The notes under the pieces: generated by a model
Seen by the model: the letters and a program-made list of their open reading frames with translations, nothing else
Databases searched by the model: none
What the model was told of the DNA's origin: nothing
Position numbers and translations under genes: made by a program
DNA from: a virus
IMG/VR virus record: IMGVR_UViG_3300035523_000117
Location: 1-64,000 of that record
Direction: 5' to 3' (one strand)
Length of the DNA stretch: 64,000 bases
In this document: in pieces, positions 1 through 64,000 of the stretch
Position numbering within the stretch: the first letter of the stretch is position 1
Layout of the letters: every line of letters begins with the position of its first letter

Positions 1-29
1 GTGATGTCCTTCTTGGTAGTCTTCCCCAT
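1..29 (-). CDS. Start of a leftward gene, cut by the window edge
   Basis: A minus-strand ATG at 29 is preceded by GGAGGA about 8 bases upstream, a strong ribosome binding site. The visible peptide is MGKTTKKDIT, after which the gene leaves the window. The Lys/Thr-rich start resembles the starts of the DUF2924-type proteins further on, but ten residues are too few to assign a family. It is divergent from the sigma factor at 173. Confidence 0.5.
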
Positions 30-172
30 GGCGCGTTCCTCCGGGTGGCCGCCTTCCAAGCGGCCGGTTGTTGCCCACCGGAAGAATGCGCCATTTCACT
101 TTTCCCCACGACTCGGGACACCACCGCCTACTTCATCGTGATCGTGAATCGCGCTGGATACGGGGGTCTGAG

Positions 173-790
173 TTGACGGCGAGCGATGGCGATCTTCTGC
201 GGCGGTTGAAGCAGGGCGACGACAGCGCGCGTCGCGAACTGTGGGACCGGCACTACGAGGCTGTGTACAGGCACGCGCTGTACAAGGGGGCGCGGGGGAA
301 TAGCTCCGCCGATGCTGCCGACATCGCGCAAAACGTCTTTGTTCGCGCCTACAAGAGCGTCGAAGGCTTTGACGGTCGGTGCTCACTCAAGACCTGGCTC
401 CTCAAGCTCTGCCAAAACGCCGCCATCGACTACTACCGCGCGGCTCACCACAGTGCGGAGGAGGTCGACCATGATGCTGCGGTAGCCGCATCCGAAGCAG
501 GTGGGGCGTACAGCGTATCGACCTCCGAGCCCGCCGAACCGCTCCGCCATTGCCTCCAAATGGAGGAGCGTGACCAGTGCCGGCGGTGGCTCGCCGAAGT
601 GAGCGAGGAGCAACAGGACGTGGTCACTCACCGGCTCATCGACGGGCTGAGCACCGCAGAAACGGCCGCGCTGCTCGGAAAAAGCGAAGGCGCCGTAAAG
701 ATGGCGCTTCTTCGTGGCCTACAGAACCTAGCGAAGAAGGCGGAAAGCTGGACCCGAAAGAAGAAGGAGGCGGCGATCAATGACCGATAA
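173..790 (+). CDS. ECF-type RNA polymerase sigma factor
   Basis: The protein is a cytoplasmic sigma-70 family member that would direct RNA polymerase to a dedicated promoter set. A region 2 helix block (from LWDRHYEAVYRHAL through VFVRAYKSVEGF to LKTWLLKLCQNAAIDYYR) lies in the first half. A region 4 helix-turn-helix (DGLSTAETAALLGKSEGAVK) lies near the C-terminus. There is no region 1 or 3, as is normal for ECF factors. The frame is open from an ATG at 68, but the TTG at 173 gives a more typical start (MTASDGDLLRRLKQG, 205 residues). The last 11 bases overlap the next gene, so the two are probably co-translated; such a neighbour is often the sigma partner. Confidence 0.85.
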   Translation: MTASDGDLLRRLKQGDDSARRELWDRHYEAVYRHALYKGARGNSSADAADIAQNVFVRAYKSVEGFDGRCSLKTWLLKLCQNAAIDYYRAAHHSAEEVDHDAAVAASEAGGAYSVSTSEPAEPLRHCLQMEERDQCRRWLAEVSEEQQDVVTHRLIDGLSTAETAALLGKSEGAVKMALLRGLQNLAKKAESWTRKKKEAAINDR

Positions 791-1574
791 TAGCCACCTC
801 ACTGAGGAACGCCTGGCTAGTGCCGTCTCCGCATTTGTCGACTTGCTTAGCGCAGGGACAGCCCCTGACGTCGAGCAGTATCTCGAACAGTATTCTGACT
901 TGGCGGAGGTGCTTCGCCCTCTCCTGAAGACCGCGGTTCAATTCGCAGGCGCTGCGGCGGAGTGTCGGCCAATCGGAAACGATGAGGCTTCCTACGACGC
1001 AGTGCAGAAGAAGGTTGCTGCGGCGGCTGAGCGACGAGCCCTTCGAGCCGCGATGGAGGCAGGGACCGCAAAGGTGCCAGTCACCCAGCGCTCGGACGTC
1101 CTCCTGCTGCTTCTGCGTGCCGTTGGCGATGTGTTCGGCAGGACCAGGCTCGTCAAGCTCCTTTTCCTCACTGGCAAAGAGACCAACGCTACACGAGTGG
1201 TCCCCGATTTCTTCAGACACTTTGCCTATAACTACGGCCCCTTCGACGATGAGATCTTTCGAGATGTTGAAGCGCTCGCGCAGCATGGACTGGTTGACGC
1301 ACGCGCGCCGCTAGATTTAATTCCAGGTAAGCGCCACGTCGACGCGGTGTACCGACTGACCCCGAAAGGCAAGAAGTATGCGGAGGCTCTCGCCCGAGCA
1401 GAGGCATCGGCACCGGGTCTTGTGGGCGAACTAAAGGTGCTTGCGCTGAAATACGGAAGGCTGTCGCTCGATGACTTGGTTCGCCACGTATACGAAACCT
1501 ACCCGGAATACACGACCGAGTCCCTCATTCGCGACGAAGTCCTTGGCAAGGGCCATCCCCCCAAGAAGAAGTAG
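780..1574 (+). CDS. Sigma-partner-like N-terminus fused to a Panacea/SocA-like domain
   Basis: Residues about 15-50 contain FVDLLSAGTAPDVEQYLEQY followed by LAEVLRPLL. This resembles the short leader found in some bacterial Ser/Thr kinases and proteins encoded beside ECF sigma factors. From about residue 100 the protein changes to a segment with RTRLVKLLFLTGKE, FAYNYGPFDDEIFRDVEAL and a winged-helix-like tail, which resembles the YwgA/Panacea (DUF4065, SocA) antitoxin domain. In toxin-antitoxin loci Panacea domains neutralise a neighbouring toxin. Here the protein overlaps the sigma factor and sits 10 bases before the TGT-like gene, so it could link the two. The two-domain reading is by eye and has no database support here. 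Confidence 0.6.
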   Translation: MTDNSHLTEERLASAVSAFVDLLSAGTAPDVEQYLEQYSDLAEVLRPLLKTAVQFAGAAAECRPIGNDEASYDAVQKKVAAAAERRALRAAMEAGTAKVPVTQRSDVLLLLLRAVGDVFGRTRLVKLLFLTGKETNATRVVPDFFRHFAYNYGPFDDEIFRDVEALAQHGLVDARAPLDLIPGKRHVDAVYRLTPKGKKYAEALARAEASAPGLVGELKVLALKYGRLSLDDLVRHVYETYPEYTTESLIRDEVLGKGHPPKKK

Positions 1575-1584
1575 GAGGCAAGAA

Positions 1585-2835
1585 ATGGATGGCCAACTGA
1601 CCCCGACCAAGGGCCACAGCCCTGTAATGCTCCTGCGCCCGCGAGGACAGGACGCGCAAGTGCTAATGCATGGAAGCGGCCTCTTTCAGGGGTACCACGT
1701 CCGGGTGCAACTGCCAGGCACGATCACATCCGTAATCCGCGAGTCGAGGAAGCCTTGGCTCGTAGATCCCGAAACCTACGTTTTCGCTCAGGCGCATCGG
1801 CGTCTCCTCGATGTTCAGAAGGACCCTCCTGTGGTCCGGAAGTCCATTGCGGAACTCGTGCTCGCCTACGGGGCACCGTTTTCGGACGCAGCAGGGCGCC
1901 GCAGTCTGACGCCGTCGGATTTCAGTAGTGAGGTGGTGGCGCGCAGGGCAGTTTCTCAAGTGCTCGAATACCAGCGGGCCAAGTTTCGAGGCCAACTCGG
2001 GTTGTTTCCCGAGCCGTACTACGACAAATACTCGATCTGGGACGAGGACGACGCCCAGGATGCTGCTCGCCCTCCCCAGCGAGTGCTCGTGCCACCGTAC
2101 TTCTTCGTTAAGAGTTTGGACGATCCATGGCTTGCAGTGAATGTGGCACTACTTCGCCACGCCATCGACCTGCGCAAGAAGGGCGAGCTTATCTACCCGA
2201 TTCTGCTATTTCGCTCTCAGCTTCTCAGCGTCCCAGGAGTGGTAGCAGGAATCGTTCGTCGCTATCAGGCGGAGAAGGCCGACGGCTACCTCCTGTGGCC
2301 TGACAATTTCAAGGAGGAGCTCCAGACGCCAGAGAGTTTGAAGGGCCTTTCGCGCTTGGTTCAGGACTTGTCGGACTCGGGACAAAGAGTGACGAAGCTC
2401 TACGGGGGCTTCTTCACTGCGCTACTCGGGCGAAATGGCCTGCGTGGGTTTTCGTGCGGATTGGGGTACGGGGCGTCCAAGAGTGCCTTCGCCTACGGAG
2501 GTGGGCCGCCTGTTCCGCGCTACTACATTCCCCGGCTACACCGAGCGTTCGAATTTGAGCAAGCGCGTGGTCTGCTGCAGGCGAATAGCGCCCTTTTCTG
2601 TGGGTGCAATATCTGCAAAGACGTATTCGGGAGGAATCTCAAGCACTTCGACCAGATGCTACAGCGCGGCCGGAGCGAGTATCACTTCCTCACGACTCGT
2701 GACGCCGAATTGCGCCAGATATCCGAAGCTAGTGCGAAGGATATCGCTACGGAACTTCGGGCTTCCCACGCCGCCTTCCCGGGAAGTGCCGCTGGTGGGG
2801 AGTACCTTGAATCTTGGGCGGGACTCCTCAGTTGA
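1585..2835 (+). CDS. Unknown protein with a TGT-type zinc signature (CxCxxC...H)
   Basis: The 416-residue protein starts at ATG 1585, preceded by GTAGGAGG. The frame is open further upstream, but only inside the preceding gene. Near the C-terminus CGCNIC (residues 339-344) is followed 23 residues later by a His in SEYHFL. This arrangement is that of the structural zinc site in tRNA-guanine transglycosylases. The body alternates strands and helices (LVPPYFFVKSLDDPWLAVN, ELIYPILLFRSQLL) in a way that could be a TIM barrel. It may be a distant TGT/DpdA-like enzyme acting on tRNA or DNA, but I do not recognise the TGT catalytic motifs. It is the third gene of the sigma/Panacea-like operon, the position a toxin or effector would take. 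Confidence 0.45.
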   Translation: MDGQLTPTKGHSPVMLLRPRGQDAQVLMHGSGLFQGYHVRVQLPGTITSVIRESRKPWLVDPETYVFAQAHRRLLDVQKDPPVVRKSIAELVLAYGAPFSDAAGRRSLTPSDFSSEVVARRAVSQVLEYQRAKFRGQLGLFPEPYYDKYSIWDEDDAQDAARPPQRVLVPPYFFVKSLDDPWLAVNVALLRHAIDLRKKGELIYPILLFRSQLLSVPGVVAGIVRRYQAEKADGYLLWPDNFKEELQTPESLKGLSRLVQDLSDSGQRVTKLYGGFFTALLGRNGLRGFSCGLGYGASKSAFAYGGGPPVPRYYIPRLHRAFEFEQARGLLQANSALFCGCNICKDVFGRNLKHFDQMLQRGRSEYHFLTTRDAELRQISEASAKDIATELRASHAAFPGSAAGGEYLESWAGLLS

Positions 2836-2837
2836 GT

Positions 2838-2942
2838 GTGAGCGCGACTACGTTGCTTTCGACCGTGGACATCCTCCGCAGGGACGAAGTGCAAGCGCTT
2901 CTCAGGGACGGGCGGTTCGCTACCTCGCAGCCTTGCGGGTAG
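2838..2942 (+). pseudogene. Short remnant frame after the TGT-like gene
   Basis: A GTG frame of 34 codons starts 2 bases after the upstream stop. It encodes a helix-like segment (LLSTVDILRRDEVQALLRDG) and then ends. It looks like the first part of a once longer translationally coupled gene. No RBS distinguishes it, and it could be chance. Confidence 0.25.
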
Positions 2943-3044
2943 CGCGGATGCAAGTATCGCCCAAGCACAGAGCCAGGTTCAGAGGGATTATCGGTGGTGC
3001 TGGAGCAGCCGAGGGGTCCCGGCAACAATGACGCGCGATACAAG

Positions 3045-3764
3045 CTACGTGCATCCGCCAGATCTGCTGCAGAATGGGAGCGGCAACTGGTGAGGCGTCG
3101 CTCCCCAACTGAAAGAAGAAGCTGGATCGTACGCGGCCACGCCAGGCTCACGCTTGAGATATGTATTGATGAGGGCTTTCAACGGAATGTCTGGAACAAG
3201 TTTATGCCTGGAGCACAAAGCCGCGGACTTGCGCGCGATTCTTTCTGCATTTACGATCGGACCGTCGCGAATCAACCGCAGTTCCCCGGAAGCAATCGTA
3301 TCAAAAAAACCCCGATCGTAGACCGCTGACTTTGACGTTACCACAAGCGAATCAATAGAGATTGCTGCGGCCGAGGCCACTCCACGAAATGCATTCGAGT
3401 CGCTAACTAGGCCAGTCGCGATGCCGTATGTCTGGCGAAGTGGCCAAACGTCAACTTTGAGGTTCGCAAGAGCAAGTCTGTAGCCGCCAAGACTCGTGCG
3501 CCCAATAGAGACCCCATCAGAAGCTGCGTCTGCTAGATGCTTGATGATCGCCTCCAGTGCCTGGGGCGACGTATTTACGACAATGTCTATGTCTCGAGGT
3601 TGCGTGCCCGGGGACAATATCCAGGTTCGTGGGGCTCCGCCGACAACCGCCCAGACAGCTTGGTTCTCCATTTTCAAGATAAGGTAGGAGAAGTAGTCGT
3701 TGGCTCGACGCAGCACGTCGAGTTCCGTAGCAACAATATCGGCGACTGTTTGACGCGTCGTCAC
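3045..3764 (-). CDS. Nucleotidyltransferase-fold protein
   Basis: Residues 38-62 contain WAVVGGAPR followed by PRDIDIVV. This is the GG-x(n)-DxD signature of the polymerase-beta nucleotidyltransferase fold (CCA-adding/poly(A) polymerase heads and MNT/AbiEii-type enzymes), with Asp58 and Asp60 as metal ligands. A later conserved-looking segment (LALANLKVDVWPL) would supply the third acidic residue. At 239 residues it lacks the long helical tail of CCA enzymes. Its start overlaps the stop of the dNTPase gene by 4 bases, so the two are translationally coupled. The nucleotide and acceptor it uses cannot be read from the sequence. Confidence 0.6.
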   Translation of the reverse strand: MTTRQTVADIVATELDVLRRANDYFSYLILKMENQAVWAVVGGAPRTWILSPGTQPRDIDIVVNTSPQALEAIIKHLADAASDGVSIGRTSLGGYRLALANLKVDVWPLRQTYGIATGLVSDSNAFRGVASAAAISIDSLVVTSKSAVYDRGFFDTIASGELRLIRDGPIVNAERIARKSAALCSRHKLVPDIPLKALINTYLKREPGVAAYDPASSFSWGATPHQLPLPFCSRSGGCT

Positions 3765-5107
3765 AGCGACATTCCAGATAGCTGTTGGTAAAGGGTGATG
3801 GCGAATCGATCGGTCATGCCAGCAACATAGTCAACGACCCGTTGAATCTTGACATACTCATCATCAAGTCGAGGCTCGCCTTCAAAGACGTACGCTTGCT
3901 CGACGGGACCGCCAAGCTTTTCGAAGTCGGGATCGTTGCCGACCGCCTTGTAGAAGATGTCGAGCAGTCCGCGCAAAGCCTCTTTTCCGCCTGCTTCTAC
4001 CCGAACGATCGATTGGTCGCCAAAAATGTTGGCGTATTCTATCTTGCGCAGCGCCTCGTAGAGCGAACCAAAGTCGGATGCAGGCAGCAGTTCGCCGGTA
4101 AACTTGCCGGCTTCGATATCGTCTATGCGCTTGACGAAGGCTTCCTGGGCCGAGGCGGAGAATGCAGCAGTGGCGACCGTTCGGAAGTGTTGGAACGCGA
4201 GTTGCTGAGCGTTCTTCTTGGCTCCTGGTGTTAGCGAGGCTCCGAAGCGTTTCGTGATTTCTCCATACCGCGCGTCGAGTTCGTTTAGAAGCTTCTCGGC
4301 CCTGAAGTCGACCTTGGCAGCCGTAACGAGACAATCGCGAACGATGTCGTAGCTGATCAGTCCAAGCTTGATCCCGTCCTCTAGATCTACCAGGCGATTG
4401 ACTATATCGTCCGCTGCTTCCATGACGAAGGAAAGGGGGTGTCTTCGGCCGAGTGGGAGGTCTACTCGTTGCCAGAGAGTCTCGAATAGCTTCTTCTCGC
4501 TCTCAAAGTATCCATACTTGCCACGCTTCTTGATCAGTGTGCGTTTGGTCGTGGATGCGTCTTCTAGCGTGGCGGCGCCGGTTGGGTACTTGACGATGCT
4601 CGCAAGCGTAGCGGCAGTAAGATTGAGGCCGTGTGATTGCCCGTAGTGACTGAGCCGAGCTGCAATACGGAAGCCGTGCGCATTGCCGTCAAACGCGCAG
4701 TAGTCGTGGAATTTGGGAGCCCTTGTGTCAGCCCAGGCACGAATAGCGATCTCGCCCTCGTGACCAAAAGGCGGATTGCCAATGTCGTGGAGAAGGCAGG
4801 CTGTCGCCACGGTCTTCCCGATCTGGTCAGGCGGCACGCCGCTGATGCGATTGCTGAGCTTGACTGCGATGACTCGACCCATGCGCTCACCGACTGTTGC
4901 GACTTCGAGCGAGTGAGTGAGCCGCCGCCGCACAAAATCACTGGCTGCGAGAGGACTGACTTGGGTCTTGTCCTGAAGGCGCCTGAACGCGGACGAGAAA
5001 ACGACCCGGTAATAGTCGGAATGGAACGCGTTCGCCTCATCACCTTGGGAGGGGGGCGACGACGGCCGGAAGCGCTCTGCGGAAAGTAGCTTGGACCAGT
5101 TCACCAT
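3761..5107 (-). CDS. dgt: HD-domain dGTPase-like dNTP triphosphohydrolase
   Basis: The enzyme hydrolyses deoxynucleoside triphosphates to deoxynucleosides and triphosphate. It shows the dGTPase pattern in order: FRRLQDKTQV, a first His in RRLTHSLEV (residue 65), the HD pair in LLHDIGNPPFGHEGE (107-108) and the late Asp in EAADDI (about 233). Its 448 residues are the usual length. The ATG at 5107 has AAGGAG 7 bases upstream. Family members can restrict phages by draining dNTPs, and the coupled nucleotidyltransferase gene may belong to the same function. The third-position GC is lower than in the phage genes to the right, consistent with chromosomal origin. Confidence 0.85.
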   Translation of the reverse strand: MVNWSKLLSAERFRPSSPPSQGDEANAFHSDYYRVVFSSAFRRLQDKTQVSPLAASDFVRRRLTHSLEVATVGERMGRVIAVKLSNRISGVPPDQIGKTVATACLLHDIGNPPFGHEGEIAIRAWADTRAPKFHDYCAFDGNAHGFRIAARLSHYGQSHGLNLTAATLASIVKYPTGAATLEDASTTKRTLIKKRGKYGYFESEKKLFETLWQRVDLPLGRRHPLSFVMEAADDIVNRLVDLEDGIKLGLISYDIVRDCLVTAAKVDFRAEKLLNELDARYGEITKRFGASLTPGAKKNAQQLAFQHFRTVATAAFSASAQEAFVKRIDDIEAGKFTGELLPASDFGSLYEALRKIEYANIFGDQSIVRVEAGGKEALRGLLDIFYKAVGNDPDFEKLGGPVEQAYVFEGEPRLDDEYVKIQRVVDYVAGMTDRFAITLYQQLSGMSL

Positions 5108-5322
5108 GGGCTCCTTGCAAGGCTTCCGCGCACCGCGATCCCTTGGCCCATCTTCTTCTGAGCCCTAGGTAACGCTGACCGGGCTCGATTGCGGGCGACA
5201 GGCTGGAGGGTCATGGCGTGAAGCTCAGATTTCGGCACACGATAGCAGATGGGGCCGACGTTCGTCTTCCGCTTGTCGCGAGGCACCCGCGAGGGATGGC
5301 GCGGTGAAAACCCAGTGTAACT
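5108..5322. other. Intergenic stretch holding the left boundary of the phage element
   Basis: No convincing gene is seen; a 61-codon minus-strand frame at 5101-5286 has no RBS. The dNTPase promoter and the left attachment site of the element should lie here or in the last codons of the HTH gene. The less GC-rich stretch at 5305-5335 is the likeliest place. I could not define the attachment core. Confidence 0.3.
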
Positions 5323-5772
5323 CTAATGGGTTAGGCCTCGCGCGACCTCGCTGCGCTGCGGGCCGTCAACTGCCCAGGCTGCCCGCTGGAGTTGCCAGGA
5401 GGCTGCGTGACCTACTGCACGGAGGAATCGCTCGCCGCAGGGCTCCACGCCGTCCACCGATCGGAGCTCTAGTACGGCGGCCTGGATGTCCGGCGCCAAC
5501 AAGGTGAGGTCGAGAAGATGAGTGATCTTCGCCCGCGTGAGCCCGAGCCGCCGTGCCACCTCGGCGCGGTCGCGCGCCACGCCCCGCTGGATGGCCTCCT
5601 CGACCTTGTGGGCAAGCGCCAGCGCGATCGCCACGCGGGCCGGCCTGCGCACGGGCTCGTGCGTCTCGGGCGGCTGCTCCGTGAACTTCTTCTCGTGGCT
5701 GCGGCGCACCCGGTGGAGCGTGCCGGAGATGACGCGCTCCGCGGCTGGCTTGGTGGTCGGTCGGTCGCTCAC
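5323..5772 (-). CDS. Small HTH protein coupled to the serine recombinase
   Basis: A 149-residue basic protein with a helix-turn-helix in the middle (AEVARRLGLTRAKITHLLDL), followed by TLLAPDIQAAVLEL. A homologous gene sits in the same place after the second recombinase at 62,168, with the matching motif DLARRYGLTRARVTQIMGL and TLLAPDIQEAIL. The start overlaps the recombinase stop by 4 bases. The KorB/ParB-type HTH and fixed position suggest a recombination accessory or directionality factor, but this is inference. The C-terminal 30 residues differ between copies, and the stop lies close to the presumed element edge. Confidence 0.7.
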   Translation of the reverse strand: MSDRPTTKPAAERVISGTLHRVRRSHEKKFTEQPPETHEPVRRPARVAIALALAHKVEEAIQRGVARDRAEVARRLGLTRAKITHLLDLTLLAPDIQAAVLELRSVDGVEPCGERFLRAVGHAASWQLQRAAWAVDGPQRSEVARGLTH

Positions 5773-7346
5773 GCCGCCTCCTCTGCCCCGCCGACGAGAT
5801 CGTCGAGGCTGGTGGCCAGGTCTGCCAGGTAGGTCTGGACGTCGTTCTTGGGCTCGTCCACCTCCACGCGCGAGATGACCGCGCGCACCAGCCGCCCCCG
5901 GTTCTCGGCGCTGAGCGTCTCCCAGACCTTGTCGAACTTCGTGAGGCAGGAGGTGACCCAGGAGGCCTCGAGCTCGATCTGGTCGAGCAACGCGAGCCTG
6001 CGCTGCACCTCGACGAGGCGCCGTTCGAGCCGGCCGAGCTGGTCACCCTTCTCCTGCAGCTTGGCGTCGAGCAGGCGGCGCCCCGTGCCGGTCACGCTGC
6101 TGGCCGTCTCCACGAGGCGCTTCCCCTCGGTGGAGAGCGCCGCGATGTCGGTCGGCAGCCGCTGGCGCTCTTTCTGGAGCGCGTCGCGCTGCTTCGCCAC
6201 GGCGGCTCGCGCGTTCTCGGTGACCTCCTTGGCGAGCTTCCCGTCCGCCAGCGCCTCGCGGACCCGCTCGACCACGAACTCCTCGATGGCCGCCGCCGGC
6301 AATGGCGACGACTCGCAGGCATCGATGCCCTGCTTGTCCCGCGTCGAGCACCGATAGTAACGATAGGTGCGGTTGGCCTTGCGCGTGGACGCGGGCGTGA
6401 AGGCGGCGTTGCACCGCGCGCAGCGCAGCAGCCCGGTGAGGATGTAGTCGGGGTTTCGGCCCCAGCGGTGCTGCGGCTTGGAGCCCTCCTTCAGCAGCGC
6501 CTGCACTCGCTCGTAGGCGCCCCGGTCGACGATGGCCTTGTGCTCGCCCGCGAAGACCTCTTTGCCGCAGGGCACCAGCCCCGCGGGGATCGGGCTTCGC
6601 AGCGCGTGCAGCACCGCGTTCTTGTCCCACGGGCGGGCTCCCCGGCTCTTCCCCTCCTTGGTGACCTGGTGCTTGGTGGTCCGGCTCTCGGCGTTGAGGG
6701 CGTGCGCGACGGCGACCGCGGAGCGCTTCGCGAGGTAGAGGTCGAAGATGCGGCGCACGAGGTCCGCCTCGGCGGCGTTGACCACCAGCTTGCGGTCCAC
6801 GACGTCGTACCCCAGGGGCGCAGGCCCGCCCGTCCACTTCCCCTTCCGCCGAGCGCCGGCGATCTTGTCGCGCGTCCGCTCGGCGATCATCTCGCGCTCA
6901 AATTCAGCAAAACTCATCAAAAGATTGAGAGTGAGCCGGCCCATCGCGTCGGCGGTCGAGAAGTTCTGGGTGACGCTGACGAACGCGGCGCCGCCGTTGC
7001 TGAAGCGCTCCATGACTTTCGCGAAATCGAGCAACGAGCGCGACAGGCGATCGACCTTGTAGACGACCACTACGTCGATCTTCCCGGCCTCGACATCCCG
7101 CATCAGCTGCTGGAACGCAGGTCGCTCGAGGTTGGCGCCGGTGAACCCGCCGTCGTCGTAGTGGTCGGGCAGCAGCTTCCAACCGAGGCAGGCCTGGTTG
7201 GCGATGTACCGCTCGCAGGACTCGCGCTGGGCGTCGAGGGAGTTGAAGTCCATCTCGAGCCCGACCGAGGTCGACTTGCGGGTGTAGATGGCGCAGCGCC
7301 TCACCGGGGTAGTCGCGGCGGGCGCCGCCTTCTGACGAGCGGTCAT
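5769..7346 (-). CDS. Large serine recombinase (phage integrase)
   Basis: This would catalyse integration and excision of the phage by serine-mediated exchange. The N-terminal resolvase domain carries the nucleophile in CAIYTRKST (Ser25) and the signatures VVYKVDRLSRSLLDFAKVME and FEREMIAERTRDKIAGARRKG. It is followed by a recombinase domain, a zinc ribbon (CARCNAAF ... YRCSTR ... CESSP, about residues 310-355), a coiled coil (about 375-470) and a C-terminal segment. The ATG at 7346 has GAGGAGG upstream and overlaps the DUF2924 stop by 4 bases. The frame extends 20 codons further upstream without an RBS. At 525 residues it has the usual length and appears intact. Confidence 0.93.
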   Translation of the reverse strand: MTARQKAAPAATTPVRRCAIYTRKSTSVGLEMDFNSLDAQRESCERYIANQACLGWKLLPDHYDDGGFTGANLERPAFQQLMRDVEAGKIDVVVVYKVDRLSRSLLDFAKVMERFSNGGAAFVSVTQNFSTADAMGRLTLNLLMSFAEFEREMIAERTRDKIAGARRKGKWTGGPAPLGYDVVDRKLVVNAAEADLVRRIFDLYLAKRSAVAVAHALNAESRTTKHQVTKEGKSRGARPWDKNAVLHALRSPIPAGLVPCGKEVFAGEHKAIVDRGAYERVQALLKEGSKPQHRWGRNPDYILTGLLRCARCNAAFTPASTRKANRTYRYYRCSTRDKQGIDACESSPLPAAAIEEFVVERVREALADGKLAKEVTENARAAVAKQRDALQKERQRLPTDIAALSTEGKRLVETASSVTGTGRRLLDAKLQEKGDQLGRLERRLVEVQRRLALLDQIELEASWVTSCLTKFDKVWETLSAENRGRLVRAVISRVEVDEPKNDVQTYLADLATSLDDLVGGAEEAA

Positions 7347-7879
7347 TGCGCTGCCTCCTCGACGCGGGTGCGGCGTTGGAGACCGAAGAAGAGGTACCCG
7401 TTCCACCTCGTCCCCGAGATCAGGCGGGCGATCGGCGAGAGGCTGTCGTAGCGCTGCCCCTGGTACTCGAAGCCGTCCTCGAGGACCGTGGCGCGGTGCT
7501 CGACGCCTTGGAAGCGCCGCACGACCACCGAGCCAACCGGCGGCAGGCGGGGGTCGCGCACCTTCGCCTGCGGGATGGCGAGGAGCGAGATGGCGTCCTT
7601 GGCCTCGCTCAGCGGCGTGCGCCAGCGCACCGGGGCCAGCGGTGCAAGCTCCTCGATCTTCGCGAGGGCCCGCGGCGAGAGCCCGCCCTCCGCCAGTTCC
7701 TGGATGCGCCAGCCGACCTTCTTGCGCAGGTAGGGCTTGTTCCGCGTGCGGGTCGGCACCCCGAACACCTCGCGGTACTTCTCGACCAGGTCCCCCATCG
7801 ACATCGAGTCCAGCGCCGCGAGCTGCTCGGCGATGCCCGCGGCCGTCGCCCGGTCGCGCTTCACGTTCACCTTGCCCAT
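7343..7879 (-). CDS. DUF2924-type protein, first gene of the recombinase operon
   Basis: The 178-residue protein starts at ATG 7879, preceded by CGGAGGTT. It has an N-terminal helical region (MGDLVEKYREVFGVPTRTRN, LRKKVGWRIQELAEGG) and a C-terminal part with DPRLPPVGSVVVRRFQG ... DGFEYQGQRYDSLSPIARL. This is the pattern of DUF2924 proteins, which are regularly encoded next to serine recombinases. The C-terminal pattern recurs in the protein at 44,250 at the other end of the element. Its role is unknown; DNA binding or recombination control is likely. Confidence 0.75.
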   Translation of the reverse strand: MGKVNVKRDRATAAGIAEQLAALDSMSMGDLVEKYREVFGVPTRTRNKPYLRKKVGWRIQELAEGGLSPRALAKIEELAPLAPVRWRTPLSEAKDAISLLAIPQAKVRDPRLPPVGSVVVRRFQGVEHRATVLEDGFEYQGQRYDSLSPIARLISGTRWNGYLFFGLQRRTRVEEAAQ

Positions 7880-7973
7880 CAGCGAACCTCCGTCAGTGCG
7901 GCGGTCCAATCCGCCGTCGCCGGGCATGACGGCGTGGGCTCTCCGTGAAGGCAAGGCGTTAACCGCAGCGAAT

Positions 7974-8159
7974 TCAACGACTTGAGAGCGCATGCGCACC
8001 TCGGCCGTCCTGTCCCGCCGCCTCGGCGAGGAGCAGGTCGAGCATGGCGGTGGCGAGGATCTCGATGACGACGTCGCGCCGGCTCTCCATGGTCGGCGGC
8101 GGCCTGGGCGGCGCGTGCGCGTCGGTGGTCCCGGCTGGTGCTGCAGGCAGATCGGGCAC
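7974..8159 (-). CDS. Small protein heading the recombinase operon
   Basis: A 61-codon gene begins at GTG 8159 with AAGGAGG at an ideal distance. It encodes a Pro-rich N-terminus and one amphipathic helix (ESRRDVVIEILATAMLDLLL). It lies 17 bases downstream of the phage regulatory element at 8176-8217, which argues that it is expressed. Its function is unknown. Confidence 0.55.
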   Translation of the reverse strand: MPDLPAAPAGTTDAHAPPRPPPTMESRRDVVIEILATAMLDLLLAEAAGQDGRGAHALSSR

Positions 8160-8175
8160 GGCGTCCTCCTTGGTG

Positions 8176-8217
8176 ACCCAATAGAAGAACGCGGTGTTTT
8201 TTCGCGAAACCGGACAA
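8176..8217 (-). promoter_or_regulatory. Phage regulatory element, copy A
   Basis: Reading on the minus strand, TTGTCCGGTTT, a short variable spacer, then AAACACCGCGTTCTTCTAT and GGG. The same two blocks occur at 11,487 and 19,558 at the same spacing. Each copy stands a short distance before a phage gene start. It may be a promoter for a phage sigma-like protein or an operator. Confidence 0.7.
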
Positions 8218-8256
8218 CGGTCCCCGTTCGCCTGTGCGATTTCCGCGGGCGGGACG

Positions 8257-9285
8257 TCAGTTCGCGGGCTTGGAGTGGTATCGGGCGGCCGCCCGGGCGA
8301 GCGCCGTCGCGACCTCGTCACGCAGTCTCTCGGGCTCCAGCACCTCGGCCTTGTCGGCCCACTCCATGACCCAGTTGAAGACCTCGGTCGTGCCGTTGAC
8401 CTCCATGGTCAGCTCAAGGTCGCCGTGGCCCACCTGCTTGAGCTGCTGGGTCGGGTGCCACCGGCGCCGGCGCACGAAGCGCGCGACGTCGTGGTCGAAG
8501 CGGATGCGCACGTGCGTGAGCTGCCCTCCGATGATGCCGAACGCGCCCTGCGAGAGCTGGGCCGGATGGTAGTCGGCGGGGTACTCGAACTTGTCGCCCT
8601 TCTTGCGGTCGACCTCCCGGAATCCATCGAGGGAGAAGGTCCGGATGGCCTGGTGGTAGTGGCTGAAGCCCGCGAGGTAGAGGCCCTTCTTGTAGACGAT
8701 GAGGGTGTAGGGCTCGACCACGAACGTCTTGCCCCACTTGGCGACGCTGCCGTGCGTGACGCGTAGGCGCTCCTCGTTGATGAGCGCGGTCATGATGTCG
8801 TTCACGTGGTCGTTGCGGCCCTCGTAGACGTGCGGCGCCTCGTTGATGTCGAAGAGCTTCCGGTCGAGGTTCTTCGCGTGGAGGAAGTCCCGGCGCTTGA
8901 GGGTCGCCTCGACCTTCGCGAACACGTCGTCGAGGTCGTCCTTGATGCCGGTGCCCGCCAGGAAGTCGAAGACCCGCCGCGAGAGCGAGAGCGCGAGCAT
9001 CTGGGTCGTCGTGAACGAGATCGCCTCGTGCCGCGCGTTCGGGATCAGCTTCCAGAGCTTGCGCTTGCCGTCCATCTCCTCGGTCAGCGGCTCCCCCGCC
9101 GCCTCGAGCGCCTGCAGGTAGCGGAGCGCGGTGCGCACGCAGATGTCGAGCCGCTCCGCGATGTCGTAGACGGAGACGCCGTCCGCGGAGTTGAGCATCG
9201 TCCGCACCTCTTGCAGGCGGCGCGCGGGCTCGTAGCGGGCCTCGTCCTTCCGGGATGTGACCGTCCTCACGCCGAGTTTTGGCAT
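8257..9285 (-). CDS. WYL-domain transcriptional regulator
   Basis: The N-terminal winged helix is of the HTH_11/DeoR type (VSVYDIAERLDICVRTALRY, about residues 35-60). The middle and C-terminal parts form a WYL domain: VEPYTLIVYKKGLYLAGFSH, FSLDGFREV and a terminal wing with VRIRFDHDVARFVRRRRWH. WYL regulators bind DNA and sense ligands such as nucleic acid, and often control phage or defence genes. It is divergent from the early genes at 9477 and downstream of element A. It is a good candidate for the phage's master switch. The ATG at 9285 is preferred over a TTG at 9321. Confidence 0.85.
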   Translation of the reverse strand: MPKLGVRTVTSRKDEARYEPARRLQEVRTMLNSADGVSVYDIAERLDICVRTALRYLQALEAAGEPLTEEMDGKRKLWKLIPNARHEAISFTTTQMLALSLSRRVFDFLAGTGIKDDLDDVFAKVEATLKRRDFLHAKNLDRKLFDINEAPHVYEGRNDHVNDIMTALINEERLRVTHGSVAKWGKTFVVEPYTLIVYKKGLYLAGFSHYHQAIRTFSLDGFREVDRKKGDKFEYPADYHPAQLSQGAFGIIGGQLTHVRIRFDHDVARFVRRRRWHPTQQLKQVGHGDLELTMEVNGTTEVFNWVMEWADKAEVLEPERLRDEVATALARAAARYHSKPAN

Positions 9286-9476
9286 AGGACTAAAGCTGTC
9301 ATATGTAGCAAACCCTGACAACCCCGCGAAGGCCCTCAGCTTCTTTCGCAGGTGCGGTCGATTCCCCTCTGCCCTGCCGAAAGCGTAGCGGTTTCGCCCA
9401 CTTCCACCTGTGACCGGTTCTTACGGACCTGGGTCGTAGTCTGTCGGCGTCGATTCACGACAGAGGGGAGAAGTCG

Positions 9477-9698
9477 ATGACGACCTTGAAGCATGTGGCG
9501 CTCACCGTGACGGGGGCGCAATTCGAGACGAAGCGAACCGTGGAAGTGCGTTGCCCCATCCGCGACTGCGCCTGCTCCGAGAGGGGCAAGCTGCTCGCGA
9601 TCCTGATCGACGTGCCCGCCGAGGCCTTCGGCAGCGGCGCGATCCTTCAGGTCGCATGCCCGAAGAAGAAGTCGCGGCTGGTCAAGATCCGCCTGTAG
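9477..9698 (+). CDS. Small Cys-containing phage protein
   Basis: A 73-residue protein with a strong RBS (GAGGGGAGAAG). It contains CPIRDCACSERGKLLAIL and a second strand pair ending in VACPKKKSRLVKIRL. The layout is like a small zinc ribbon in which the second CxxC has been replaced by CPKK, so metal binding is uncertain. It is the first rightward early gene, divergent from the WYL regulator. Confidence 0.6.
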   Translation: MTTLKHVALTVTGAQFETKRTVEVRCPIRDCACSERGKLLAILIDVPAEAFGSGAILQVACPKKKSRLVKIRL

Positions 9699-9805
9699 CG
9701 GCTCTCCCGGCCTCACACCGACAACCCTAACGAGCTCCGCGTGGCCCCCGTGGCCCGAACCCCTCGACCGAAAGGTCGTGCGGGTCCGGGCTGCCGGAGG
9801 CCCCC

Positions 9806-10909
9806 GTGTCCTTCAGGGACGAGGCCCGTCGTGCGCTCGAGTCGAGCGCAGAGCGCAGCAAGCAGAACCAGCACCTCACCCTCCTCCAGGAGCGCCGCCT
9901 CGAGCTGCGCGGAGTCGTCGGAGTCGACGGCCTGCTCGCGCTGCTGCGCGATCCCGCGGCCGACAGGGACCGCAAGGACGCGGTGCTGCTCGCCCTCCTG
10001 GAGGAGCGCAAGGGCGGCGCCTTCTCCCTCCTGCTGGCCGCCCTGTTCCCGGCGCTCGATCGGATCTACCGGGCGCGCCTGCGCCGCGGGGAGGACTTCG
10101 ACGACGTCTGGGGCCAGGTCGTCGGGGCCTTCGCCGAGGCGGTGGAGCGGTACCCGACGGCCCGTCGCCGCAGCCGCGTCGCCGCGAACCTCGAGGGCGA
10201 CACGATGGCGTCGCTGCGGCGGGCCCGTTGCCGTGACCTGCGTGCTGGCGTCGCCCAGGAGCAGCTCGCGGCGGCGGTCGAGCCGTTCGTCGAGGAGGTG
10301 GGCTCCGTCGACCCACACGCGGACGAGCCCCGGCTCACCCTGGCCGACCTCGCCAGCGTGGCGCAGCGGACCTTCGACGACGACGAGCTGAAGGCCGCAG
10401 CCAAGTCGGTCACCCCGATGCTCCGGAAGGCGCAGGTCGTCCAGGCCGACCGCGCGCTCGTCCTCGGCGTCGGCCTGTTCGACCGAAAGCTCGGCGAGCT
10501 CGCCGGGGAACTCGGGCTCAGCCGCGAGGCCGCGAAGAAAAGGCACCAGCGCGCAATCGCCCGGATTCGTGCCGCTTTTCGCCTCGCCGACGACGGAATC
10601 CAGGTCGTCCCGATGTCCCCAAAACGACTGAACGAGACGTTTTCCTGCAGAGGCGAGAACAGCCGGCATGTCGTCGGCCAAGCGTCTCGGGGAGAAGCCG
10701 ATGACCAGCAGGCGCAAGGCGTCGAGCCCGAAGAAGGGCGCGCAGAACCACTGGAAGCAGCTCCACGGGCAGTTCATGCGGTCCAGCCGGACCCCGCAGG
10801 CGCTCCGCGAGTTCGCGATCCTGCAGACGACCATCCCGCAGCTGCAGCGCTTCGCGGACCCGGCGGCGGTCCTCACGTACCTGGAGGACCGGACCGGCAA
10901 CCTCAATGA
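9806..10909 (+). CDS. Sigma-like phage protein 1, probably extended by a lost stop
   Basis: The GTG at 9806 follows CCGGAGG. The helical protein has a region-2-like middle (FDDVWGQVVGAFAEAVERYP) and a C-terminal region-4-like HTH (LAGELGLSREAAKKRHQRA). It is a paralogue of the next gene. The recognisable part ends at about 10,590. The frame then runs another 300 bases out of register with, and overlapping, the next gene. In the +1 frame a TGA at 10,629-10,631 would give a 275-residue protein of the expected size. A single extra base (for example in the AAAA run at 10,621) would explain the extension. Confidence 0.6.
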   Translation: MSFRDEARRALESSAERSKQNQHLTLLQERRLELRGVVGVDGLLALLRDPAADRDRKDAVLLALLEERKGGAFSLLLAALFPALDRIYRARLRRGEDFDDVWGQVVGAFAEAVERYPTARRRSRVAANLEGDTMASLRRARCRDLRAGVAQEQLAAAVEPFVEEVGSVDPHADEPRLTLADLASVAQRTFDDDELKAAAKSVTPMLRKAQVVQADRALVLGVGLFDRKLGELAGELGLSREAAKKRHQRAIARIRAAFRLADDGIQVVPMSPKRLNETFSCRGENSRHVVGQASRGEADDQQAQGVEPEEGRAEPLEAAPRAVHAVQPDPAGAPRVRDPADDHPAAAALRGPGGGPHVPGGPDRQPQ

Positions 10910-11474
10910 GAAGGACGCCCTCTACGCGGCGCTCGTGGGGATCGTCCAGGCCCGCGGCGCAGGGTGCGGCACTGCCTCGACACTCCTGTGGCTCGGCCTC
11001 TGGCCGGTGCTCACCGCGCTCTACCGCTCGAAGGAGAAGGACTTCGAAAACGAGCCCGAGGAGCTGGTTTCCGAGATCAGCGAGTGGTTCCTGACGGCGA
11101 TCTCGCGGGCGGACCTGAGCCGCATCTCCCGCGTCGCGGCGACGCTGGCCCGGAACACCGAGCGCAACCTCGGCGAGCAGCTGCGGTGGGACCGCAAGGC
11201 GACGGGGCCCCTGGTCTTCGAGGCCGACCTGTCGAAGGTGCCGAACCGGGTGGAGCCCCCGGCGACCGGGCTCTCGGTGGCGGCGGAGGTGGAGGCGGTC
11301 CACCGGTGGGTCGAGCGGGTCCTCGGCGAGGAGGACGCGAACCTGGTCGTGGGCGTGGCGGTCTTCGGCGAGAGCCAGGCCGGCATGGGCGACAAGCTCG
11401 GCCTCTCGCACGACCTCGCGCAGCGTCGCTACCACCGGGCGATCGGGAAGCTCCGCGCCGAAATTCAGCAGTGA
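10701..11474 (+). CDS. Sigma-like phage protein 2
   Basis: A 257-residue paralogue of the preceding protein, with ENEPEELVSEISEWFLTAIS in the middle and a C-terminal HTH (GMGDKLGLSHDLAQRRYHRA). The ATG at 10,701 has GGGGAGA upstream; an in-frame ATG at 10,668 is an alternative. Proteins of this type in phages are usually called sigma-like or hypothetical. It could direct RNA polymerase to the repeated elements at 8176, 11,487 and 19,558, but nothing in the sequence proves it. Confidence 0.65.
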   Translation: MTSRRKASSPKKGAQNHWKQLHGQFMRSSRTPQALREFAILQTTIPQLQRFADPAAVLTYLEDRTGNLNEKDALYAALVGIVQARGAGCGTASTLLWLGLWPVLTALYRSKEKDFENEPEELVSEISEWFLTAISRADLSRISRVAATLARNTERNLGEQLRWDRKATGPLVFEADLSKVPNRVEPPATGLSVAAEVEAVHRWVERVLGEEDANLVVGVAVFGESQAGMGDKLGLSHDLAQRRYHRAIGKLRAEIQQ

Positions 11475-11486
11475 CGCGTCGATTTC

Positions 11487-11527
11487 TTGTCCGGTTTTGC
11501 GCGGAAACACCGCGTTCTTTCTATGGG
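11487..11527 (+). promoter_or_regulatory. Phage regulatory element, copy B
   Basis: TTGTCCGGTTT, then AAACACCGCGTTCTTTCTAT and GGG, 51 bases before the ATG of the ssDNA-binding-like gene. It matches copies A and C. Confidence 0.7.
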
Positions 11528-11578
11528 CCCTCAAATTCCGATTCACCCCAGCCGCAGCACCCCGAAAGGAGCAACACC

Positions 11579-12277
11579 ATGACGACGACGAGCGCGTGGC
11601 AGCAGACCGAGGACCTCGCCAAGAAGCACGACCAGAGCGGCAGCACCTGGCTGAAGCTGGCCAACGACGGCGACAAGGTCGTGGTCGTCATCCTGGGCGA
11701 CCCCTTCCCCCGCGAGGTGTGCTTCGCCGAGGGCAAGTACATGCCCTTCGACGAGAAGCTGAAGGCCGAGGGTTTCAAGCCGTCGCTGCGGGTGGCCTTC
11801 AACGTGGCGCTCTTCGACACCAAGGAGGTCAAGGTGCTGGAGCAGGGCGTCGTCTTCTTCAAGGACCTGATGCAGGTCCGCGAGAAGTACGGCCTGGAGA
11901 AGTGGGCCTTCGAGATCCGCCGCAACGGCGCGGCGAAGGACCCGAAGACCACCTACTCGATCCTCCCCGAGCACCAGCTCTCCCCGGCGCAGCAGGCCGA
12001 GTTCAAGGCGCTGGCGCTCCACGACCTCGCCGCCGTGTACCAGGGCGGGGACGGCGCCAAGCCGGCGGCGGAGCCGATCGACGACAAGACGGTGCAGTCG
12101 ATCTCCGTGGTCCTCAAGTCGCTGCCGAAGCAGGCGGTCGAGCGCTTCTGCAAGAAGCTCGGCGTGACCCGCATCCGCGAGATCCCCGCGGCGCAGATGC
12201 AGATGGCGATCGACGTGCTCGACGTCCTCGAGGCCGAGTTCAAGCCGAAGGCGGTCGAGGTCGACCCGTTCGCCTGA
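11579..12277 (+). CDS. Phage ssDNA-binding-like protein
   Basis: A 232-residue protein starting at ATG 11,579, with AAAGGAGC upstream. Its N-terminal half (STWLKLANDGDKVVVVILGD ... CFAEGKYMPFDEK ... WAFEIRRNG) has the strand order of the OB-fold proteins that many phages encode before their recombination nucleases. The C-terminal half is helical (VERFCKKLGVTRIREI) and may be a dimer or partner module. Its position just before a RecB-type nuclease fits a role in DNA replication or recombination. No acidic C-terminal tail of the SSB type is present. Confidence 0.6.
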   Translation: MTTTSAWQQTEDLAKKHDQSGSTWLKLANDGDKVVVVILGDPFPREVCFAEGKYMPFDEKLKAEGFKPSLRVAFNVALFDTKEVKVLEQGVVFFKDLMQVREKYGLEKWAFEIRRNGAAKDPKTTYSILPEHQLSPAQQAEFKALALHDLAAVYQGGDGAKPAAEPIDDKTVQSISVVLKSLPKQAVERFCKKLGVTRIREIPAAQMQMAIDVLDVLEAEFKPKAVEVDPFA

Positions 12278-12293
12278 CCGCTCGTCCCCGTGA

Positions 12294-12320
12294 CCCCTCC
12301 CGCGCGCGCCGCGGGAGGGG
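12294..12320 (+). terminator. GC-rich hairpin after the ssDNA-binding-like gene
   Basis: Perfect 11-bp arms (CCCCTCCCGCG and CGCGGGAGGGG) with a 5-base loop, 16 bases after the stop. There is no T tract, so termination is only likely. Confidence 0.45.
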
Positions 12321-12371
12321 CTGCGGCCCCCAGCAGCGCCAACCCTCACGCCCTCCGCGCCCGGAGTCGCC

Positions 12372-12638
12372 ATGGCTTTGCCCGAAATCGCCTGCGCGAA
12401 GTACGTGCCCGGAGAGGGACGGCGCTGCGTCCACTACGCCGACGGCCCGTGCCTGCGCCCCGACGAGTTCATGTGCGTCGTGTGGCTGCGGGCCAACGGG
12501 TACGGGCGCGACCCGCTCGTCGCGGCGCGCGAGCACCTGACGCAGCTGCGCGCCACCTCGCCCCCGCCCGCTCCACCGCAGCCCGCCTCCGTCCAGCTCG
12601 GCCTGTTCCCCCGCCTTCGTCCTCCGAGGAAGCCATGA
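12372..12638 (+). CDS. Small four-cysteine phage protein
   Basis: An 88-residue protein with Cys at ACAKY, RRCVHY, GPCLRPD and FMCVVW, a metal-site pattern seen in small proteins of phage recombination operons. The C-terminal half is Pro-rich. It overlaps the nuclease start by 4 bases. Its function is unknown. Confidence 0.6.
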   Translation: MALPEIACAKYVPGEGRRCVHYADGPCLRPDEFMCVVWLRANGYGRDPLVAAREHLTQLRATSPPPAPPQPASVQLGLFPRLRPPRKP

Positions 12639-13826
12639 CGTTCAAGAACGAGTACCTCTCCGCCTCCCGCCTGAAGCGCTTCGCGCAGTGCCCGAAGAGC
12701 TTCGAGCTGCACTACATCCGCGGCGAGCCCGCGGTGTTCAACCCCGCGACCACCTTCGGCTCGGTCCTCCACGCGGCGCTCGAGCGCGTCTACCGGCTGA
12801 TCGTCGAGCTGAAGCTCGTCGGCCGGTTCCCGGAGGACCGGCTCATCGCGTTCTTCGAGGAGGAGTGGGCGAAGGCCAGCCTCTTCGACTTCGCGAGCTT
12901 CCAGGAGGGCGTGAAGATCCTGCGGGACTACGCCTGCGAGCACGCCCTGGTCGACTACACGACCGTCCTCGGCATCGAGCAGGAGTTCCGGATCGAGGTC
13001 GACGGGTTCGAGGTGCGCGGGTTCATCGACCGCGCCGACCGACTCGACGACGAGACGGTCCTCATCACCGACTACAAGTCCAACCGGGCGATCTTCACCC
13101 GCGACGAGGTCGACCAGGACCTGCAGCTGTCGATCTACGCGATGGCCGCCCGCGTCCTGTGGCCCTGGGCCAAGAAGGTTCGTCTCGGGTTCTACCTGCT
13201 GCGCCACGGCTTCCGGATGGAGACCGCGCGCAGCGACGAGGACCTGGCCGCCGCCCGCCGCTACGTCGCCATGCTCGGCCGCGCCAGCGAGCAGGCCGGC
13301 GAGTACGAGGCGCGGCTCAACGAGAACTGCACCTGGTGCGACCACCGGGCGCAGTGGCCCCGTCTACCACCGGGCCCTGCTCGGGAAGGTCGAGAACCTC
13401 TGCCAAGACGAGAAGGACCTCGAGGCCGTGGCCCGCGAGCGTGAGGAGGTCGCCAAGCTCGCCAAGGCGCTCTACGCCCGCAAGGAGGCGCTGGAGCGGA
13501 TCCTCAAGAAGCAGATCGAGAACGTCGGGGAGCTGAAGCTCGGCGGGATGGTCTACGGGCTCAGCAAGACCACCCAGGTCAGCTACCCCGCGGACGCCAC
13601 CCTGCTGGTCCTCAACGAGGTGCTCGGCGCGTCGATGGAGGACCTCGCGCGGCGCCTGCTCGTCGTCGACAAGGCCGGTGTCGAGCGCCTGCTGAAGGAG
13701 GCCGCCAAGGACCTCCTCCCGGCCGACGTGAAGATGCTCAAGGCCCGCCTCGACGCTGTCGCCGAGAAGTCCTACTCGCCGCGCTTCGCCGCCCACGCCG
13801 AGCGCAAGACGGAGGTGTCGCCGTGA
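12635..13826 (+). pseudogene. RecB/Cas4-type PD-(D/E)XK nuclease, +1 frameshifted
   Basis: The first frame (12,635-13,444) shows SASRLKRFAQCPKSFELHYI, a His in FGSVLHAALE, the catalytic core GFIDRADRL ... LITDYKSNR and QLSIYAMAAR. This is the RecB-family fold seen in Cas4 and phage exonucleases. It then reaches NCTWCDHRAQ, after which the family Cys-Pro should follow. One extra base at 13,355-13,357 (TGGCCCC for TGCCCC) throws it out of frame. In the +1 frame the protein continues CPVYHRALLGKVENLC and runs to 13,826, with a helical C-terminal domain. Removing one base gives a single 396-residue enzyme. It is coupled to its neighbours by 4-base overlaps on both sides. Confidence 0.75.
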
Positions 13827-14455
13827 CCACGACCGCCATCGTTCTGAAGTGCCCGTTCAGCCCCGCCCCCGCCGTCGAGGCGCCGCCGACCCTGCGGCCA
13901 ATCGTGTTCCTCGACCTCGAGACCACCGGGCTCGACCCGCAGCGCGATAGCATCATCGAGGTCGCGGCGATGCGGGTCGACCCGACCAGCTTCGCGATCG
14001 AGGGCTGGTTCGAGACCAAGATCGCGGTCCCCGCGGGCGTGGACGTCGATCCGCGGGCGGCCGAGCTCAACGGCTTCCGCTCCGAGGACTGGCCCGACGC
14101 GCCGGAGCTCGCGGATGTGCTGGAGCTGCTGGCGCGGTTCCTCGAGGGCTGCCTCATCGCCGGGCACAACCCCGCCTTCGACTGGGCGTTCCTGTCGGCG
14201 GCGTTCCGCCGGCTCGGCGTGCGCCGGCCGAACGTCGGGCACCACCTGCTCGACACCGCGTCCCTCGCGTGGCCGCTGCTCCGCCTGGGCTTCGTGAGGT
14301 CGCTCGCGCTCCGGGACATCTGCGAGCACTACGGCATCTCGAACAGGGGCGAGCACCACGCCATGGCCGACGTCGTGCGGACCTACCGGGTCTTCCTGCG
14401 CCTGCTGCACGCCCCGGGGAACGCCGACGTCTTCGGTGGCCGGAGCGTGCAATGA
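13823..14455 (+). CDS. DEDDh 3'-5' exonuclease (DnaQ-like)
   Basis: All catalytic motifs are present: FLDLETTGLD (DxE, about residues 35-45), GHNPAFDWAFL (about 113) and HHAMADVVRTY (HxxxxD, about 180). The 210-residue protein resembles the epsilon proofreading subunit and phage exonucleases. It would remove 3' nucleotides from DNA. The GTG start has GGAGG upstream and overlaps the nuclease stop; its own stop overlaps the next ATG, so it lies in a tight operon. Confidence 0.85.
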   Translation: MTTTAIVLKCPFSPAPAVEAPPTLRPIVFLDLETTGLDPQRDSIIEVAAMRVDPTSFAIEGWFETKIAVPAGVDVDPRAAELNGFRSEDWPDAPELADVLELLARFLEGCLIAGHNPAFDWAFLSAAFRRLGVRRPNVGHHLLDTASLAWPLLRLGFVRSLALRDICEHYGISNRGEHHAMADVVRTYRVFLRLLHAPGNADVFGGRSVQ

Positions 14456-14790
14456 ACGGCGCCGGGTGCAGGCGGAAGGGGCACGACTTCGAGCGCGAGA
14501 TGGCGCGCGTGCTCGGCGAGGTCTTCGGGCCCGAGAACTCGCGCCGCGGGATCCAGTACCGCAGCGGCGCCGAGGTCCCCGACGTCGAGGTGCCGGCCTT
14601 CTGGGTCGAGTGCAAGCGCGGGCGGCGGACGAACATCCGCGCCGCGCTCGCCCAGGCCCAGGAGGCGTGCCGGCAGCCGAAGTGGCTGCTCGCGGTCTGC
14701 AAGGACGACAACCAGCGCGCGGTCGCCGCGATGTACCTCGAGGACTTCCTCGACCTGCTGCGCGAGTGGTGGAGCGCGCGCCAGCGCTAG
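14452..14790 (+). CDS. Hjc-like PD-(D/E)XK Holliday junction resolvase
   Basis: A 112-residue protein with the compact nuclease core of archaeal-type resolvases: KGHDFEREMARVLGEVFG (acidic helix), SGAEVPDVEVPAFWVECKRG (D-x(n)-ExK) and a basic helix. It would cleave four-way junctions or branched phage DNA. It begins inside the exonuclease stop codon and completes the recombination set with the two preceding nucleases. Confidence 0.7.
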   Translation: MNGAGCRRKGHDFEREMARVLGEVFGPENSRRGIQYRSGAEVPDVEVPAFWVECKRGRRTNIRAALAQAQEACRQPKWLLAVCKDDNQRAVAAMYLEDFLDLLREWWSARQR

Positions 14791-14807
14791 CGCCCGGGAC
14801 CACGAGC

Positions 14808-14840
14808 CCTCCGGTCGGCTGAGCAGGCGCCGGCCGGAGG
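14808..14840 (+). terminator. Hairpin between the resolvase and helicase genes
   Basis: Arms of 12 bases (14,808-14,819 and 14,829-14,840) pair with one mismatch around a 9-base loop. There is no T tract. It may end the nuclease transcript or attenuate it. Confidence 0.35.
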
Positions 14841-14859
14841 CGATCACCAGGAGACAGCC

Positions 14860-16245
14860 ATGTCCGGGACGACCAGCCCCACGGGCTGCGCGAGAGGTGT
14901 GTGCCTCCGCCCCTACCAGCTGGATGCCATCGACCGCGTTCGCGCCCGGGTTCGAGCGGGGTCGCGTCGCGTCCTGCTCGTCCTGGCCACGGGCGGCGGA
15001 AAAACCCTGATCGCCAGCCACATCATCGCGAGCGCCGTCGCACGCGGCTCCCGCGTGCTCTTCCTCGCCCACCGCCGCGAGCTGGTGAACCAGGCCTACC
15101 GGAAGCTCCTCGATCAGGGGCTCCCCGAGGACCATGTCGGCGTACTCATGGCCTCGGACCCCCGGCGTCGGCCAGCGGCAGCCGTCCAGGTCGCGAGCAT
15201 CGACACCCTCCGCAACCGCGCCAAGCCCCCCGCGGAGCTGGTCTTCGTCGACGAGGCCCACCGCGCATGCGCGAAGTCGTACCGGAGGATCGCGGCGGAG
15301 TACCCGGCCGCGGTCCACCTGGGGCTCACAGCGACTCCCTATCGCGCCGACGGGCAGGGCCTCAAAGACGCCTACGACGAACTGGTCGTGGTGGCCTCCC
15401 CCCGCGAGCTCATCGCCCAGGGCTTCCTCGTCGAGCCACGGGTCTTCACGGTCCCGACCGAGGCTCTGCCCGACCTGTCCGACGTCCGGGTGACGGGTGG
15501 CGACTATGACGAGGCGCAACTCGCCGACGCCGTGGACCGCCAGGCGCTCGTCGGGAACATCGTCGACCACTGGCTCCAGCACGCCTCCGGCCTGCGCACG
15601 GTGGTCTTCGCTGTGTCCATCGCGCACTCCCAGCACATCGCCGAGCGGTTCCGGCAGGCGGGCGTCGCGGCCGAGCACCTTGACGGAACGACGCCCCTCC
15701 CCGAGCGGGACGCAATCCTTGCTCGCCTCGAGGCGGGGACCACGCAGGTCGTCTCAAATTGCTCCTGCCTGGCGGAAGGCTGGGACCAGCCCTCGGTGAA
15801 GTGCGCGGTCCTGGCGCGCCCGACGAAGGCGCCCGGTCTCTACCTTCAGCAGGCCGGGCGCATCCTGCGGCCGTGGGAGGGCGTGCGCGCCATCATCCTC
15901 GACCACGGGGGCTGCGCCCTGGAGCACGGGCTGCCCCAGGACGATCGGGAGTTCTCGCTCGAGGGCGCCAAGAAGAAGCGGCTGAAGAAGGCGCTGGTGG
16001 TTCCGACCACCAAGCTCTGCCCCAGCTGCTTCGCGGTCCTGCCGCCGGGGACGAACCTCTGCCCCGAGTGCGGCGCCGAACTCCCGGAGACCGCTGTTCC
16101 CCACGAGGCGGAAGGGCAGCTGGTCGAGGTCTCCGCCGCGCCGACCCAGATCACCGTCCACGGGGTGCAAACCGTCCTGCGCGAGGCACTGCGCCACGGC
16201 GGGACGCTCACCTGGGACCAGTTCGAGCGTCGAGCCCGGCCATGA
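14860..16245 (+). CDS. SF2 (DEAD/DEAH-type) helicase with C-terminal zinc ribbon
   Basis: The 461-residue protein has the SF2 motifs in order: LRPYQLDAIDRVR (Q-like), ATGGGKT (Walker A), VFVDEAHRA (DEAH), LGLTATPYR, VVFAVSIAHS, and QQAGRILRPW (motif VI). After the helicase core a zinc ribbon (CPSC ... CPEC, about residues 388-408) and a short helical tail follow. The family includes restriction-type and phage replication helicases. It precedes and overlaps the primase-helicase gene by 4 bases, so replication fork remodelling is the likely role. The ATG has CAGGAGA upstream. Confidence 0.85.
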   Translation: MSGTTSPTGCARGVCLRPYQLDAIDRVRARVRAGSRRVLLVLATGGGKTLIASHIIASAVARGSRVLFLAHRRELVNQAYRKLLDQGLPEDHVGVLMASDPRRRPAAAVQVASIDTLRNRAKPPAELVFVDEAHRACAKSYRRIAAEYPAAVHLGLTATPYRADGQGLKDAYDELVVVASPRELIAQGFLVEPRVFTVPTEALPDLSDVRVTGGDYDEAQLADAVDRQALVGNIVDHWLQHASGLRTVVFAVSIAHSQHIAERFRQAGVAAEHLDGTTPLPERDAILARLEAGTTQVVSNCSCLAEGWDQPSVKCAVLARPTKAPGLYLQQAGRILRPWEGVRAIILDHGGCALEHGLPQDDREFSLEGAKKKRLKKALVVPTTKLCPSCFAVLPPGTNLCPECGAELPETAVPHEAEGQLVEVSAAPTQITVHGVQTVLREALRHGGTLTWDQFERRARP

Positions 16246-19200
16246 CGCTCGTCGCCGTCGCGCCCAACAAGTTTGCGAAGGGCTTCGACGGCACTGGCCG
16301 GAAGGTCCCGCTTGCCTACGAGGTGCTCGATCTCCACACCGCGCTGACGAAGGTCTACTCGACCGACGCCCACCTGGTCGCCTACGTGGTCGAGGGCGCG
16401 GTCCGCCAGCACCGGATCAAGAAGACAGGGCTTCCTCACTTCGAGGGACAGGTGGAGGTCGGCGTCTTCTTCTGCGACGTCGACAACCCCCAGCACAGCA
16501 ACTGGAATCGCGAGCTGCTCGACGCGGCCCTCGCGCAGTACGACTCGCTCGGGGTGCTCCAGACCGCGGGCATCTACCACACCGAGCACGGCCGCCGGAT
16601 CGTCCAGCCCATCGAGCAGCCCATCCCCGCGCGGGAGGTCGAGCCGTACCTGAAGCGCTGGCTGCTCCAGCTCGAGCGGGCGGGCATCCCCGTCGACTGG
16701 GCCTGCCGCGATTGGACTCGGCACTTCCGGCTCCCGAACGTCCGCAGAGATGGCTTCCCCTACCGCAGCCCCCTCATGCGCTTGGAGCGGATGCGGCCGA
16801 TCTCGCTGGAGCCCATCGCCCTCCCTGCGCCCGTCCCGTCTGGCGGGCCCGCCACGGTGCCCAGGCCCATCGCCCCGGTCGACTGGAGCACGGAGCTGCC
16901 CGAGGCCTGGCGGCCCCGGATCCCGCCCATCGCGGAGGCGGTGCGGCGCGTCTCCAGCGAGTGGCACACCCTCTTCATGGCCCTGGCGGGCGCGCTCCTC
17001 TCGCGCCGGGTGCCCCACGAGCACGTGCCGGCCATCTGCCGGGCAGTCTCGCTCGCCACCGGAGCAGACACCCGGACCGAGGACCGCGAGGCGGGTGCGC
17101 GCACGACCGTGGAGCGGCACCTCGCGGGCGTGCCCATCACGGGCTATGGCTACCTCGCCTCCAACTGGCCGACCGTCGCCTACGCCCTGGATGCGGCTCT
17201 GGCCACTGGGAACGAGGCCCGCCTGCGCGCCCAGGCTGCCGCGCCGCCTGCGACCCAGCCCCGCACGCTCCAGGAGACGACCGCTGCGTTGGAGGACGCG
17301 ATTCGCCGCGCGCCTGACGGCCTGACGCTCATCAGCGCCGAGTGCGGCCTTGGGAAGACCGCGGCAGCGGTCCGCGTGGCGGCTGAGCGTGCTGCCAAGC
17401 CCTACGCCACGAAGGACGCCAAGGGAGAGCGGGCGCCGCCCCAGTCCAAGACAGCCATCTCCGTGGACAAGAACGCCCTGGCGATGCAGATCGCCGGCGA
17501 CCTCGCAGCCGCTGGCACCAAGGTGCGGCGCGTCTTCGGTCCGCTCTCGCTCATGAACCCGGACGGTACGCGCGTCTGCCGCTACTACGAGGTGGCGCAG
17601 CCGCTGGTCGAGGGCGGCCAAGCGATGCAGTGGGAGCTCTGCCGCGGGCGGGACAAAGACCCGTGCGAGCACTGCAAGACCTGCCCGGCGAAGGACGGCG
17701 CCGAGGGCCCCGACGACGCTCGCGTCACGGTCGGCCCCCACGCGCTCATCAACCAGCTCGACGCCGCCGCGGGCTCCACCGGGCTGCTGGTCATCGATGA
17801 GCCGCAGGCGCTCCTCGAGACGGTCATGCTCAAGCTCGAGGACATCGACACCGCTCGGCGGGAGCTGGGCGCTTTCGACGCTCGGTTTGAGGCGGCGATG
17901 CGCCCGGCGCTCACGGCCATCCGCGAGTGGGTCGGCTCGCTGGGCACGCCCGAGGAGGTAACAAACATCCCAGACGCGCTCCGCGCCTGCGCCCACGTCA
18001 TCGACCCCACCGTCCTCGACCAGGCCTGCATCGCGACGAGCACCAACGGCGACGCCGTCGACTGCGTCAGGGCTGCCAACACGCCAGAGCGCGAGGGCCG
18101 ACCGCCCCCCTCTCCTCCATACCGAGGTCCAGGGAGCCCGCCGGGACGTCGACCGAGCAAGGGAGCTCGGCACCGCCTCCAAGGTGCTCGGTTGCGTATA
18201 TCGAGCGGCGACAACGAAGGTGGAGGCAGCCGCCCGCATCGAGGAGACGGTGACGTTCGGGCGGGTGCTCTTGCTCACCTTCGCCCGCGAGCGCCTCTCC
18301 GATGCCCTCAAGCGTGAGGGCGCCGTGGTGGTCACCGACGCCAATGCGGACCTGCACCTGCCCCTGATGGCCAAGGTCGTCGGCTACACGCCCCCGCTGC
18401 ACCAGTTCGCCGCGGTGGACGGCGCGCCCATCGCCAGGACCCTCCTGCGCTGCGGAACGGCCACGCGCAAGGGTTGGCTCCGCGGAGGCAAGCTCGTGCT
18501 CGACGGCAGCCTTGTCACTGCGGTGCGTGCCGCGTTGGAGTGGGCGCGCGAGGACGCCAATGCCCGGAAGATCGGGCTGATCACCATGCACGTGGTCGAG
18601 CTGGCCATCGCGGCTGCTCTTCGACCCAAGGACGAGACAGTCGAGAAGGCCTGGAAGAGCGCGGGCCAGTCGCAGGAGGCGCTCGACCAGGCCCGCTCGC
18701 TGCTCGGCCCGCTTCTGCGTGGGTGGCCAGGCGAGATCCGCCTCGCTCACTACGGCGCGGTCCGCGGACTCAACGACATGGCGGACGTCGACTGCCTGAT
18801 CACCCTCGGCGACCCCTGGCCCAACCTCGGCGAGGTCCGCAACGACGTGGCCTTCCTGAAGCTCGAGGAGAGCTGGGAGAAGCGGCTGGAGGCCCTCTGC
18901 CGCGCCGAGTTGCAGCAGGCGCACGGACGCCTCAGGACCGTCCACCGCACGCGCCCAGGTCGAGCCCTGCACATCGGCAACGTTTTGCCCGGCGGAACGG
19001 GCTGGTCCGGAGCCGTCGAGGTCCGCAGGCTCGACGGCGGTAGGCCGCAGACCCACTCGACGACTGACCCGGCCGAGGTGCAGGCGCTGGTCGAGGCAGC
19101 AGGCGGGACGTCGAGCGCCGCCGACCAGGTGGGCTGCTCGATGCGCAGCCTCCAGCTCTACCAAGCGGGTCGGCGGCGAATGCCGCCTGCGCTGGAGCAG

Positions 19201-19257
19201 CGCCTTCGAGGCCTCGTCAGTCGCGCTCAGGATCGCGCTTGCCCGACGCATCATTAA
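16242..19257 (+). pseudogene. AEP-type primase fused to a helicase, +1 frameshifted
   Basis: The N-terminal part looks like an archaeo-eukaryotic primase: VGVFFCDVDNP (DxD metal motif), a His in GIYHTEHGRR, and WTRHFRLPNVRR. From about residue 340 a P-loop ATPase follows: ISAECGLGKTAAAVRVA (Walker A), a four-Cys insertion (CEHCKTCPA), and GLLVIDEPQALLE (Walker B). The frame breaks in a run of six C at 18,105-18,110. Removing one C continues as PLLHTEVQGARRDVDRAREL and on to 19,257 (about 1,004 residues), with a late helicase motif region and a C-terminal HTH (TSSAADQVGCSMRSLQLYQ). This is a replication initiator-like fusion. The broken frame would leave a 692-residue product. Confidence 0.7.
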
Positions 19258-19263
19258 TAGGCG

Positions 19264-19315
19264 GCGAACGAAACCCCTTTAAAGAGAAGAATAGTATTAA
19301 AGGGGTTTCGTTCGC
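19264..19315. repeat. Perfect 18-bp inverted repeat, possible replication origin
   Basis: GCGAACGAAACCCCTTTA at 19,264-19,281 is repeated as an exact reverse complement at 19,298-19,315, with a 16-base A-rich loop. It sits 7 bases after the primase-helicase stop in an AT-richer stretch. No T tract follows, so it is not a standard terminator. A hairpin origin or protein-binding site is possible. Confidence 0.7.
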
Positions 19316-19557
19316 TCCGATATACCCTCTGCGCCAACACGAACTTCCGAACGGTCGCGGTTAACAATTAGAGAGCGAATGCCGTCGCAAATGACGGCGT
19401 TGGCTACCGCCGGGAATGCCACCACGTCGCCGCATTTGGCTCGTGGCGCGTTTTCGGGCCTTCAGCGCCCCAATCCCGCCATCGCCGCCCGTGGCGGCCC
19501 GTAATGCGGCCCTGGCGACGGGCTCGCCCGCGCACTTCCAAATAAATCGACATGCCC

Positions 19558-19600
19558 TTGTCCGGTTTCGGCTCAAAACACCGCGTTCTTCTAATAGGGG
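19558..19600 (+). promoter_or_regulatory. Phage regulatory element, copy C
   Basis: TTGTCCGGTTT, spacer, then AAACACCGCGTTCTTCTA and GGGG, 22 bases before the ATG at 19,623. It is the third copy of the element at 8176 and 11,487. Confidence 0.7.
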
Positions 19601-19622
19601 CAATTCTCGTCCGGAGGTCGCA

Positions 19623-20207
19623 ATGAAGCTCGAGGCCACCGCAGCCAACCAGCCTGCCGCGTTCCCGCAATGGCTTCAGCGAGTCGAAGAAGACCTGGAG
19701 TGGTTCTGGAACTGGGCCGAGGGCGAGCTCGACGCGCCGTCCAACTACTCGGCCATGATCAACGCCATCCGCGTAGGACCGACCAAGGGCGGCGGACAGG
19801 TCCCCGATGGCATCGACAACGGGCGTCTGGCTGCGGCTACCAGGGTCCGGCTTATCACCCGCGCTCTCGAGCGCGTCGCCCCGCTCCACCAGCGCGTGCT
19901 CCACGCAGCCTTTGGCCCCTCCGCCCACGAGCTCCCGCTGCTCGGCAAGGCCGCACCCGTCGCCCCGCTGACCACCGCCGCGCAGGCGGCCCACCGGGAC
20001 TCGCACACGACCCGCACCATCGAGGAGTACCTGGTCCGCCTAACGCACCGCGCCTCCAACCGCCTCGGCGCTCACGTCGAGGAGGACCGGGCAACGGCAC
20101 GCGCCATCACCGCCGAGGCCAACCAGATGCTCACCAGCGCGATGAGGGCGTTCGCGGACGCCCACGCCGTCGCCCGCAGCACTCGGGCCGTTCAACGGCA
20201 AGGGTGA
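19623..20207 (+). CDS. Probable phage regulator, helical
   Basis: The ATG at 19,623 has CCGGAGG upstream and directly follows regulatory element C. The 194-residue protein is helical. The segment ALERVAPLHQRVLHAAFG resembles the start of sigma region 4 in phage antitermination/late activators of the ArpU/RinA kind, but no clear HTH was recognised. Lying between the replication genes and the packaging block, it is well placed to switch on late genes. Confidence 0.5.
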   Translation: MKLEATAANQPAAFPQWLQRVEEDLEWFWNWAEGELDAPSNYSAMINAIRVGPTKGGGQVPDGIDNGRLAAATRVRLITRALERVAPLHQRVLHAAFGPSAHELPLLGKAAPVAPLTTAAQAAHRDSHTTRTIEEYLVRLTHRASNRLGAHVEEDRATARAITAEANQMLTSAMRAFADAHAVARSTRAVQRQG

Positions 20208-20237
20208 ATTGGGCCGTCGATATCGGCGCGGGCATTT

Positions 20238-20437
20238 GTAAGAGCACTTACGCACTGGAATTCCCCAGAAATATCAGGCCGGGAGCCCTCGCCAGACTGC
20301 GCCCCTGCCTGTGCGCGCCGAAAATTTCGCGCGAGTTACTTACGCGTAGCGCCGGGAATTCTCCGAATTAGGCAGTCGTCGCGCTCGGATGCGGGAAATC
20401 GACCATTGGTAAGTCGCAGGTAAGTCCCAATTACTTA
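20238..20437. promoter_or_regulatory. TAAGT/ACTTA repeat array before the methyltransferase
   Basis: The AT-richer leader of the methyltransferase gene holds GTAAG-4-CTTAC (20,238-20,251), TTACTTAC (20,336), GTAAGT (20,409), GTAAGT (20,420) and TTACTTA (20,431). The last three are spaced by exactly 11 bases, one helical turn. This looks like an operator for an oligomeric DNA-binding protein controlling the downstream gene. Confidence 0.5.
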
Positions 20438-20451
20438 ATCGGAGCCGGGCA

Positions 20452-21780
20452 ATGAGCCGAGCCAAGCCGTCGGAGAAGACCAGCCGCGACACCCGCCTTG
20501 AGTGGATGCCCATCGGCACGCTCCAGTCGGCGACGCGCAACCCGAAGCAACACAGCCCCGAGATCGGGACCAGCATCGGGCGCTTCGGCTACGTCGAGCC
20601 CATCGTCCTCGACGAACGGACCGGCCGCATCGTCGCGGGCCACGGGCGGCGGGAGGCGTTGCTCGCCATGCGAGCGCGCGGCGAGGCCCCGCCCGCGGGC
20701 ATCCGCGCCGAGGGCGACGAGTGGCTGGTCCCGGTGCTTCGGGGCTGGGCTTCGCGGTCAGACGCAGAGGCGGAGGCGTACCTGCTCGCGAGCAACAAGC
20801 TGACCGAGGCCGGCGGCTGGGACAACGAGGCCCTGGCGGAGCTGCTCAAGGACCTGGGCGACCAGGGCGCGCTCGACGGCGTCGGCTTCACGCAGGACGA
20901 GGTGGACGCGCTTCTCGGTGGGCTCGACGGGGCGAACGGCGGCACGGAGGGGCTGACCGACCCCGACGACGTGCCGGACGAGGCCTCGGCGGCGGACGTG
21001 TACGTGAAGCCCGGGGACATCTGGAGCCTGGGGAAGCACCGCATCCTCTGCGGGGACTCGACGGACCCGGCCAACGTCCGCTGCGTCATGGCGGGCGAGC
21101 GAGCGTCGCTCATGGCGACCGACCCGCCCTACCTCGTGGACTACGACGGCACGAATCATCCGCAGGGCTACAAGGCGAAGGAGACCTCGACCGACCCGAA
21201 CAAGCAGTGGGACGAGTACACGGATCCCGAGTCGGCCGTCTCGTTCTTCCAGCGGTTCCTCGAGGCCGCGATCGCGGAGGCGCTCACCGAGCGCCCGTTC
21301 GTCTACCAGTGGTTCGCCTCGATGCGCGCCGACCTGGTGCTTGCCGCCTGGCGCAACGCGGGGCTGCTGCCCCACCAGCAGCTGATCTGGAAGAAGAGCC
21401 GGATCGTCCTGACCCGCTGCGACTTCCTCTGGGACTACGAGCCGTGCATGTACGGCTGGATCAAGGGCAAGCGTCCGCCGACGGAACTGGCGCCGCCCAA
21501 CACCGCTCGAACCGTCTGGGAGATCGACTCGAGGATCGAGGACGGGGCGAAGAACATCCACCCGACGATGAAGCCGGTTGAGGTCGTAAAGCGGCCCATC
21601 GAGTACCACACGAAGCCGGGCCAGCTGATCTTCGAGCCGTTCTCGGGTTCGGGGACGGCGATCATCGCCGCCGAGATGACCGGCCGCTGCTGCCGAGCCA
21701 TCGAGCTCTCGCCCACGTTCGTCCAGGTCGCGATCGAGCGCTGGCAGACCTTCACCGGGCAGAAGGCCGCCCGCGCCTGA
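20452..21780 (+). CDS. ParB-like domain fused to a DNA methyltransferase (DPPY)
   Basis: Residues about 15-120 form a ParB/Srx-like domain (MPIGTLQSATRNPKQHSPE, IVAGHGRREALLAM). The C-terminal two thirds form an amino-methyltransferase of the class with DPPY before the SAM motif: ATDPPYLVDYDG, then EPFSGSGTAIIAAE. It would methylate an adenine N6 or cytosine N4 in DNA; the recognition sequence cannot be read. This fusion is common in phages, often just before the terminase genes, as here. At 442 residues it is intact, in contrast to its frameshifted neighbours. Confidence 0.88.
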   Translation: MSRAKPSEKTSRDTRLEWMPIGTLQSATRNPKQHSPEIGTSIGRFGYVEPIVLDERTGRIVAGHGRREALLAMRARGEAPPAGIRAEGDEWLVPVLRGWASRSDAEAEAYLLASNKLTEAGGWDNEALAELLKDLGDQGALDGVGFTQDEVDALLGGLDGANGGTEGLTDPDDVPDEASAADVYVKPGDIWSLGKHRILCGDSTDPANVRCVMAGERASLMATDPPYLVDYDGTNHPQGYKAKETSTDPNKQWDEYTDPESAVSFFQRFLEAAIAEALTERPFVYQWFASMRADLVLAAWRNAGLLPHQQLIWKKSRIVLTRCDFLWDYEPCMYGWIKGKRPPTELAPPNTARTVWEIDSRIEDGAKNIHPTMKPVEVVKRPIEYHTKPGQLIFEPFSGSGTAIIAAEMTGRCCRAIELSPTFVQVAIERWQTFTGQKAARA

Positions 21781-21784
21781 GCCC

Positions 21785-22453
21785 ATGACCAAGGCCAACC
21801 ACACGAACGGCGAGCTGAAGCCGGCGGCTGCGGCGCTGCGGGCGCTGACCACCTGGCTCGAGGCGAACGGGCTCAGGCGGGCGGCACTCGCTCCGGTGCT
21901 CAAGACACACCAGGTGCAGCTGCACCGGGTCTTCGCCGGCACGGGCTACCTCTCGGCCACGCAGCGGCGGGCGATCGAGGAGTTCACGGCCGGCGCGGTG
22001 ACGGCAGCGATGCTCGAGGGCAAGGCGGCGCCTCCGGCCCGCATCGAGCCCAAGCCCCGGCAGGCGCCCGAGGCCGTTGTCGCCGCCCCCGCGGTGGCGG
22101 TGGCGCCTGTCGGGGCGAAGCCGCAGACGACTGAGGAGGCCGAGCGGGTCGTCGACGAGCTCGCGGCGAGGGCGATGCCAGCCGCCTTCAAGCTCGTGGT
22201 CCAGCAGATGGTCCAGGCGAAGAGCGAGTCGGAGCGACGGCGCTGCGCCGAAATCCTCATCGAGCAATTCCGGGGAAAGGCGAAGCAGTACGAGCGCCGG
22301 GACAAGTCCGAGCCACCGGCCACCGATACCGAGCTGATCGAGGTCTTCCAGCGCATCGAGGCGAACCTTGGAGGGAGCAATGCCACTCGACCTGTCCCGC
22401 CTGTCCCCGGTGGAGCGCCTGGTGATGCAGCTGGGGGCGCGGAGCCTGCATGA
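21785..22453 (+). CDS. Probable small terminase-like protein
   Basis: A 222-residue protein with an N-terminal HTH-like region (LTTWLEANGLRRAALAPVLK), an Ala/Pro-rich linker and a helical C-terminus (AERVVDELAARAMPAAFKLV). It starts 4 bases after the methyltransferase and overlaps the terminase large subunit start by 74 bases. Position and architecture fit a DNA-recognising small terminase, but no signature is decisive. Confidence 0.5.
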   Translation: MTKANHTNGELKPAAAALRALTTWLEANGLRRAALAPVLKTHQVQLHRVFAGTGYLSATQRRAIEEFTAGAVTAAMLEGKAAPPARIEPKPRQAPEAVVAAPAVAVAPVGAKPQTTEEAERVVDELAARAMPAAFKLVVQQMVQAKSESERRRCAEILIEQFRGKAKQYERRDKSEPPATDTELIEVFQRIEANLGGSNATRPVPPVPGGAPGDAAGGAEPA

Positions 22454-23778
22454 CGCGCTGACGCCGAAGCAGCGCCAGGCGCTGCGGTACTGCTGGCCGC
22501 TCTGGGAGCGCCCCAGCGTTCGGTTGCCCCCGCCCGCGCTGCCGAAGAGGGAGCCCGGCTTTGGGATCTGGACAGGCCAGCAGGAGCCGCCCGGCGGCTG
22601 GCTCTACTGGATCTTCTGCGGCGGCCGCGGAGTCGGGAAGTCGCGGCGGCTCACCCAGTTCGTGCTCGACCGGGCGCGCCGCTTCCCCGGCTGCCGCATC
22701 GCGGTGGTCGCGCGCACCGCGGGCTCGCTCTGGGGCGAGGTGGTCGAGGGGCAGTCGGGACTGCTGGCCTGCGCGCCGCCCTGGTTCACGCCGAAGGTCC
22801 AGACCAACAAGCGGCGCCTCGTCTTCCCCAACGGGTCGAAGGCCATCCTCTTCACCGGCGAGGAGCCCGACAACCTGCGCGGGCCCAACAACCACTTCGG
22901 CGCCGTCGACGAGCTGGCGGCGATGCCCTACGCCGAGGAGGTCTGGCGCCAGCTGCAGATGACCATGCGCTCGGGTCTGCACCCCCAGACCATGGTCGCG
23001 ACCACGCCGCGCCCGTTGAAGCTGCTCATCCGCCTGACCCAGGACGAGCGCTCGGCGGTGACGATCGGCGCGAGCCACGAGAACCGGGCGAACGTCGCGC
23101 AGAGCTGGCTCGACGAGAACCTCAAGGTCTACGAGGGCACGGCGTTCGGGCGGCAGGAGATCGGCGGCGAGATCCTCGAGGAGATGCCGGGCGCGCTCTT
23201 CAAGCGCGAGTGGTTCGAGCGCTCGTGGTGCCCGGACGCGCAGCGGGACTCGCCGTACCGCCGCATTGGCATCGGGGTCGACCCGGCGGAGACCAGCGGG
23301 GAGAAGGCCGACAATTGGGGGATCATCGCGGCGGGTCTGCGCGAGGACGGGATCATCGAGGTCCTCGAGGACGCCACCGTGAACGCCACGCCGGACGTCG
23401 CGGCGAAGGCGGCGGTCGCCCTCGTACTTTAAGCACGGTGCCAGCTTCATGGTCGCCGACGTCGGCCGCAGCGGGCAGATGGTCGACTCGATGATGAGGC
23501 TTGTCGACCCGCGCGTGCGCGTCCTCAGGAAGGGTGGCAACAAGGGCAAGCGCGCGTGGGCGGAGAGCGTCGCAGTCCTCTTCAGCAAGCACCTGGTCTT
23601 CAACGCGCCCGGCCTCGGGAAGCTCGAGGACGAGTGCTGCCAGTGGACCGACGACGTGAAGAGCTGGAGCCCCGACCGCATGGACGCGCTCGCGTACGTG
23701 ATCAGCGAGCTCGCGTTCAAGTCGCCTCTCGCCCAGGCCGGGCTGAACCGCGACCCCGTTGCCCCGAGGAGGATGTGA
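22380..23778 (+). pseudogene. terL: Terminase large subunit, +1 frameshifted
   Basis: The packaging motor starts at ATG 22,380 after GGAGGG. The ATPase part has Walker A (FCGGRGVGKSRRLTQF, about residue 80), FGAVDELAAM (Walker B) and ATTPRPLKLL (coupling). The nuclease part begins IGVDPAETSG. An extra G at 23,424 (CTC-G-TAC) leads to a stop at 23,432. In the +1 frame the protein continues YFKHGASFMVADVGRSGQM and SPDRMDALAYVISELAF to 23,778, the expected RNase H-like end. The restored length is about 465 residues. The break removes half the nuclease domain, so headful cutting should fail unless the frame is restored. Confidence 0.85.
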
Positions 23779-24089
23779 TGAACGCCCTGAAGCCTTACGC
23801 CAAGCCGGCGGTCCGGTCGGTGTCGAGGCAGGAGTTCTGCGCCCACTGCATCGACGCGGTCCCGGTCGGGGTGTTCCGGGTCGAGGGTCGGGATTTCGCG
23901 CTCTGCCGCGGCTGCGCCACGTTCCTCAAGGCCCGGAAGGACCTGCCGCCGATCGCGCCGAGCGCGATGAGCATGAGCCTCATCAACACCGCCACGCACC
24001 TCCCCAGCCTCGACGAGCTGGACCGCTGGACGAAGTTCACCACGCCGATGGTGCGGTCGTGGCGCTGCAAGCAGCACTACGGGGACTGA
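23778..24089 (+). CDS. Small zinc-finger-like phage protein
   Basis: A 103-residue protein with two CxxC pairs (CAHCID and CRGCAT), a likely zinc ribbon. It overlaps the terminase stop by one base. Its function is unknown. Confidence 0.6.
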   Translation: MNALKPYAKPAVRSVSRQEFCAHCIDAVPVGVFRVEGRDFALCRGCATFLKARKDLPPIAPSAMSMSLINTATHLPSLDELDRWTKFTTPMVRSWRCKQHYGD

Positions 24090-24113
24090 CCCATCGCCGC
24101 GAGGGGGCTCGCC

Positions 24114-24341
24114 ATGACGCCGAGAGAGTTCGATAGCGCGCTGACGCTGACCGTTGGCCAACTCGCCCGGCTGGCCGGCATCGCGAACAACAGGACCATG
24201 GTCCGACTGCTGCGCGCGGGCGGCATCCAGGTCCTGCGCGCTGGGCGACGTCACGTTGTCGAGCGGCTGGCGCTGAGGGCGGCCATGCCCAGCTTCTATG
24301 AGGCTCTGACGACCAAGCTCGCGAGCGACGGAGACCCTTGA
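24114..24341 (+). CDS. MerR/excisionase-type small HTH protein
   Basis: A 75-residue protein with TVGQLARLAGIANNRTMVRL and GIQVLRAGRRHVV, the helix-turn-helix plus beta-wing layout of helix_turn_helix_17/excisionase proteins. It ends immediately before five tandem 10-bp repeats, which could be its own binding sites. It may act as recombination directionality factor or local regulator. Confidence 0.6.
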   Translation: MTPREFDSALTLTVGQLARLAGIANNRTMVRLLRAGGIQVLRAGRRHVVERLALRAAMPSFYEALTTKLASDGDP

Positions 24342-24391
24342 TTGGTCGCGAGTGGTCGCCACTGGTCGTGGTTGGTCGCGATTGGTCGGCG
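24342..24391. repeat. Five tandem 10-bp NTGGTCGNNN repeats
   Basis: The units are TTGGTCGCGA, GTGGTCGCCA, CTGGTCGTGG, TTGGTCGCGA and TTGGTCGGCG, exactly 10 bases apart. TGGTCG is invariant in all five. The phasing places each core on the same face of the helix. Confidence 0.75.
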
Positions 24392-24476
24392 CGACAGCCT
24401 CGTTTGAGAAGACCGAGCGACGGGCCGCGCCGCGGCCCGGCCGAGGCTGCCTCGAACCCCTGGCGGAGACGACCCG

Positions 24477-24950
24477 ATGCGAACCCGCTTCCTGAGCCCG
24501 ACGCTGGCGCTGTTCGTGATTCTGAACGCTTGCCAGCCCTACGCCCCCTCGGTGCCTGGCCAGGAGGTGTACGACACCGCGCAACTGGGGCACGGCCCCT
24601 GCGCCCACGTGGTGGTCGCGGCGGTCATCGAGGCCGTGCATCAGGCGGCGCCCGAGCTGTCGAGCATCTCCGTCCTTCGCTCGGACAACGTCGCGGGGGC
24701 CTCGGGCGACGTCGTGGTCTTCGCCCGGGACGATGGAGGCTTCGATCTGGCCTTCGAGTACCGGGCCGCCTGCGACTCCGGTCGATGCCTCACCGAGCAG
24801 TACTGGTACTTCGGGACCGACCAGTTCTGCCTCCCGCTGCAGCTTGGCACCTACCTGCGATACCAGACGAAGAGCTGCTGGGACGCGGCTGGGATTCCTC
24901 TCTGGGGAGTGCCGGCTCGCCTGCCGGAAGGCGAGAGCTGCGGCGGGTAG
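24477..24950 (+). CDS. Phage-borne lipoprotein 1 (moron)
   Basis: The N-terminus is a lipoprotein signal: FLSPTLALFVILNAC, with Cys19 as the lipidation site. The mature 139 residues contain a helix-strand body and five further Cys, probably disulphide bonded. There is no virion-family signature. It sits between the HTH protein and the portal gene with its own GGAG site, so it is likely a lysogenic conversion gene acting in the host envelope. Confidence 0.65.
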   Translation: MRTRFLSPTLALFVILNACQPYAPSVPGQEVYDTAQLGHGPCAHVVVAAVIEAVHQAAPELSSISVLRSDNVAGASGDVVVFARDDGGFDLAFEYRAACDSGRCLTEQYWYFGTDQFCLPLQLGTYLRYQTKSCWDAAGIPLWGVPARLPEGESCGG

Positions 24951-24962
24951 TGCGAGACACCG

Positions 24963-26332
24963 ATGCCATCGGCGACCCCTCAAGCGCTCCCCGGCGAGCA
25001 CGACTACCTCTGGGAGCGTGCCAAGCTCGGCGCCGCGCCGTCGCGGGTCCACTACCGCGACATCCCGATCGCGTCGGCGCAGTCGTTCGACGAGGTCGGG
25101 ACGGTGCGGCAGGCGCTTCCTGGACCTCGAGCGCGGGCAGTTCCTCACGTCCGCGCAGCTGTGCGACGCGTTCGGCGGGGACGACCGCATCACAGGCGTC
25201 CTCCAGACACGGGTCGACGCGCTCTGCAGCCTGCCGCTCGAGCTGAGCGGGCGGACCACGAAGCGGAAGGCGACGAAGCTCGCGGCGCGAGCACAGGACG
25301 AATGGGGGGGCTGGTTCCCTGATGCCGAGGTGAAGCGGCTGCTGCGCTGGGGTCTGCTGCTGCGCCTCGGCATCGGGGAGTTGCTGTGGGACACGACGGA
25401 GCCGGGCTACTGGGCACCGCGTCTCAAGGTCTGGGACCCGCGGTACGCCTACTGGCGCTGGGACACCAGGAGCTTCTGGCTCACCACCCTCGATGGGCCG
25501 GTGGAGATCACGCCCGGGGATGGGCACTGGCTCCTGTACGCGCCGGACGGCTACGCCCGCGGCTGGATGAGCGGGTTGGTTCGGTCCCTCGCGCTGCTGT
25601 TCCTGATCAGGAAGTGGGCCACGCGGGATTGGGCGCGCTACTCGGAGGTCCACGGGCTGCCCATCAAGAAGGCGGTGGTGCCAGGCGGACGCGAAGGCCG
25701 AGGACAAAGAGGCCTTCGAGGACGACCTTCGGACGCTCGGCGGCGAGGGCATCATCCGGGTGGCCAAGGACGAGCAGGGCCTCGGGTTCGATATCGCGCT
25801 GGTGGAGGCGGCGAGCCAGAGCTGGCAGGGGTTCGAGCGGCTCATCGCGAAGTGCGACGAGTGCATCGCCATCGACGTGCTCGGCCAGAACCTGACCACC
25901 TCCGTCGGCGGCGGTGGCTCGTACGCGGCCGCCAACGTCCACGACCGCATCCGGCTCGATCGGTTGGAGTCGGACGCGAAGAGCCTCGGCGACTGCCTGG
26001 CCGAGCAGGTGATGGTCCCGTGGGCGGTCTACAACTGGGCCGACGAGCAGTTGGCGCCCCGGGTGAGCTGGAGCACGAAGGCGCCCGGTGAGAGGGGCGT
26101 GTCGGCCAAGACTCTCAACGACCTGGGCGACGCTCTCACGAAGCTGCGCAGCGCCGGGCTGAACGTCGATCTGGTGGAGGTCGCGAAGCAGTTCCGCATC
26201 CCGGTGGTCGAGGGCCAGCCGGTAATCGAGCCCAAACCCAGCGCTCCGAATCCCAGGGAGCAGGCGCCACCCAAGCAACCGCCCTCGGAGGAGCCTCCGG
26301 AGAGCGACGACACGGAGCAAGCCGATGCCTGA
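24963..26332 (+). pseudogene. Mu-like (DUF935) portal protein with two +1 frameshifts
   Basis: The portal forms the DNA channel of the capsid. DUF935 features include LTSAQLCDAFGGDDRITGVL, LLWDTTEPGYWAPRLKVWD, YSEVHGLPIKKAVVP and VLGQNLTTSVGGGGSYAAAN. Three consecutive frames are needed. The first shift is an extra G at 25,113 (CAG-G-CGC), joining VGTVRQ to RFLDLERGQF. The second is an extra G at 25,684 (CCA-G-GCG), joining KAVVP to ADAKAEDKEAF. Restored, the protein has about 455 residues with a Pro/Glu-rich tail. Its stop overlaps the protease start by 8 bases. Confidence 0.8.
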
Positions 26333-27569
26333 GAAGACCCCCAGGGCCCCGCGCATCTTCGCCCGCGTGGAGGAGAGGAACGGCCAGAAGCGAGGTGCAC
26401 TCCACCTCTATGACGCGGTGGGCGGCTGGGACGGCATCCGCGCCAAGCACGTCGTCGAGAAGCTCGAGGCCCTCAAGGTCGAGGGCGCCGAGCACCTGGA
26501 CGTCCACATCAACTCGCCGGGGGGCGACGTGTTCGAGGGGATGGCCATCCACACGGCGATCGCCTCCTGGCCCAACGGCGAGAAGCGCGTCCACGTCGAC
26601 GGGCTGGCCGCGAGCATCGCCTCGATCGTCGCCATGGCCGGCGACGAGATCGAGATCAGCCCGACTGCGATGGTCATGGTCCACGAGCCCAAGGGCTTCG
26701 CCATGGGCGCCGCCGCCGACCTCCGCAAGATGGCCGGTCGGCTCGACTCCATCCGCGACGTCATTTGCGACGTCTACGCCGCTCGGACCGGGCTCGCGAA
26801 GGCAGAGGTCGAGAAGCTCGTCGCCGCGGAGACGTGGATGTCGGCGAGCGACGCGGTAGCGAAGGGCTTCGCGGACAAGGTCGCCGAGCGCGAGGACGGC
26901 GACGAGCCCGACGAGGACGACGACGAGGAGCGGGAGGAGGACGCGCTCGCCCGTGCGGTGGCCCTCTTCGAGCACGCCCCGCCCGACGTCGCCCGCCTGC
27001 TCGCGCTGCCGATCCCACGCGCCTCCGCCCGGAGGCCCAACCCGAAGGAGCCGCAGATGCCCGAGCCGATCGCTGTCGACACCAAGGCCTTCGAGGCCCG
27101 CTTCGCCGCCCTGACGGAGCGTGCCGAAGCTGCCGAGAAGGTCCACGGCGAGCTGCTCGCCATCACCGGGAAGGCCACGGCGGGCGAGGCCCTGGCGCTG
27201 GTCGCCGGGCTGAAGGAGAAGGCGGCAAAGGCCGACGAGCTCGCCGGCCAGCTCGCGAAGTTCGAGGCGGAGAAGCGCGCGGGCCAGGTCGCGGCACTGC
27301 TCGACGCCGCGTCGCGCGAGGGGCGCCTCACCCCGGCGAAGCGCGAGGAGCTGATGAAGGCCGACGCCCCGGCGTTCGCTCGCGACCCGGGGCAGCTCAA
27401 GGTCTTCCTCGACTGCCTCCAGCCGGTGGTCGTGCCCGCGGCGGCGCCGAAGCACGAGGAGCCGAAGAGCGCTCCGGAGGCCTCGCTCACCGAGGACGAG
27501 AAGCACTTCGCCGAGCAGCTCAAGCTCGACCCCGCCAAGGTCGCCGCCTTCAAGAACAAGAAGCAGTAG
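26325..27569 (+). CDS. ClpP-like prohead protease fused to scaffold
   Basis: The first 190 residues form an S14 (ClpP-like) protease: HINSPGGDVFEGMAI, the serine in VDGLAASIASIVAMAG and the His in MVMVHEP. It would process the prohead. After an acidic linker (DEPDEDDDEE) comes a helical Ala/Glu-rich scaffold region with an internal ATG at 27,058 (MPEPIAVDTKAF), which could also be used alone, as in lambda C/Nu3. The C-terminal 150 residues are scaffold-like coiled coil. At 414 residues it is complete and uninterrupted. Confidence 0.85.
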   Translation: MPEKTPRAPRIFARVEERNGQKRGALHLYDAVGGWDGIRAKHVVEKLEALKVEGAEHLDVHINSPGGDVFEGMAIHTAIASWPNGEKRVHVDGLAASIASIVAMAGDEIEISPTAMVMVHEPKGFAMGAAADLRKMAGRLDSIRDVICDVYAARTGLAKAEVEKLVAAETWMSASDAVAKGFADKVAEREDGDEPDEDDDEEREEDALARAVALFEHAPPDVARLLALPIPRASARRPNPKEPQMPEPIAVDTKAFEARFAALTERAEAAEKVHGELLAITGKATAGEALALVAGLKEKAAKADELAGQLAKFEAEKRAGQVAALLDAASREGRLTPAKREELMKADAPAFARDPGQLKVFLDCLQPVVVPAAAPKHEEPKSAPEASLTEDEKHFAEQLKLDPAKVAAFKNKKQ

Positions 27570-27631
27570 CGAGCGCCCACCCCTCACCGACCTCGGGCGC
27601 TGCGCGAGCGGCGGCCCACGCAGGAGAAGCC

Positions 27632-28069
27632 ATGACCGCTCTCTCGAGCTACCGCGACACCAAGCGGATGGGCGACGACGTCATCCCCACCGTCTTCGAC
27701 CTGCTGGTCGCGGACAACGTCCACCTCTTCAAGGGCGCGATCGTCGGCCTGGCCGGCGGCTACGCCGCGCCGGCGGGGGCCACCTGCTCCAAGGTCGTCG
27801 GCATCAGCCGAGTCCGAGGTGGACAACACGCAGCCCGGCCACGCGGTCGGGGCGAAGCGCGTTCCGGGTGCGCCAGGGCACGTTCAAGGTCGCCAACAGC
27901 GCCGCCGCGGACGCGCTGGCGATCGCCGACGTCGGGAACCTCTGCTACGCGGCGGACGACCAGACCGTCGCCAAGACCGCGGGGGCCAACCTGCCCGGTC
28001 GCGGGCACGGTCCTCGGCGTCGACCCGGACGGCGTGTGGGTCCAGATGAACCTCGACGGCCGCAGCTGA
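27632..28069 (+). pseudogene. Head decoration-like protein with three +1 frameshifts
   Basis: It starts MTALSSYRDTKRMGDDVIPT after CAGGAGA and should be a small capsid protein lying between scaffold and major head genes. One extra base occurs at 27,809 (AGC-C-GAG), one at 27,864 (GTT-C-CGG) and one at 27,997 (CCC-G-GTC). Together they return the frame to that of the start, so the gene is open throughout but its middle 63 codons read out of register. The restored reading includes SESEVDNTQPGHAVGAKR, VRQGTFKVANSAAADALAIA and VAGTVLGVDPDGVWVQMNL, about 144 residues. Confidence 0.7.
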
Positions 28070-28126
28070 TCCCTCCTCGCAGCCTCACCACAAGCCGCGC
28101 CCGCGTGAGGGCGCACGGAGCCACGC

Positions 28127-29070
28127 ATGGGCGCACTCACCCCCGCGAAGTACGAGGCCGCGACGCTGACCTTCTCGATGCTGTTCCGAGAGGTCCTGCG
28201 CGACACGCCGACCTACTACCAGCAGATCGCGACCGAGATTCCGAGCACCACCCGCGAGATGCGGCACGCCTGGCTGGACCGCATCCCGCAGATGCGCGAG
28301 TGGCTGGGCGAACGGGTGGTCAACAACCTCGCCGTCCGGCTGCAGAGCATCGAGAACCGGCTCTTCGAGGACACGGTCGGGGTGAAGCGCACCGACATCG
28401 AGGACGACCTCATCGGCGCGTATCGCCCGGTGATCGAGGAGCTGGCGCAGCAGACCAAAGGCCTGGCCGGACAAGCTGATCATCGACGCAATGATCGCGG
28501 GGACGAGCGCCCTGTCCTACGACGGCCAGCACTTCTTCGACTCGAACCACCCGCAGAACATGGACGACCCGGCGAGCGCGCTGCAGTCGAACCTGCTCGC
28601 GGACCACGACCTCGATGTCGACGCGCTCGCGGACGCCATCCAGGTGATTGATGAGCTTCATCGGCGCGGACGGCCGGCCGCTGGAAATCATCCCGGACCT
28701 GCTCGTCGTGCCCCCGCAGATGAAGTTCCGCGCTGCGCGGCTGCTGCAGGCGGAGCTCATCGGCCGGGACATCGCCCTGGCGGCCGGGAACGGCGCCGCC
28801 GCCGACACCAACGTCCTCAAGGGGTCTCTCGACCTGCTGGTGCTCCCGCGCCTCGCCAGCGAGCCGAAGAGCTACTACGTCCTCTGCACCAAGCGGGCGA
28901 TCAAGCCGTTCATCTTCCAGAACCGCGAGGCGCCGGAGTTCACGGCGCTCACCAAGCCCGACGACGAGAACGTCTTCCGGCGCGACGAGTTCCTCTACGG
29001 CGTCCGGGCCCGCGGCGCGGCCGGGTACGGACCGTGGTTCCTCGCCATCAAGTGCGTCAGCAACACGTAG
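28127..29070 (+). pseudogene. Mu gpT-like major head protein with two +1 frameshifts
   Basis: The family pattern is clear: GALTPAKYEAATLTFSMLFR, IPSTTREMRHAWLDRIPQMR, IAGTSALSYDGQHFFDSNHP, then LEIIPDLLVVPPQMKFRAAR and FRRDEFLYGVRARGAAGYGP. An extra G at 28,469 (GCC-G-GAC) and an extra base at 28,647 (GTG-A-TTG, or ATTG for ATG) divide it into three frames. The restored length is about 313 residues, the usual size. As the capsid building block is broken twice, no virion could form without restoration of the frame. Confidence 0.85.
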
Positions 29071-29087
29071 GCCAGGGAGGCAGAGCC

Positions 29088-29351
29088 ATGATCGTGACGG
29101 TCGTTTCGAAGGCGGAGCACGGGCACCGACGCGCTGGCCGGTTCTGGCCCACCACCCCGGTCACCGCGGATGTGTCGGAGGCGCAGCTCGCGGAGCTCCG
29201 GGCCGACAAGCGGCTCGCGGTGCTCGACGGCTCGGCGCCGGCGGCGGAGGCGGTGGTCGAGAAGCTCAGCGCCGAGAAGGCGGCGGAGAAGGCCGAAGCC
29301 GAGCGGCAGGCCGCCGAGCGCACGCCCGAGAAGCGGCGCGGGAGCCGGTAG
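29088..29351 (+). CDS. FluMu-type small phage protein
   Basis: An 87-residue protein with GGGAGG upstream. The N-terminal half (SKAEHGHRRAGRFWPTTPV, LAELRADKRLAVLDG) matches the Mu-like FluMu N-terminal domain found between head and tail genes. The C-terminal half is an Ala/Glu/Lys helix. It is probably a connector or assembly factor. Confidence 0.6.
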   Translation: MIVTVVSKAEHGHRRAGRFWPTTPVTADVSEAQLAELRADKRLAVLDGSAPAAEAVVEKLSAEKAAEKAEAERQAAERTPEKRRGSR

Positions 29352-29354
29352 CCG

Positions 29355-29753
29355 ATGGGCTACGCCACGGCGGCGGACTTCGACCGCTTCGGCATCCGCC
29401 CCGAGGCGCTTCCGGCGAGCATCAAGCCGGGGGACAAGGAGGCGGCGATCAGCGCCGCGTCCGGCCGGGCTGACAGCTACCTCGGCGCACGCTTTCGCCT
29501 CCCCATCTCCGCTTGGGGTGACGACCTGCGCCAGGTGGTCTGCGCGGTCGCCGCGTTCGAGTTGGTCGCCGGCCAGGTCGGGTTCAACCCCGAGGCGGGC
29601 CACAACATGGTGCTGGTGACCCGCAAGGAGGACGCGGTGCGCTGGCTCGAGCAGGTGTCGCGCGGGCACGTGACCCCAGCAGGGATCACCGAGACGCCGC
29701 CTCCGACGTCCTCGATCTCGCGGGTGAAGAGCAACAAGCAGCGGGGTTGGTGA
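29355..29753 (+). CDS. gp36-like (DUF1320) head-tail connector
   Basis: A 132-residue protein beginning MGYATAADFDRFGIRPEAL and containing SAASGRADSYLGARFRLPI and RQVVCAVAAFELVAGQVGFN. These are the typical start and helix of Mu gp36/DUF1320 connector proteins. It starts 3 bases after the preceding gene and overlaps the next by one base. Confidence 0.75.
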   Translation: MGYATAADFDRFGIRPEALPASIKPGDKEAAISAASGRADSYLGARFRLPISAWGDDLRQVVCAVAAFELVAGQVGFNPEAGHNMVLVTRKEDAVRWLEQVSRGHVTPAGITETPPPTSSISRVKSNKQRGW

Positions 29754-30259
29754 TGCCAGTGAGCGGGCCGTTCAGCGAGCTCGGCCGAACGATCGAGTTG
29801 CTGAGGCGGGTTGCGGCTGGGGAGACGGTGCAGTCCTTCGGCGAGGCGCTGCGGCTGCGAGCGCTTGAGTTGGCTGCCCAGGGCTGGGACGCCAAGGAGT
29901 CCCCGCGTGGGGTGCCCTGGCGCCCAGCCAAGGGCGGGCTCGCGGGCGACCTGTCGCTGTCCGGCCGGCTGCGTGCCGCGCTGCGCGTCGAGGCGCGCCC
30001 CCGCGGGTTCGCTATCACCGACCGGGCCCAGGCCGCGAGCGGCCAGTACTACGGTGGCACGCACCAGTACGGGAGGACGATGCGCGCCAAGGGCTTGAAG
30101 CCCATGCGGTGGCGCACGCCTGACGGACGTTGGCACTCGGCCTGGAAGGTCCGCGTGCCGGCGCGGCCCATCCTCCCGCGGTCGGGCGAACTGCCGGAGC
30201 GATGGGCCGAGGCGTTCGAGGCGGTGCTGTCTACTCTCGAAAGACGAGATCGCCCTTGA
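29753..30259 (+). CDS. Phage virion morphogenesis protein (Mu gpG-like)
   Basis: The 168-residue protein has LRALELAAQGWDAKESPRGV, SLSGRLRAALRVEA and YYGGTHQYGRTM, with RPILP near the end. This is the pattern of the gpG/gp13 tail completion family, which caps the tail or joins head and tail. Its last 29 bases overlap the end of the convergent lipoprotein gene. Confidence 0.75.
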   Translation: MPVSGPFSELGRTIELLRRVAAGETVQSFGEALRLRALELAAQGWDAKESPRGVPWRPAKGGLAGDLSLSGRLRAALRVEARPRGFAITDRAQAASGQYYGGTHQYGRTMRAKGLKPMRWRTPDGRWHSAWKVRVPARPILPRSGELPERWAEAFEAVLSTLERRDRP

Positions 30260-30593
30260 TGAAGTTGCAGGAGTTCTTGGAGCAGAGAAAGACAGTGTCC
30301 TTGCAGGCCGAATCAACCGTCATCGACGCCACTTTGCCGTCTCCGAGCTTGGCTTCCACCACGCAAGCTCTTGGAAGGCAGCCCAACCGCTGAAGAGAGA
30401 AGCGGCCCTGCGCATCGCTGCTCGCAGGATCGAAAGGGAACCGCTCCGGGCAGCGGATCGAGATTGCCGCGGCAGGCACCGGGCTCCCGCCTGCGGTGCG
30501 AACGGTTCCCTCGATCGAGATTCCTGGGTCGCAGCCACTGATGGCAGCGGTCAACAGCGTCAGACCGAGCAGTCCAATTAGGGGAAGTCTCAC
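30231..30593 (-). CDS. Phage-borne lipoprotein 2 (moron, opposite strand)
   Basis: A minus-strand gene of about 120 codons begins at GTG 30,593 with the signal RLPLIGLLGLTLLTAAISGC, lipidated at the Cys. The mature part (SIEGTVRTAGGSPVPAAAIS) looks like a carboxypeptidase-regulatory-like beta sandwich with several Cys. It interrupts the rightward tail operon and is transcribed against it, as expected for a gene expressed in the lysogen. The start codon is uncertain because no strong RBS is seen. Confidence 0.6.
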   Translation of the reverse strand: MRLPLIGLLGLTLLTAAISGCDPGISIEGTVRTAGGSPVPAAAISIRCPERFPFDPASSDAQGRFSLQRLGCLPRACVVEAKLGDGKVASMTVDSACKDTVFLCSKNSCNFIKGDLVFRE

Positions 30594-30635
30594 GGGCCAA
30601 GTCGAACGCGGCGCCCGAGACTCGTCAAGACATCC

Positions 30636-31097
30636 ATGGCGCTCGACACACTCATTCACGATGTCGTAAGCGCGTTCAACGACGCTCGCCCGGCCATCAT
30701 CCCGTCGTTCATCGGCGAGAAGCACATCGCCCAACACGACACTCCCCCGCGCCTTGTCTGGGTCCCGTTCGCCGACACCTTCGGGCCGCCCGTGCAGGTG
30801 GGGGCGAACCCGAAGTCCTACGCCACGCGGGTGGCCGGCGTGGACTGCGCCGTCTGGGGTGAGGACCTCGCGAAGACCGAGGAGATGGTCAACGACCTCA
30901 TCGTCGCGCTGCATCGCGAGTGTGTGTCGCGCGGCAACTACGAGCTGCGAGGTGGCGAGTGGATCACCGCGGGCGAGCTGACCAACAACGGGATCGTCTA
31001 CCTGCTGCACCTCGCGATCGACGTCCCGATCGTCGGGAAGCCAGCGATCCCGGTCCGGCCGAAGACCGAAGCGTCGGACTACCACCTGACCCCGTGA
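30636..31097 (+). CDS. Mu gp37-like tail terminator protein
   Basis: A 153-residue protein, with the core ATRVAGVDCAVWGEDLAKTE and VNDLIVALHRECV. This is the form of phage tail-terminator-like proteins that precede the sheath gene. It follows the lipoprotein insertion and precedes the sheath. Confidence 0.6.
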   Translation: MALDTLIHDVVSAFNDARPAIIPSFIGEKHIAQHDTPPRLVWVPFADTFGPPVQVGANPKSYATRVAGVDCAVWGEDLAKTEEMVNDLIVALHRECVSRGNYELRGGEWITAGELTNNGIVYLLHLAIDVPIVGKPAIPVRPKTEASDYHLTP

Positions 31098-31105
31098 GGC
31101 CCGCG

Positions 31106-31267
31106 ATGCCCAAGCAGCCGATCGAGAAGTGGGCCGAGCAGAAGCAGCTGCCGGCCTGGAAGTTCGCTGCGGCGAAGGCTCATGAGAGCTGGCCGCAGGG
31201 CTTCGAGGTCACCGAGGAGGAGTTCGACCAGGCCGTGAAGTCCGCGTGCGGCATCGCCCTGAGGTAG
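31106..31267 (+). CDS. Small protein preceding the tail sheath
   Basis: A 53-residue protein (KWAEQKQLPAWKFAAAKAHE, EEEFDQAVKSACGI). Short proteins like this regularly precede the sheath gene in Mu-like phages (gp38 position). It ends 3 bases before the sheath GTG. Confidence 0.55.
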   Translation: MPKQPIEKWAEQKQLPAWKFAAAKAHESWPQGFEVTEEEFDQAVKSACGIALR

Positions 31268-31270
31268 CCC

Positions 31271-32971
31271 GTGCTTCCCAAGATCACCCAGGTCATCCAG
31301 GACGGCTCGCTCGGCATCGTCCCGCCCTCGCCGGCGGGCGTCGTCGCGAAGGTCGGCGTCTGCAGCTCGGGCTCGGCGAACACGGTCCAGGCGTTCTCTG
31401 GCCCAAGCGTGAAGGTCATCAAGGACGCGCTCGGGACCGGTCCCCTCGCCGAGGCGGCGGCGCACTCGCTCGAGATCGCGGGCGGGCCGGTGATGACCGT
31501 GCCGGTCAGTCCGAGCGTGCCGGGCGCCGCTGGGACGGTCACGCACGTTGGCGCGGGAACGTCGGTCCTCTCCGTCAGCGGAGAGCCGAAGGATGCCTAT
31601 GAGGTGGAGCTCCGGATCACCCGGAAGGCGTCCGGCCTCGCGGCAGCGAGTGCGGCATTCGTCTTCTCGCTCGATGGCGGAGACACGTTCTCGCCGGAGA
31701 TCGCAGTGCCGGTGAGCGGGATCTACGTCCTGCCGAACACCGGGCTGACCATCACCTTTACGGACGGCTCGTTCGTGAAGGACGCCTCCTACACCTTCGA
31801 CTGTCTCGCGCCGAGCTACACCACCACCGACCTGGCGACGACCATCGACGCGCTGTTGGCAGACCCGAGGAAGTTCGGCTGTCTGCACGTCGTGGGCGCT
31901 CCCGCGCCGTCGGCCACGAAGGTGACCGGGACCGGCACGAGCCCGGCGATGAAGCTCACCGGCTCGCCCGCAGCCTGGATCGACGGAGTGGTGGTCATCA
32001 CCGCTGCGGGCGTGCTCGGGGCGGGCAAGTTCAAGGTGAGCCTCGACGGCGGGGCGAACTTCGGGTCCGAGAAGGTGCTGGCCGCTGCGTACGCCGTCCC
32101 GGACACGGGACTGACCCTCAACTTCCCGGCCGGCACCTACAACCAGGGCGACGCCTTCACCTTCAACACCTACGCCTCCATCCCGGCGTTCTTCGCCACG
32201 GTGGACGCGAAGATGTCCGCGGCCGAGAACATCTACAAGTACGCCTTCGCGGTGCTCGAGGCGCCGGACGCGCCCGACGCCATCCTGCTCAAGGCCACCG
32301 CCAACCTCGCGAGCACGCGAGTCATGTTCGCGGGCGGGTATTGCGAGCTTACCTCGAGCCTCTCGATCGTCGGGGGCAAGACCTACAAGCGCAGCGACGC
32401 CTGGCCGATCACCGCACGCATCGCCGAGGCGCCCATCCACGAGGACCTCGGCCGCTACCGGAGCGGCTCGCTCCCGGGCGTGGTGGCGCTGTACCGCGAC
32501 GAGTACGTGACCCCGGGCCTGGCCTCCGCCCGCTTCGAAACCCTGCGGACCATCCCGGACGCGCCCGGGTACTACATCGCGAGCGACACGGGCGGGAACA
32601 TGATGGCGCCGCTCGGGAGCGACTACGCCTTCGTCCAGAATCGTCGCGTGATGGACGAGGCCTGCCGGGTCAACCGGGTGGCGATGCTGCGCTACCTCAA
32701 CGAAGACCTCCTGGTCGATCCCAAGACGGGATTCATCCTCGAGACTGAGGCGCGGCGCATCGAGGCGGACGTCAACGCCCAGCTCGAGGCCGCGCTCGTC
32801 TTCGGCGCCTCGCGCCACGCCTCGGCAGTGCAGACCCGGGTGAAGCGCGACGAGAACATCCTCTCGACGCACAACCTGACGACCAGCGTCAGCGTCACCC
32901 CGAAGTCCTACGCGAAGACGATCACCACCACGATCGGCTTCCGCAACCCGGCCATCGCCAAGGCGGCGTAG
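31271..32971 (+). CDS. Contractile tail sheath protein (DUF2586-like) with two inserted beta domains
   Basis: The 566-residue protein begins LPKITQVIQDGSLGIVPPSP and ends with sheath features: GRYRSGSLPGVVALYRDEYV, DYAFVQNRRVMDEACRVNR and ITTTIGFRNPAIAKA. Between residues about 85-178 and 215-300 are two copies of a beta module with SLDGG, PNTGLT or PDTGLT, and a terminal YTF/FTF strand. The same module occurs twice in the baseplate protein at 39,489. The reading frame is intact despite broken genes on both sides. Confidence 0.8.
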   Translation: MLPKITQVIQDGSLGIVPPSPAGVVAKVGVCSSGSANTVQAFSGPSVKVIKDALGTGPLAEAAAHSLEIAGGPVMTVPVSPSVPGAAGTVTHVGAGTSVLSVSGEPKDAYEVELRITRKASGLAAASAAFVFSLDGGDTFSPEIAVPVSGIYVLPNTGLTITFTDGSFVKDASYTFDCLAPSYTTTDLATTIDALLADPRKFGCLHVVGAPAPSATKVTGTGTSPAMKLTGSPAAWIDGVVVITAAGVLGAGKFKVSLDGGANFGSEKVLAAAYAVPDTGLTLNFPAGTYNQGDAFTFNTYASIPAFFATVDAKMSAAENIYKYAFAVLEAPDAPDAILLKATANLASTRVMFAGGYCELTSSLSIVGGKTYKRSDAWPITARIAEAPIHEDLGRYRSGSLPGVVALYRDEYVTPGLASARFETLRTIPDAPGYYIASDTGGNMMAPLGSDYAFVQNRRVMDEACRVNRVAMLRYLNEDLLVDPKTGFILETEARRIEADVNAQLEAALVFGASRHASAVQTRVKRDENILSTHNLTTSVSVTPKSYAKTITTTIGFRNPAIAKAA

Positions 32972-33038
32972 CCGGCGGCAGCTGCTGAACAGCGGGCCAT
33001 CCAGGCTCGCGATGTCCCCACAGACGGAGGTGTACCCA

Positions 33039-33356
33039 ATGAAGCTCCACTTCATCGCGGTGGTCGTGTGCGCGGCGGTCGCCCTGCAGGGGTGCAGCCT
33101 GCTGGGCATCGAGACCTGCGGCCTGGGCGCGACCCGGTGCCACGGCGACACGGTGCAGACCTGCAAGACCGGGCTCGGCTGGACCGACTCGGCCGAGTGC
33201 AGGGACGTGGCGACCGCCGAGGGCGGCGCCTGGACCTGCGGCACGCCGAAGGGCGTCTGCGGCGACGTGCACCAGTGCATGCCGGTCCTGGAGAAGAGCG
33301 AGCCGGCGGCCCCGGCCCCGAAGCTGCTCCCGATGCCGGAGAAGAAGTCGAAGTAG
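33039..33356 (+). CDS. Phage-borne Cys-rich lipoprotein 3 (moron)
   Basis: ATG 33,039 is chosen because ACGGAGGT lies 8 bases upstream. The signal KLHFIAVVVCAAVALQGC ends in a lipobox. The mature part carries evenly spaced Cys (CGLGATRCHGDTVQTCKTG) typical of myxobacterial surface lipoproteins, and a Pro/Lys-rich tail. It lies between the sheath gene and the next virion genes and has no virion signature. Confidence 0.65.
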   Translation: MKLHFIAVVVCAAVALQGCSLLGIETCGLGATRCHGDTVQTCKTGLGWTDSAECRDVATAEGGAWTCGTPKGVCGDVHQCMPVLEKSEPAAPAPKLLPMPEKKSK

Positions 33357-33377
33357 GTCGCCGCAGTCCCTCGCGCT

Positions 33378-33403
33378 CGCCCGGTCGGCCAGGTGGCCGG
33401 GCG
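33378..33403 (+). terminator. Hairpin after lipoprotein 3
   Basis: CGCCCGG at 33,378-33,384 pairs with CCGGGCG at 33,397-33,403, 22 bases after the lipoprotein stop. There is no T tract. It could insulate the lipoprotein transcript from the tail operon. Confidence 0.35.
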
Positions 33404-33433
33404 GGCGCCCCTTACCGTTCGCTGGAGCCAACC

Positions 33434-33862
33434 GTGTACGAGGACGATCCCCAGAGCGTCGTGAAGGCGCTGCAGGCCGAGAACGCTCGCGAGATCGAGC
33501 GGCTGCGCCACTCCGAGATTCCGCAGCATCTCGGCATGGCGGTCGCGGGCCGGGTGCTCGCAGCCGACCTTCCGAGCGCGCTCATGGCGCAGATCCAGAA
33601 GGATCTCGACTCGGGCGACCTCAACCAGCGGTGGCTCCGCTCGATGGAGTGCATCGGGGCCGAGGGTCAGGCCGTGGTCGCCGTAGTGGGCAGCCTCATG
33701 GCCGAGATTGCGCGGGCAGCCGCCACGTACGTCGCCCGTCGGGCCGAGGAGTGGGAAGCCGGGGCGCAGCAGCTCGACGGCCGGGCCTCGGCGCTCGAGG
33801 CCCAGTCGGCGCGCCTCGAGGAAGTGCGGAAGGCCGTGGTGCGCGCCGCCCGGGCGCAGTGA
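33434..33862 (+). CDS. Unknown helical phage protein
   Basis: A GTG-started 142-residue protein, almost entirely helical (SVVKALQAENAREIERLRHS, RASALEAQSARLEEVRKAVV). It precedes the tail tube gene. It was not recognised and could be a tail assembly or scaffold-like factor. Confidence 0.5.
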   Translation: MYEDDPQSVVKALQAENAREIERLRHSEIPQHLGMAVAGRVLAADLPSALMAQIQKDLDSGDLNQRWLRSMECIGAEGQAVVAVVGSLMAEIARAAATYVARRAEEWEAGAQQLDGRASALEAQSARLEEVRKAVVRAARAQ

Positions 33863-33873
33863 GGAGTGCCGCG

Positions 33874-34314
33874 ATGGACTACCCACAGATCAACGGCATC
33901 GCCTACGGCTGGGCAGAGGTCGTCCTCAACGTCGCGGGGCTGAGCGTCCGCGGCGTCAAGGGCATCAACTACTCGGAGAGCGTCGAGCGTGGGAAGGTCC
34001 GCGGCACCAGCCAGCGAAAGCTCGCGCTCACCAGCGGTGAGCACGATGCCGAGGGCGACCTCGAGCTCTACATGGCCGACTGGTACGACCTGCTCATCGC
34101 CCTGGGCGACGGGTACATGACCGTGCCGTTCGCCATCTCGGTCAGCTACACCAACCTCAACGACTTCCACACCGACGAGCTGGTGGGCGTGCGCATCAAG
34201 AAGGTCGGCAACGCGCACGCGCAGGGGAACGAGCCCCTCACCATCAAGCTCGACCTCGACATCATGCGGCTCAAGCGTGACGGCCTGGACGGCATCGGCT
34301 CCGGGACGCTGTAG
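33874..34314 (+). CDS. Phage tail tube protein
   Basis: The 146-residue protein starts at ATG 33,874. Its middle, GINYSESVERGKVRGTSQRK and DGYMTVPFAISVSYTNLND, matches the beta-barrel tube fold of myophages. Its position after the sheath and before the chaperone is as expected. It would form the inner tail channel. Confidence 0.75.
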   Translation: MDYPQINGIAYGWAEVVLNVAGLSVRGVKGINYSESVERGKVRGTSQRKLALTSGEHDAEGDLELYMADWYDLLIALGDGYMTVPFAISVSYTNLNDFHTDELVGVRIKKVGNAHAQGNEPLTIKLDLDIMRLKRDGLDGIGSGTL

Positions 34315-34344
34315 CTCCACCCCCAAACCTGAGAGGCACCCGCC

Positions 34345-34671
34345 GTGACCCACGAACTGGATTCCAAGGTTGTCGAGGAGCTGAAGGCCAAGCACGGCGA
34401 CGTCTACATCCTCACCGCCGACGAGGCGGGCGTGCAGGTCGTCTGCAAGCGCCCGAGCCGGCCCATCTACCGGAGGTTCCGCGACCAGCGCTCGGATCCG
34501 AACAAGCGGTCGATGGCGTTCGAGGACCTGTTCCTCTCGTGCCTCGTCCACCCGGCGCCCAAGGAGTTCGACCGCGTCCTCGACGAGATGCCCGCGCTCG
34601 CGGACACGTTCGGCGTCGCCCTCTGGGACAAGGTCACCGGCGCGGAGGACGCCTCGGTAAAAAAAGCGTAG
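34345..34671 (+). CDS. Tail assembly chaperone, short form
   Basis: A 108-residue protein ending in EDASVKKA at the TAG after a run of seven A. It precedes the tape measure gene and has the length and position of the gpE/gp41-type chaperone. Its last codons are GTA AAA AAA GCG TAG, forming an A AAA AAA slippery heptamer, so part of the ribosomes should shift -1 into the extension. Confidence 0.75.
   Translation: MTHELDSKVVEELKAKHGDVYILTADEAGVQVVCKRPSRPIYRRFRDQRSDPNKRSMAFEDLFLSCLVHPAPKEFDRVLDEMPALADTFGVALWDKVTGAEDASVKKA
34659..34665 (+). promoter_or_regulatory. A AAA AAA slippery heptamer for -1 frameshifting
   Basis: Seven A directly before GCG TAG, in the correct phase for tandem slippage of two lysine tRNAs. 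This is the classic arrangement of phage tail chaperone pairs and is of the opposite sense to the +1 breaks elsewhere in the phage. Confidence 0.7.
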
Positions 34672-34817
34672 AGCGGGCGCGTGCCGACCTTGAGTACGCC
34701 GCCGACTGCCTGACCGATTTCGTGCGCGGCTTCGAGACGGAGCGCTCGGAAACTGGGGCGCTGCTCGTGGCGGAGTTCATGCTGCTGGTATCAGCGTTTC
34801 TTCGCCCGAAGACATGA
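34665..34817 (+). CDS. Tail assembly chaperone, -1 frameshift extension
   Basis: After a -1 shift on the A run the product continues SVERARADLEYAADCLTDFV and GALLVAEFMLLVSAFLRPKT for 50 residues. No independent start or RBS is seen. The fusion product (about 157 residues) would correspond to the minor E+E' or G-T chaperone form. Confidence 0.7.
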   Translation, partial: SVERARADLEYAADCLTDFVRGFETERSETGALLVAEFMLLVSAFLRPKT

Positions 34818-34819
34818 CG

Positions 34820-35425
34820 CTACCAGCCACCATCGATCCGCTCGACGCAGTAGCCGAGGAGACAATCCTGCTGCGCTCCGCACCCAGCGTCGCCACACGC
34901 GACCGCGGCCGACTTGCAGGGAGGAAAATCATCGGTGCCTGATACGCCGCCCGCTCGGCAGGCAGGAGCGAAGCAACGGTCACTCGCCTCGCAGCTTTCT
35001 TTCAGGCTGAGCGGTCGGGTCGGTACGCAATACTCCTTAACGCACTCGGTACCGACCGAGCAGGCCTCTGATGGGGTGCAGCGGCGACAGAGAGAAGATG
35101 GCAAGCAGGTTCCACCGCTGCATCTAACTTCTGCCTGGCCGACAGCGCCACACGCCCCGACGCTGCCGCACGCCTCGATTTGCGCGCAGTCGGAGTCCTG
35201 CACGCAGGCTGCGGCAACGCAGAGGGTCTCAAGGTCACAAGGAACGACCTCAGAGGACAAACCGTTGTGGAACCAGCCGTCGCAGTACGCGCTCTCCGAA
35301 CGAAGGCACATCCCTCCATCGAGGACGCTGCGGCTGACGACGGGACCATCAGGGGAGCAGCACGGCACGCACGCGGGTAGCGCGCACAGGATGACGGCAG
35401 CGTAGTTCCGGAACCTGGCCCCCAT
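34820..35425 (-). CDS. Phage-borne Cys-rich lipoprotein 4 (moron, opposite strand)
   Basis: A 201-residue minus-strand lipoprotein starting at ATG 35,425: RFRNYAAVILCALPACVPCC includes the lipobox. The mature protein is rich in paired Cys (ACVQDSDCAQIEACGSVGAC, CRRCTPSEACSVGTECVKEY), a form common in myxobacterial secreted proteins. It interrupts the tail operon between the chaperone and tape measure genes, converging on the chaperone 2 bases from its stop. Base composition is less GC-rich than in its neighbours, so it is a late arrival in the phage. Confidence 0.7.
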   Translation of the reverse strand: MGARFRNYAAVILCALPACVPCCSPDGPVVSRSVLDGGMCLRSESAYCDGWFHNGLSSEVVPCDLETLCVAAACVQDSDCAQIEACGSVGACGAVGQAEVRCSGGTCLPSSLCRRCTPSEACSVGTECVKEYCVPTRPLSLKESCEASDRCFAPACRAGGVSGTDDFPPCKSAAVACGDAGCGAQQDCLLGYCVERIDGGW

Positions 35426-35465
35426 AGGCGAAGTATACGCTCCGTGAACTTGGGGCATCGTCTTC

Positions 35466-37346
35466 ATGTCCACCAAGAAGCTCGAGTGGCTCTTTGGCCT
35501 CGACGACAAGATGTCCGGGCCGGCGTCGGTCGCGGAGAAGAAGCTCGAGCTGCTCGAGCGGCGCATCAAGTCCGTGGCCAAGGCCGAGGCGGAGATGTCC
35601 GGCCCGAAGAAGGAGCGCCTGACCTTCGCCCGCCTCAACCTCGAGATCCAGCGGGACCAGCTTCGCAGCGCGGGCAAGCACGACGGCGAGCCGGAGGGCT
35701 TCCGCTCCCACGCGATGGTGAGAAGGTGAAAGGCCCTGGTCGACGGAACAAAGAAGCTCGTCGCAGGAGCGACGTCCTGGGTGGGGCTCCTCGACCGTGG
35801 CCTGGGCATCGTCGAGAAGGTGGCCGGCGCAGCGATCGCCATCGGCGAGGCCTTCTTCCACGTCGCCGCGCAAGTCGGGCACCTCATCTACCGGTTCGGC
35901 GAGCTCGGCGTGGAGGCGGCCGCGGCCAAGGAGAACGCCGTCCTCACCTTCAAGGCGCTCCTCGGGAGCGCCGAGGCTGCGGAGGCGATGGTGGACGCCC
36001 TCGAACGCCTCTCCTACGTGTCGCCGTTCACCTCGGATTCAAGAGGTGGGGCTCGGGCGAAAGCTCATCGCCGGAGGCTTCGGCGCAGAGCAAGTGCCCA
36101 CCCTCCTGCGCGCCCTCGGCGACGCTGCAGCTGCCACCGGCGCTGGCTTCGAGAAGGCCGACGAGGCGGTGGGCGCCCTGAGGCGCATCCGTGCGGAGGG
36201 TTCCCTCAGCACCAAGACGCTTCGCGCGCTCAGCGCCGCGGGCGTGCCAACGGGCGCGGTCTACGAGCGGCTGGGCGAAGTCTTCGGCGTCACCGCGCAG
36301 CAGGCGCGCGAGCTCGTGAAGGCGGGCAAGGTCGACTCGTCCAACGCGCTCTTCGCGATCGTCGGCGCTGTGAAGGACAAGCGGTCAGGAGGAGCGCTGG
36401 GCGACGCGGCGCAGCGGTACGCGACCGAGACGCTCTCGGGCCTCAAGAAGAGCATCGCGGACAAGAAGGAGGAGCTGTTCGCCGACATCTTCAAGTCGGT
36501 GGGCTTCGGGTCGTTCAAGAGCTTCCTGAAGAACGTCAGCGAGGCGCTCGACCCCGAGAACCCCATCGGCAAGCGCATCCGCGAGCGCGTGACGAGCACC
36601 TTCAACCGCATCTTCACCGCCCTTTTCGGCCCGCTCACTGGCGACCAGGGGCTGGAGCGCATCGAGAAGGTCGTCAACAAGGTGCTCTTCGCCATCGACG
36701 CGCTGGTGGCGGCCGGGGCGGGTCCTCTGGAACGTGTTCGAGGGCTTCAGCACCGGGGTCCTTCGCGCCTTCGGGCTCGACGTCGACCGCCTCCTCGGCG
36801 CCGACGGCGCGCTCGACCCAGCGAACATCGAGGCGATCGTCGGCGCCGCGCACGACCTGGGCGAACAGTTCGGCTACATCGCCACCAAGGTCGAGCTTGC
36901 GATGGACTGGGTCCTTGGCTTTTCGCGGGCAATCGACGGTGCGATGGACGTCGGTGGTGCCCTCGGGAAGCTCGTGGGATGGGGAAGCCGGATGGTGGGG
37001 CTACCAAGCGAGGACGAGGACGACGCCCTCCGGATGCGGACCTACAAGGACTGGAAGCTCTACCAGGCGCGGACAGGCGAGCAGATCCCGCTCGGCGACT
37101 TCATCCCACGGCTTCGCGAGCGGGAAGATCCGGATGCCAGTGCCGCAGCCGGCTGTGAGAGCCCAGGACCTGGCCAAAGGAACGCGCGCTCGGGTCTTCA
37201 GCCCCACGGTGGAGAACCACATCAACGTCCAGGGCAGCGGACCGGTGGACCCCGAGGCGATCGGCGAGGCCGCGGGCGACGCGACGCTGGACTCGCTCAG
37301 CACCTGGGAAGACACCTCGATGGCCATGGGCGCCACCGACGGGTAG
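35466..37346 (+). pseudogene. Tape measure protein with one stop and three +1 frameshifts
   Basis: It starts STKKLEWLFGLDDKMSGPAS, the normal opening of tape measure proteins, and continues through helical and glycine-rich segments (LIAGGFGAEQVPTLLRALGD, FKSFLKNVSEALDPENPIGK, VENHINVQGSGPVDPEAI). A TGA at 35,727-35,729 interrupts it after HAMVRR. It then needs an extra T removed at 36,039 (GAT-T-CAA), an extra G at 36,721 (GCG-G-GTC) and an extra C at 37,106 (ATC-C-CAC). The three insertions together restore the starting frame. The restored protein is about 625 residues. Tape measure length sets tail length. Confidence 0.75.
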
Positions 37347-37349
37347 CCA

Positions 37350-37931
37350 ATGACCTCGAAAGCGTGGGGAACGGCAGGCACCGACTCGACGCCGCAGCTC
37401 GGTGCCTGGGACATGGTCGACGTGGCCGGCGTGGCACTCCCCGGGCTCGCGAAGGTCAGCGGGCCCGGGGTCGAGCATGCGATCGACGTGAAGAAGTCCC
37501 CGGGGAAGAACGGTGCGACCATCACGGACCTCGGGCGCTCGCTGGGCCGGTTCACGATCACATTGGTCCTGTGGTCGGCCGCGCAGTGGGACGAGTTCAT
37601 TCAGCGGCGCGGGATGCTCCAGCCCCTTTCCCGCGCCGGGCAGCTCCAGGCGCTGAAGGTGCGGCACCCCGCGATCAACGCGCTCGGCATCGACAGCCTC
37701 TATTTCACCCGCGTCGGCGTACCGCACCCCGGGAGCGCCGTCGGCACCTACGAGGTTGAGCTCGAGTGCCTCGAGTTCCGACTCCCGCAGCAGACGAGCG
37801 CGGGCGGGGCGCAGACGCCGAAGAGGGACTTCACCACCCTCGACTCGAAGGCGCCCAACTTCGCGACCTCGGACGGGCGCCAGGTCCGAGTGAAGGCCAC
37901 CGCCCCGAGCAACACCAACAAGGGTCCCTGA
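37350..37931 (+). CDS. Phage tail/baseplate-associated protein
   Basis: A 193-residue protein whose core (GLAKVSGPGVEHAIDVKKSP, GRSLGRFTITLVLWSAAQWD) has the beta-rich look of LysM-less baseplate hub adaptor or circularisation-type tail proteins. It follows the tape measure by 3 bases. It was not assigned to a family. Confidence 0.55.
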   Translation: MTSKAWGTAGTDSTPQLGAWDMVDVAGVALPGLAKVSGPGVEHAIDVKKSPGKNGATITDLGRSLGRFTITLVLWSAAQWDEFIQRRGMLQPLSRAGQLQALKVRHPAINALGIDSLYFTRVGVPHPGSAVGTYEVELECLEFRLPQQTSAGGAQTPKRDFTTLDSKAPNFATSDGRQVRVKATAPSNTNKGP

Positions 37932-37938
37932 GCCAGCC

Positions 37939-39122
37939 ATGTCGCTCGTCACCGTGAACGGCACGCCCTGCGTGCGCGCCACCATCCGCATCCCGCGCCT
38001 CGGCGTATGGATTGCGGACCTCGCCGTGGATGTGGCGAAGACCATCTCCGGGCCCGTGACCGTCTCGGTCTGCGACGGGGCGCTGGAGTTGAAGGGCCGG
38101 GCGGCGCGCACGGGCGTCTTCAAGGACACGGCGGTCCTGCGCGTGCTCGGCGGTGCGGGAGGCCTGGCCTCCGAGGTGCCGGCCAAGTTCTACCGGCGCT
38201 GCCCGGCGAAGGTGCCGCTGCAGGACATCCTGCAGGCTGCCGGCGAGAAGCTCTCCACCCAGGCCGACCAGAGCCTGCTCAACCAGCAGCTCGTCGCGTG
38301 GACCCTGCTCAGGCAGAAGGCGGGCGAGGCACTGCGGACGCTCGCCGACGAGCTGGGCGCGGTGTGGCGGGTGCTGCCGGACGGGTACGATCTGGCTCGG
38401 CCAGGAGAGCTGGCCGGCGGCCCACATGCCGGACGTCGACCTGCTCTCGGAGGACCCGCGCGCGCACACCGCGGTCATCGGCACCGACTCGCCGACGCTC
38501 CTGCCCGGCACGATGTTCCTCGGCCGTCGCGTCTCGATGGTCGAGCACCAGGTGCAGCCCGAGAGCGTCCGCACGATGGTGTGGTTCGAGGGGGAGAGCG
38601 GCACCGGCGAGGGCGATCGCCTCACGCGGGCGGTCGGCGCGATAGTCCGCCACCTCACCGCGCACCTCGACTACTTCGCGCTCTACCCCGCGAAGCTCGT
38701 GAGCCAGAACTCGGACGGGACGCTCGAGCTGAAACCCGACGACAGCCGGCTGCCCGGGCTGTCGAAGGTTCCCATCCGGTACGGCATCCCGGGCGTGACC
38801 GTGAAGGTCGCCTCGGGGGGCGCGGGTGCTGCTGGGCTTCGAGGGCGGCGATCCCCAGGTGCCAGTCGCGACGCTCTGGGAGAAAGGCTCGGTCACGGAG
38901 ATGACGATCGATGCCTCGACGGACATCAAGGTGAACGGCGGGAGCAAGGCCGTCGCACGCAAGGGCGACTCGGTCCACGCGGGCTTCCTCTCCGGGAAGG
39001 CCGAGAAGATTCCGGTCGTCTTCACGTACACCCCCTACGACCCCAACAGTCCTCCCGATCCCACAGCCACCCCGTTGAGCGGTGGGCAGATCACCTCGGG
39101 GGCAGAGAAGTTCCATGCGTGA
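37939..39122 (+). pseudogene. Baseplate hub/spike-like tail protein with two +1 frameshifts
   Basis: The first frame (SLVTVNGTPCVRATIRIPRL to RVLPDGY) resembles the start of gpD-like hub proteins. An extra G at 38,389 (TAC-G-ATC) shifts it; the next frame runs IWLGQESWPAAHMPDVDLLS to GIPGVTVKVASG. A second extra G in a run of six at 38,815-38,820 shifts it to ARVLLGFEGGDPQVPVATLW, which has the strand pattern of the gpV-like spike OB domain. The whole, about 394 residues, looks like a hub-spike fusion at the tail tip. Confidence 0.7.
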
Positions 39123-39492
39123 CCCTCCAGACTTCGGGACCGACGTCTCGACGTTCCCCGATCTCGATGACGCCTTCGCGCCGCTCAGCGGCATCGTGGT
39201 GCTCGCACAGTCGGTCGCGCGCTCGCTCGAGGACGCAGGCCGCGGCGTCGACCTCCGCCAGTGGCTCAACGAGAGCCTCGAGGACGCCGACGTCTTCCAT
39301 CTGCAGCAGACGATCGAGGCGCAGTGCCTCGCCGATGAGCGGGTCCAGGGCGTGTCGGTTTCGGTGATGCAGCCCTCGCTCTACGAGCTGCGCATCGCCA
39401 TCGACGTCGAGCCTGCCCAGCAGGGCCCCTTCCGTCTGGTCCTGAAGGTCACCTCCCTCACCGTCGAAGTGCTCTCACTCGAGGCCGCATGA
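39115..39492 (+). CDS. Mu gp46-like baseplate wedge protein
   Basis: A 125-residue protein (RQWLNESLEDADVFHLQQTI, VMQPSLYELRIAIDVEPAQQ) in the position of gp46/gpW-type wedge proteins, between hub and baseplate J. It overlaps both neighbours (8 bases before, 4 after), so it is translated with them. Confidence 0.6.
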   Translation: MRDPPDFGTDVSTFPDLDDAFAPLSGIVVLAQSVARSLEDAGRGVDLRQWLNESLEDADVFHLQQTIEAQCLADERVQGVSVSVMQPSLYELRIAIDVEPAQQGPFRLVLKVTSLTVEVLSLEAA

Positions 39493-41202
39493 CCGTCTCG
39501 CTCTCCCAACTCCTTGTTGCCCGCTCTCCGGACGCGCTCCTGGCGCAGCTGGTCCAGGCGCTCAAGGGCGTCGGATTCGTGCGCCAGACAGGCACGGGCA
39601 CCGGACGGGTGGAGGCCACGGGAGTGGCGCAGGGCAACTTCGCGGTCGTCGTCGAGATCACTGCCACTGGTGAGCCCGGGAGCGCGCAGTACCGAGTTAG
39701 CCTCAACGGCGGCGCGCTCTGGTCGGCCCCAGCTCCGGTGCCGGCAGCGCCGGTCGGGCTGCAGGGCACAGGAGTGACCATCGCGTTCGTCGCCGGACCC
39801 GCCGGCGCGGGCGCCAGCTTCGTCGCGCTCGACCGGTTCGCCTTCTACGTCGCCACTCCGACCTTCGGGCAGACTGCGTGGCAGCCGTTCTCGTGGCAGC
39901 GCCGCATCCTCGAGCTGGAGGCTGAGGCAGGCGGCGACGTCGACGCATTGGTCTCGGGCATCGCTGCCGGGGGCTACCTCGACGAGGCATCCGCGGCGTG
40001 GCTCGACCTCTACTGCGACAACGTCTACGACGAGCGGCGCCACGAGGCTATCCAGGCGAAGGGCCTCTGCGTTCTCACTGACGCAGGGAACGGCGGCCCC
40101 TACTCCATCGCGGCGGGCCAGCTCTGGGTGGCGACCGGCGATGGCACGCTTCGGTTCGTGAACACCAACGCAGGCTCGCTACCCGAGGGCGGGTCCCTTG
40201 CGCTGGAGTTCGCCGCCGAGTCGCCGGGCGCAGCCTTCAACGTCGGCAACGGCGCCATCGCGCAACTCATCACGCCGTTGCCTGGGGTCACGGTCGCAAA
40301 CCCCTCGCGCGTGGGCGGCGTGGTCCCGAGCCGCACAGGCGCGCCGAGGGTGGTGGCGTTCGCGTCGGGCTCGCTCCAGGGCGACTACCGGGTGCGCCTC
40401 GAGGTGACGACCAGCGGCGACCTGGGCGTGGCCGTGTTCCGGTACTCGCTCGACGGCGGGGCGAAGTGGACCGCCAGCGCGCAGCTCGTCCCTGCGAGCG
40501 GGCAGTATGTCCTCGGCACCACCGGGCTCTCGCTCAACTTCGCGGCGGGGGCCTACAAGGCGGGCGACCTCTACGACTTCGAGGCGACCGTCTCGTGGCT
40601 CTCCCAGGCGGGAGTTGACCGGGAGACCGACGAAGCGCTCCGGGTTGCGCTGCCGAAAGAAGTGGGCGAGCCTCGCCATCGGGCGCACCAACGCGGGCTT
40701 CGAGTACTGGGCGCTCGAGGCGAGCGACCAGGTCACGCGGGCCTTCGCGCGGCAGAGCGCCACGGTGCCGGGTCTGGTCGAACTCTTCCTCGCAGGGGCG
40801 AGCGGGGGCGTCTCCGCAGCCATCGTCGCAGTGGTCGACGCCTACGTGCAGCCCCGAGTTCCGCTCACGACCTCGTGCAAGACGGCGGCGGCGAGGACGG
40901 TGACCGTGAGCGTCGCAGGGACGGTCTTCGTGCGCTCCGGGCTCCGGACGCAGGCCCAGGCGGCGGCGGAGGCGGCACTGGTCGAGTACATCGCCGCCGT
41001 GCCCATCGGCGGGGAGAAGGTCGGCAGCGCGGGCGTCGTGTCCCGCGAGGTTCTGGCGGCCTGCATCGCGCGGGGTTCGCCAGCCCACCGGGTCGATGGC
41101 GTGGTCGACCTCTCGCTGACGACCCCTGCGGCCGACATGGCGCTCGGCGCGACCGAAGTCCCCATCCTCGACGTGAGCAACCTCACCTGGACCGAGGTGT
41201 GA
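39489..41202 (+). pseudogene. Baseplate J-like protein, +1 frameshifted
   Basis: The baseplate J pattern is DEASAAWLDLYCDNVYDERR, then DRETDEALR, and after the break RCRKKWASLAIGRTNAGFEY and VPLTTSCKTAAARTVTVSVA. An extra G at 40,644 (CGG-G-TTG) separates the halves. Residues about 35-122 and 280-372 are the same SLDGG beta module that is inserted in the sheath. Restored length is about 570 residues. It would anchor the contractile sheath. Confidence 0.8.
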
Positions 41203-41205
41203 CGG

Positions 41206-41907
41206 ATGCTCTACCGAGAGTTCATCCCCCGTGAGCTCGCGCCGGGCTGGTTGCAGACGCCCAAGAACGCCGCCTGGCTCCGGGCCTCCGGCGACCTCAA
41301 GGACTCGCTGGCCGAGCGGTGCAAGGACGCGGTGAGGGTGCGCTTCGCTCGGCTCGCGCCGCGCGACGGCCTGGACCAACTCGGCGGCGAGCGACAGATC
41401 GAGCGCGGCCCTTCCGAGACCAACGCCGCCTACGCGGAGCGCGTAGTCGACGCCTGGGGCCTCTGGCGCTGGGCTGGCACCGCCCAGGGGGTGCTGCTCG
41501 CGCTGCGGGACGTCGGCTACGCAGAGGCGCTCGTCGAGATCGTCAACGGCAACCAGTACGGGCTGGACTCTCGGGGCGCTCTCGCCATCGAGGGCCTGCC
41601 GAAGGGGAGCTGGTCGTGCGACGCGACGCCGGACTTCTGGTCCAAGTTCGCGATCGTGTTCCCGCGGAACCCTTGGGGCAAACATCGAGTCGGCAAGCGG
41701 CTGGAGTGGGTGAGGCCTGGGAACGACGACCCGCGCGTCGAGCAGGTTCGCCGGCTGGTCCGTCGCTGGAAGAGCGCCCACTCCACCTGCTCGGACATCG
41801 CGGTGATCAACGAGGGCCGCACCTGGGACTACCCGCACCGCCACCGAACCTGGGACAACCAGGGCGGGACGTGGAGCGGCAACGACGTGATGCACTACGC
41901 GCCGTGA
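41206..41907 (+). CDS. Mu gp48-like tail protein (gpI-type)
   Basis: A 233-residue protein beginning LYREFIPRELAPGWLQTPKN. The sequence LAERCKDAVRVRFARLAPRD and AYAERVVDAWGLWRWAGTAQ fits the gpI/gp48 baseplate family. It links the baseplate to the tail fibres and directly precedes the fibre gene. Confidence 0.65.
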   Translation: MLYREFIPRELAPGWLQTPKNAAWLRASGDLKDSLAERCKDAVRVRFARLAPRDGLDQLGGERQIERGPSETNAAYAERVVDAWGLWRWAGTAQGVLLALRDVGYAEALVEIVNGNQYGLDSRGALAIEGLPKGSWSCDATPDFWSKFAIVFPRNPWGKHRVGKRLEWVRPGNDDPRVEQVRRLVRRWKSAHSTCSDIAVINEGRTWDYPHRHRTWDNQGGTWSGNDVMHYAP

Positions 41908-41916
41908 GACGCGCCT

Positions 41917-42906
41917 ATGCCATCCAGCTACCGGGGCGACCCAGCCCACGTCAGACAAGGCCAGCGGCCGGTCATCGCGTGCCCGGTGGGCACCGATGCG
42001 CCCAACGCCGCGAGCGTCAACAAGCCGCTGCAGGCGCTCGCCGACTTCGTGGCGTACCTGCAGCAGTTCGCGGCGACCTCGGGCACCCAGCAGCCCAACG
42101 GCGAGACGCTCGTCGTCAATGGCAACCCTGCGCTCGGGACCTACAAGACCCTCGCTGCGGGCGCGCGCACCTGCCTCTGGGAGACCATCGTCACGGTCGG
42201 CGCGAGCAAGGTCACTGCGCGCATCTACCTGACGGCCAGCGGGACCATCGAGTTCGTCCACAACTGCGCCTGGGACGGTGGGGCGGCGCGCTGGAAGGCG
42301 GACCCCACCAACACCGAGCCGACCTTCTTCAAGACGGTGGTCGCCGGCAACGGTGGGCCGGCCCTCTTCGCGGCGGCGAACAACGCGAACGGCTGGGCCG
42401 ACACCGCGTGGGCCATCGTCGCGAGACTGAGCGGCGGGGTTGGGGGCGTTGCCCTCACGGATGGCGTCCTGGCGCTGGTGGGCACCACCGCGAATGTCGA
42501 CGGCTCCAACCCGCCGGCGGGCACGGCGGTCGCCAACAAGGTCTGCGCCAAGAACACGTGCAAGGCCTGGGGCACCCTGTCGCTCGGCTACACGGGGATG
42601 AAGCTGGAGGAGGGCTTCAACGCGGCCTCGCTGACCCGGGTGAACCTCGGCAAGGACTTCAACAACAACGACATCTGGGCGGCCCGCATCACCTTCGCAG
42701 CGCCGATGCAGAGCGCGACGTACTCCGTCAGCCTGGCCATCCGCGACACCTCGCGGCCGGACCTGCTCCACGTGCCCTGCCTCTACGCGAAGACCGCCGG
42801 CTCCTTCGATTTCGTCCTGCGCCAGCAGGGCAGCAACCACTTCGACGACCCGGGCTCCTTGGCGGTCGGTGTCGACTTCCAGGTCTTCGGCCGCCAGGAC
42901 ACCTGA
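41917..42906 (+). CDS. Probable tail fibre or receptor-binding protein
   Basis: A 329-residue beta-rich protein in the fibre position. It starts with a short helical head (KPLQALADFVAYLQQFAATS) and continues with Gly/Ala/Asn-rich strands (EFVHNCAWDGGAARWKAD, VDGSNPPAGTAVANKVCAKN). No enzymatic motif is seen. It is compact for a fibre and is intact. Confidence 0.6.
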   Translation: MPSSYRGDPAHVRQGQRPVIACPVGTDAPNAASVNKPLQALADFVAYLQQFAATSGTQQPNGETLVVNGNPALGTYKTLAAGARTCLWETIVTVGASKVTARIYLTASGTIEFVHNCAWDGGAARWKADPTNTEPTFFKTVVAGNGGPALFAAANNANGWADTAWAIVARLSGGVGGVALTDGVLALVGTTANVDGSNPPAGTAVANKVCAKNTCKAWGTLSLGYTGMKLEEGFNAASLTRVNLGKDFNNNDIWAARITFAAPMQSATYSVSLAIRDTSRPDLLHVPCLYAKTAGSFDFVLRQQGSNHFDDPGSLAVGVDFQVFGRQDT

Positions 42907-42972
42907 TCCTCCACGGCGGGCGGACCCGCGCCATCGCTCTTCCTCCAGATGGAGGCAAGTCCGGGTCGCCCT

Positions 42973-43075
42973 CAAGTGGTCGAATTTAAAGACGAAACCG
43001 ACTTGATGCTCAGGCCGCGTAGAGCGTGCATGTGCCCAAGGCGGGGTTGCGAATGCCGCCGAAACGCAGAGCCAA
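42973..43075 (+). repeat. 103-bp direct repeat, copy 1
   Basis: About three quarters identical to 44,121-44,222, with TGGTCGAATTTA near its start and a 21-base exact match at its end. It lies in front of the small gene at 43,089, as copy 2 lies before the gene at 44,250. It is probably a promoter or leader. Confidence 0.65.
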
Positions 43076-43088
43076 ACCGGAGGCAACG

Positions 43089-43358
43089 ATGGCTGCGAAG
43101 AAGAAGGCTGCAACGGTGGTCGAGAGGGCAGAGGCGGTGCTCGGCAAGAGCGTGTACGGGAGCCAGCAGCCGATGCTGGTGGTCGCGACGAGGACGACCG
43201 AGATCGCCTGCCCGATGAGGCACAACCGAGCGATCGGGCTGCGCGCGGCGGCCGAGGTGGAGCTGGCACTGGCGGCCGTCGCCGACAAGGGCTGGCTGGT
43301 CAACGACCCGGTCTGGGGTGACGAGCAGCGGCTGCCCGCCGGCTGGCGCACCACCTAA
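43089..43358 (+). CDS. Unknown small phage protein, probably cut by a stop
   Basis: ATG 43,089 follows CCGGAGGC. The 89-residue protein ends GDEQRLPAGWRTT at a TAA (43,356-43,358). The same frame then continues LIKLEGCQGANPEVAMDALA and KVAGMLAKGALR to a TGA that overlaps the next start by 4 bases. The sense after the stop suggests a once longer protein of about 121 residues. Its function is unknown. Confidence 0.5.
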   Translation: MAAKKKAATVVERAEAVLGKSVYGSQQPMLVVATRTTEIACPMRHNRAIGLRAAAEVELALAAVADKGWLVNDPVWGDEQRLPAGWRTT

Positions 43359-43453
43359 CTGATCAAGCTCGAGGGATGCCAGGGCGCCAACCCCGAGGTG
43401 GCGATGGACGCCCTCGCCAAGGTGGCCGGGATGCTCGCGAAGGGGGCGCTGCG

Positions 43454-43639
43454 ATGACCGGCCCCGAGTTCTTCCAGACGAGGATGGGAGCAAAGTTCTA
43501 CGAGGCGACGATGCCCAAGATCGCCGACCAACTCGAGCGCCTCAACGCCAACCTGGAGGCACTGGTCACCGAGATGCGCCTGCAGCGCGAGGAGCAGCGG
43601 AGCGGCCCCGACGGGAAGAAGGCCGACGACCAGCAGTAG
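43454..43639 (+). CDS. Small coiled-coil phage protein
   Basis: A 61-residue protein with a heptad-like helix (MPKIADQLERLNANLEALVT). Its ATG overlaps the end of the frame before it. It lies in the region where a holin or spanin would be expected, but no membrane segment is present. Confidence 0.5.
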   Translation: MTGPEFFQTRMGAKFYEATMPKIADQLERLNANLEALVTEMRLQREEQRSGPDGKKADDQQ

Positions 43640-43656
43640 AAGCGAAGGCGATTCTG

Positions 43657-43690
43657 GATGCCCCGCCGGCCCTGCGCCTCGCGGGGCATC
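43657..43690 (+). terminator. Hairpin after the small gene pair
   Basis: GATGCCCCGC and GCGGGGCATC form a perfect 10-bp stem with a 14-base loop, 17 bases after the stop. Confidence 0.45.
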
Positions 43691-44120
43691 GTCGTCTCCG
43701 GCGCCCGAGGGTCGCGCTCCCCAAAAATGGAACCGCTCGCTCCCCGGGGCCGGCCGAGAAGCGAGCGGTGGGGATCCGCCAATCGGATACCCAACGGTCC
43801 CGATACCGAGCAATCGGAGTGCCACGGCCTTCGCCACGCCGGCGCGCCGGTGGAACAGCTGGGAAGCACAGGTGATCGTTTCAGCCAGGTGCTCCCTGGC
43901 CCTATGCCCGTCGTTCTGGATCCGCGGCAGTCGTGTCGCGCGCTGCGCCCCGACTGCGCATCTCCAGGAGGTGAAGGTGGGTTCTTGTGCGACGGCCCGA
44001 CCCTCGCTCGCTCATCATCGGTGGAGGGTGGAAGTCAACGCAGTCGAGGCGACCTTCCGCTCCGCGCCATCACTCCGCGGGCCCCAGAACGCCAGTCCAA
44101 TCGACCATCGCAGGCGTATC
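43691..44120. other. 430-base stretch without a supported gene
   Basis: Frames in this stretch are short and lack family features. One (from about 43,980) has an AGGAGGTGAAG-like site upstream but encodes a low-complexity peptide. It lies between the hairpin and the second copy of the direct repeat. Confidence 0.4.
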
Positions 44121-44222
44121 CAACTGGTCGAATTTACTAGCGAATCAACTTGATGCCCAGGGGCGCCAGAGCGTGACTGTGTTCAAGGCGGGCTTGAGAA
44201 CGCCGCCGAAACGCAGAGCCAA
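44121..44222 (+). repeat. 103-bp direct repeat, copy 2
   Basis: Pairs with 42,973-43,075. It ends 28 bases before the ATG at 44,250. Confidence 0.65.
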
Positions 44223-44249
44223 CCAGCAGGACCCAAGGGGAGAACGAAG

Positions 44250-44885
44250 ATGACCACCAAAACCACGAAGGCGAGCAAGAAGACCACGACCCTCCACATC
44301 GCGATCCCGGGCTCGGGCAAGCCGATCTGCGGCGCCAGCGGGAAGGGCATCAAGACCACCCTGACCGCGGCCGAGGCGAACTGCGCCGACTGCCAGAAGA
44401 TCGCGGCCCACGCGGAGGAGAAGGCGAAGAACGAGGCGAAGGCGCCGAAGGCCGAGAAGCCCGAGGTGAAGAAGGCGGAGAAGCCGGCGGCCGAGCCCCG
44501 CGAGCGCGACCCGCGCCTGCCGCCGCCCGGCACGGTCATCAAGAAGCTCGACCGCCACGGCGGGGTTCGCGCCGAGCTGAAGGTGACCGAGGCGGGCTTC
44601 ATCTACAGGGGCGAGGAGTTCCGCAGCCTCTCCGCCGCCGCGATGGCCGCCGCCAAGGACCTGGGAATCAAGGGCGCCGTCAACGGCTGGATCTGGTGGG
44701 GGATCACGAAGCAGGCCACGAAGATCCTCGACCCGGTCGACGCGCTCGACGCCGCCTGGGTCCGCTTCTTCGAGCGGGTGAAGGTGATCGCCGCCGGGGA
44801 GTTGGAGGCGCCGGTCAAGATGAAGATCTCCAACGCCCTCGATCGCCAGGGCCGCGAGATCCTCGAGCTGGGCGCCACCCTGTAG
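44250..44885 (+). CDS. DUF2924-like protein at the right end of the phage
   Basis: The 211-residue protein has GGGGAGAA upstream, a basic Thr/Lys start, a CxxxxxC-type segment (GKPICGASGKG ... ANCADC), an Ala/Lys/Glu linker and a folded C-terminus. That end (RDPRLPPPGTVIKKLDRHGG, AGFIYRGEEFRSLSAAAMAA, VNGWIWWGI) parallels the DUF2924 protein of the recombinase operon. It could bind DNA or modify phage gene control. It is the last intact gene of the element. Confidence 0.6.
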   Translation: MTTKTTKASKKTTTLHIAIPGSGKPICGASGKGIKTTLTAAEANCADCQKIAAHAEEKAKNEAKAPKAEKPEVKKAEKPAAEPRERDPRLPPPGTVIKKLDRHGGVRAELKVTEAGFIYRGEEFRSLSAAAMAAAKDLGIKGAVNGWIWWGITKQATKILDPVDALDAAWVRFFERVKVIAAGELEAPVKMKISNALDRQGREILELGATL

Positions 44886-44910
44886 GCCGCTGGCCCGGAG
44901 GCCGGCCCGG

Positions 44911-44940
44911 AGGCCCCGCCCTGGCAATGGGGCGGGGCCT
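44911..44940 (+). terminator. Strong hairpin terminator
   Basis: AGGCCCCGCCC and GGGCGGGGCCT form a perfect 11-bp stem with an 8-base loop, 26 bases after the stop and followed by TT. Confidence 0.6.
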
Positions 44941-44994
44941 TCGTGCAACAACTGTCCCCCCGCGGGCCGCGCGCCTCGCGGGGCGGTGTCGTTT

Positions 44995-45011
44995 CACGGA
45001 CCGTGTCCGTG
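44995..45011. repeat. Palindrome at the edge of a truncated gene
   Basis: CACGGAC-CGT-GTCCGTG is a perfect 7-bp inverted repeat with a 3-base centre, immediately before the truncated paralogue. It could be a recombination or operator site near the right element boundary. Confidence 0.4.
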
Positions 45012-45013
45012 CT

Positions 45014-45220
45014 AGTAAGGGCGCCATCAACGGTTGGATCAGGTGGGGGAATTTGCGCCAGCCGGTGCGCGAGGCCGACACCCACGGCGCCTGGGAGCGG
45101 TTCGACGAGCGGGCTGGCGGCGTCCTCGCAGGTATGAAGGAGGACGAGGCGGTGCGCGCGAAGCTGTTTGTCGCGCTCGCCGCCCAGGCGAAGAGCGAGA
45201 AATTGGCGCTCGCCGAGTAG
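45014..45220 (+). pseudogene. Truncated copy of the DUF2924-like gene
   Basis: The frame begins abruptly with SKGAINGWIRWGNLRQ and runs to LFVALAAQAKSEKLALAE. This aligns with the last 68 residues of the protein at 44,250 (KGAVNGWIWWGITKQA). The first two thirds of the gene are missing and no start codon with an RBS is present. It marks an old recombination or duplication at the right end of the phage. Confidence 0.6.
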
Positions 45221-45624
45221 CCGATAGACGACCGGCAGCACCCTTATCACGTGTGAGTCGCGGCTACAGGCATGGCACCAAGGGCAAGGACCACATAAAC
45301 CCACTCAGCAAGAGCGCGACCGACACTCGCCCACACCGATCGTCCGACAAGACTGGAATAATTCACCGTCTGCGGCAAAACAGCCGCAAAATCCGCAGGT
45401 TGCCTCAGTTCTATCCTTGACTTCTGCCTGAACTCTAACTTAGCTTGCCGCCATCTCTCAGTCGGGCGTGGGCGGCCGCTGGCGTGGCGAATCGACCGGC
45501 CCCTAACGCCCAAGCAGCGGGGACGGGAAGCACAGACCACATTGCCGGATAGCCGCGGCAACTAGCTGCACTTGAACGTGTGCGAGCGGCGGCCTTTGCC
45601 GCCCAAGAGCAGAGGACACTCACG
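45221..45624. other. 404-base AT-richer intergenic stretch, right phage boundary
   Basis: No gene is supported. Composition changes from phage-like GC to lower GC, so the right attachment site probably lies here. A small imperfect hairpin is visible around 45,370-45,400 (GCGGCAAAACAGCCGC). The promoter of the lipoprotein and toxin operon should lie in the last 150 bases. Confidence 0.4.
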
Positions 45625-45954
45625 ATGGCAAAGCTACTGTTCGCTTTTGCGGTCTTGGTCCCACTTGGCTGTGTCGAGAAAACGCCGGAGTCCGTGAGTC
45701 TTGGCCGGAATCGGCAGGCCGTGGTCGCTGGACAGCGCGTTACTCCGTGTGAAACCGGCGGGGGGTGCGTCAGCGGCTACTGCATCGATGTCGAGTGGCT
45801 TGGCCTGGGCGGGCCGCGTCATATCTGCACCACGAGGTGCAGCGAGGGCGCCGGCTGCGCCGAAGGCTGGGAATGCCGGGAAGAGCAGAGTCCTGGTGGA
45901 GTGCGCGAAGGGTTCTGTATTCCAATGATGGTTGGGGAGGCCGCCAATGAGTAA
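45625..45954 (+). CDS. Small Cys-rich lipoprotein preceding the YD-repeat toxin
   Basis: A 109-residue protein. KLLFAFAVLVPLGC gives a short signal with lipobox. The mature part has eight Cys in a compact pattern (CETGGGCVSGYCID, CTTRCSEGAGCAEGWECREE) typical of myxobacterial extracellular proteins. Its stop overlaps the YD-repeat gene start by 8 bases, so the two are co-translated. It may be an envelope adaptor for the toxin. Confidence 0.75.
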   Translation: MAKLLFAFAVLVPLGCVEKTPESVSLGRNRQAVVAGQRVTPCETGGGCVSGYCIDVEWLGLGGPRHICTTRCSEGAGCAEGWECREEQSPGGVREGFCIPMMVGEAANE

Positions 45955-48900
45955 GTGCAGCTTGCCTTTGTCGCAGCGGCTTGGCGCAGCGCTTGTGGGA
46001 ATCGCTTTGGCCATCGTCCTACAGCTGCCAGCTCCCGCTCACGCCTGCTATACCTGCCCCTGCCCTAACGAGACGACGGTCTACTCGAACCTCTACGTCT
46101 GCCTTGGGGCATGCGGGTTCAATTGCGCTCCTCAGTGCCTTGAGAAAACGGGGACAGAGTGCGAACAGAAGTTGAAGTGCGACGGTTCCGGCCTAGAGCA
46201 AGGTAGCTTTCGCGCGAATTGCGAGCAGCCTGACAAGAACTGTGAAGGCCAAGTAGGCGGCCCGGTCAATCTCGCGACTGGCGCGATGTGGCACCGGCCG
46301 GAAGCCGATGTGACCCTTCACAATCCGTTCCCATTTTCGATCCGCCGGGGTTACTGGTCCAAACTAGCCGAGCGCACCCCACCAAGATCCTCGATTCTCT
46401 CGAACGGGTGGGGAATCAATATCTTCGAATCCGCCAAGATAATCGAGTCCGCACCAGACGTTGACTGGGCCGCCATCTACAGATGGGACGGTTCCATCGA
46501 CATCTTCCGCGCACCGAAGGACAGCGCCAGTTGGGAGGCGGAGACGGGCAAGCGTCGGGATCTCTCGGGCGTCAAGGCGAGCGGCGTGCTGACGATGATC
46601 GACGAAGAGGGAGTATCCCGGGTCTTCAAAGGCCAGACCGTTGGCCAGCCATGGTTGATAACGTCGATAATCCCACCGGCCGGGTCCTCGCAGGCGGTCA
46701 ACATCTGCTACGCGCCAGGATCGGATCCAAACAACGGAACGTGCTCCTGCTCGGGAACTCCTGCCAGCACCTCACTTCCCTGCCGCATCGAACCTGCTGC
46801 GGGGTGGGCCATCAAGCTTGAGTACGTCAACCAAGGCGGATGGCGGCTTCAGAGCCTGAAGCTATGGGACACCATCAACCAAGCCCCAGGCGCAATCATT
46901 GCGGCCTACGGTTACGACAGCAGCAACCGGCTTAGTCTGGTCAGAGGCGCACGTTACACCTACGAGGGAAACACCTACTACCTCTCCAAGGTCGAAGGAC
47001 AGGTAGGATCGAGTTGGGCCATGCAGGAAAGCCACGTCTGGAAGAACATCCTCAATGCTACCTGCACGACGACTAAGGACTGCCGCGTGACGCAGACAGA
47101 AGTTCCTGGCGAAAAATACACTATGACGTACAACACCGGCACGCAAACATACACAACTATCGTGAAAGACGAGTACAAGACCGGCACGCAGACCTACACA
47201 TTGACCTTCAATCTTCCCGACAACAAACTCGTCGGAGTCAGTCCGGCAGGGGGCTGCAAGTCGGGAGCGGTGTCGGGCTATTCGTACAACACTAGCCATG
47301 CCTTGGGACTGCTGCCCTACGCCGTCCAGTTCGCTGACAACTCGTTCACGAGTCTCGTGGTCGACAACAACGGCGATATCCGAAAGCTCGTTCAAGGCGA
47401 TGATGACGACGACGCATCGACCATTCCAGCGACCGAGGCAGCCTGGGAGACAATCGACTATCATCCCGCATTTGGGACTCCCAAGGCGCTGACCCGCCCT
47501 AGCCTCTGCGGCGGGCCGAACGCGCGAGCCTATCTAATCTACGACTATGACGACCCCGCTGGGAGTCCAACGCCGACCTTCTGCGGTCCAGGAAATTGCT
47601 CGGCCACTCTCGCTCCTGCGGACTTCAATAGGCAGACGTTTCCGCTCAAGCAACCGCAGCGGGAGATCCGGATTGGCTGGACTAACAGCATCAACAATAC
47701 CTGCGGAACCCAGAAAGCCTACGTCAGGACCTTCGAGTACGATTCCTCGGGACGATTGACCAAGATCCACGGCCCGGTTTCCGACCAGCTGACGGAGTTT
47801 GAGTACTACTCGGACCTCGATCCGCTGTTGTCCAAGCGGAACAGGCTCCAGAAGATCAAGGTTCTCTCTGCGAGCCCCTCGACCTACCTGACCTGGGAGA
47901 TCACGAGCTACGACGAACTCGGCAACCCCAAGACCATAGTCGATGCTTCGTTGCAGACTTGGGACGTGACCTATGTGAACGAGAGGATAGCGACTATCAC
48001 CCAACCAGGCACAGGCGGCAACCGCACGACGACCTTCAGCTACGGTGGCGACGGCGAGCTTGAGACCGTAACTCTTCCGCAGGGGAACGCTGTCCAGTAC
48101 GTGTACAACTCCACCACACGCCTCCTCACCAATATCAAGCGGAAAACGAGCCCAACGGGCACGGTGCTCGAGTGCCTGGAGTTCACGCGCGGAGACACTC
48201 ACAACCCTGCGCGCGTCACCCTCGAGTCTTATTACACCGGCGACTGCTCCGGCGGGACTCTTATGCTGAAGGAGGGGTACGCCTATGGCCAGGACATCAA
48301 AGGGCTGCCGACGACCGCGACAACCTATCGCGAATCGAGCAGCACAGGGCACAATCGGTCGGTTCTCTACGACACAATGTATCGGCTATGGAAGCTCACA
48401 GACGAGAACCATTCGCAAGAAAACTTGAAGTACACATATACCCGGATGGGGTTGCTCAAATTGGTCGAGCGCGCGCAAAACAACGCCTACCAGAACGCTC
48501 AGGCTTTCGAGTATGACCTCCACGGCAATCTTCAGAGCGCTACCGACGGCATGGCGCGCACCACCGCCTATGGATACGACGACTTTGAACGGGTGATCTC
48601 CACCTCTGGGCCGATGACAGTGACCTACGTCTACGACGACGGGGATAGGGTAACCTCAAGAGTCGAGAAGGTGTTCATGGGCGACCGAGGCATTTGCCGG
48701 CCACCCAGTCAGTGTCCCACCGCTTCGAATCAGACCATCAGTTTCTCTTACGACCTCGCCAATCGACCAACTGGAAAGTCGGGCCGCGATCTCTCGGTGA
48801 CTGCCACCTATGACGACGGCGACATCTATGTGTTCAACTGCATTGGAGGAATTGGAACGCTACTTCAGCGGAGGGCCGGCCGGCTGGCGTCACTAGATCG

Positions 48901-50752
48901 CGAAACCACGACTGGGAACGTGACCAAGCTCAAGTTCGGGTACGACGAGCTAGGCCGTGTACTCCTCGAGGCCCGCCAGGACGAAGGCAAGTCCTGCTAT
49001 CACATCATCGGCAGAACATACGGCGCGAATGGACAGCTCACCTCCATGAGCTATCCGAGCGGTCGCGTGGTCGAGTACGTATTTGGCGGGGCGGATGTCG
49101 ACCGGCCAACGGGCATTCGGATGACCCCGCGAGGCCTCGCTCAGAGGGACGTGCTCACCAACGTCGCTTTTAAGTGGGGGATGCCGAGCACATGGAAAGA
49201 CGGGGCCAACCAGACTACCGACATCACCCGCAACTATGACGGCAGCGAGTTGGAGCGAAAGCTCACGAAGGCGGACTTGTCGACGGGCATTACCTGGAGG
49301 GTAGACAGCCGGGACGCCATGGGCAACCCGACAGCTCTGCTTGAAAAGGATGGGGCGGTAGTCCTTCAGTCCTCGAGCTTTTCGTACGATGAATTCAGCC
49401 AAGTCGCCCCGACCGATTACTCCTATAACGCGGCCGGGGACCGCACCCGGGCGCCCAACCTCATAGCAAACTTGGTTTACGCATACACGGGCTGGAATCT
49501 GACGACCGTGAGCCGTCCGAATAGTGAATTCTGCTTCTACCCGAGCTCTCAGGTGACTAACTTTGCCTATACCGACGGGTCTCGGCCGGCTTACAAGCGA
49601 ACGACGTCCTATCCATGTGATGGTCCAGTGTTCCCAGCCCCGACGTCAACGTACACCTACTACCGCTACACCGTCGATGGGCTGCATAGCATGACGGAAG
49701 GCTCGCGATCCTTCACCTATGACGGCCTCAAGCGGCGGGCTTCTTGGTCCAACATCTCTGTGGTTCCGAACGTCACGGCATATGAGTTCTGGTCGCCGGA
49801 CAACCGATTGCTCGGCGAAATTGGCTATTACAGCACTAGTGGGATCGGTCCGCGGCCCATTAAGGAGTACATCTATCTTGGCAACGAGCGAGTGGCCGTG
49901 GCCACGGGAGAATGGTGCGACGGAGTGGCCATTATCGGCAAGTGCACGGTAGGGCAGTACATTGAGGGCACCACTTATTATCTCCAGGGCAACCACTTGG
50001 GCGCCACCATTCAAGCGACCAATTCAACCGGCACCTGGGTGATGCGGGCCTCCTATGGGACCTTCGGCAACAAGACCCTATCGGGCAGTGGCTTCGACAT
50101 TGGCGGGCTTGCCTTCGCGCCCGGCCTCCCCGGACAATCAGATGCTGCAGGGTCGGACCCGCTCTACAATGGCCAGCGCTCCTATCTTGCGGGGTACGGC
50201 CGCTACATGCAGCCGGAGTCGGTCCTCCAGGTCCCGGGCTTGGTTCGTGACTATGCTGCGGCGGGCATGCCACTCAATGCGTTCCAGTATGCCGCCAACA
50301 ATCCGCTTCGCTACATTGATGCCGACGGCCTCAAGCCTGGCGACTACTTCCCAACTGCGGAGGAAGCTGCGCGGGATGCTCTGGATTACTACAAGGCGGA
50401 CAGCAAGAAGAACCACAGGGAGTATGGCGGAAGACTTTACAAATCCGTAGATTTCGCACACAAGGACAAACCCTACGTTGCTACGCCAGACAACGGACAG
50501 GGCACAAGCAGCAGTTGCAAGATTGAGGCTTGCCGCAATCCTTTGCAGGGGTCCCCCGGGAAATGCGCTGGCGACTATCACACACATGGCGCAAAATCCA
50601 CGACACACAAGGATGAGGAGTTTTCTGGCGAGGACAAGGACCAAAACGACAAAGACAACCTGCCGGGCTTCCTTCTTACGCCTGGGGGCAAGTACTTGAA
50701 GTATTCCCCCGCGCCGGGAAAGCCGAGAGGCGGCACGGTTTCGCCATTCTGA
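45947..50752 (+). CDS. Secreted YD/RHS-repeat polymorphic toxin with a C-terminal HTH-type metal motif domain
   Basis: A 1,601-residue protein from ATG 45,947 (GGGGAGG upstream). A signal peptide (LVGIALAIVLQLPAPAHA) ends at about residue 33. A DUF6531-like segment follows (GPVNLATGAMWHRPEADVTL), then many YD repeats (YDSSGRLTKIHGPVSDQLTE, YDDFERVISTSG). The RHS core signature is present (YLAGYGRYMQPESVL, AANNPLRYIDADGL). The last 135 residues after the core are the variable toxin tip and contain DYHTHGA, a His-x-His motif as in DUF4329/JAB-like tips. It would be exported and act on neighbouring cells. It is intact over 4.8 kb. Confidence 0.85.
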   Translation: MSKCSLPLSQRLGAALVGIALAIVLQLPAPAHACYTCPCPNETTVYSNLYVCLGACGFNCAPQCLEKTGTECEQKLKCDGSGLEQGSFRANCEQPDKNCEGQVGGPVNLATGAMWHRPEADVTLHNPFPFSIRRGYWSKLAERTPPRSSILSNGWGINIFESAKIIESAPDVDWAAIYRWDGSIDIFRAPKDSASWEAETGKRRDLSGVKASGVLTMIDEEGVSRVFKGQTVGQPWLITSIIPPAGSSQAVNICYAPGSDPNNGTCSCSGTPASTSLPCRIEPAAGWAIKLEYVNQGGWRLQSLKLWDTINQAPGAIIAAYGYDSSNRLSLVRGARYTYEGNTYYLSKVEGQVGSSWAMQESHVWKNILNATCTTTKDCRVTQTEVPGEKYTMTYNTGTQTYTTIVKDEYKTGTQTYTLTFNLPDNKLVGVSPAGGCKSGAVSGYSYNTSHALGLLPYAVQFADNSFTSLVVDNNGDIRKLVQGDDDDDASTIPATEAAWETIDYHPAFGTPKALTRPSLCGGPNARAYLIYDYDDPAGSPTPTFCGPGNCSATLAPADFNRQTFPLKQPQREIRIGWTNSINNTCGTQKAYVRTFEYDSSGRLTKIHGPVSDQLTEFEYYSDLDPLLSKRNRLQKIKVLSASPSTYLTWEITSYDELGNPKTIVDASLQTWDVTYVNERIATITQPGTGGNRTTTFSYGGDGELETVTLPQGNAVQYVYNSTTRLLTNIKRKTSPTGTVLECLEFTRGDTHNPARVTLESYYTGDCSGGTLMLKEGYAYGQDIKGLPTTATTYRESSSTGHNRSVLYDTMYRLWKLTDENHSQENLKYTYTRMGLLKLVERAQNNAYQNAQAFEYDLHGNLQSATDGMARTTAYGYDDFERVISTSGPMTVTYVYDDGDRVTSRVEKVFMGDRGICRPPSQCPTASNQTISFSYDLANRPTGKSGRDLSVTATYDDGDIYVFNCIGGIGTLLQRRAGRLASLDRETTTGNVTKLKFGYDELGRVLLEARQDEGKSCYHIIGRTYGANGQLTSMSYPSGRVVEYVFGGADVDRPTGIRMTPRGLAQRDVLTNVAFKWGMPSTWKDGANQTTDITRNYDGSELERKLTKADLSTGITWRVDSRDAMGNPTALLEKDGAVVLQSSSFSYDEFSQVAPTDYSYNAAGDRTRAPNLIANLVYAYTGWNLTTVSRPNSEFCFYPSSQVTNFAYTDGSRPAYKRTTSYPCDGPVFPAPTSTYTYYRYTVDGLHSMTEGSRSFTYDGLKRRASWSNISVVPNVTAYEFWSPDNRLLGEIGYYSTSGIGPRPIKEYIYLGNERVAVATGEWCDGVAIIGKCTVGQYIEGTTYYLQGNHLGATIQATNSTGTWVMRASYGTFGNKTLSGSGFDIGGLAFAPGLPGQSDAAGSDPLYNGQRSYLAGYGRYMQPESVLQVPGLVRDYAAAGMPLNAFQYAANNPLRYIDADGLKPGDYFPTAEEAARDALDYYKADSKKNHREYGGRLYKSVDFAHKDKPYVATPDNGQGTSSSCKIEACRNPLQGSPGKCAGDYHTHGAKSTTHKDEEFSGEDKDQNDKDNLPGFLLTPGGKYLKYSPAPGKPRGGTVSPF

Positions 50753-50763
50753 CGGGGTCTTCC

Positions 50764-51195
50764 ATGCAAATAAGCAGGGGCCTAATAAGGGCGGCGGCTC
50801 TATCGCTGTTCTTGGTGCCGCTTGTTTCGGTAGGCCTTTGCTTGGCCGCCGACACCGATGAACCGGAGGAGGTGTCGATCATTGCAATGATCGCACGCCC
50901 TAGGGACTTTGATGGCAAACTTGTGAGAACAATCGGATTTGTGTCTTGTCAATTTGAGGGCACTGCGCTCTTTGTTTCTCGCGAGGACTGGCTGCATGCT
51001 ATCTCAAAGAACGGCGTATCGCTCGAAACGCCAGAGGAGCGGTGCAACAGATCCGGCGTGGATTTGAATTACGGCCTCGTCGAAGGGCGCTTTAGCGCGA
51101 GCAACCTTGGGCACAAGTCGGCATTGTCGGGCGCTTTAGCGGTCACCCGGTTGGAGCTTTGGTCGAGAGAGGCGAAGCCTAGAAACAAGAAGTGA
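50764..51195 (+). CDS. Probable exported immunity protein for the YD-repeat toxin
   Basis: A 143-residue protein starting 11 bases after the toxin. A signal peptide (AALSLFLVPLVSVGLCLAA) precedes a small beta domain: EVSIIAMIARPRDFDGKLVR, TIGFVSCQFEGTALFVSRED and YGLVEGRFSASNLGHKSALS. This pattern resembles OB-like immunity proteins found after RHS tips. Export to the periplasm suggests that the toxin would act there. The pairing is inferred from position and fold only. Confidence 0.65.
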   Translation: MQISRGLIRAAALSLFLVPLVSVGLCLAADTDEPEEVSIIAMIARPRDFDGKLVRTIGFVSCQFEGTALFVSREDWLHAISKNGVSLETPEERCNRSGVDLNYGLVEGRFSASNLGHKSALSGALAVTRLELWSREAKPRNKK

Positions 51196-51220
51196 ACTTG
51201 AGCCCCGGACCTTAGAGGGC

Positions 51221-53767
51221 ATGAATCCATTTTCGATACGCTTTTCTAGTTACCTCCTAGCTTTCGCTCTCTTTGCGACGATCGGGTGCTTTGACCCCAG
51301 AGGCGAGCCTGACGCCGGAGGTAACCCCAGAGCGGATGCGACTGAGCGTCGAAATGATTCGGGTGACGAAGTGGAAGATGCCGCCGGGGCCGGACCACGC
51401 GACGCGGACCGTAGCGACTGGGCCGACGCAGGTGGCGTATTGGAAGACGCCGCTGGGCCTGCACTTCACGATGCGAACGGAAACGCTCCGGCCGACGCTT
51501 CCGCACCGCCCCAGGATGCAGGTGGTCCATGGGACGATGACGCCGGGCATGGTCTACACGATGCTAGCGACAATGCCGCCGCCGACGCCTCCGAGCCGTT
51601 GGATGCAGCCTCGTCGCCGCTCCAGGTGATCACACAGAGTCCTATCGCAGCGATGCTCCAGGCCCCAGTCTCAGTCGAACTGCAGGCCGTTGGCGGAGTG
51701 CCTCCGTATCGTTGGGCCGTCGCCCCGACCTCCACTCTCCCCGCCGGCTTCCACCTCTCGAGTGATGGCCAACTCAGCGGTGTCGCGTCGCTCCTGGGCC
51801 GCTTCGCCTTCGCGGTCATCGTGACAGATGCCGGCGTGCAGTCAGCCGCGGCGACGCTCGAGCTCGTCGTCGCCAACGTCGTCACCAACGACGCTTGCAG
51901 CACCGCCGCAGAGGTCGTCCTGAGCACCGGCGAGGCCATGCTCGTCGGTACGCTCCTCGGGGCCAGGCCCGACGGGGCCTCGGAGGCCTGCGGAGGCTCC
52001 GCTCAGGTTGCTGACATCTACTACTCGTTCGATGTGGCAGGAACCTCGAACGTGGAATTCTCGGTGTCCGCCCCACACTTCGCCGCGATCTTCCCCGAAA
52101 GCTGCAGTGCGGCCCTCGCGTGCTCCACGAGCACCCGGCAAGCCCTCTCTCCAGGCCGCTACATCCTAGCGGTCGCGGGCCCGGAGAACGACTTCCAAGT
52201 CAACCTGAAGGTGACCGCATTCACGTCCGACTCGTGCGACGACGCGTTCGTGATCGACCTTTCTTCCGGGACCGCCAAGGTCGCGGGCAGCTTTGCCGGC
52301 GCTGCGTCCGACTTCACTTCGAATTGTGGCGCGGGGGCTGACCGCGTCTACTCGTTCGAGCTGACGTCCGCCGCCGATTTGGTGATCGCCGACGACGCCC
52401 CCACGACGAGCCACACGATCAAGTCGGTGCGGAAAGGCCCCTGCGCGAGTTCGAGCGAGATCGCCTGCTCAACGGACGCCAGGTACGTCATTCGCAATCT
52501 CCAACCGGGCCCGTACCAGCTCGTCCTAGCGCCGGGGTCGACCTCGATGCAATACTCGGTTAGCTTGTCGCTGTACTCGCCGACCCTTCCGCCGGCCAAC
52601 GATGACTGTGCGTCGGCGACGCCGGCAGTCTTTGTTCATGACGTCGCAACGTTGAGCGGCACCCTCCTCCTGGCGGGTTACGAGATGGCACCCTGGTGCG
52701 GCGACGCGTACGCCGACGTTTACTTCTCCATCGACCTCATGTCCCCATCAAACCTCGAAATTTGGAAGGGCACCGCCAACTTGAGAGTCCAACTCTTGTC
52801 CGGGACCTGTGGAAACCCGGTGGAGTTGGCATGCGACTACAACGAAGGTCGAACGTGCAGCTCGGGGCTCCCTCCAGGGCGCTACTACGTGCGCGTTGCC
52901 ACCGACTCCGAAAACGGTGCAGGGCCCTTTACGGTTGTAGTCGACCGCAAGGACGTCCCCACGTCGCCCCCGAACCAGAGTTGCGCGACGGCTCTGCCGA
53001 TCGCGCTGGCGAGCGGCAAGGCTCAGGTCCGAGGGCTGCTCGCGCTCGCGGGCGACGGGTTCACACCCTCCTGTACAGGCTCAGTGCCGGAGGCCCTTCA
53101 CGATGTCGTCTACTCGCTGTCCCTCACCGAGCGCTCCGATGTCGTGCTGTCGCTCGACTCGTTCTGGCCGTTTTTTGAACAGTACTCGGTCGTGTTCCTA
53201 TCCGGCGATTGTCAAGCCCCCATCGAACTCGGCTGTAACGACGGCTATTCGCGCTCCCCGCTCCATCTCTTCAGCATCCCCACCGGCGACTACTGGGTGG
53301 TGGTGCAAGGCGGGATGCGAGAGCCCAATGACTGCTGGGAGGGGGCTTTTGCTCTCGCAGTCACTGCTACCCCTTCGCCTCCCCCCCCGCCCAACGACAA
53401 CTGCGGTGCGCCGGCCGTCCTTTCGTTCGCTGGGCCTGGGAGCACAGCCTACATCTCTGGCACGACCTTGGGCGCAGCGAACGACTACTCGGCGGTGAGT
53501 TGCTTCCCGTTGGCTCCTCTCCCAGGGGCCGACGTGGTCTACGCGTTCGATGTCATTTCGCCGGCAGCGCTGCGGGTCTCCTCTGACACCATCGGGCTCA
53601 GGTTCTTCTTGACGGCCGCATGCGGATCTTCGGCCGCCATCGCTTGCAGCACTGGTTCCGAGCCTGCGATCCTCACGACCAACCAGCTTCCCGTGGGCAG
53701 GTATTACCTAGTGGTCGACACGACCGGCCCCTCTTCCGACTTCCTGCTGGCCGCTCAGACTCAATGA
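51221..53767 (+). CDS. Large lipoprotein with Ig-like and repeated beta domains
   Basis: An 848-residue protein with the signal YLLAFALFATIGC and lipobox. It is followed by a 100-residue Asp/Ala-rich linker (repeats of DAGG and DAS) that is typical of myxobacterial surface lipoproteins. An Ig-like putative domain (GGVPPYRWAVAPTSTLPAGF) and about five repeats of a 110-residue beta domain follow, each beginning like NDDCASATP or NQSCATALP and including a GRYY strand. These resemble bacterial pre-peptidase C-terminal-like modules. No catalytic motif is seen. It is probably a surface adhesin or binding protein. Confidence 0.75.
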   Translation: MNPFSIRFSSYLLAFALFATIGCFDPRGEPDAGGNPRADATERRNDSGDEVEDAAGAGPRDADRSDWADAGGVLEDAAGPALHDANGNAPADASAPPQDAGGPWDDDAGHGLHDASDNAAADASEPLDAASSPLQVITQSPIAAMLQAPVSVELQAVGGVPPYRWAVAPTSTLPAGFHLSSDGQLSGVASLLGRFAFAVIVTDAGVQSAAATLELVVANVVTNDACSTAAEVVLSTGEAMLVGTLLGARPDGASEACGGSAQVADIYYSFDVAGTSNVEFSVSAPHFAAIFPESCSAALACSTSTRQALSPGRYILAVAGPENDFQVNLKVTAFTSDSCDDAFVIDLSSGTAKVAGSFAGAASDFTSNCGAGADRVYSFELTSAADLVIADDAPTTSHTIKSVRKGPCASSSEIACSTDARYVIRNLQPGPYQLVLAPGSTSMQYSVSLSLYSPTLPPANDDCASATPAVFVHDVATLSGTLLLAGYEMAPWCGDAYADVYFSIDLMSPSNLEIWKGTANLRVQLLSGTCGNPVELACDYNEGRTCSSGLPPGRYYVRVATDSENGAGPFTVVVDRKDVPTSPPNQSCATALPIALASGKAQVRGLLALAGDGFTPSCTGSVPEALHDVVYSLSLTERSDVVLSLDSFWPFFEQYSVVFLSGDCQAPIELGCNDGYSRSPLHLFSIPTGDYWVVVQGGMREPNDCWEGAFALAVTATPSPPPPPNDNCGAPAVLSFAGPGSTAYISGTTLGAANDYSAVSCFPLAPLPGADVVYAFDVISPAALRVSSDTIGLRFFLTAACGSSAAIACSTGSEPAILTTNQLPVGRYYLVVDTTGPSSDFLLAAQTQ

Positions 53768-54279
53768 CCGCCGTCGTTCGCACCGCAGACATGGGGGTAA
53801 CAGGGTTCCGTTTCCCCTCGCGAGCAGTGCTCTCTGCGCCAACCTCGCGTCTTCACAGGGGGATCCGGGCCGAAGATCTTCCGCCCAAGCCGCCCGGCGT
53901 GGTTCGCCCGGTGGGGGTAATGGGGAGCTTCGGTTTCGGAAGCGCGAAAGAAGAGACAGAAAAGTAAACAGTCGCCCTCGGGCCTTCGGGACCGGGGGCT
54001 TCTGCTTTTCGGCCCTCCTCACGCCACGTTGCGCACGTCAGGTCGGAGCGGCCGGCTCTCTCCGGTTTTGGCCGAGCGCATGGTTGCCCGCGTGCCACTG
54101 GGGAGTGGCACGCGGGGACCCAAGCCTCTCTCTCCGTGGGGGCGGAGAGAGAGGCCCGTCGGTTAACAGTCAGAGTGCTGGTAAACAGTTCGCTGGGCCC
54201 CAGAGAGAGCGGATCGCGAACCGCGTCGGCCTGGCCATTCGCCTTCCTTGGCCGGGACACGACGCGCATCCGTGTTGAG
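53768..54279. other. 512-base intergenic stretch with strong hairpins
   Basis: No gene is supported. The stretch separates two convergent operons and holds several inverted repeats, the two best being listed separately. It probably includes bidirectional terminators. Confidence 0.45.
54089..54155. repeat. Two consecutive perfect hairpins
   Basis: CGCGTGCCACT-GGGG-AGTGGCACGCG (54,089-54,114) is followed by GCCTCTCTCTCC, an 8-base loop and GGAGAGAGAGGC (54,124-54,155). Both stems are perfect. They lie between convergent genes and may terminate transcription from both sides. Confidence 0.6.
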
Positions 54280-54507
54280 CTAGCCCTCTTGCTCCGGCAT
54301 GACGGCAGTGTACTTGCGGATCAGTTCGGCCTCGTGTTCGGAGAGGAGAACGCGTTCTCCATCGACATCGATGAACTTCTCGCCAGTCTGCTGGTTTTTC
54401 TGGACCGTTCCTCGGCCCACGACGAACGTCTGTCTCTTGGCGACTGAGATGCAGACAGTGCCAGGTAGCACGTCTCTATCGATGAACTCGACGAACCAGT
54501 TGCCCAT
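54280..54507 (-). CDS. Unknown small protein
   Basis: A 75-residue protein with a strong RBS (CGGAGGGAAG). It has a small beta-rich start (NWFVEFIDRDVLPGTVCISV) and a helical end (LLSEHEAELIRKYTAV). It lies 31 bases downstream of the stop of the 983-residue gene, as the last gene of that operon. It was not recognised. Confidence 0.6.
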   Translation of the reverse strand: MGNWFVEFIDRDVLPGTVCISVAKRQTFVVGRGTVQKNQQTGEKFIDVDGERVLLSEHEAELIRKYTAVMPEQEG

Positions 54508-54538
54508 GGCGCTTCCCTCCGAAGTTCCACGATGTGGA

Positions 54539-57487
54539 CTACGCCGCCGCGGTGTACGTCGCGCTGCTCTTCACGCCCTTCATCACGATCTTGCCCGCGG
54601 CACGCAGCCGGCGCAGGCCCGAGGCGATGTCCTGCGGGGGCATCTCGATCCGCCCCTGGATGTCGAGCGAGCGCATGCCGGGGGTGGCCTTCACCAGCTC
54701 GAGCAGCTTGGTGTCGTCCTTGGCGACCTCTTTGGGCGTGCGCTTCTTCAACTTGGTGATCTTCGTCCGAGCCTTGCGGTCTGGGCGGGCCGCCACGGCG
54801 ACTGCCGGGGCCGAAGCTGCCGGCGCGGGTGAGTGCTTCGCCGGGGCGCTCACCGGCGCGGCAGCACCGCCGAGCGCACGTTCCACGACGGCCTGGACCT
54901 CGGCGCCAACGCGTTCGCGAAGGTTCTGGGTGACCGCAGCCACGAGCTTCTGGGTGAACTCCTCGATGAGAGGACGTAGCGCGACTTCGATCGGCTCGGC
55001 TTCAGGCATGGGTTGCTCCGGTTCTTCTGCAACGCGTGGAATCGCTGGCACTACCCCGACCTCAGCTGGAGATGAACCCTGCCGGGCGCCGGGCTCGCAC
55101 TTCGTCAGGTGGACCGACCGGCCGTGAGCTATTTCCACCAGTGCCGCGCGATCAACGACCCGTGTTCGCGGCCCGGTTCTGCGGATAAGCCCCGCACTCG
55201 CCCATTCGGCGAGGTGCTCGTATACGCAGGTCTTGGATGCCCCAATGTCGAGAGCAATGCGCTTGTACGGCACTGTGAATTCGCCCGACTTGTCGCCGGT
55301 CATGTCGAGCAATGCAGCGGCAAGGTGCTGTGCAACGTCGCGGTCCAGTGCCGCGAGTGAGCAGAGGTCCATCTCGTCCAGTACTGCTTGCGTCAGTTCG
55401 CGGACGCCATCGGCAGCAACACCGCATCGCACCAGCTCGGTGCGCAATGCATCTACCCGAGGCGGACGTGGCGCACCTGGATGGGAGCGACCGGTCTGTG
55501 CGGCCACTCTTCGTAGCGCCTCGATATCTGGGATCTTCAGCTTGTTGACACTGCCCCATCGCCCGGCGGAGACCAGCAGTCCTTCGCGCAACCACCTTCT
55601 GACCAAAACCGAGACGTGCTGATGGGCCACAGAGATCTTGGGACCAATCTGCGCGAACTTCGCCAGAAACGGCTTGGGCCTCCTCTTGCTGCTATGGCTG
55701 CGCCAACTCAACAGGAGGAGCTCGCGAACGAGACGCTCAGCAGCGCTGGACGATCGCGACCACCGCACCGACGCGCGCAGCGCAGAAGCGACCACCTCGA
55801 CTGCGCGGATGGCTGCCTCCCCGTGGACGTCCGCGTTCTCGACCAGCCGGCGTGCGACTTCAGACGGCAGGCGTAGGTCTTCTCTGTGTTCGGTGGCGGC
55901 GGTCGGCGAACCCGCGACAGGCAGGCCCGGCGAGGGCGTTGGGCTGGCCGGCGCCTTCGTGAGGGCGTTCGCGGCGGTGTCGGCGCCCCGCCCCATGTAC
56001 CTGCCCTTGCGTGGCGGGGCCTTTTCCGCGGCAGGCGTCGCGCGCCTAGGTTCCCGCAACGAGAGCGTCGCGGTGATCAGCGTGAAAGCCCCTGTTGCCC
56101 GCTCCGCCAGCAGCTTCCCCCGGAGGGTGAAGGCTGCGTCGGGCTTCGTAGCGAGGGTGGCCAGGGCCCTTCTAACTTCGCCTCCACGGAACTGGACGTC
56201 GACATCGCCTTGCCAGCGACGGATGTACAGCTTGGTGGGCGAGTCCTCGAAGTTCAGCAAGGCCGAAGCGGCAAGCGGCGCGCTCACGGCGAGCCAGTCG
56301 ACGTGCACGTGGGTCGACCACCGCTGCTGCTTCGCGGAGGCCCCTGCCGCGCTGACCAGCCGCGCTTTGGGGCGCTCGCCGAGGTGAACCAGGCTCGATG
56401 GGTCGGAGCAGCTGAGGCGAGCGTCGTCGATCTCGAAGAACTTGTGGCCCGGAGAGCAACGCAGTGCGCCACGGAGCGTGAGCTCGGATGAGGTTCGTCG
56501 GCCGACCCTCGCCAACGCACGGCGGGAACTCCTGCCGTTCAAGAACGCCGGGATGCCGAAGCGCATGCCCTCGAGGTCGACGTACCAGTTGACCTGGTCC
56601 GTGCCATAGACGGACTCGGGCGGGATCTCCTTCGCGTCGAGAGGCACCGCGATCTCCAGCCCGCGAACGACGAGGGCCTGGGGCCCGACGGGCGAGGATG
56701 ATGTGGTTGGCGGAGATGCCGCAACAGGCGCGGCGGCGTTGTCTGGCGCGCTCGCTGGCGTGTGTTCAGCGAGGGGCGGCGTCAGGCCGGTGTCCGGAGC
56801 GACTGCGTCGGAACAGGTTGTCCCGTCAGTGGGCGTAGGCGCTGGCCTCTGGTCGAAGTAGCCATCCTCGATCTGCAGGCCGCCAGGCCCCCACGAGAGC
56901 CGTCCGGTCAGCACCATGAGTCCAGCGTCGTGCGCGGTCGCCACCTCGGGGATCCCCCCGTCGCGCAGTGCGACCGGGATCCGTTCGGGCCAGCCCTCCA
57001 ATGCCAATCGGCACTCCGAGGTCGGTGCCAGGCCGGCAAGATCCTCGGCGGCTACGGAGGCATTCACGGGCAACCACGCGAACGTGAGCCGAGCCTCGCC
57101 CGCCGAGGGGCCACTGGGACCGCGCGTGGGACGCACGGTCTGCGTCACGCGGACGGACGGAGGCGCCCGCGGCGATAGCTCTCCGGTGCGCAGTCCAGCA
57201 CACGTCAGCTCGAGGTCGCGACCGTTGAAGCCGCACCGGAGGGCGCCTTGGAGTTGGACCTCCACGCCACCTTCACGTGCTGTTTCAAGCGCGACCACTG
57301 CTCGGCGGTAGCGCTTGCCGCTGAGTCGCGCCGGGATGGCGAGGTCCTTGCTGCCCTCGAGGTCGATGTTCCAGACGACGTCGCGCGCAGTGCCCTCACG
57401 TGCGACGACTTCACGAGGGAAGGTGGTCGCTGGGACGACTACCACGACGTTGAGGGCGCGAACGCGAAGCAGATCTGACCTTGGCAT
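54539..57487 (-). CDS. Unknown multidomain protein: repeated beta domains plus winged helices
   Basis: From ATG 57,487 the protein has about 982 residues; the frame opens 24 codons earlier without an RBS. The N-terminal half contains two pairs of beta domains of alternating type. One type has WNIDLEGSKDLAIPARLSGK or WYVDLEGMRFGIPAFLNGRS with LQGALRC or LRGALRC. The other has FAWLPVNASV or VDWLAVSAPL with LTGRLSWGPG or LRGKLLAERA. They look like OB-type barrels. The second half has wHTH-like regions (VPYKRIALDIGASKTCVYEH, LEWASAGLI-like) and a basic Lys/Arg linker before a last winged helix (SLDIQGRIEMPPQDIASGLR). A DNA-binding or replication-like role is possible but unproven. Confidence 0.55.
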   Translation of the reverse strand: MPRSDLLRVRALNVVVVVPATTFPREVVAREGTARDVVWNIDLEGSKDLAIPARLSGKRYRRAVVALETAREGGVEVQLQGALRCGFNGRDLELTCAGLRTGELSPRAPPSVRVTQTVRPTRGPSGPSAGEARLTFAWLPVNASVAAEDLAGLAPTSECRLALEGWPERIPVALRDGGIPEVATAHDAGLMVLTGRLSWGPGGLQIEDGYFDQRPAPTPTDGTTCSDAVAPDTGLTPPLAEHTPASAPDNAAAPVAASPPTTSSSPVGPQALVVRGLEIAVPLDAKEIPPESVYGTDQVNWYVDLEGMRFGIPAFLNGRSSRRALARVGRRTSSELTLRGALRCSPGHKFFEIDDARLSCSDPSSLVHLGERPKARLVSAAGASAKQQRWSTHVHVDWLAVSAPLAASALLNFEDSPTKLYIRRWQGDVDVQFRGGEVRRALATLATKPDAAFTLRGKLLAERATGAFTLITATLSLREPRRATPAAEKAPPRKGRYMGRGADTAANALTKAPASPTPSPGLPVAGSPTAATEHREDLRLPSEVARRLVENADVHGEAAIRAVEVVASALRASVRWSRSSSAAERLVRELLLLSWRSHSSKRRPKPFLAKFAQIGPKISVAHQHVSVLVRRWLREGLLVSAGRWGSVNKLKIPDIEALRRVAAQTGRSHPGAPRPPRVDALRTELVRCGVAADGVRELTQAVLDEMDLCSLAALDRDVAQHLAAALLDMTGDKSGEFTVPYKRIALDIGASKTCVYEHLAEWASAGLIRRTGPRTRVVDRAALVEIAHGRSVHLTKCEPGARQGSSPAEVGVVPAIPRVAEEPEQPMPEAEPIEVALRPLIEEFTQKLVAAVTQNLRERVGAEVQAVVERALGGAAAPVSAPAKHSPAPAASAPAVAVAARPDRKARTKITKLKKRTPKEVAKDDTKLLELVKATPGMRSLDIQGRIEMPPQDIASGLRRLRAAGKIVMKGVKSSATYTAAA

Positions 57488-57603
57488 GAATTGCTGAGGA
57501 ATACCGTCAGGCACACGCCGCTGGCAGGCGCTACATCGGGTAGGGCAGAGCAAGCCCATTCACTCTCGTGTAGCGCCTGCGCCGGTATTGGACACGAGTG
57601 CAA

Positions 57604-58170
57604 CTATCCCCCTGCATCGGGCTCCTCTCCGCCATCTAGAAGACCGGCGTCTGGCACAACGTTGGGCCTAAGCTTGGCCGGACACTGACCGTACGGAGCG
57701 ACGTTCGATTCCGCCGCTGGGGATCTACATTCCGGCTTCGGCGAATAGAGCGCATCTCTGGACATCGTGATCTCCAGCACTTGCCCTTTGGGCACGCCTT
57801 CGTTCGAGACTACCTTGATGTTCTTCGGCGAGTATCCAACCGCTTTGGCCGTAATCACGACCGTCGCACCACTAGAGCAGACCGAGCCGGATGGCACCTG
57901 GATCGCGAATCCCCAGCAGCAAGAAAACGTGTCGTTGCCGCAGGCCTCACACAATGAATCCTGTGGCGCACACACCCTCCAGCCCCAGGGGTCGGTTCGC
58001 GCCAATCCACTACAGCCTTCGGCGTCGAATTCCAGACACGCTTCCGAGATCCGGCGCCCGTCCAGCTCGTCTACCAGCGCGAGATTGGCGATCGTGCGAT
58101 TCTGAGGTGTTTCAGGAATGCAGCACGTAAGCGTCATTGCCGCGAACAGAAAAGATGGAAGCGCACGCAT
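57604..58170 (-). CDS. Cys-rich lipoprotein
   Basis: A 188-residue protein from ATG 58,170: RALPSFLFAAMTLTCC provides the signal and lipobox. The mature part carries a beta sandwich-like region (GATVVITAKAVGYSPKNIKV), several Cys pairs and a terminal Asp/Gly tail. It follows the subtilase gene by 19 bases and is probably in the same operon. Confidence 0.7.
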   Translation of the reverse strand: MRALPSFLFAAMTLTCCIPETPQNRTIANLALVDELDGRRISEACLEFDAEGCSGLARTDPWGWRVCAPQDSLCEACGNDTFSCCWGFAIQVPSGSVCSSGATVVITAKAVGYSPKNIKVVSNEGVPKGQVLEITMSRDALYSPKPECRSPAAESNVAPYGQCPAKLRPNVVPDAGLLDGGEEPDAGG

Positions 58171-58189
58171 GGCTTGCAACCTCCCGCTC

Positions 58190-61100
58190 CTAGCGAAAAT
58201 CAAGAGTGAGGACGCGAAGGTTGGGCCTAGGCGCAACGAGGTCGTCGGCATAGCCTACGACCAGCAACGTCCTCGTGCCGCCTCCCGGCAATGAGGCTGG
58301 TGTCGAGAACGCGAGTGACCGACTTCTTTGAACATCCGGGAAGGGATCGCCATGCACGTCCGAGTAGACGGTGATCGGTGCATACGAATGGTCGCCTACC
58401 CAGAAGAGCCCGAGGAACGTCTCAGTGACAACGCCGAGGAATTCGCCGTCGGTCGTCCAGGCTAGCTTGTCAACATGATTAGCCAGTTGAAGGAGAGAGG
58501 TGTACTCGAGCGATATCCTGGGCCGGGATTCCGTGGAGGTATCCCAGGGATCGAAGAAGAGAACCTCGGCCGGGCCCGAGAGGCGGTCACGAGCCGTTCC
58601 GAGGACAATCTCCCCCGTTACCGGCGAAAGTGCGCATGCCGTCTGGTTGCCGATCGAAGCTGTGCTCACGGACAGGAGAGGCTCGAATAGCCGGGGCCAG
58701 TATGCAAACGAGTCGTTGCCCGTGCCCACGGCTGCGATGCTTGAACTAACCGCCAGGCACTCAGGCTGAAGTCTGGCCATGACGGCCGAGGCCACTGTGG
58801 AAACGGTCCCGTTGGCGTTTGCCCGGAAAATGGAGGGTTCGTTCTTGGTGATGAAGAACAAGTCCTCTGACGCTGGCCCAGCAGGCCCCCAACTCGCGTC
58901 GCGAATTGGGAAGATGCCGGGCGAAGTGAAGCTGGCGAGTTCCGGGAAACCGCTGGACGTCGCGTCGAGCAGATAGAGGTGGCCGTCGTCGCAGGCTACG
59001 GCGAGCCTCCGATCGTCGCGCGACCATGCAACGCGATTGACGCTGTGGTCTCCGAATTTCCGCCTGAAGACCACGGCCTCGTTCGGAATGGAACCTGCCT
59101 CCAAAGCGGCGCGCTCGATAACCACAACTTGAGCGTCATTTCCTAGCGCCTGCCCCCGCGTTCCCATCGCGAGAAGGCTTCCGTCATGGCTGAACTCCAG
59201 TGTGAGCACGTCGTTCGGGGCGACGCGCTGCTCTTGCACGATCGATACCGTCGGGAAAAGCGTATCGGACGCGCGCAGAGCCTCGTAGCAGTTCAGCCTG
59301 CCTCCCCACTCGACTTTCCCTGCAAGCCCGGGTATCCGGTCCACGCCTCGCTGGATTGCCGCGCGAACCTGGTACGGCTTGAAATCTGGGTGGAGTTGGA
59401 GGATGAGCGCTGCGCATGCACTCACCATCGGTGCCGCAGCGGAGGTGCCTGAGAACTGCCCATAGTCACCGTTGCCGCCACTGCCGCCCGCCGCCGTTCC
59501 AAAGCGCCAATTCGTGTGGCGGTTATCAATTGGGACATGGTGCGTCACGAAGGTCGTCACGAGTTGGTCCTCGGTGCCCGGGGCCGCTAGTTGGACAGTG
59601 CGCGCGCCGAAGTTGCTGAATCCCGCGAGTGCATCGGACGCATCGGTCGCACCAACGGTGATCACGTTCTGCCCGCCTTGTTTGGGCGCGGGGAAATTGG
59701 CGTGCCGGTCGTTGTCAGTCGTCGCGTTGCCCGCGGCGATGACGAAGACCATGTCGTTCTCAAAATTGTCGAAGATATCGGGATACGGCCAAAGCAGGTT
59801 CAGGATTGACGCACCAGCGTCTTCAACGGCGAGGCCCCAACTGATGTTGACCACCCGGGCCCCAGCCACCTTCGCCAACTTGATTGCCTGTATGCCTCCA
59901 GCTGGGTCGTTCACTGACGAAATCAAGACATTGTTGTCGATGTTTGCGATCACGCTCGTACGCAGATTGAGCGCTTTGACGTTCCAAGCACCGCCAGTTA
60001 CTCCGATGCCGTTGTTTCCAGCCGCGGCAATGACACCAATGACCCCGGTGCCGTGACCATCGGAGTCCATGGGACTCGGCCCCTGAGTTGAATTCTCGTA
60101 TGGCAACGGGTTGAACCAGCGCAATGTTCCGTCGATGGAAAGGTCTAGGTTTGGAATCAGGTCTGGGTGGTTCTCGTCGCACCCAGTGTCCAGGACGGCG
60201 ACCTTGACTTGCTGCACTGCTCCGGAGGTTGTGTAGGGCGCGATCCCTCTGTCAGCGAGATAGTCCCACGCCCCAGGAAGACAGCCTGCGCAAGTCCCGG
60301 AGTCGCATATCCCACTCGAGCAATGGGACGATGCGGAACACGACTTGCCGAAATCGGGGTTCTCTGGGCATGGCGTTGTCGGATTGGAGGCGGCAAAGCG
60401 AGCATTGCGGAGGGCGGGGGCCGTCGCTTCAACGTCCCAGGCGGGGCGGACCGCGGGCCAAACCGGGTCGTTAGGAACCACGGCGTTCACTCGTGTGACG
60501 GGGACTGGCGATTCTCCGATTACACCAGGACTGGTGTCGTAATGAATCAGGCCCTCGGCCAGCGTGACGGTCGGAGGAAGCTCCATCACAAACCAACCAA
60601 GGGCGGCATCGAGTTGGAGCTTCATTGTCGCGCCAATGGGCGCGTTGACCGACTCCGGCTGCACACCGGCAGCGAGCTTGACGAAGACCTCGTTGACCCA
60701 GTACCGCTGCGCGACGATCACCACCTTCTCGACGGTGAACGAGTTCGCGACAAGGTCGGAGGCACTCACTGATAACCGGTTAATCGTGAAGGTCTTGCCG
60801 GGATCAGCCCTGAGTGCGATAGCGACTGAGAACCTTCCGTCCGGCGAAAGTGCGAGCGACTGGGTTGTGGGCGGAAGCCCGTCGGCGGCCACTGTGAGGC
60901 TGGCGGAATTGACCAGACTGTCGTCCTCGATTGTTCCCTCAAGTGTGATGGATGTGTTCGGCACCATCACATCGCTTGGCACCGTCGAGGTAATCAGGAC
61001 CCGAGGAGGAGTGTTGTCTACGCGAACCTTCTGGAAGTAGGAGTGGGCAGTCTCCTGCGGCCCGCCACCCGCCGGCACAAGCGTAGCGGTGACCGAATAG

Positions 61101-61972
61101 AGGTAGTCGTTGTCGGCGACGAAGCTCCCGTCGCGGTCCTTCCCGTCCCAGTCTTGAGATAGGGGCACCCTCGCCTGTCCACCGCCTGAAGGCACAGTCG
61201 CCTCTGCTGAGAGGGTCCGAATCGGGAGGCATGTGACGGGATCGATGACATCGAACGCGTAGCGGATCGTCGCCGGCTGGTCATCCATGAGCCGCACGAA
61301 TGCCTCCGCGCTTAGGACCGACCGATCGAAGGCACTATCGTGGTTCCTCGGCGAGATTGGGTCGGGCGAGTCGGCGAGACCGCCAACAGAAAGCTTCAAT
61401 TTGTCTGGCGCGGCCGTCCCGGGCCCAACAGGGCTTTTCCCGGAAACTTCGACTCGCAGACTGCCGTCATGCTGGGACTTGAACCGAGCGTTCAGCACGT
61501 GGGCGCCAGCTGCGACAAGCACCGGGAGGCGGACAGTGGTTCCGGGCACCAGCCTCTTCTCGTCTAGGAGAAGACTGCCATCTAGAGTCACTTTGCCGAA
61601 CAGCACGCGATCGTCGACCACTGTGGCGACCAAGCAGACGCTCGTCAGAGCAGGAACCGAGAACGGGAGATCCAGCCCGTTCGCCGCATTGGTCGTTCCT
61701 GGGTCATCAGCGACATCTGTTGGGCCAGCCAGCAAGACGCTGTCGGATCCCGGCACGCAGACGTAGGGGTCGGCCACTCCGCTCGGCTCCGGTGCAGGCG
61801 GCGAAGACCAACCGTCGTCGACGACCGAAAACCCGCAGTTGGGCTTGCTGGGGTCGCCAGTTACTGGAGGCTGATTCGACGGGGCACATTCCACGAGTAC
61901 CAGCAGTCCGGTCAATGCAAAGATGGGGCGTCGAAATGCCGAAGCGGGGTACCGCCGATAAGCTAGGTTCAT
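58190..61972 (-). CDS. Subtilisin-like (S8) protease lipoprotein with a C-terminal beta propeller
   Basis: A 1,260-residue secreted protease. A lipoprotein signal (FALTGLLVLVECAPS) is followed by an N-terminal region with a flagellar-hook-like FlgD fold pattern (LSQDWDGKDRDGSFVADNDY) and Big-like strands. A Cys-rich insert (CSASSHCSSGICDSGTCAGC) stands before the catalytic domain. All S8 residues are present: Asp in KVAVLDTGCDENHPDL, His in DSDGHGTGVIGVIAA and Ser in FSGTSAAAPMVSA. The last 350 residues form WD40-like blades (LEFSHDGSLLAMGTRG, VNRVAWSRDDRRLAVACDDG). It probably acts in prey degradation or in surface protein processing. Intact over 3.8 kb. Confidence 0.88.
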   Translation of the reverse strand: MNLAYRRYPASAFRRPIFALTGLLVLVECAPSNQPPVTGDPSKPNCGFSVVDDGWSSPPAPEPSGVADPYVCVPGSDSVLLAGPTDVADDPGTTNAANGLDLPFSVPALTSVCLVATVVDDRVLFGKVTLDGSLLLDEKRLVPGTTVRLPVLVAAGAHVLNARFKSQHDGSLRVEVSGKSPVGPGTAAPDKLKLSVGGLADSPDPISPRNHDSAFDRSVLSAEAFVRLMDDQPATIRYAFDVIDPVTCLPIRTLSAEATVPSGGGQARVPLSQDWDGKDRDGSFVADNDYLYSVTATLVPAGGGPQETAHSYFQKVRVDNTPPRVLITSTVPSDVMVPNTSITLEGTIEDDSLVNSASLTVAADGLPPTTQSLALSPDGRFSVAIALRADPGKTFTINRLSVSASDLVANSFTVEKVVIVAQRYWVNEVFVKLAAGVQPESVNAPIGATMKLQLDAALGWFVMELPPTVTLAEGLIHYDTSPGVIGESPVPVTRVNAVVPNDPVWPAVRPAWDVEATAPALRNARFAASNPTTPCPENPDFGKSCSASSHCSSGICDSGTCAGCLPGAWDYLADRGIAPYTTSGAVQQVKVAVLDTGCDENHPDLIPNLDLSIDGTLRWFNPLPYENSTQGPSPMDSDGHGTGVIGVIAAAGNNGIGVTGGAWNVKALNLRTSVIANIDNNVLISSVNDPAGGIQAIKLAKVAGARVVNISWGLAVEDAGASILNLLWPYPDIFDNFENDMVFVIAAGNATTDNDRHANFPAPKQGGQNVITVGATDASDALAGFSNFGARTVQLAAPGTEDQLVTTFVTHHVPIDNRHTNWRFGTAAGGSGGNGDYGQFSGTSAAAPMVSACAALILQLHPDFKPYQVRAAIQRGVDRIPGLAGKVEWGGRLNCYEALRASDTLFPTVSIVQEQRVAPNDVLTLEFSHDGSLLAMGTRGQALGNDAQVVVIERAALEAGSIPNEAVVFRRKFGDHSVNRVAWSRDDRRLAVACDDGHLYLLDATSSGFPELASFTSPGIFPIRDASWGPAGPASEDLFFITKNEPSIFRANANGTVSTVASAVMARLQPECLAVSSSIAAVGTGNDSFAYWPRLFEPLLSVSTASIGNQTACALSPVTGEIVLGTARDRLSGPAEVLFFDPWDTSTESRPRISLEYTSLLQLANHVDKLAWTTDGEFLGVVTETFLGLFWVGDHSYAPITVYSDVHGDPFPDVQRSRSLAFSTPASLPGGGTRTLLVVGYADDLVAPRPNLRVLTLDFR

Positions 61973-62167
61973 AAACGATCCCTCCCTCTGTCTTGACCTC
62001 GAACGCCGTTCTCGACAGCAAGACTACCGCGCCAAGGACAAACAAGCAGCCCTGGCCACCGAGACGCAGAGCACCGCCAACCCTCGAAGACGTAACCTAC
62101 ATGCGAGGCGAGCATCTCTGCGCTGAGTGAGGCATGTGGCGTGCCGTTGGGGGGGCTTCGACTTGCA

Positions 62168-62595
62168 TCAGTCGAGCGCAAGAGGGTCGTCGCTGCGGAC
62201 GGAACTCCAGGTACTTCGTTGCTCGGCCCAGTCCGCCCGTCGTCCCGTCGCCCGCAGGTGGATTGCCGTGATGGGGTCCGGCCCGGCGTCGATCGCCGGG
62301 AGGAACAGGATGGCCTCCTGGATGTCGGGCGCGAGCAGGGTCAGCCCCATGATCTGCGTGACGCGCGCCCGCGTGAGGCCGTAGCGTCGCGCCAGGTCGG
62401 CGAGGTCCTTCGCCTCGCCGCGGTCGAGCATGCGCTGGAAAAAGTGGGCCTGGACGAGAAGGCGGGTAACGCGAGGAACGCGTCCGGCCACCGACTCGGG
62501 TGCGTGGCGCTCTCCCTCCTCGAGCTTCCTGCCCCGGGAGGCACCGCCCTGCCGCGTCAGACACACCTTGAACTTCACCGTCGTGTCGGTGTCCA

Positions 62596-62596
<1 letters not shown>
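62168..62596 (-). CDS. Small HTH protein coupled to the second recombinase
   Basis: A 142-residue homologue of the HTH protein at 5,323, with DLARRYGLTRARVTQIMGL and TLLAPDIQEAILFLPAID. It overlaps the recombinase stop by one base (TGATG). It marks the left edge of a second integrated element. Confidence 0.7.

Positions 62597-64000
<1,404 letters not shown>

Follow-up and report, generated by a model that had tools for sequence, protein, structure and literature searches.

Why should nine conserved genes of a phage element, the functional core included, be thrown out of frame by extra bases, and do those bases belong to the phage or to the record in which it is stored? The DNA that we analysed, here called the window, comprises the first 64,000 of the 82,586 bases in an IMG/VR virus record. 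An earlier note, made from the letters of the window, had listed 16 sites at which one base too many breaks a gene, and had proposed insertion-type long-read errors, an insertion-biased mutator or a translational recoding as explanations. From comparisons with homologues we consider it probable that the extra bases are insertion-type consensus errors from long-read sequencing and assembly, not new biology.

Two related elements in one record

Element A, which carries a tail sheath, has recombinase and WYL genes at 5.8–9.3 kb (5769–9321, minus strand; unbroken, the recombinase being compared with that of locus L002), followed by replication genes up to ~21 kb and then by head and tail genes up to ~43 kb. 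Long genes of lower G+C flank it on the right (45932–61972), comprising genes for an RHS protein, ORFs of 848 aa, 1006 aa and 1260 aa (the last subtilase-like) and two short ones, all unbroken. The only Pfam match of the 1006-aa ORF (54542–57559) was to a Crp-like helix-turn-helix at residues 744–809, and it had no NCBIfam match. The G+C content of element A is ~66–72% and that of the flanks 57–67% (window 1–6000 and 46000–62000); a phage more G+C-rich than its surroundings is unusual, and this may bear on the host or on the assembly. A search for attachment-site repeats of element A found none, the longest common stretch being 11 bases. Near its right end lies a direct repeat of ~110 bases (79%; window 42973–43083 and 44121–44230), which sits upstream of two genes and also matches the relative G001 twice and element B once.

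The first part of element B, with a recombinase gene, occupies the right-hand end of the window (62596–64000, minus strand), and the element runs on into the remaining record (locus L012, 1–18586), which ends inside element B or just past it. Its recombinase, primase-like gene, terminase and capsid gene are held in common with element A at ~69–84% at the nucleotide level. A search of L012 8001–18586 revealed neither a portal gene nor a sheath or tape-measure gene, so element B may be what deletions left behind, or a satellite-like element lacking a tail. Of the head protease gene it retains only a small fragment, immediately before the capsid gene (window 27092–27206, L012 13740–13854); element B, unlike element A, has therefore undergone large deletions.

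A colinear relative, G001 (IMGVR_UViG_3300035523_000125), covers window 20.5–44.9 kb at ~79–88% nucleotide level, and a second, L015, has protein-level matches to many of the head and tail genes; in both, the genes are open at the places where those of the window are broken. Six protein queries and one 29-base exact pattern identified no relative closer than G001 in the viral contig collection, scans of which use short exact patterns and may miss relatives. The protease query had a single distant match among genome contigs, and the phage collection held no near DNA match for window 10,000–34,000. The best matches of the tail sheath among phage records were to Meiothermus, Thermus and Myxococcus phages (37–47% identity).

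Extra bases and their direction

Frame-aware protein-to-DNA alignment against intact homologues gave a +1 frame change at all 16 listed sites, which the earlier note had placed correctly to within ~12 bases. The aligner penalised gained and lost bases equally, and when tried on an ORF of the bacterial flank it correctly identified every one of 30 planted insertions and 30 planted deletions. All of the affected genes lie on the plus strand. In the replication region these are an exonuclease gene (12635–13805, PHROG 69), with one extra base near 13.36 kb (13,355–13,357), and a long replication gene (15759–19257), with one near 18.10 kb (18,105–18,110); we call the latter primase-like from its place, as neither it has a family match nor its L004 homologue a PHROG match. 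Among the head genes, the terminase large subunit gene (22368–23778; open in G001, L015 and element B) has one near 23.42 kb (23,424), the portal gene (24960–26284; open in G001 and L015) two near 25.12 and 25.68 kb (25,113; 25,684), a virion structural protein gene (27632–28066, PHROG 1731) three at 27.80–28.00 kb (27,809; 27,864; 27,997), and the major head protein gene (28127–29061, PHROG 371) two near 28.46 and 28.65 kb (28,469; 28,647). Among the tail genes, the tape-measure gene (35466–37343) has three near 36.04, 36.72 and 37.11 kb (36,039; 36,721; 37,106), a conserved tail-region gene with neither a family name nor a PHROG match (37939–39119) two near 38.39 and 38.82 kb (38,389; 38,819), and the baseplate wedge gene (39576–41199, PHROG 6) one near 40.65 kb (40,644). 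The genes for the head maturation protease (26325–27569, plus strand) and the 566-aa tail sheath (31271–32971, plus strand) are unbroken.

Fourteen of the 16 sites were tested against G001, and the two left-hand ones against L002 and L004 (exonuclease gene, ~13.36 kb), whose homologues align in two frames, and against L004 and element B (primase-like gene, ~18.1 kb). For the primase-like gene, L004 and element B each gave a single one-base insertion, L005 a pair of one-base loss and one-base gain plus a two-base loss, and L002 a two-base loss, which is the same frame change as +1. Raw totals against 24 relative ORFs were 16 one-base insertions, three two-base insertions and one one-base deletion; from the G001 comparison we accepted 15 one-base insertions (the 14 listed sites and 35,735) and one two-base insertion (35,718). 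The last two form a compensated +2/+1 pair 17 bases apart at 35.72–35.74 kb in the tape-measure gene, and since the zero frame stops at 35,729 the pair is a real local break. We rejected the frame changes at 23,817 and 24,113 (47% identity, with other calls there from element B), that at 44,953 (a query in a frame with stops), and the one-base loss at 43,069, which lies upstream of a conserved start codon at 43,089 after which there is no frame change. Also uncounted, as falling at alignment ends or junctions, were one-base losses at 10,750 and 20,163 and a two-base loss at 21,778.

No single-base loss was thus accepted inside a gene, in agreement with the earlier note's claim that no gene needs a lost base, and the count of insertions against deletions, which had been set as a test beforehand, came to 16 to 0 (chance P = 3e-5). 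The earlier list of sites was confirmed throughout; it had missed the tape-measure pair, the start of element B within the window, and the two +1 sites of that element beyond it. An independent six-frame ORF scan of the record found 17 clusters of frame changes. Fourteen were of +1 type, and the three of −1 type (21,800, 33,862 and 43,080) all lay at gene junctions; the +1 clusters at 38,005 and 38,318 found no support in the G001 alignment. In 38 relative loci (~368 kb, several of them near-duplicates) the same scan gave 10 clusters, three +1 and seven −1. No one-base insertion occurred in 54 alignments of relatives to G001 proteins (13,497 codons), in which the seven other events (two one-base losses, four two-base gains and one two-base loss) all lay within 43 residues of the query end.

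Selection on the broken genes

Aligned to G001, seven broken genes had no stops in 2,914 codons and a dN/dS of 0.136, and 12 unbroken genes had no stops in 2,731 codons and a dN/dS of 0.207. With L015 as outgroup, changes could be polarised in 12 of the 19 genes; residues specific to the window and to G001 numbered 63 and 39 in six broken genes and 42 and 22 in six unbroken ones (P = 0.74). Nor was the substitution rate raised beside the sites (0.120 near, 0.146 far). As the tested genes show no decay, either they were under selection until the extra bases appeared or the bases were never in the phage. The broken genes tested have neither the stops and relaxed selection nor the deletions equalling or outnumbering insertions that characterise decaying prophages. 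The extra bases are absent from the relatives tested and have had no effect on gene evolution, and both features are those of insertion-type consensus error.

The selection test left out a methylase-like ORF, the ORF after the terminase gene, g8886, g3328, g4380 and the first part of the 660-aa terminase ORF of G001. In these rows the window has stops at 20,410, 21,846, 21,999, 22,335, 29,089, 29,095 and 43,356, and several in g4380; most are outside the window's own genes or come from queries in a wrong or overlapping frame. The stop at 43,356 lies inside a weakly conserved gene (43,089–43,358) that has 89 codons, compared with 124 in G001, and whose similarity continues beyond the stop.

Sequence context and clustering of the sites

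Sixteen events could be placed for a test of base runs (14 sites of element A against G001 and the two of element B; 35,735 was unplaceable and the two left-hand sites fell outside the test). In 10 of the 16 the extra base is part of a run longer than one, uniform random insertion predicting a fraction of 0.44, and in one of the 16 it is part of a run of at least four, where uniform random insertion predicts 0.04 and random-base copying 0.13; at several sites alternative placements score nearly equally. On one or both strands, the 18 sites had neither a shared word at a fixed offset (P 0.66–0.98) nor a cut-site or PAM-like motif. Nor did local G+C give a signal (0.704 at the 16 sites of element A, 0.696 in the element). 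This lack of a motif is a feature of insertion-type consensus error, and the sites show no common slippery word or context of the kind expected of programmed +1 frameshifting. Five sites crowd into 782 tested bases that begin in the structural-protein gene and reach into the capsid gene, which exceeds chance (P = 0.014); clustering of three sites gave P = 0.09 and that of eight sites P = 0.055, and the overall spacing did not depart from chance (P = 0.32).

Uneven spread along the record

The 23,968 tested bases of element A contain 16 events, or 67 per 100 kb, excluding the +2/+1 pair. In the flanks and left end there were none in nine whole ORFs totalling 19,284 bp, as the earlier note had said of the recombinase and WYL genes and of the right flank; 12.9 would be expected at the rate of element A (P = 2.6e-6), although these ORFs were picked for being whole, which favours them, and few were compared with homologues. 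At that rate, luck could scarcely have kept flank ORFs of 848 to 1,606 codons whole. Element B had two events in 12,375 bp of ORFs, with 8.3 expected (P = 0.011), and both are +1 changes in its capsid gene (L012 14046–14980), the first agreed by seven relatives and the second called from G001 alone. The capsid sites fall at different residues in the two elements, 111 and 174 in A and 76 and 205 in B, and a one-base insertion is absent from all 22 capsid relatives examined (several of them near-duplicates, many aligned over ~200 of 313 residues). The events thus lack the equal spread over a contig expected of insertion-type consensus error; with none in the flanks against 12.9 expected, an even error rate fails and a local fault must be assumed.

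Origin of the extra bases

With other readings set aside on the evidence below, what is left is consensus error or a real and very recent burst of insertions. The long-read insertion error raised by the earlier note fits best, since the relatives lack the bases, the genes show no decay and the sites follow no placement rule. The errors would have been left in the stored contig in poorly covered or poorly polished stretches, and the phage in the sample probably had whole genes. Their restriction to the phage parts would have a natural cause, already proposed in the earlier note, in low coverage of a prophage carried by some cells; we infer both the sequencing platform and the low local coverage. 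That two elements in one record are affected, at different places, we count in favour of error. Against it we count the clean 19,284 bp, the low number in element B, the zero deletions, the involvement of both capsid genes, and the crowding of five sites into 782 bases, which even errors would not obviously give.

The strongest rival, though we think it unlikely, is that the bases are real and recent, the product of an insertion-type mutation burst that struck phage DNA in this cell line. The agent might be a copying enzyme prone to insertions, or error-prone repair of ends left by numerous cuts, and both elements would have been broken before other decay set in. Such a burst would account for insertions alone, for two phage elements affected with 19,284 bp of other ORFs spared, for broken genes free of older decay, and for the five-site cluster. 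It is opposed by the lack of a common cut-site or PAM-like motif and of a higher substitution rate near the sites, and no agent is known to us whose sole effect is the addition of single bases to phage DNA. The insertion-biased mutator of the earlier note stays a rival of this kind, but its slippage form is disfavoured: such mutators target long runs, and a single event in 16 lies in a run of at least four. On the broader question of whether the bases are real by way of the host, we give a slightly smaller chance to a host agent that adds single bases, silencing two related elements and sparing their neighbours, or to a host that reads through them.

Considerably less probable is the specific form of the latter in which the bases are tolerated, host ribosomes shifting +1 at the sites so that full-length phage proteins are made. 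The purifying selection that the proteins remain under, before as well as after the sites, and the lack of stops would suit such recoding, and frameshifting is named as a rescue of indels in the excerpted text of PMC5009743. The sites share no word or motif and are not kept among relatives, as those of programmed +1 frameshifting would be: capsid positions differ between A and B, and the capsid relatives have no such insertion. Neither the window nor L012 has a tRNA gene, and two shifts in one capsid gene would presumably lower its yield. The recoding suggested by the earlier note is accordingly disfavoured: the sites have no motif, their positions are not conserved, and the relatives tested do not carry them. 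Ordinary decay of a dead prophage, for which nine broken genes including the functional core and the early stop in the weakly conserved gene at 43,089 could speak, is the least credible reading, and we reject it for the broken genes on stops (none in the tested codons), selection (low dN/dS, no excess of window-specific changes) and indel direction (16 to 0). Decay would leave stops and relaxed residues and errors would not, which favours error over decay.

If the bases are an artefact, strongly one-sided indels can occur in the phage parts of a stored viral contig whose flanks appear clean, and broken genes in such records should therefore not be read as dead phages or as recoding. If they are real, an insertion-only agent aimed at phage DNA would have no known precedent, and either such an agent or a host that reads through the bases would represent a novel form of phage control or of decoding.

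Comparison with known systems

Like decaying prophages, element A has many core genes out of frame; unlike them, its broken genes are free of stops and of relaxed selection, and single-base losses were not accepted in any of them. In prokaryotes deletions are commoner than insertions, according to the excerpt of PMC9748784. Known programmed +1 sites are few and conserved and have a slippery context, whereas the sites in the window are many, scattered and dissimilar to each other. The one likeness to programmed +1 ribosomal frameshifting, as treated in the excerpt of PMC5009743, is that a shift in the same +1 direction would be needed.

A literature search on PacBio insertion bias itself gave no useful match. 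For long-read errors at large, the excerpts of PMC6487183 describe PacBio subreads as rich in insertion errors, indels as shortening gene calls, and polishing of MinION viral assemblies as removing up to 172,854 insertion and 12,674 deletion errors. In the part of PMC10926689 consulted, three PacBio-only phage assemblies had 25, 144 and 519 indels per 100 kb, and Illumina 15. Excerpts of PMC12007338 attribute 92% of PacBio CCS read errors to homopolymer indels and report that false deletions predominate in that study's own long-read assembly; here there are insertions only, and homopolymers are not favoured. The window also departs from long-read contig errors in being uneven along the record, in having no deletions and in its slight link to homopolymers. 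It resembles the errors of long-read viral contigs, as far as the excerpts of PMC6487183 and PMC10926689 describe them, in being insertion-rich with frames broken in conserved genes, and, on the presumed platform, the rate of 67 per 100 kb in element A lies within the PacBio-only range of 25–519 given in the latter excerpt.
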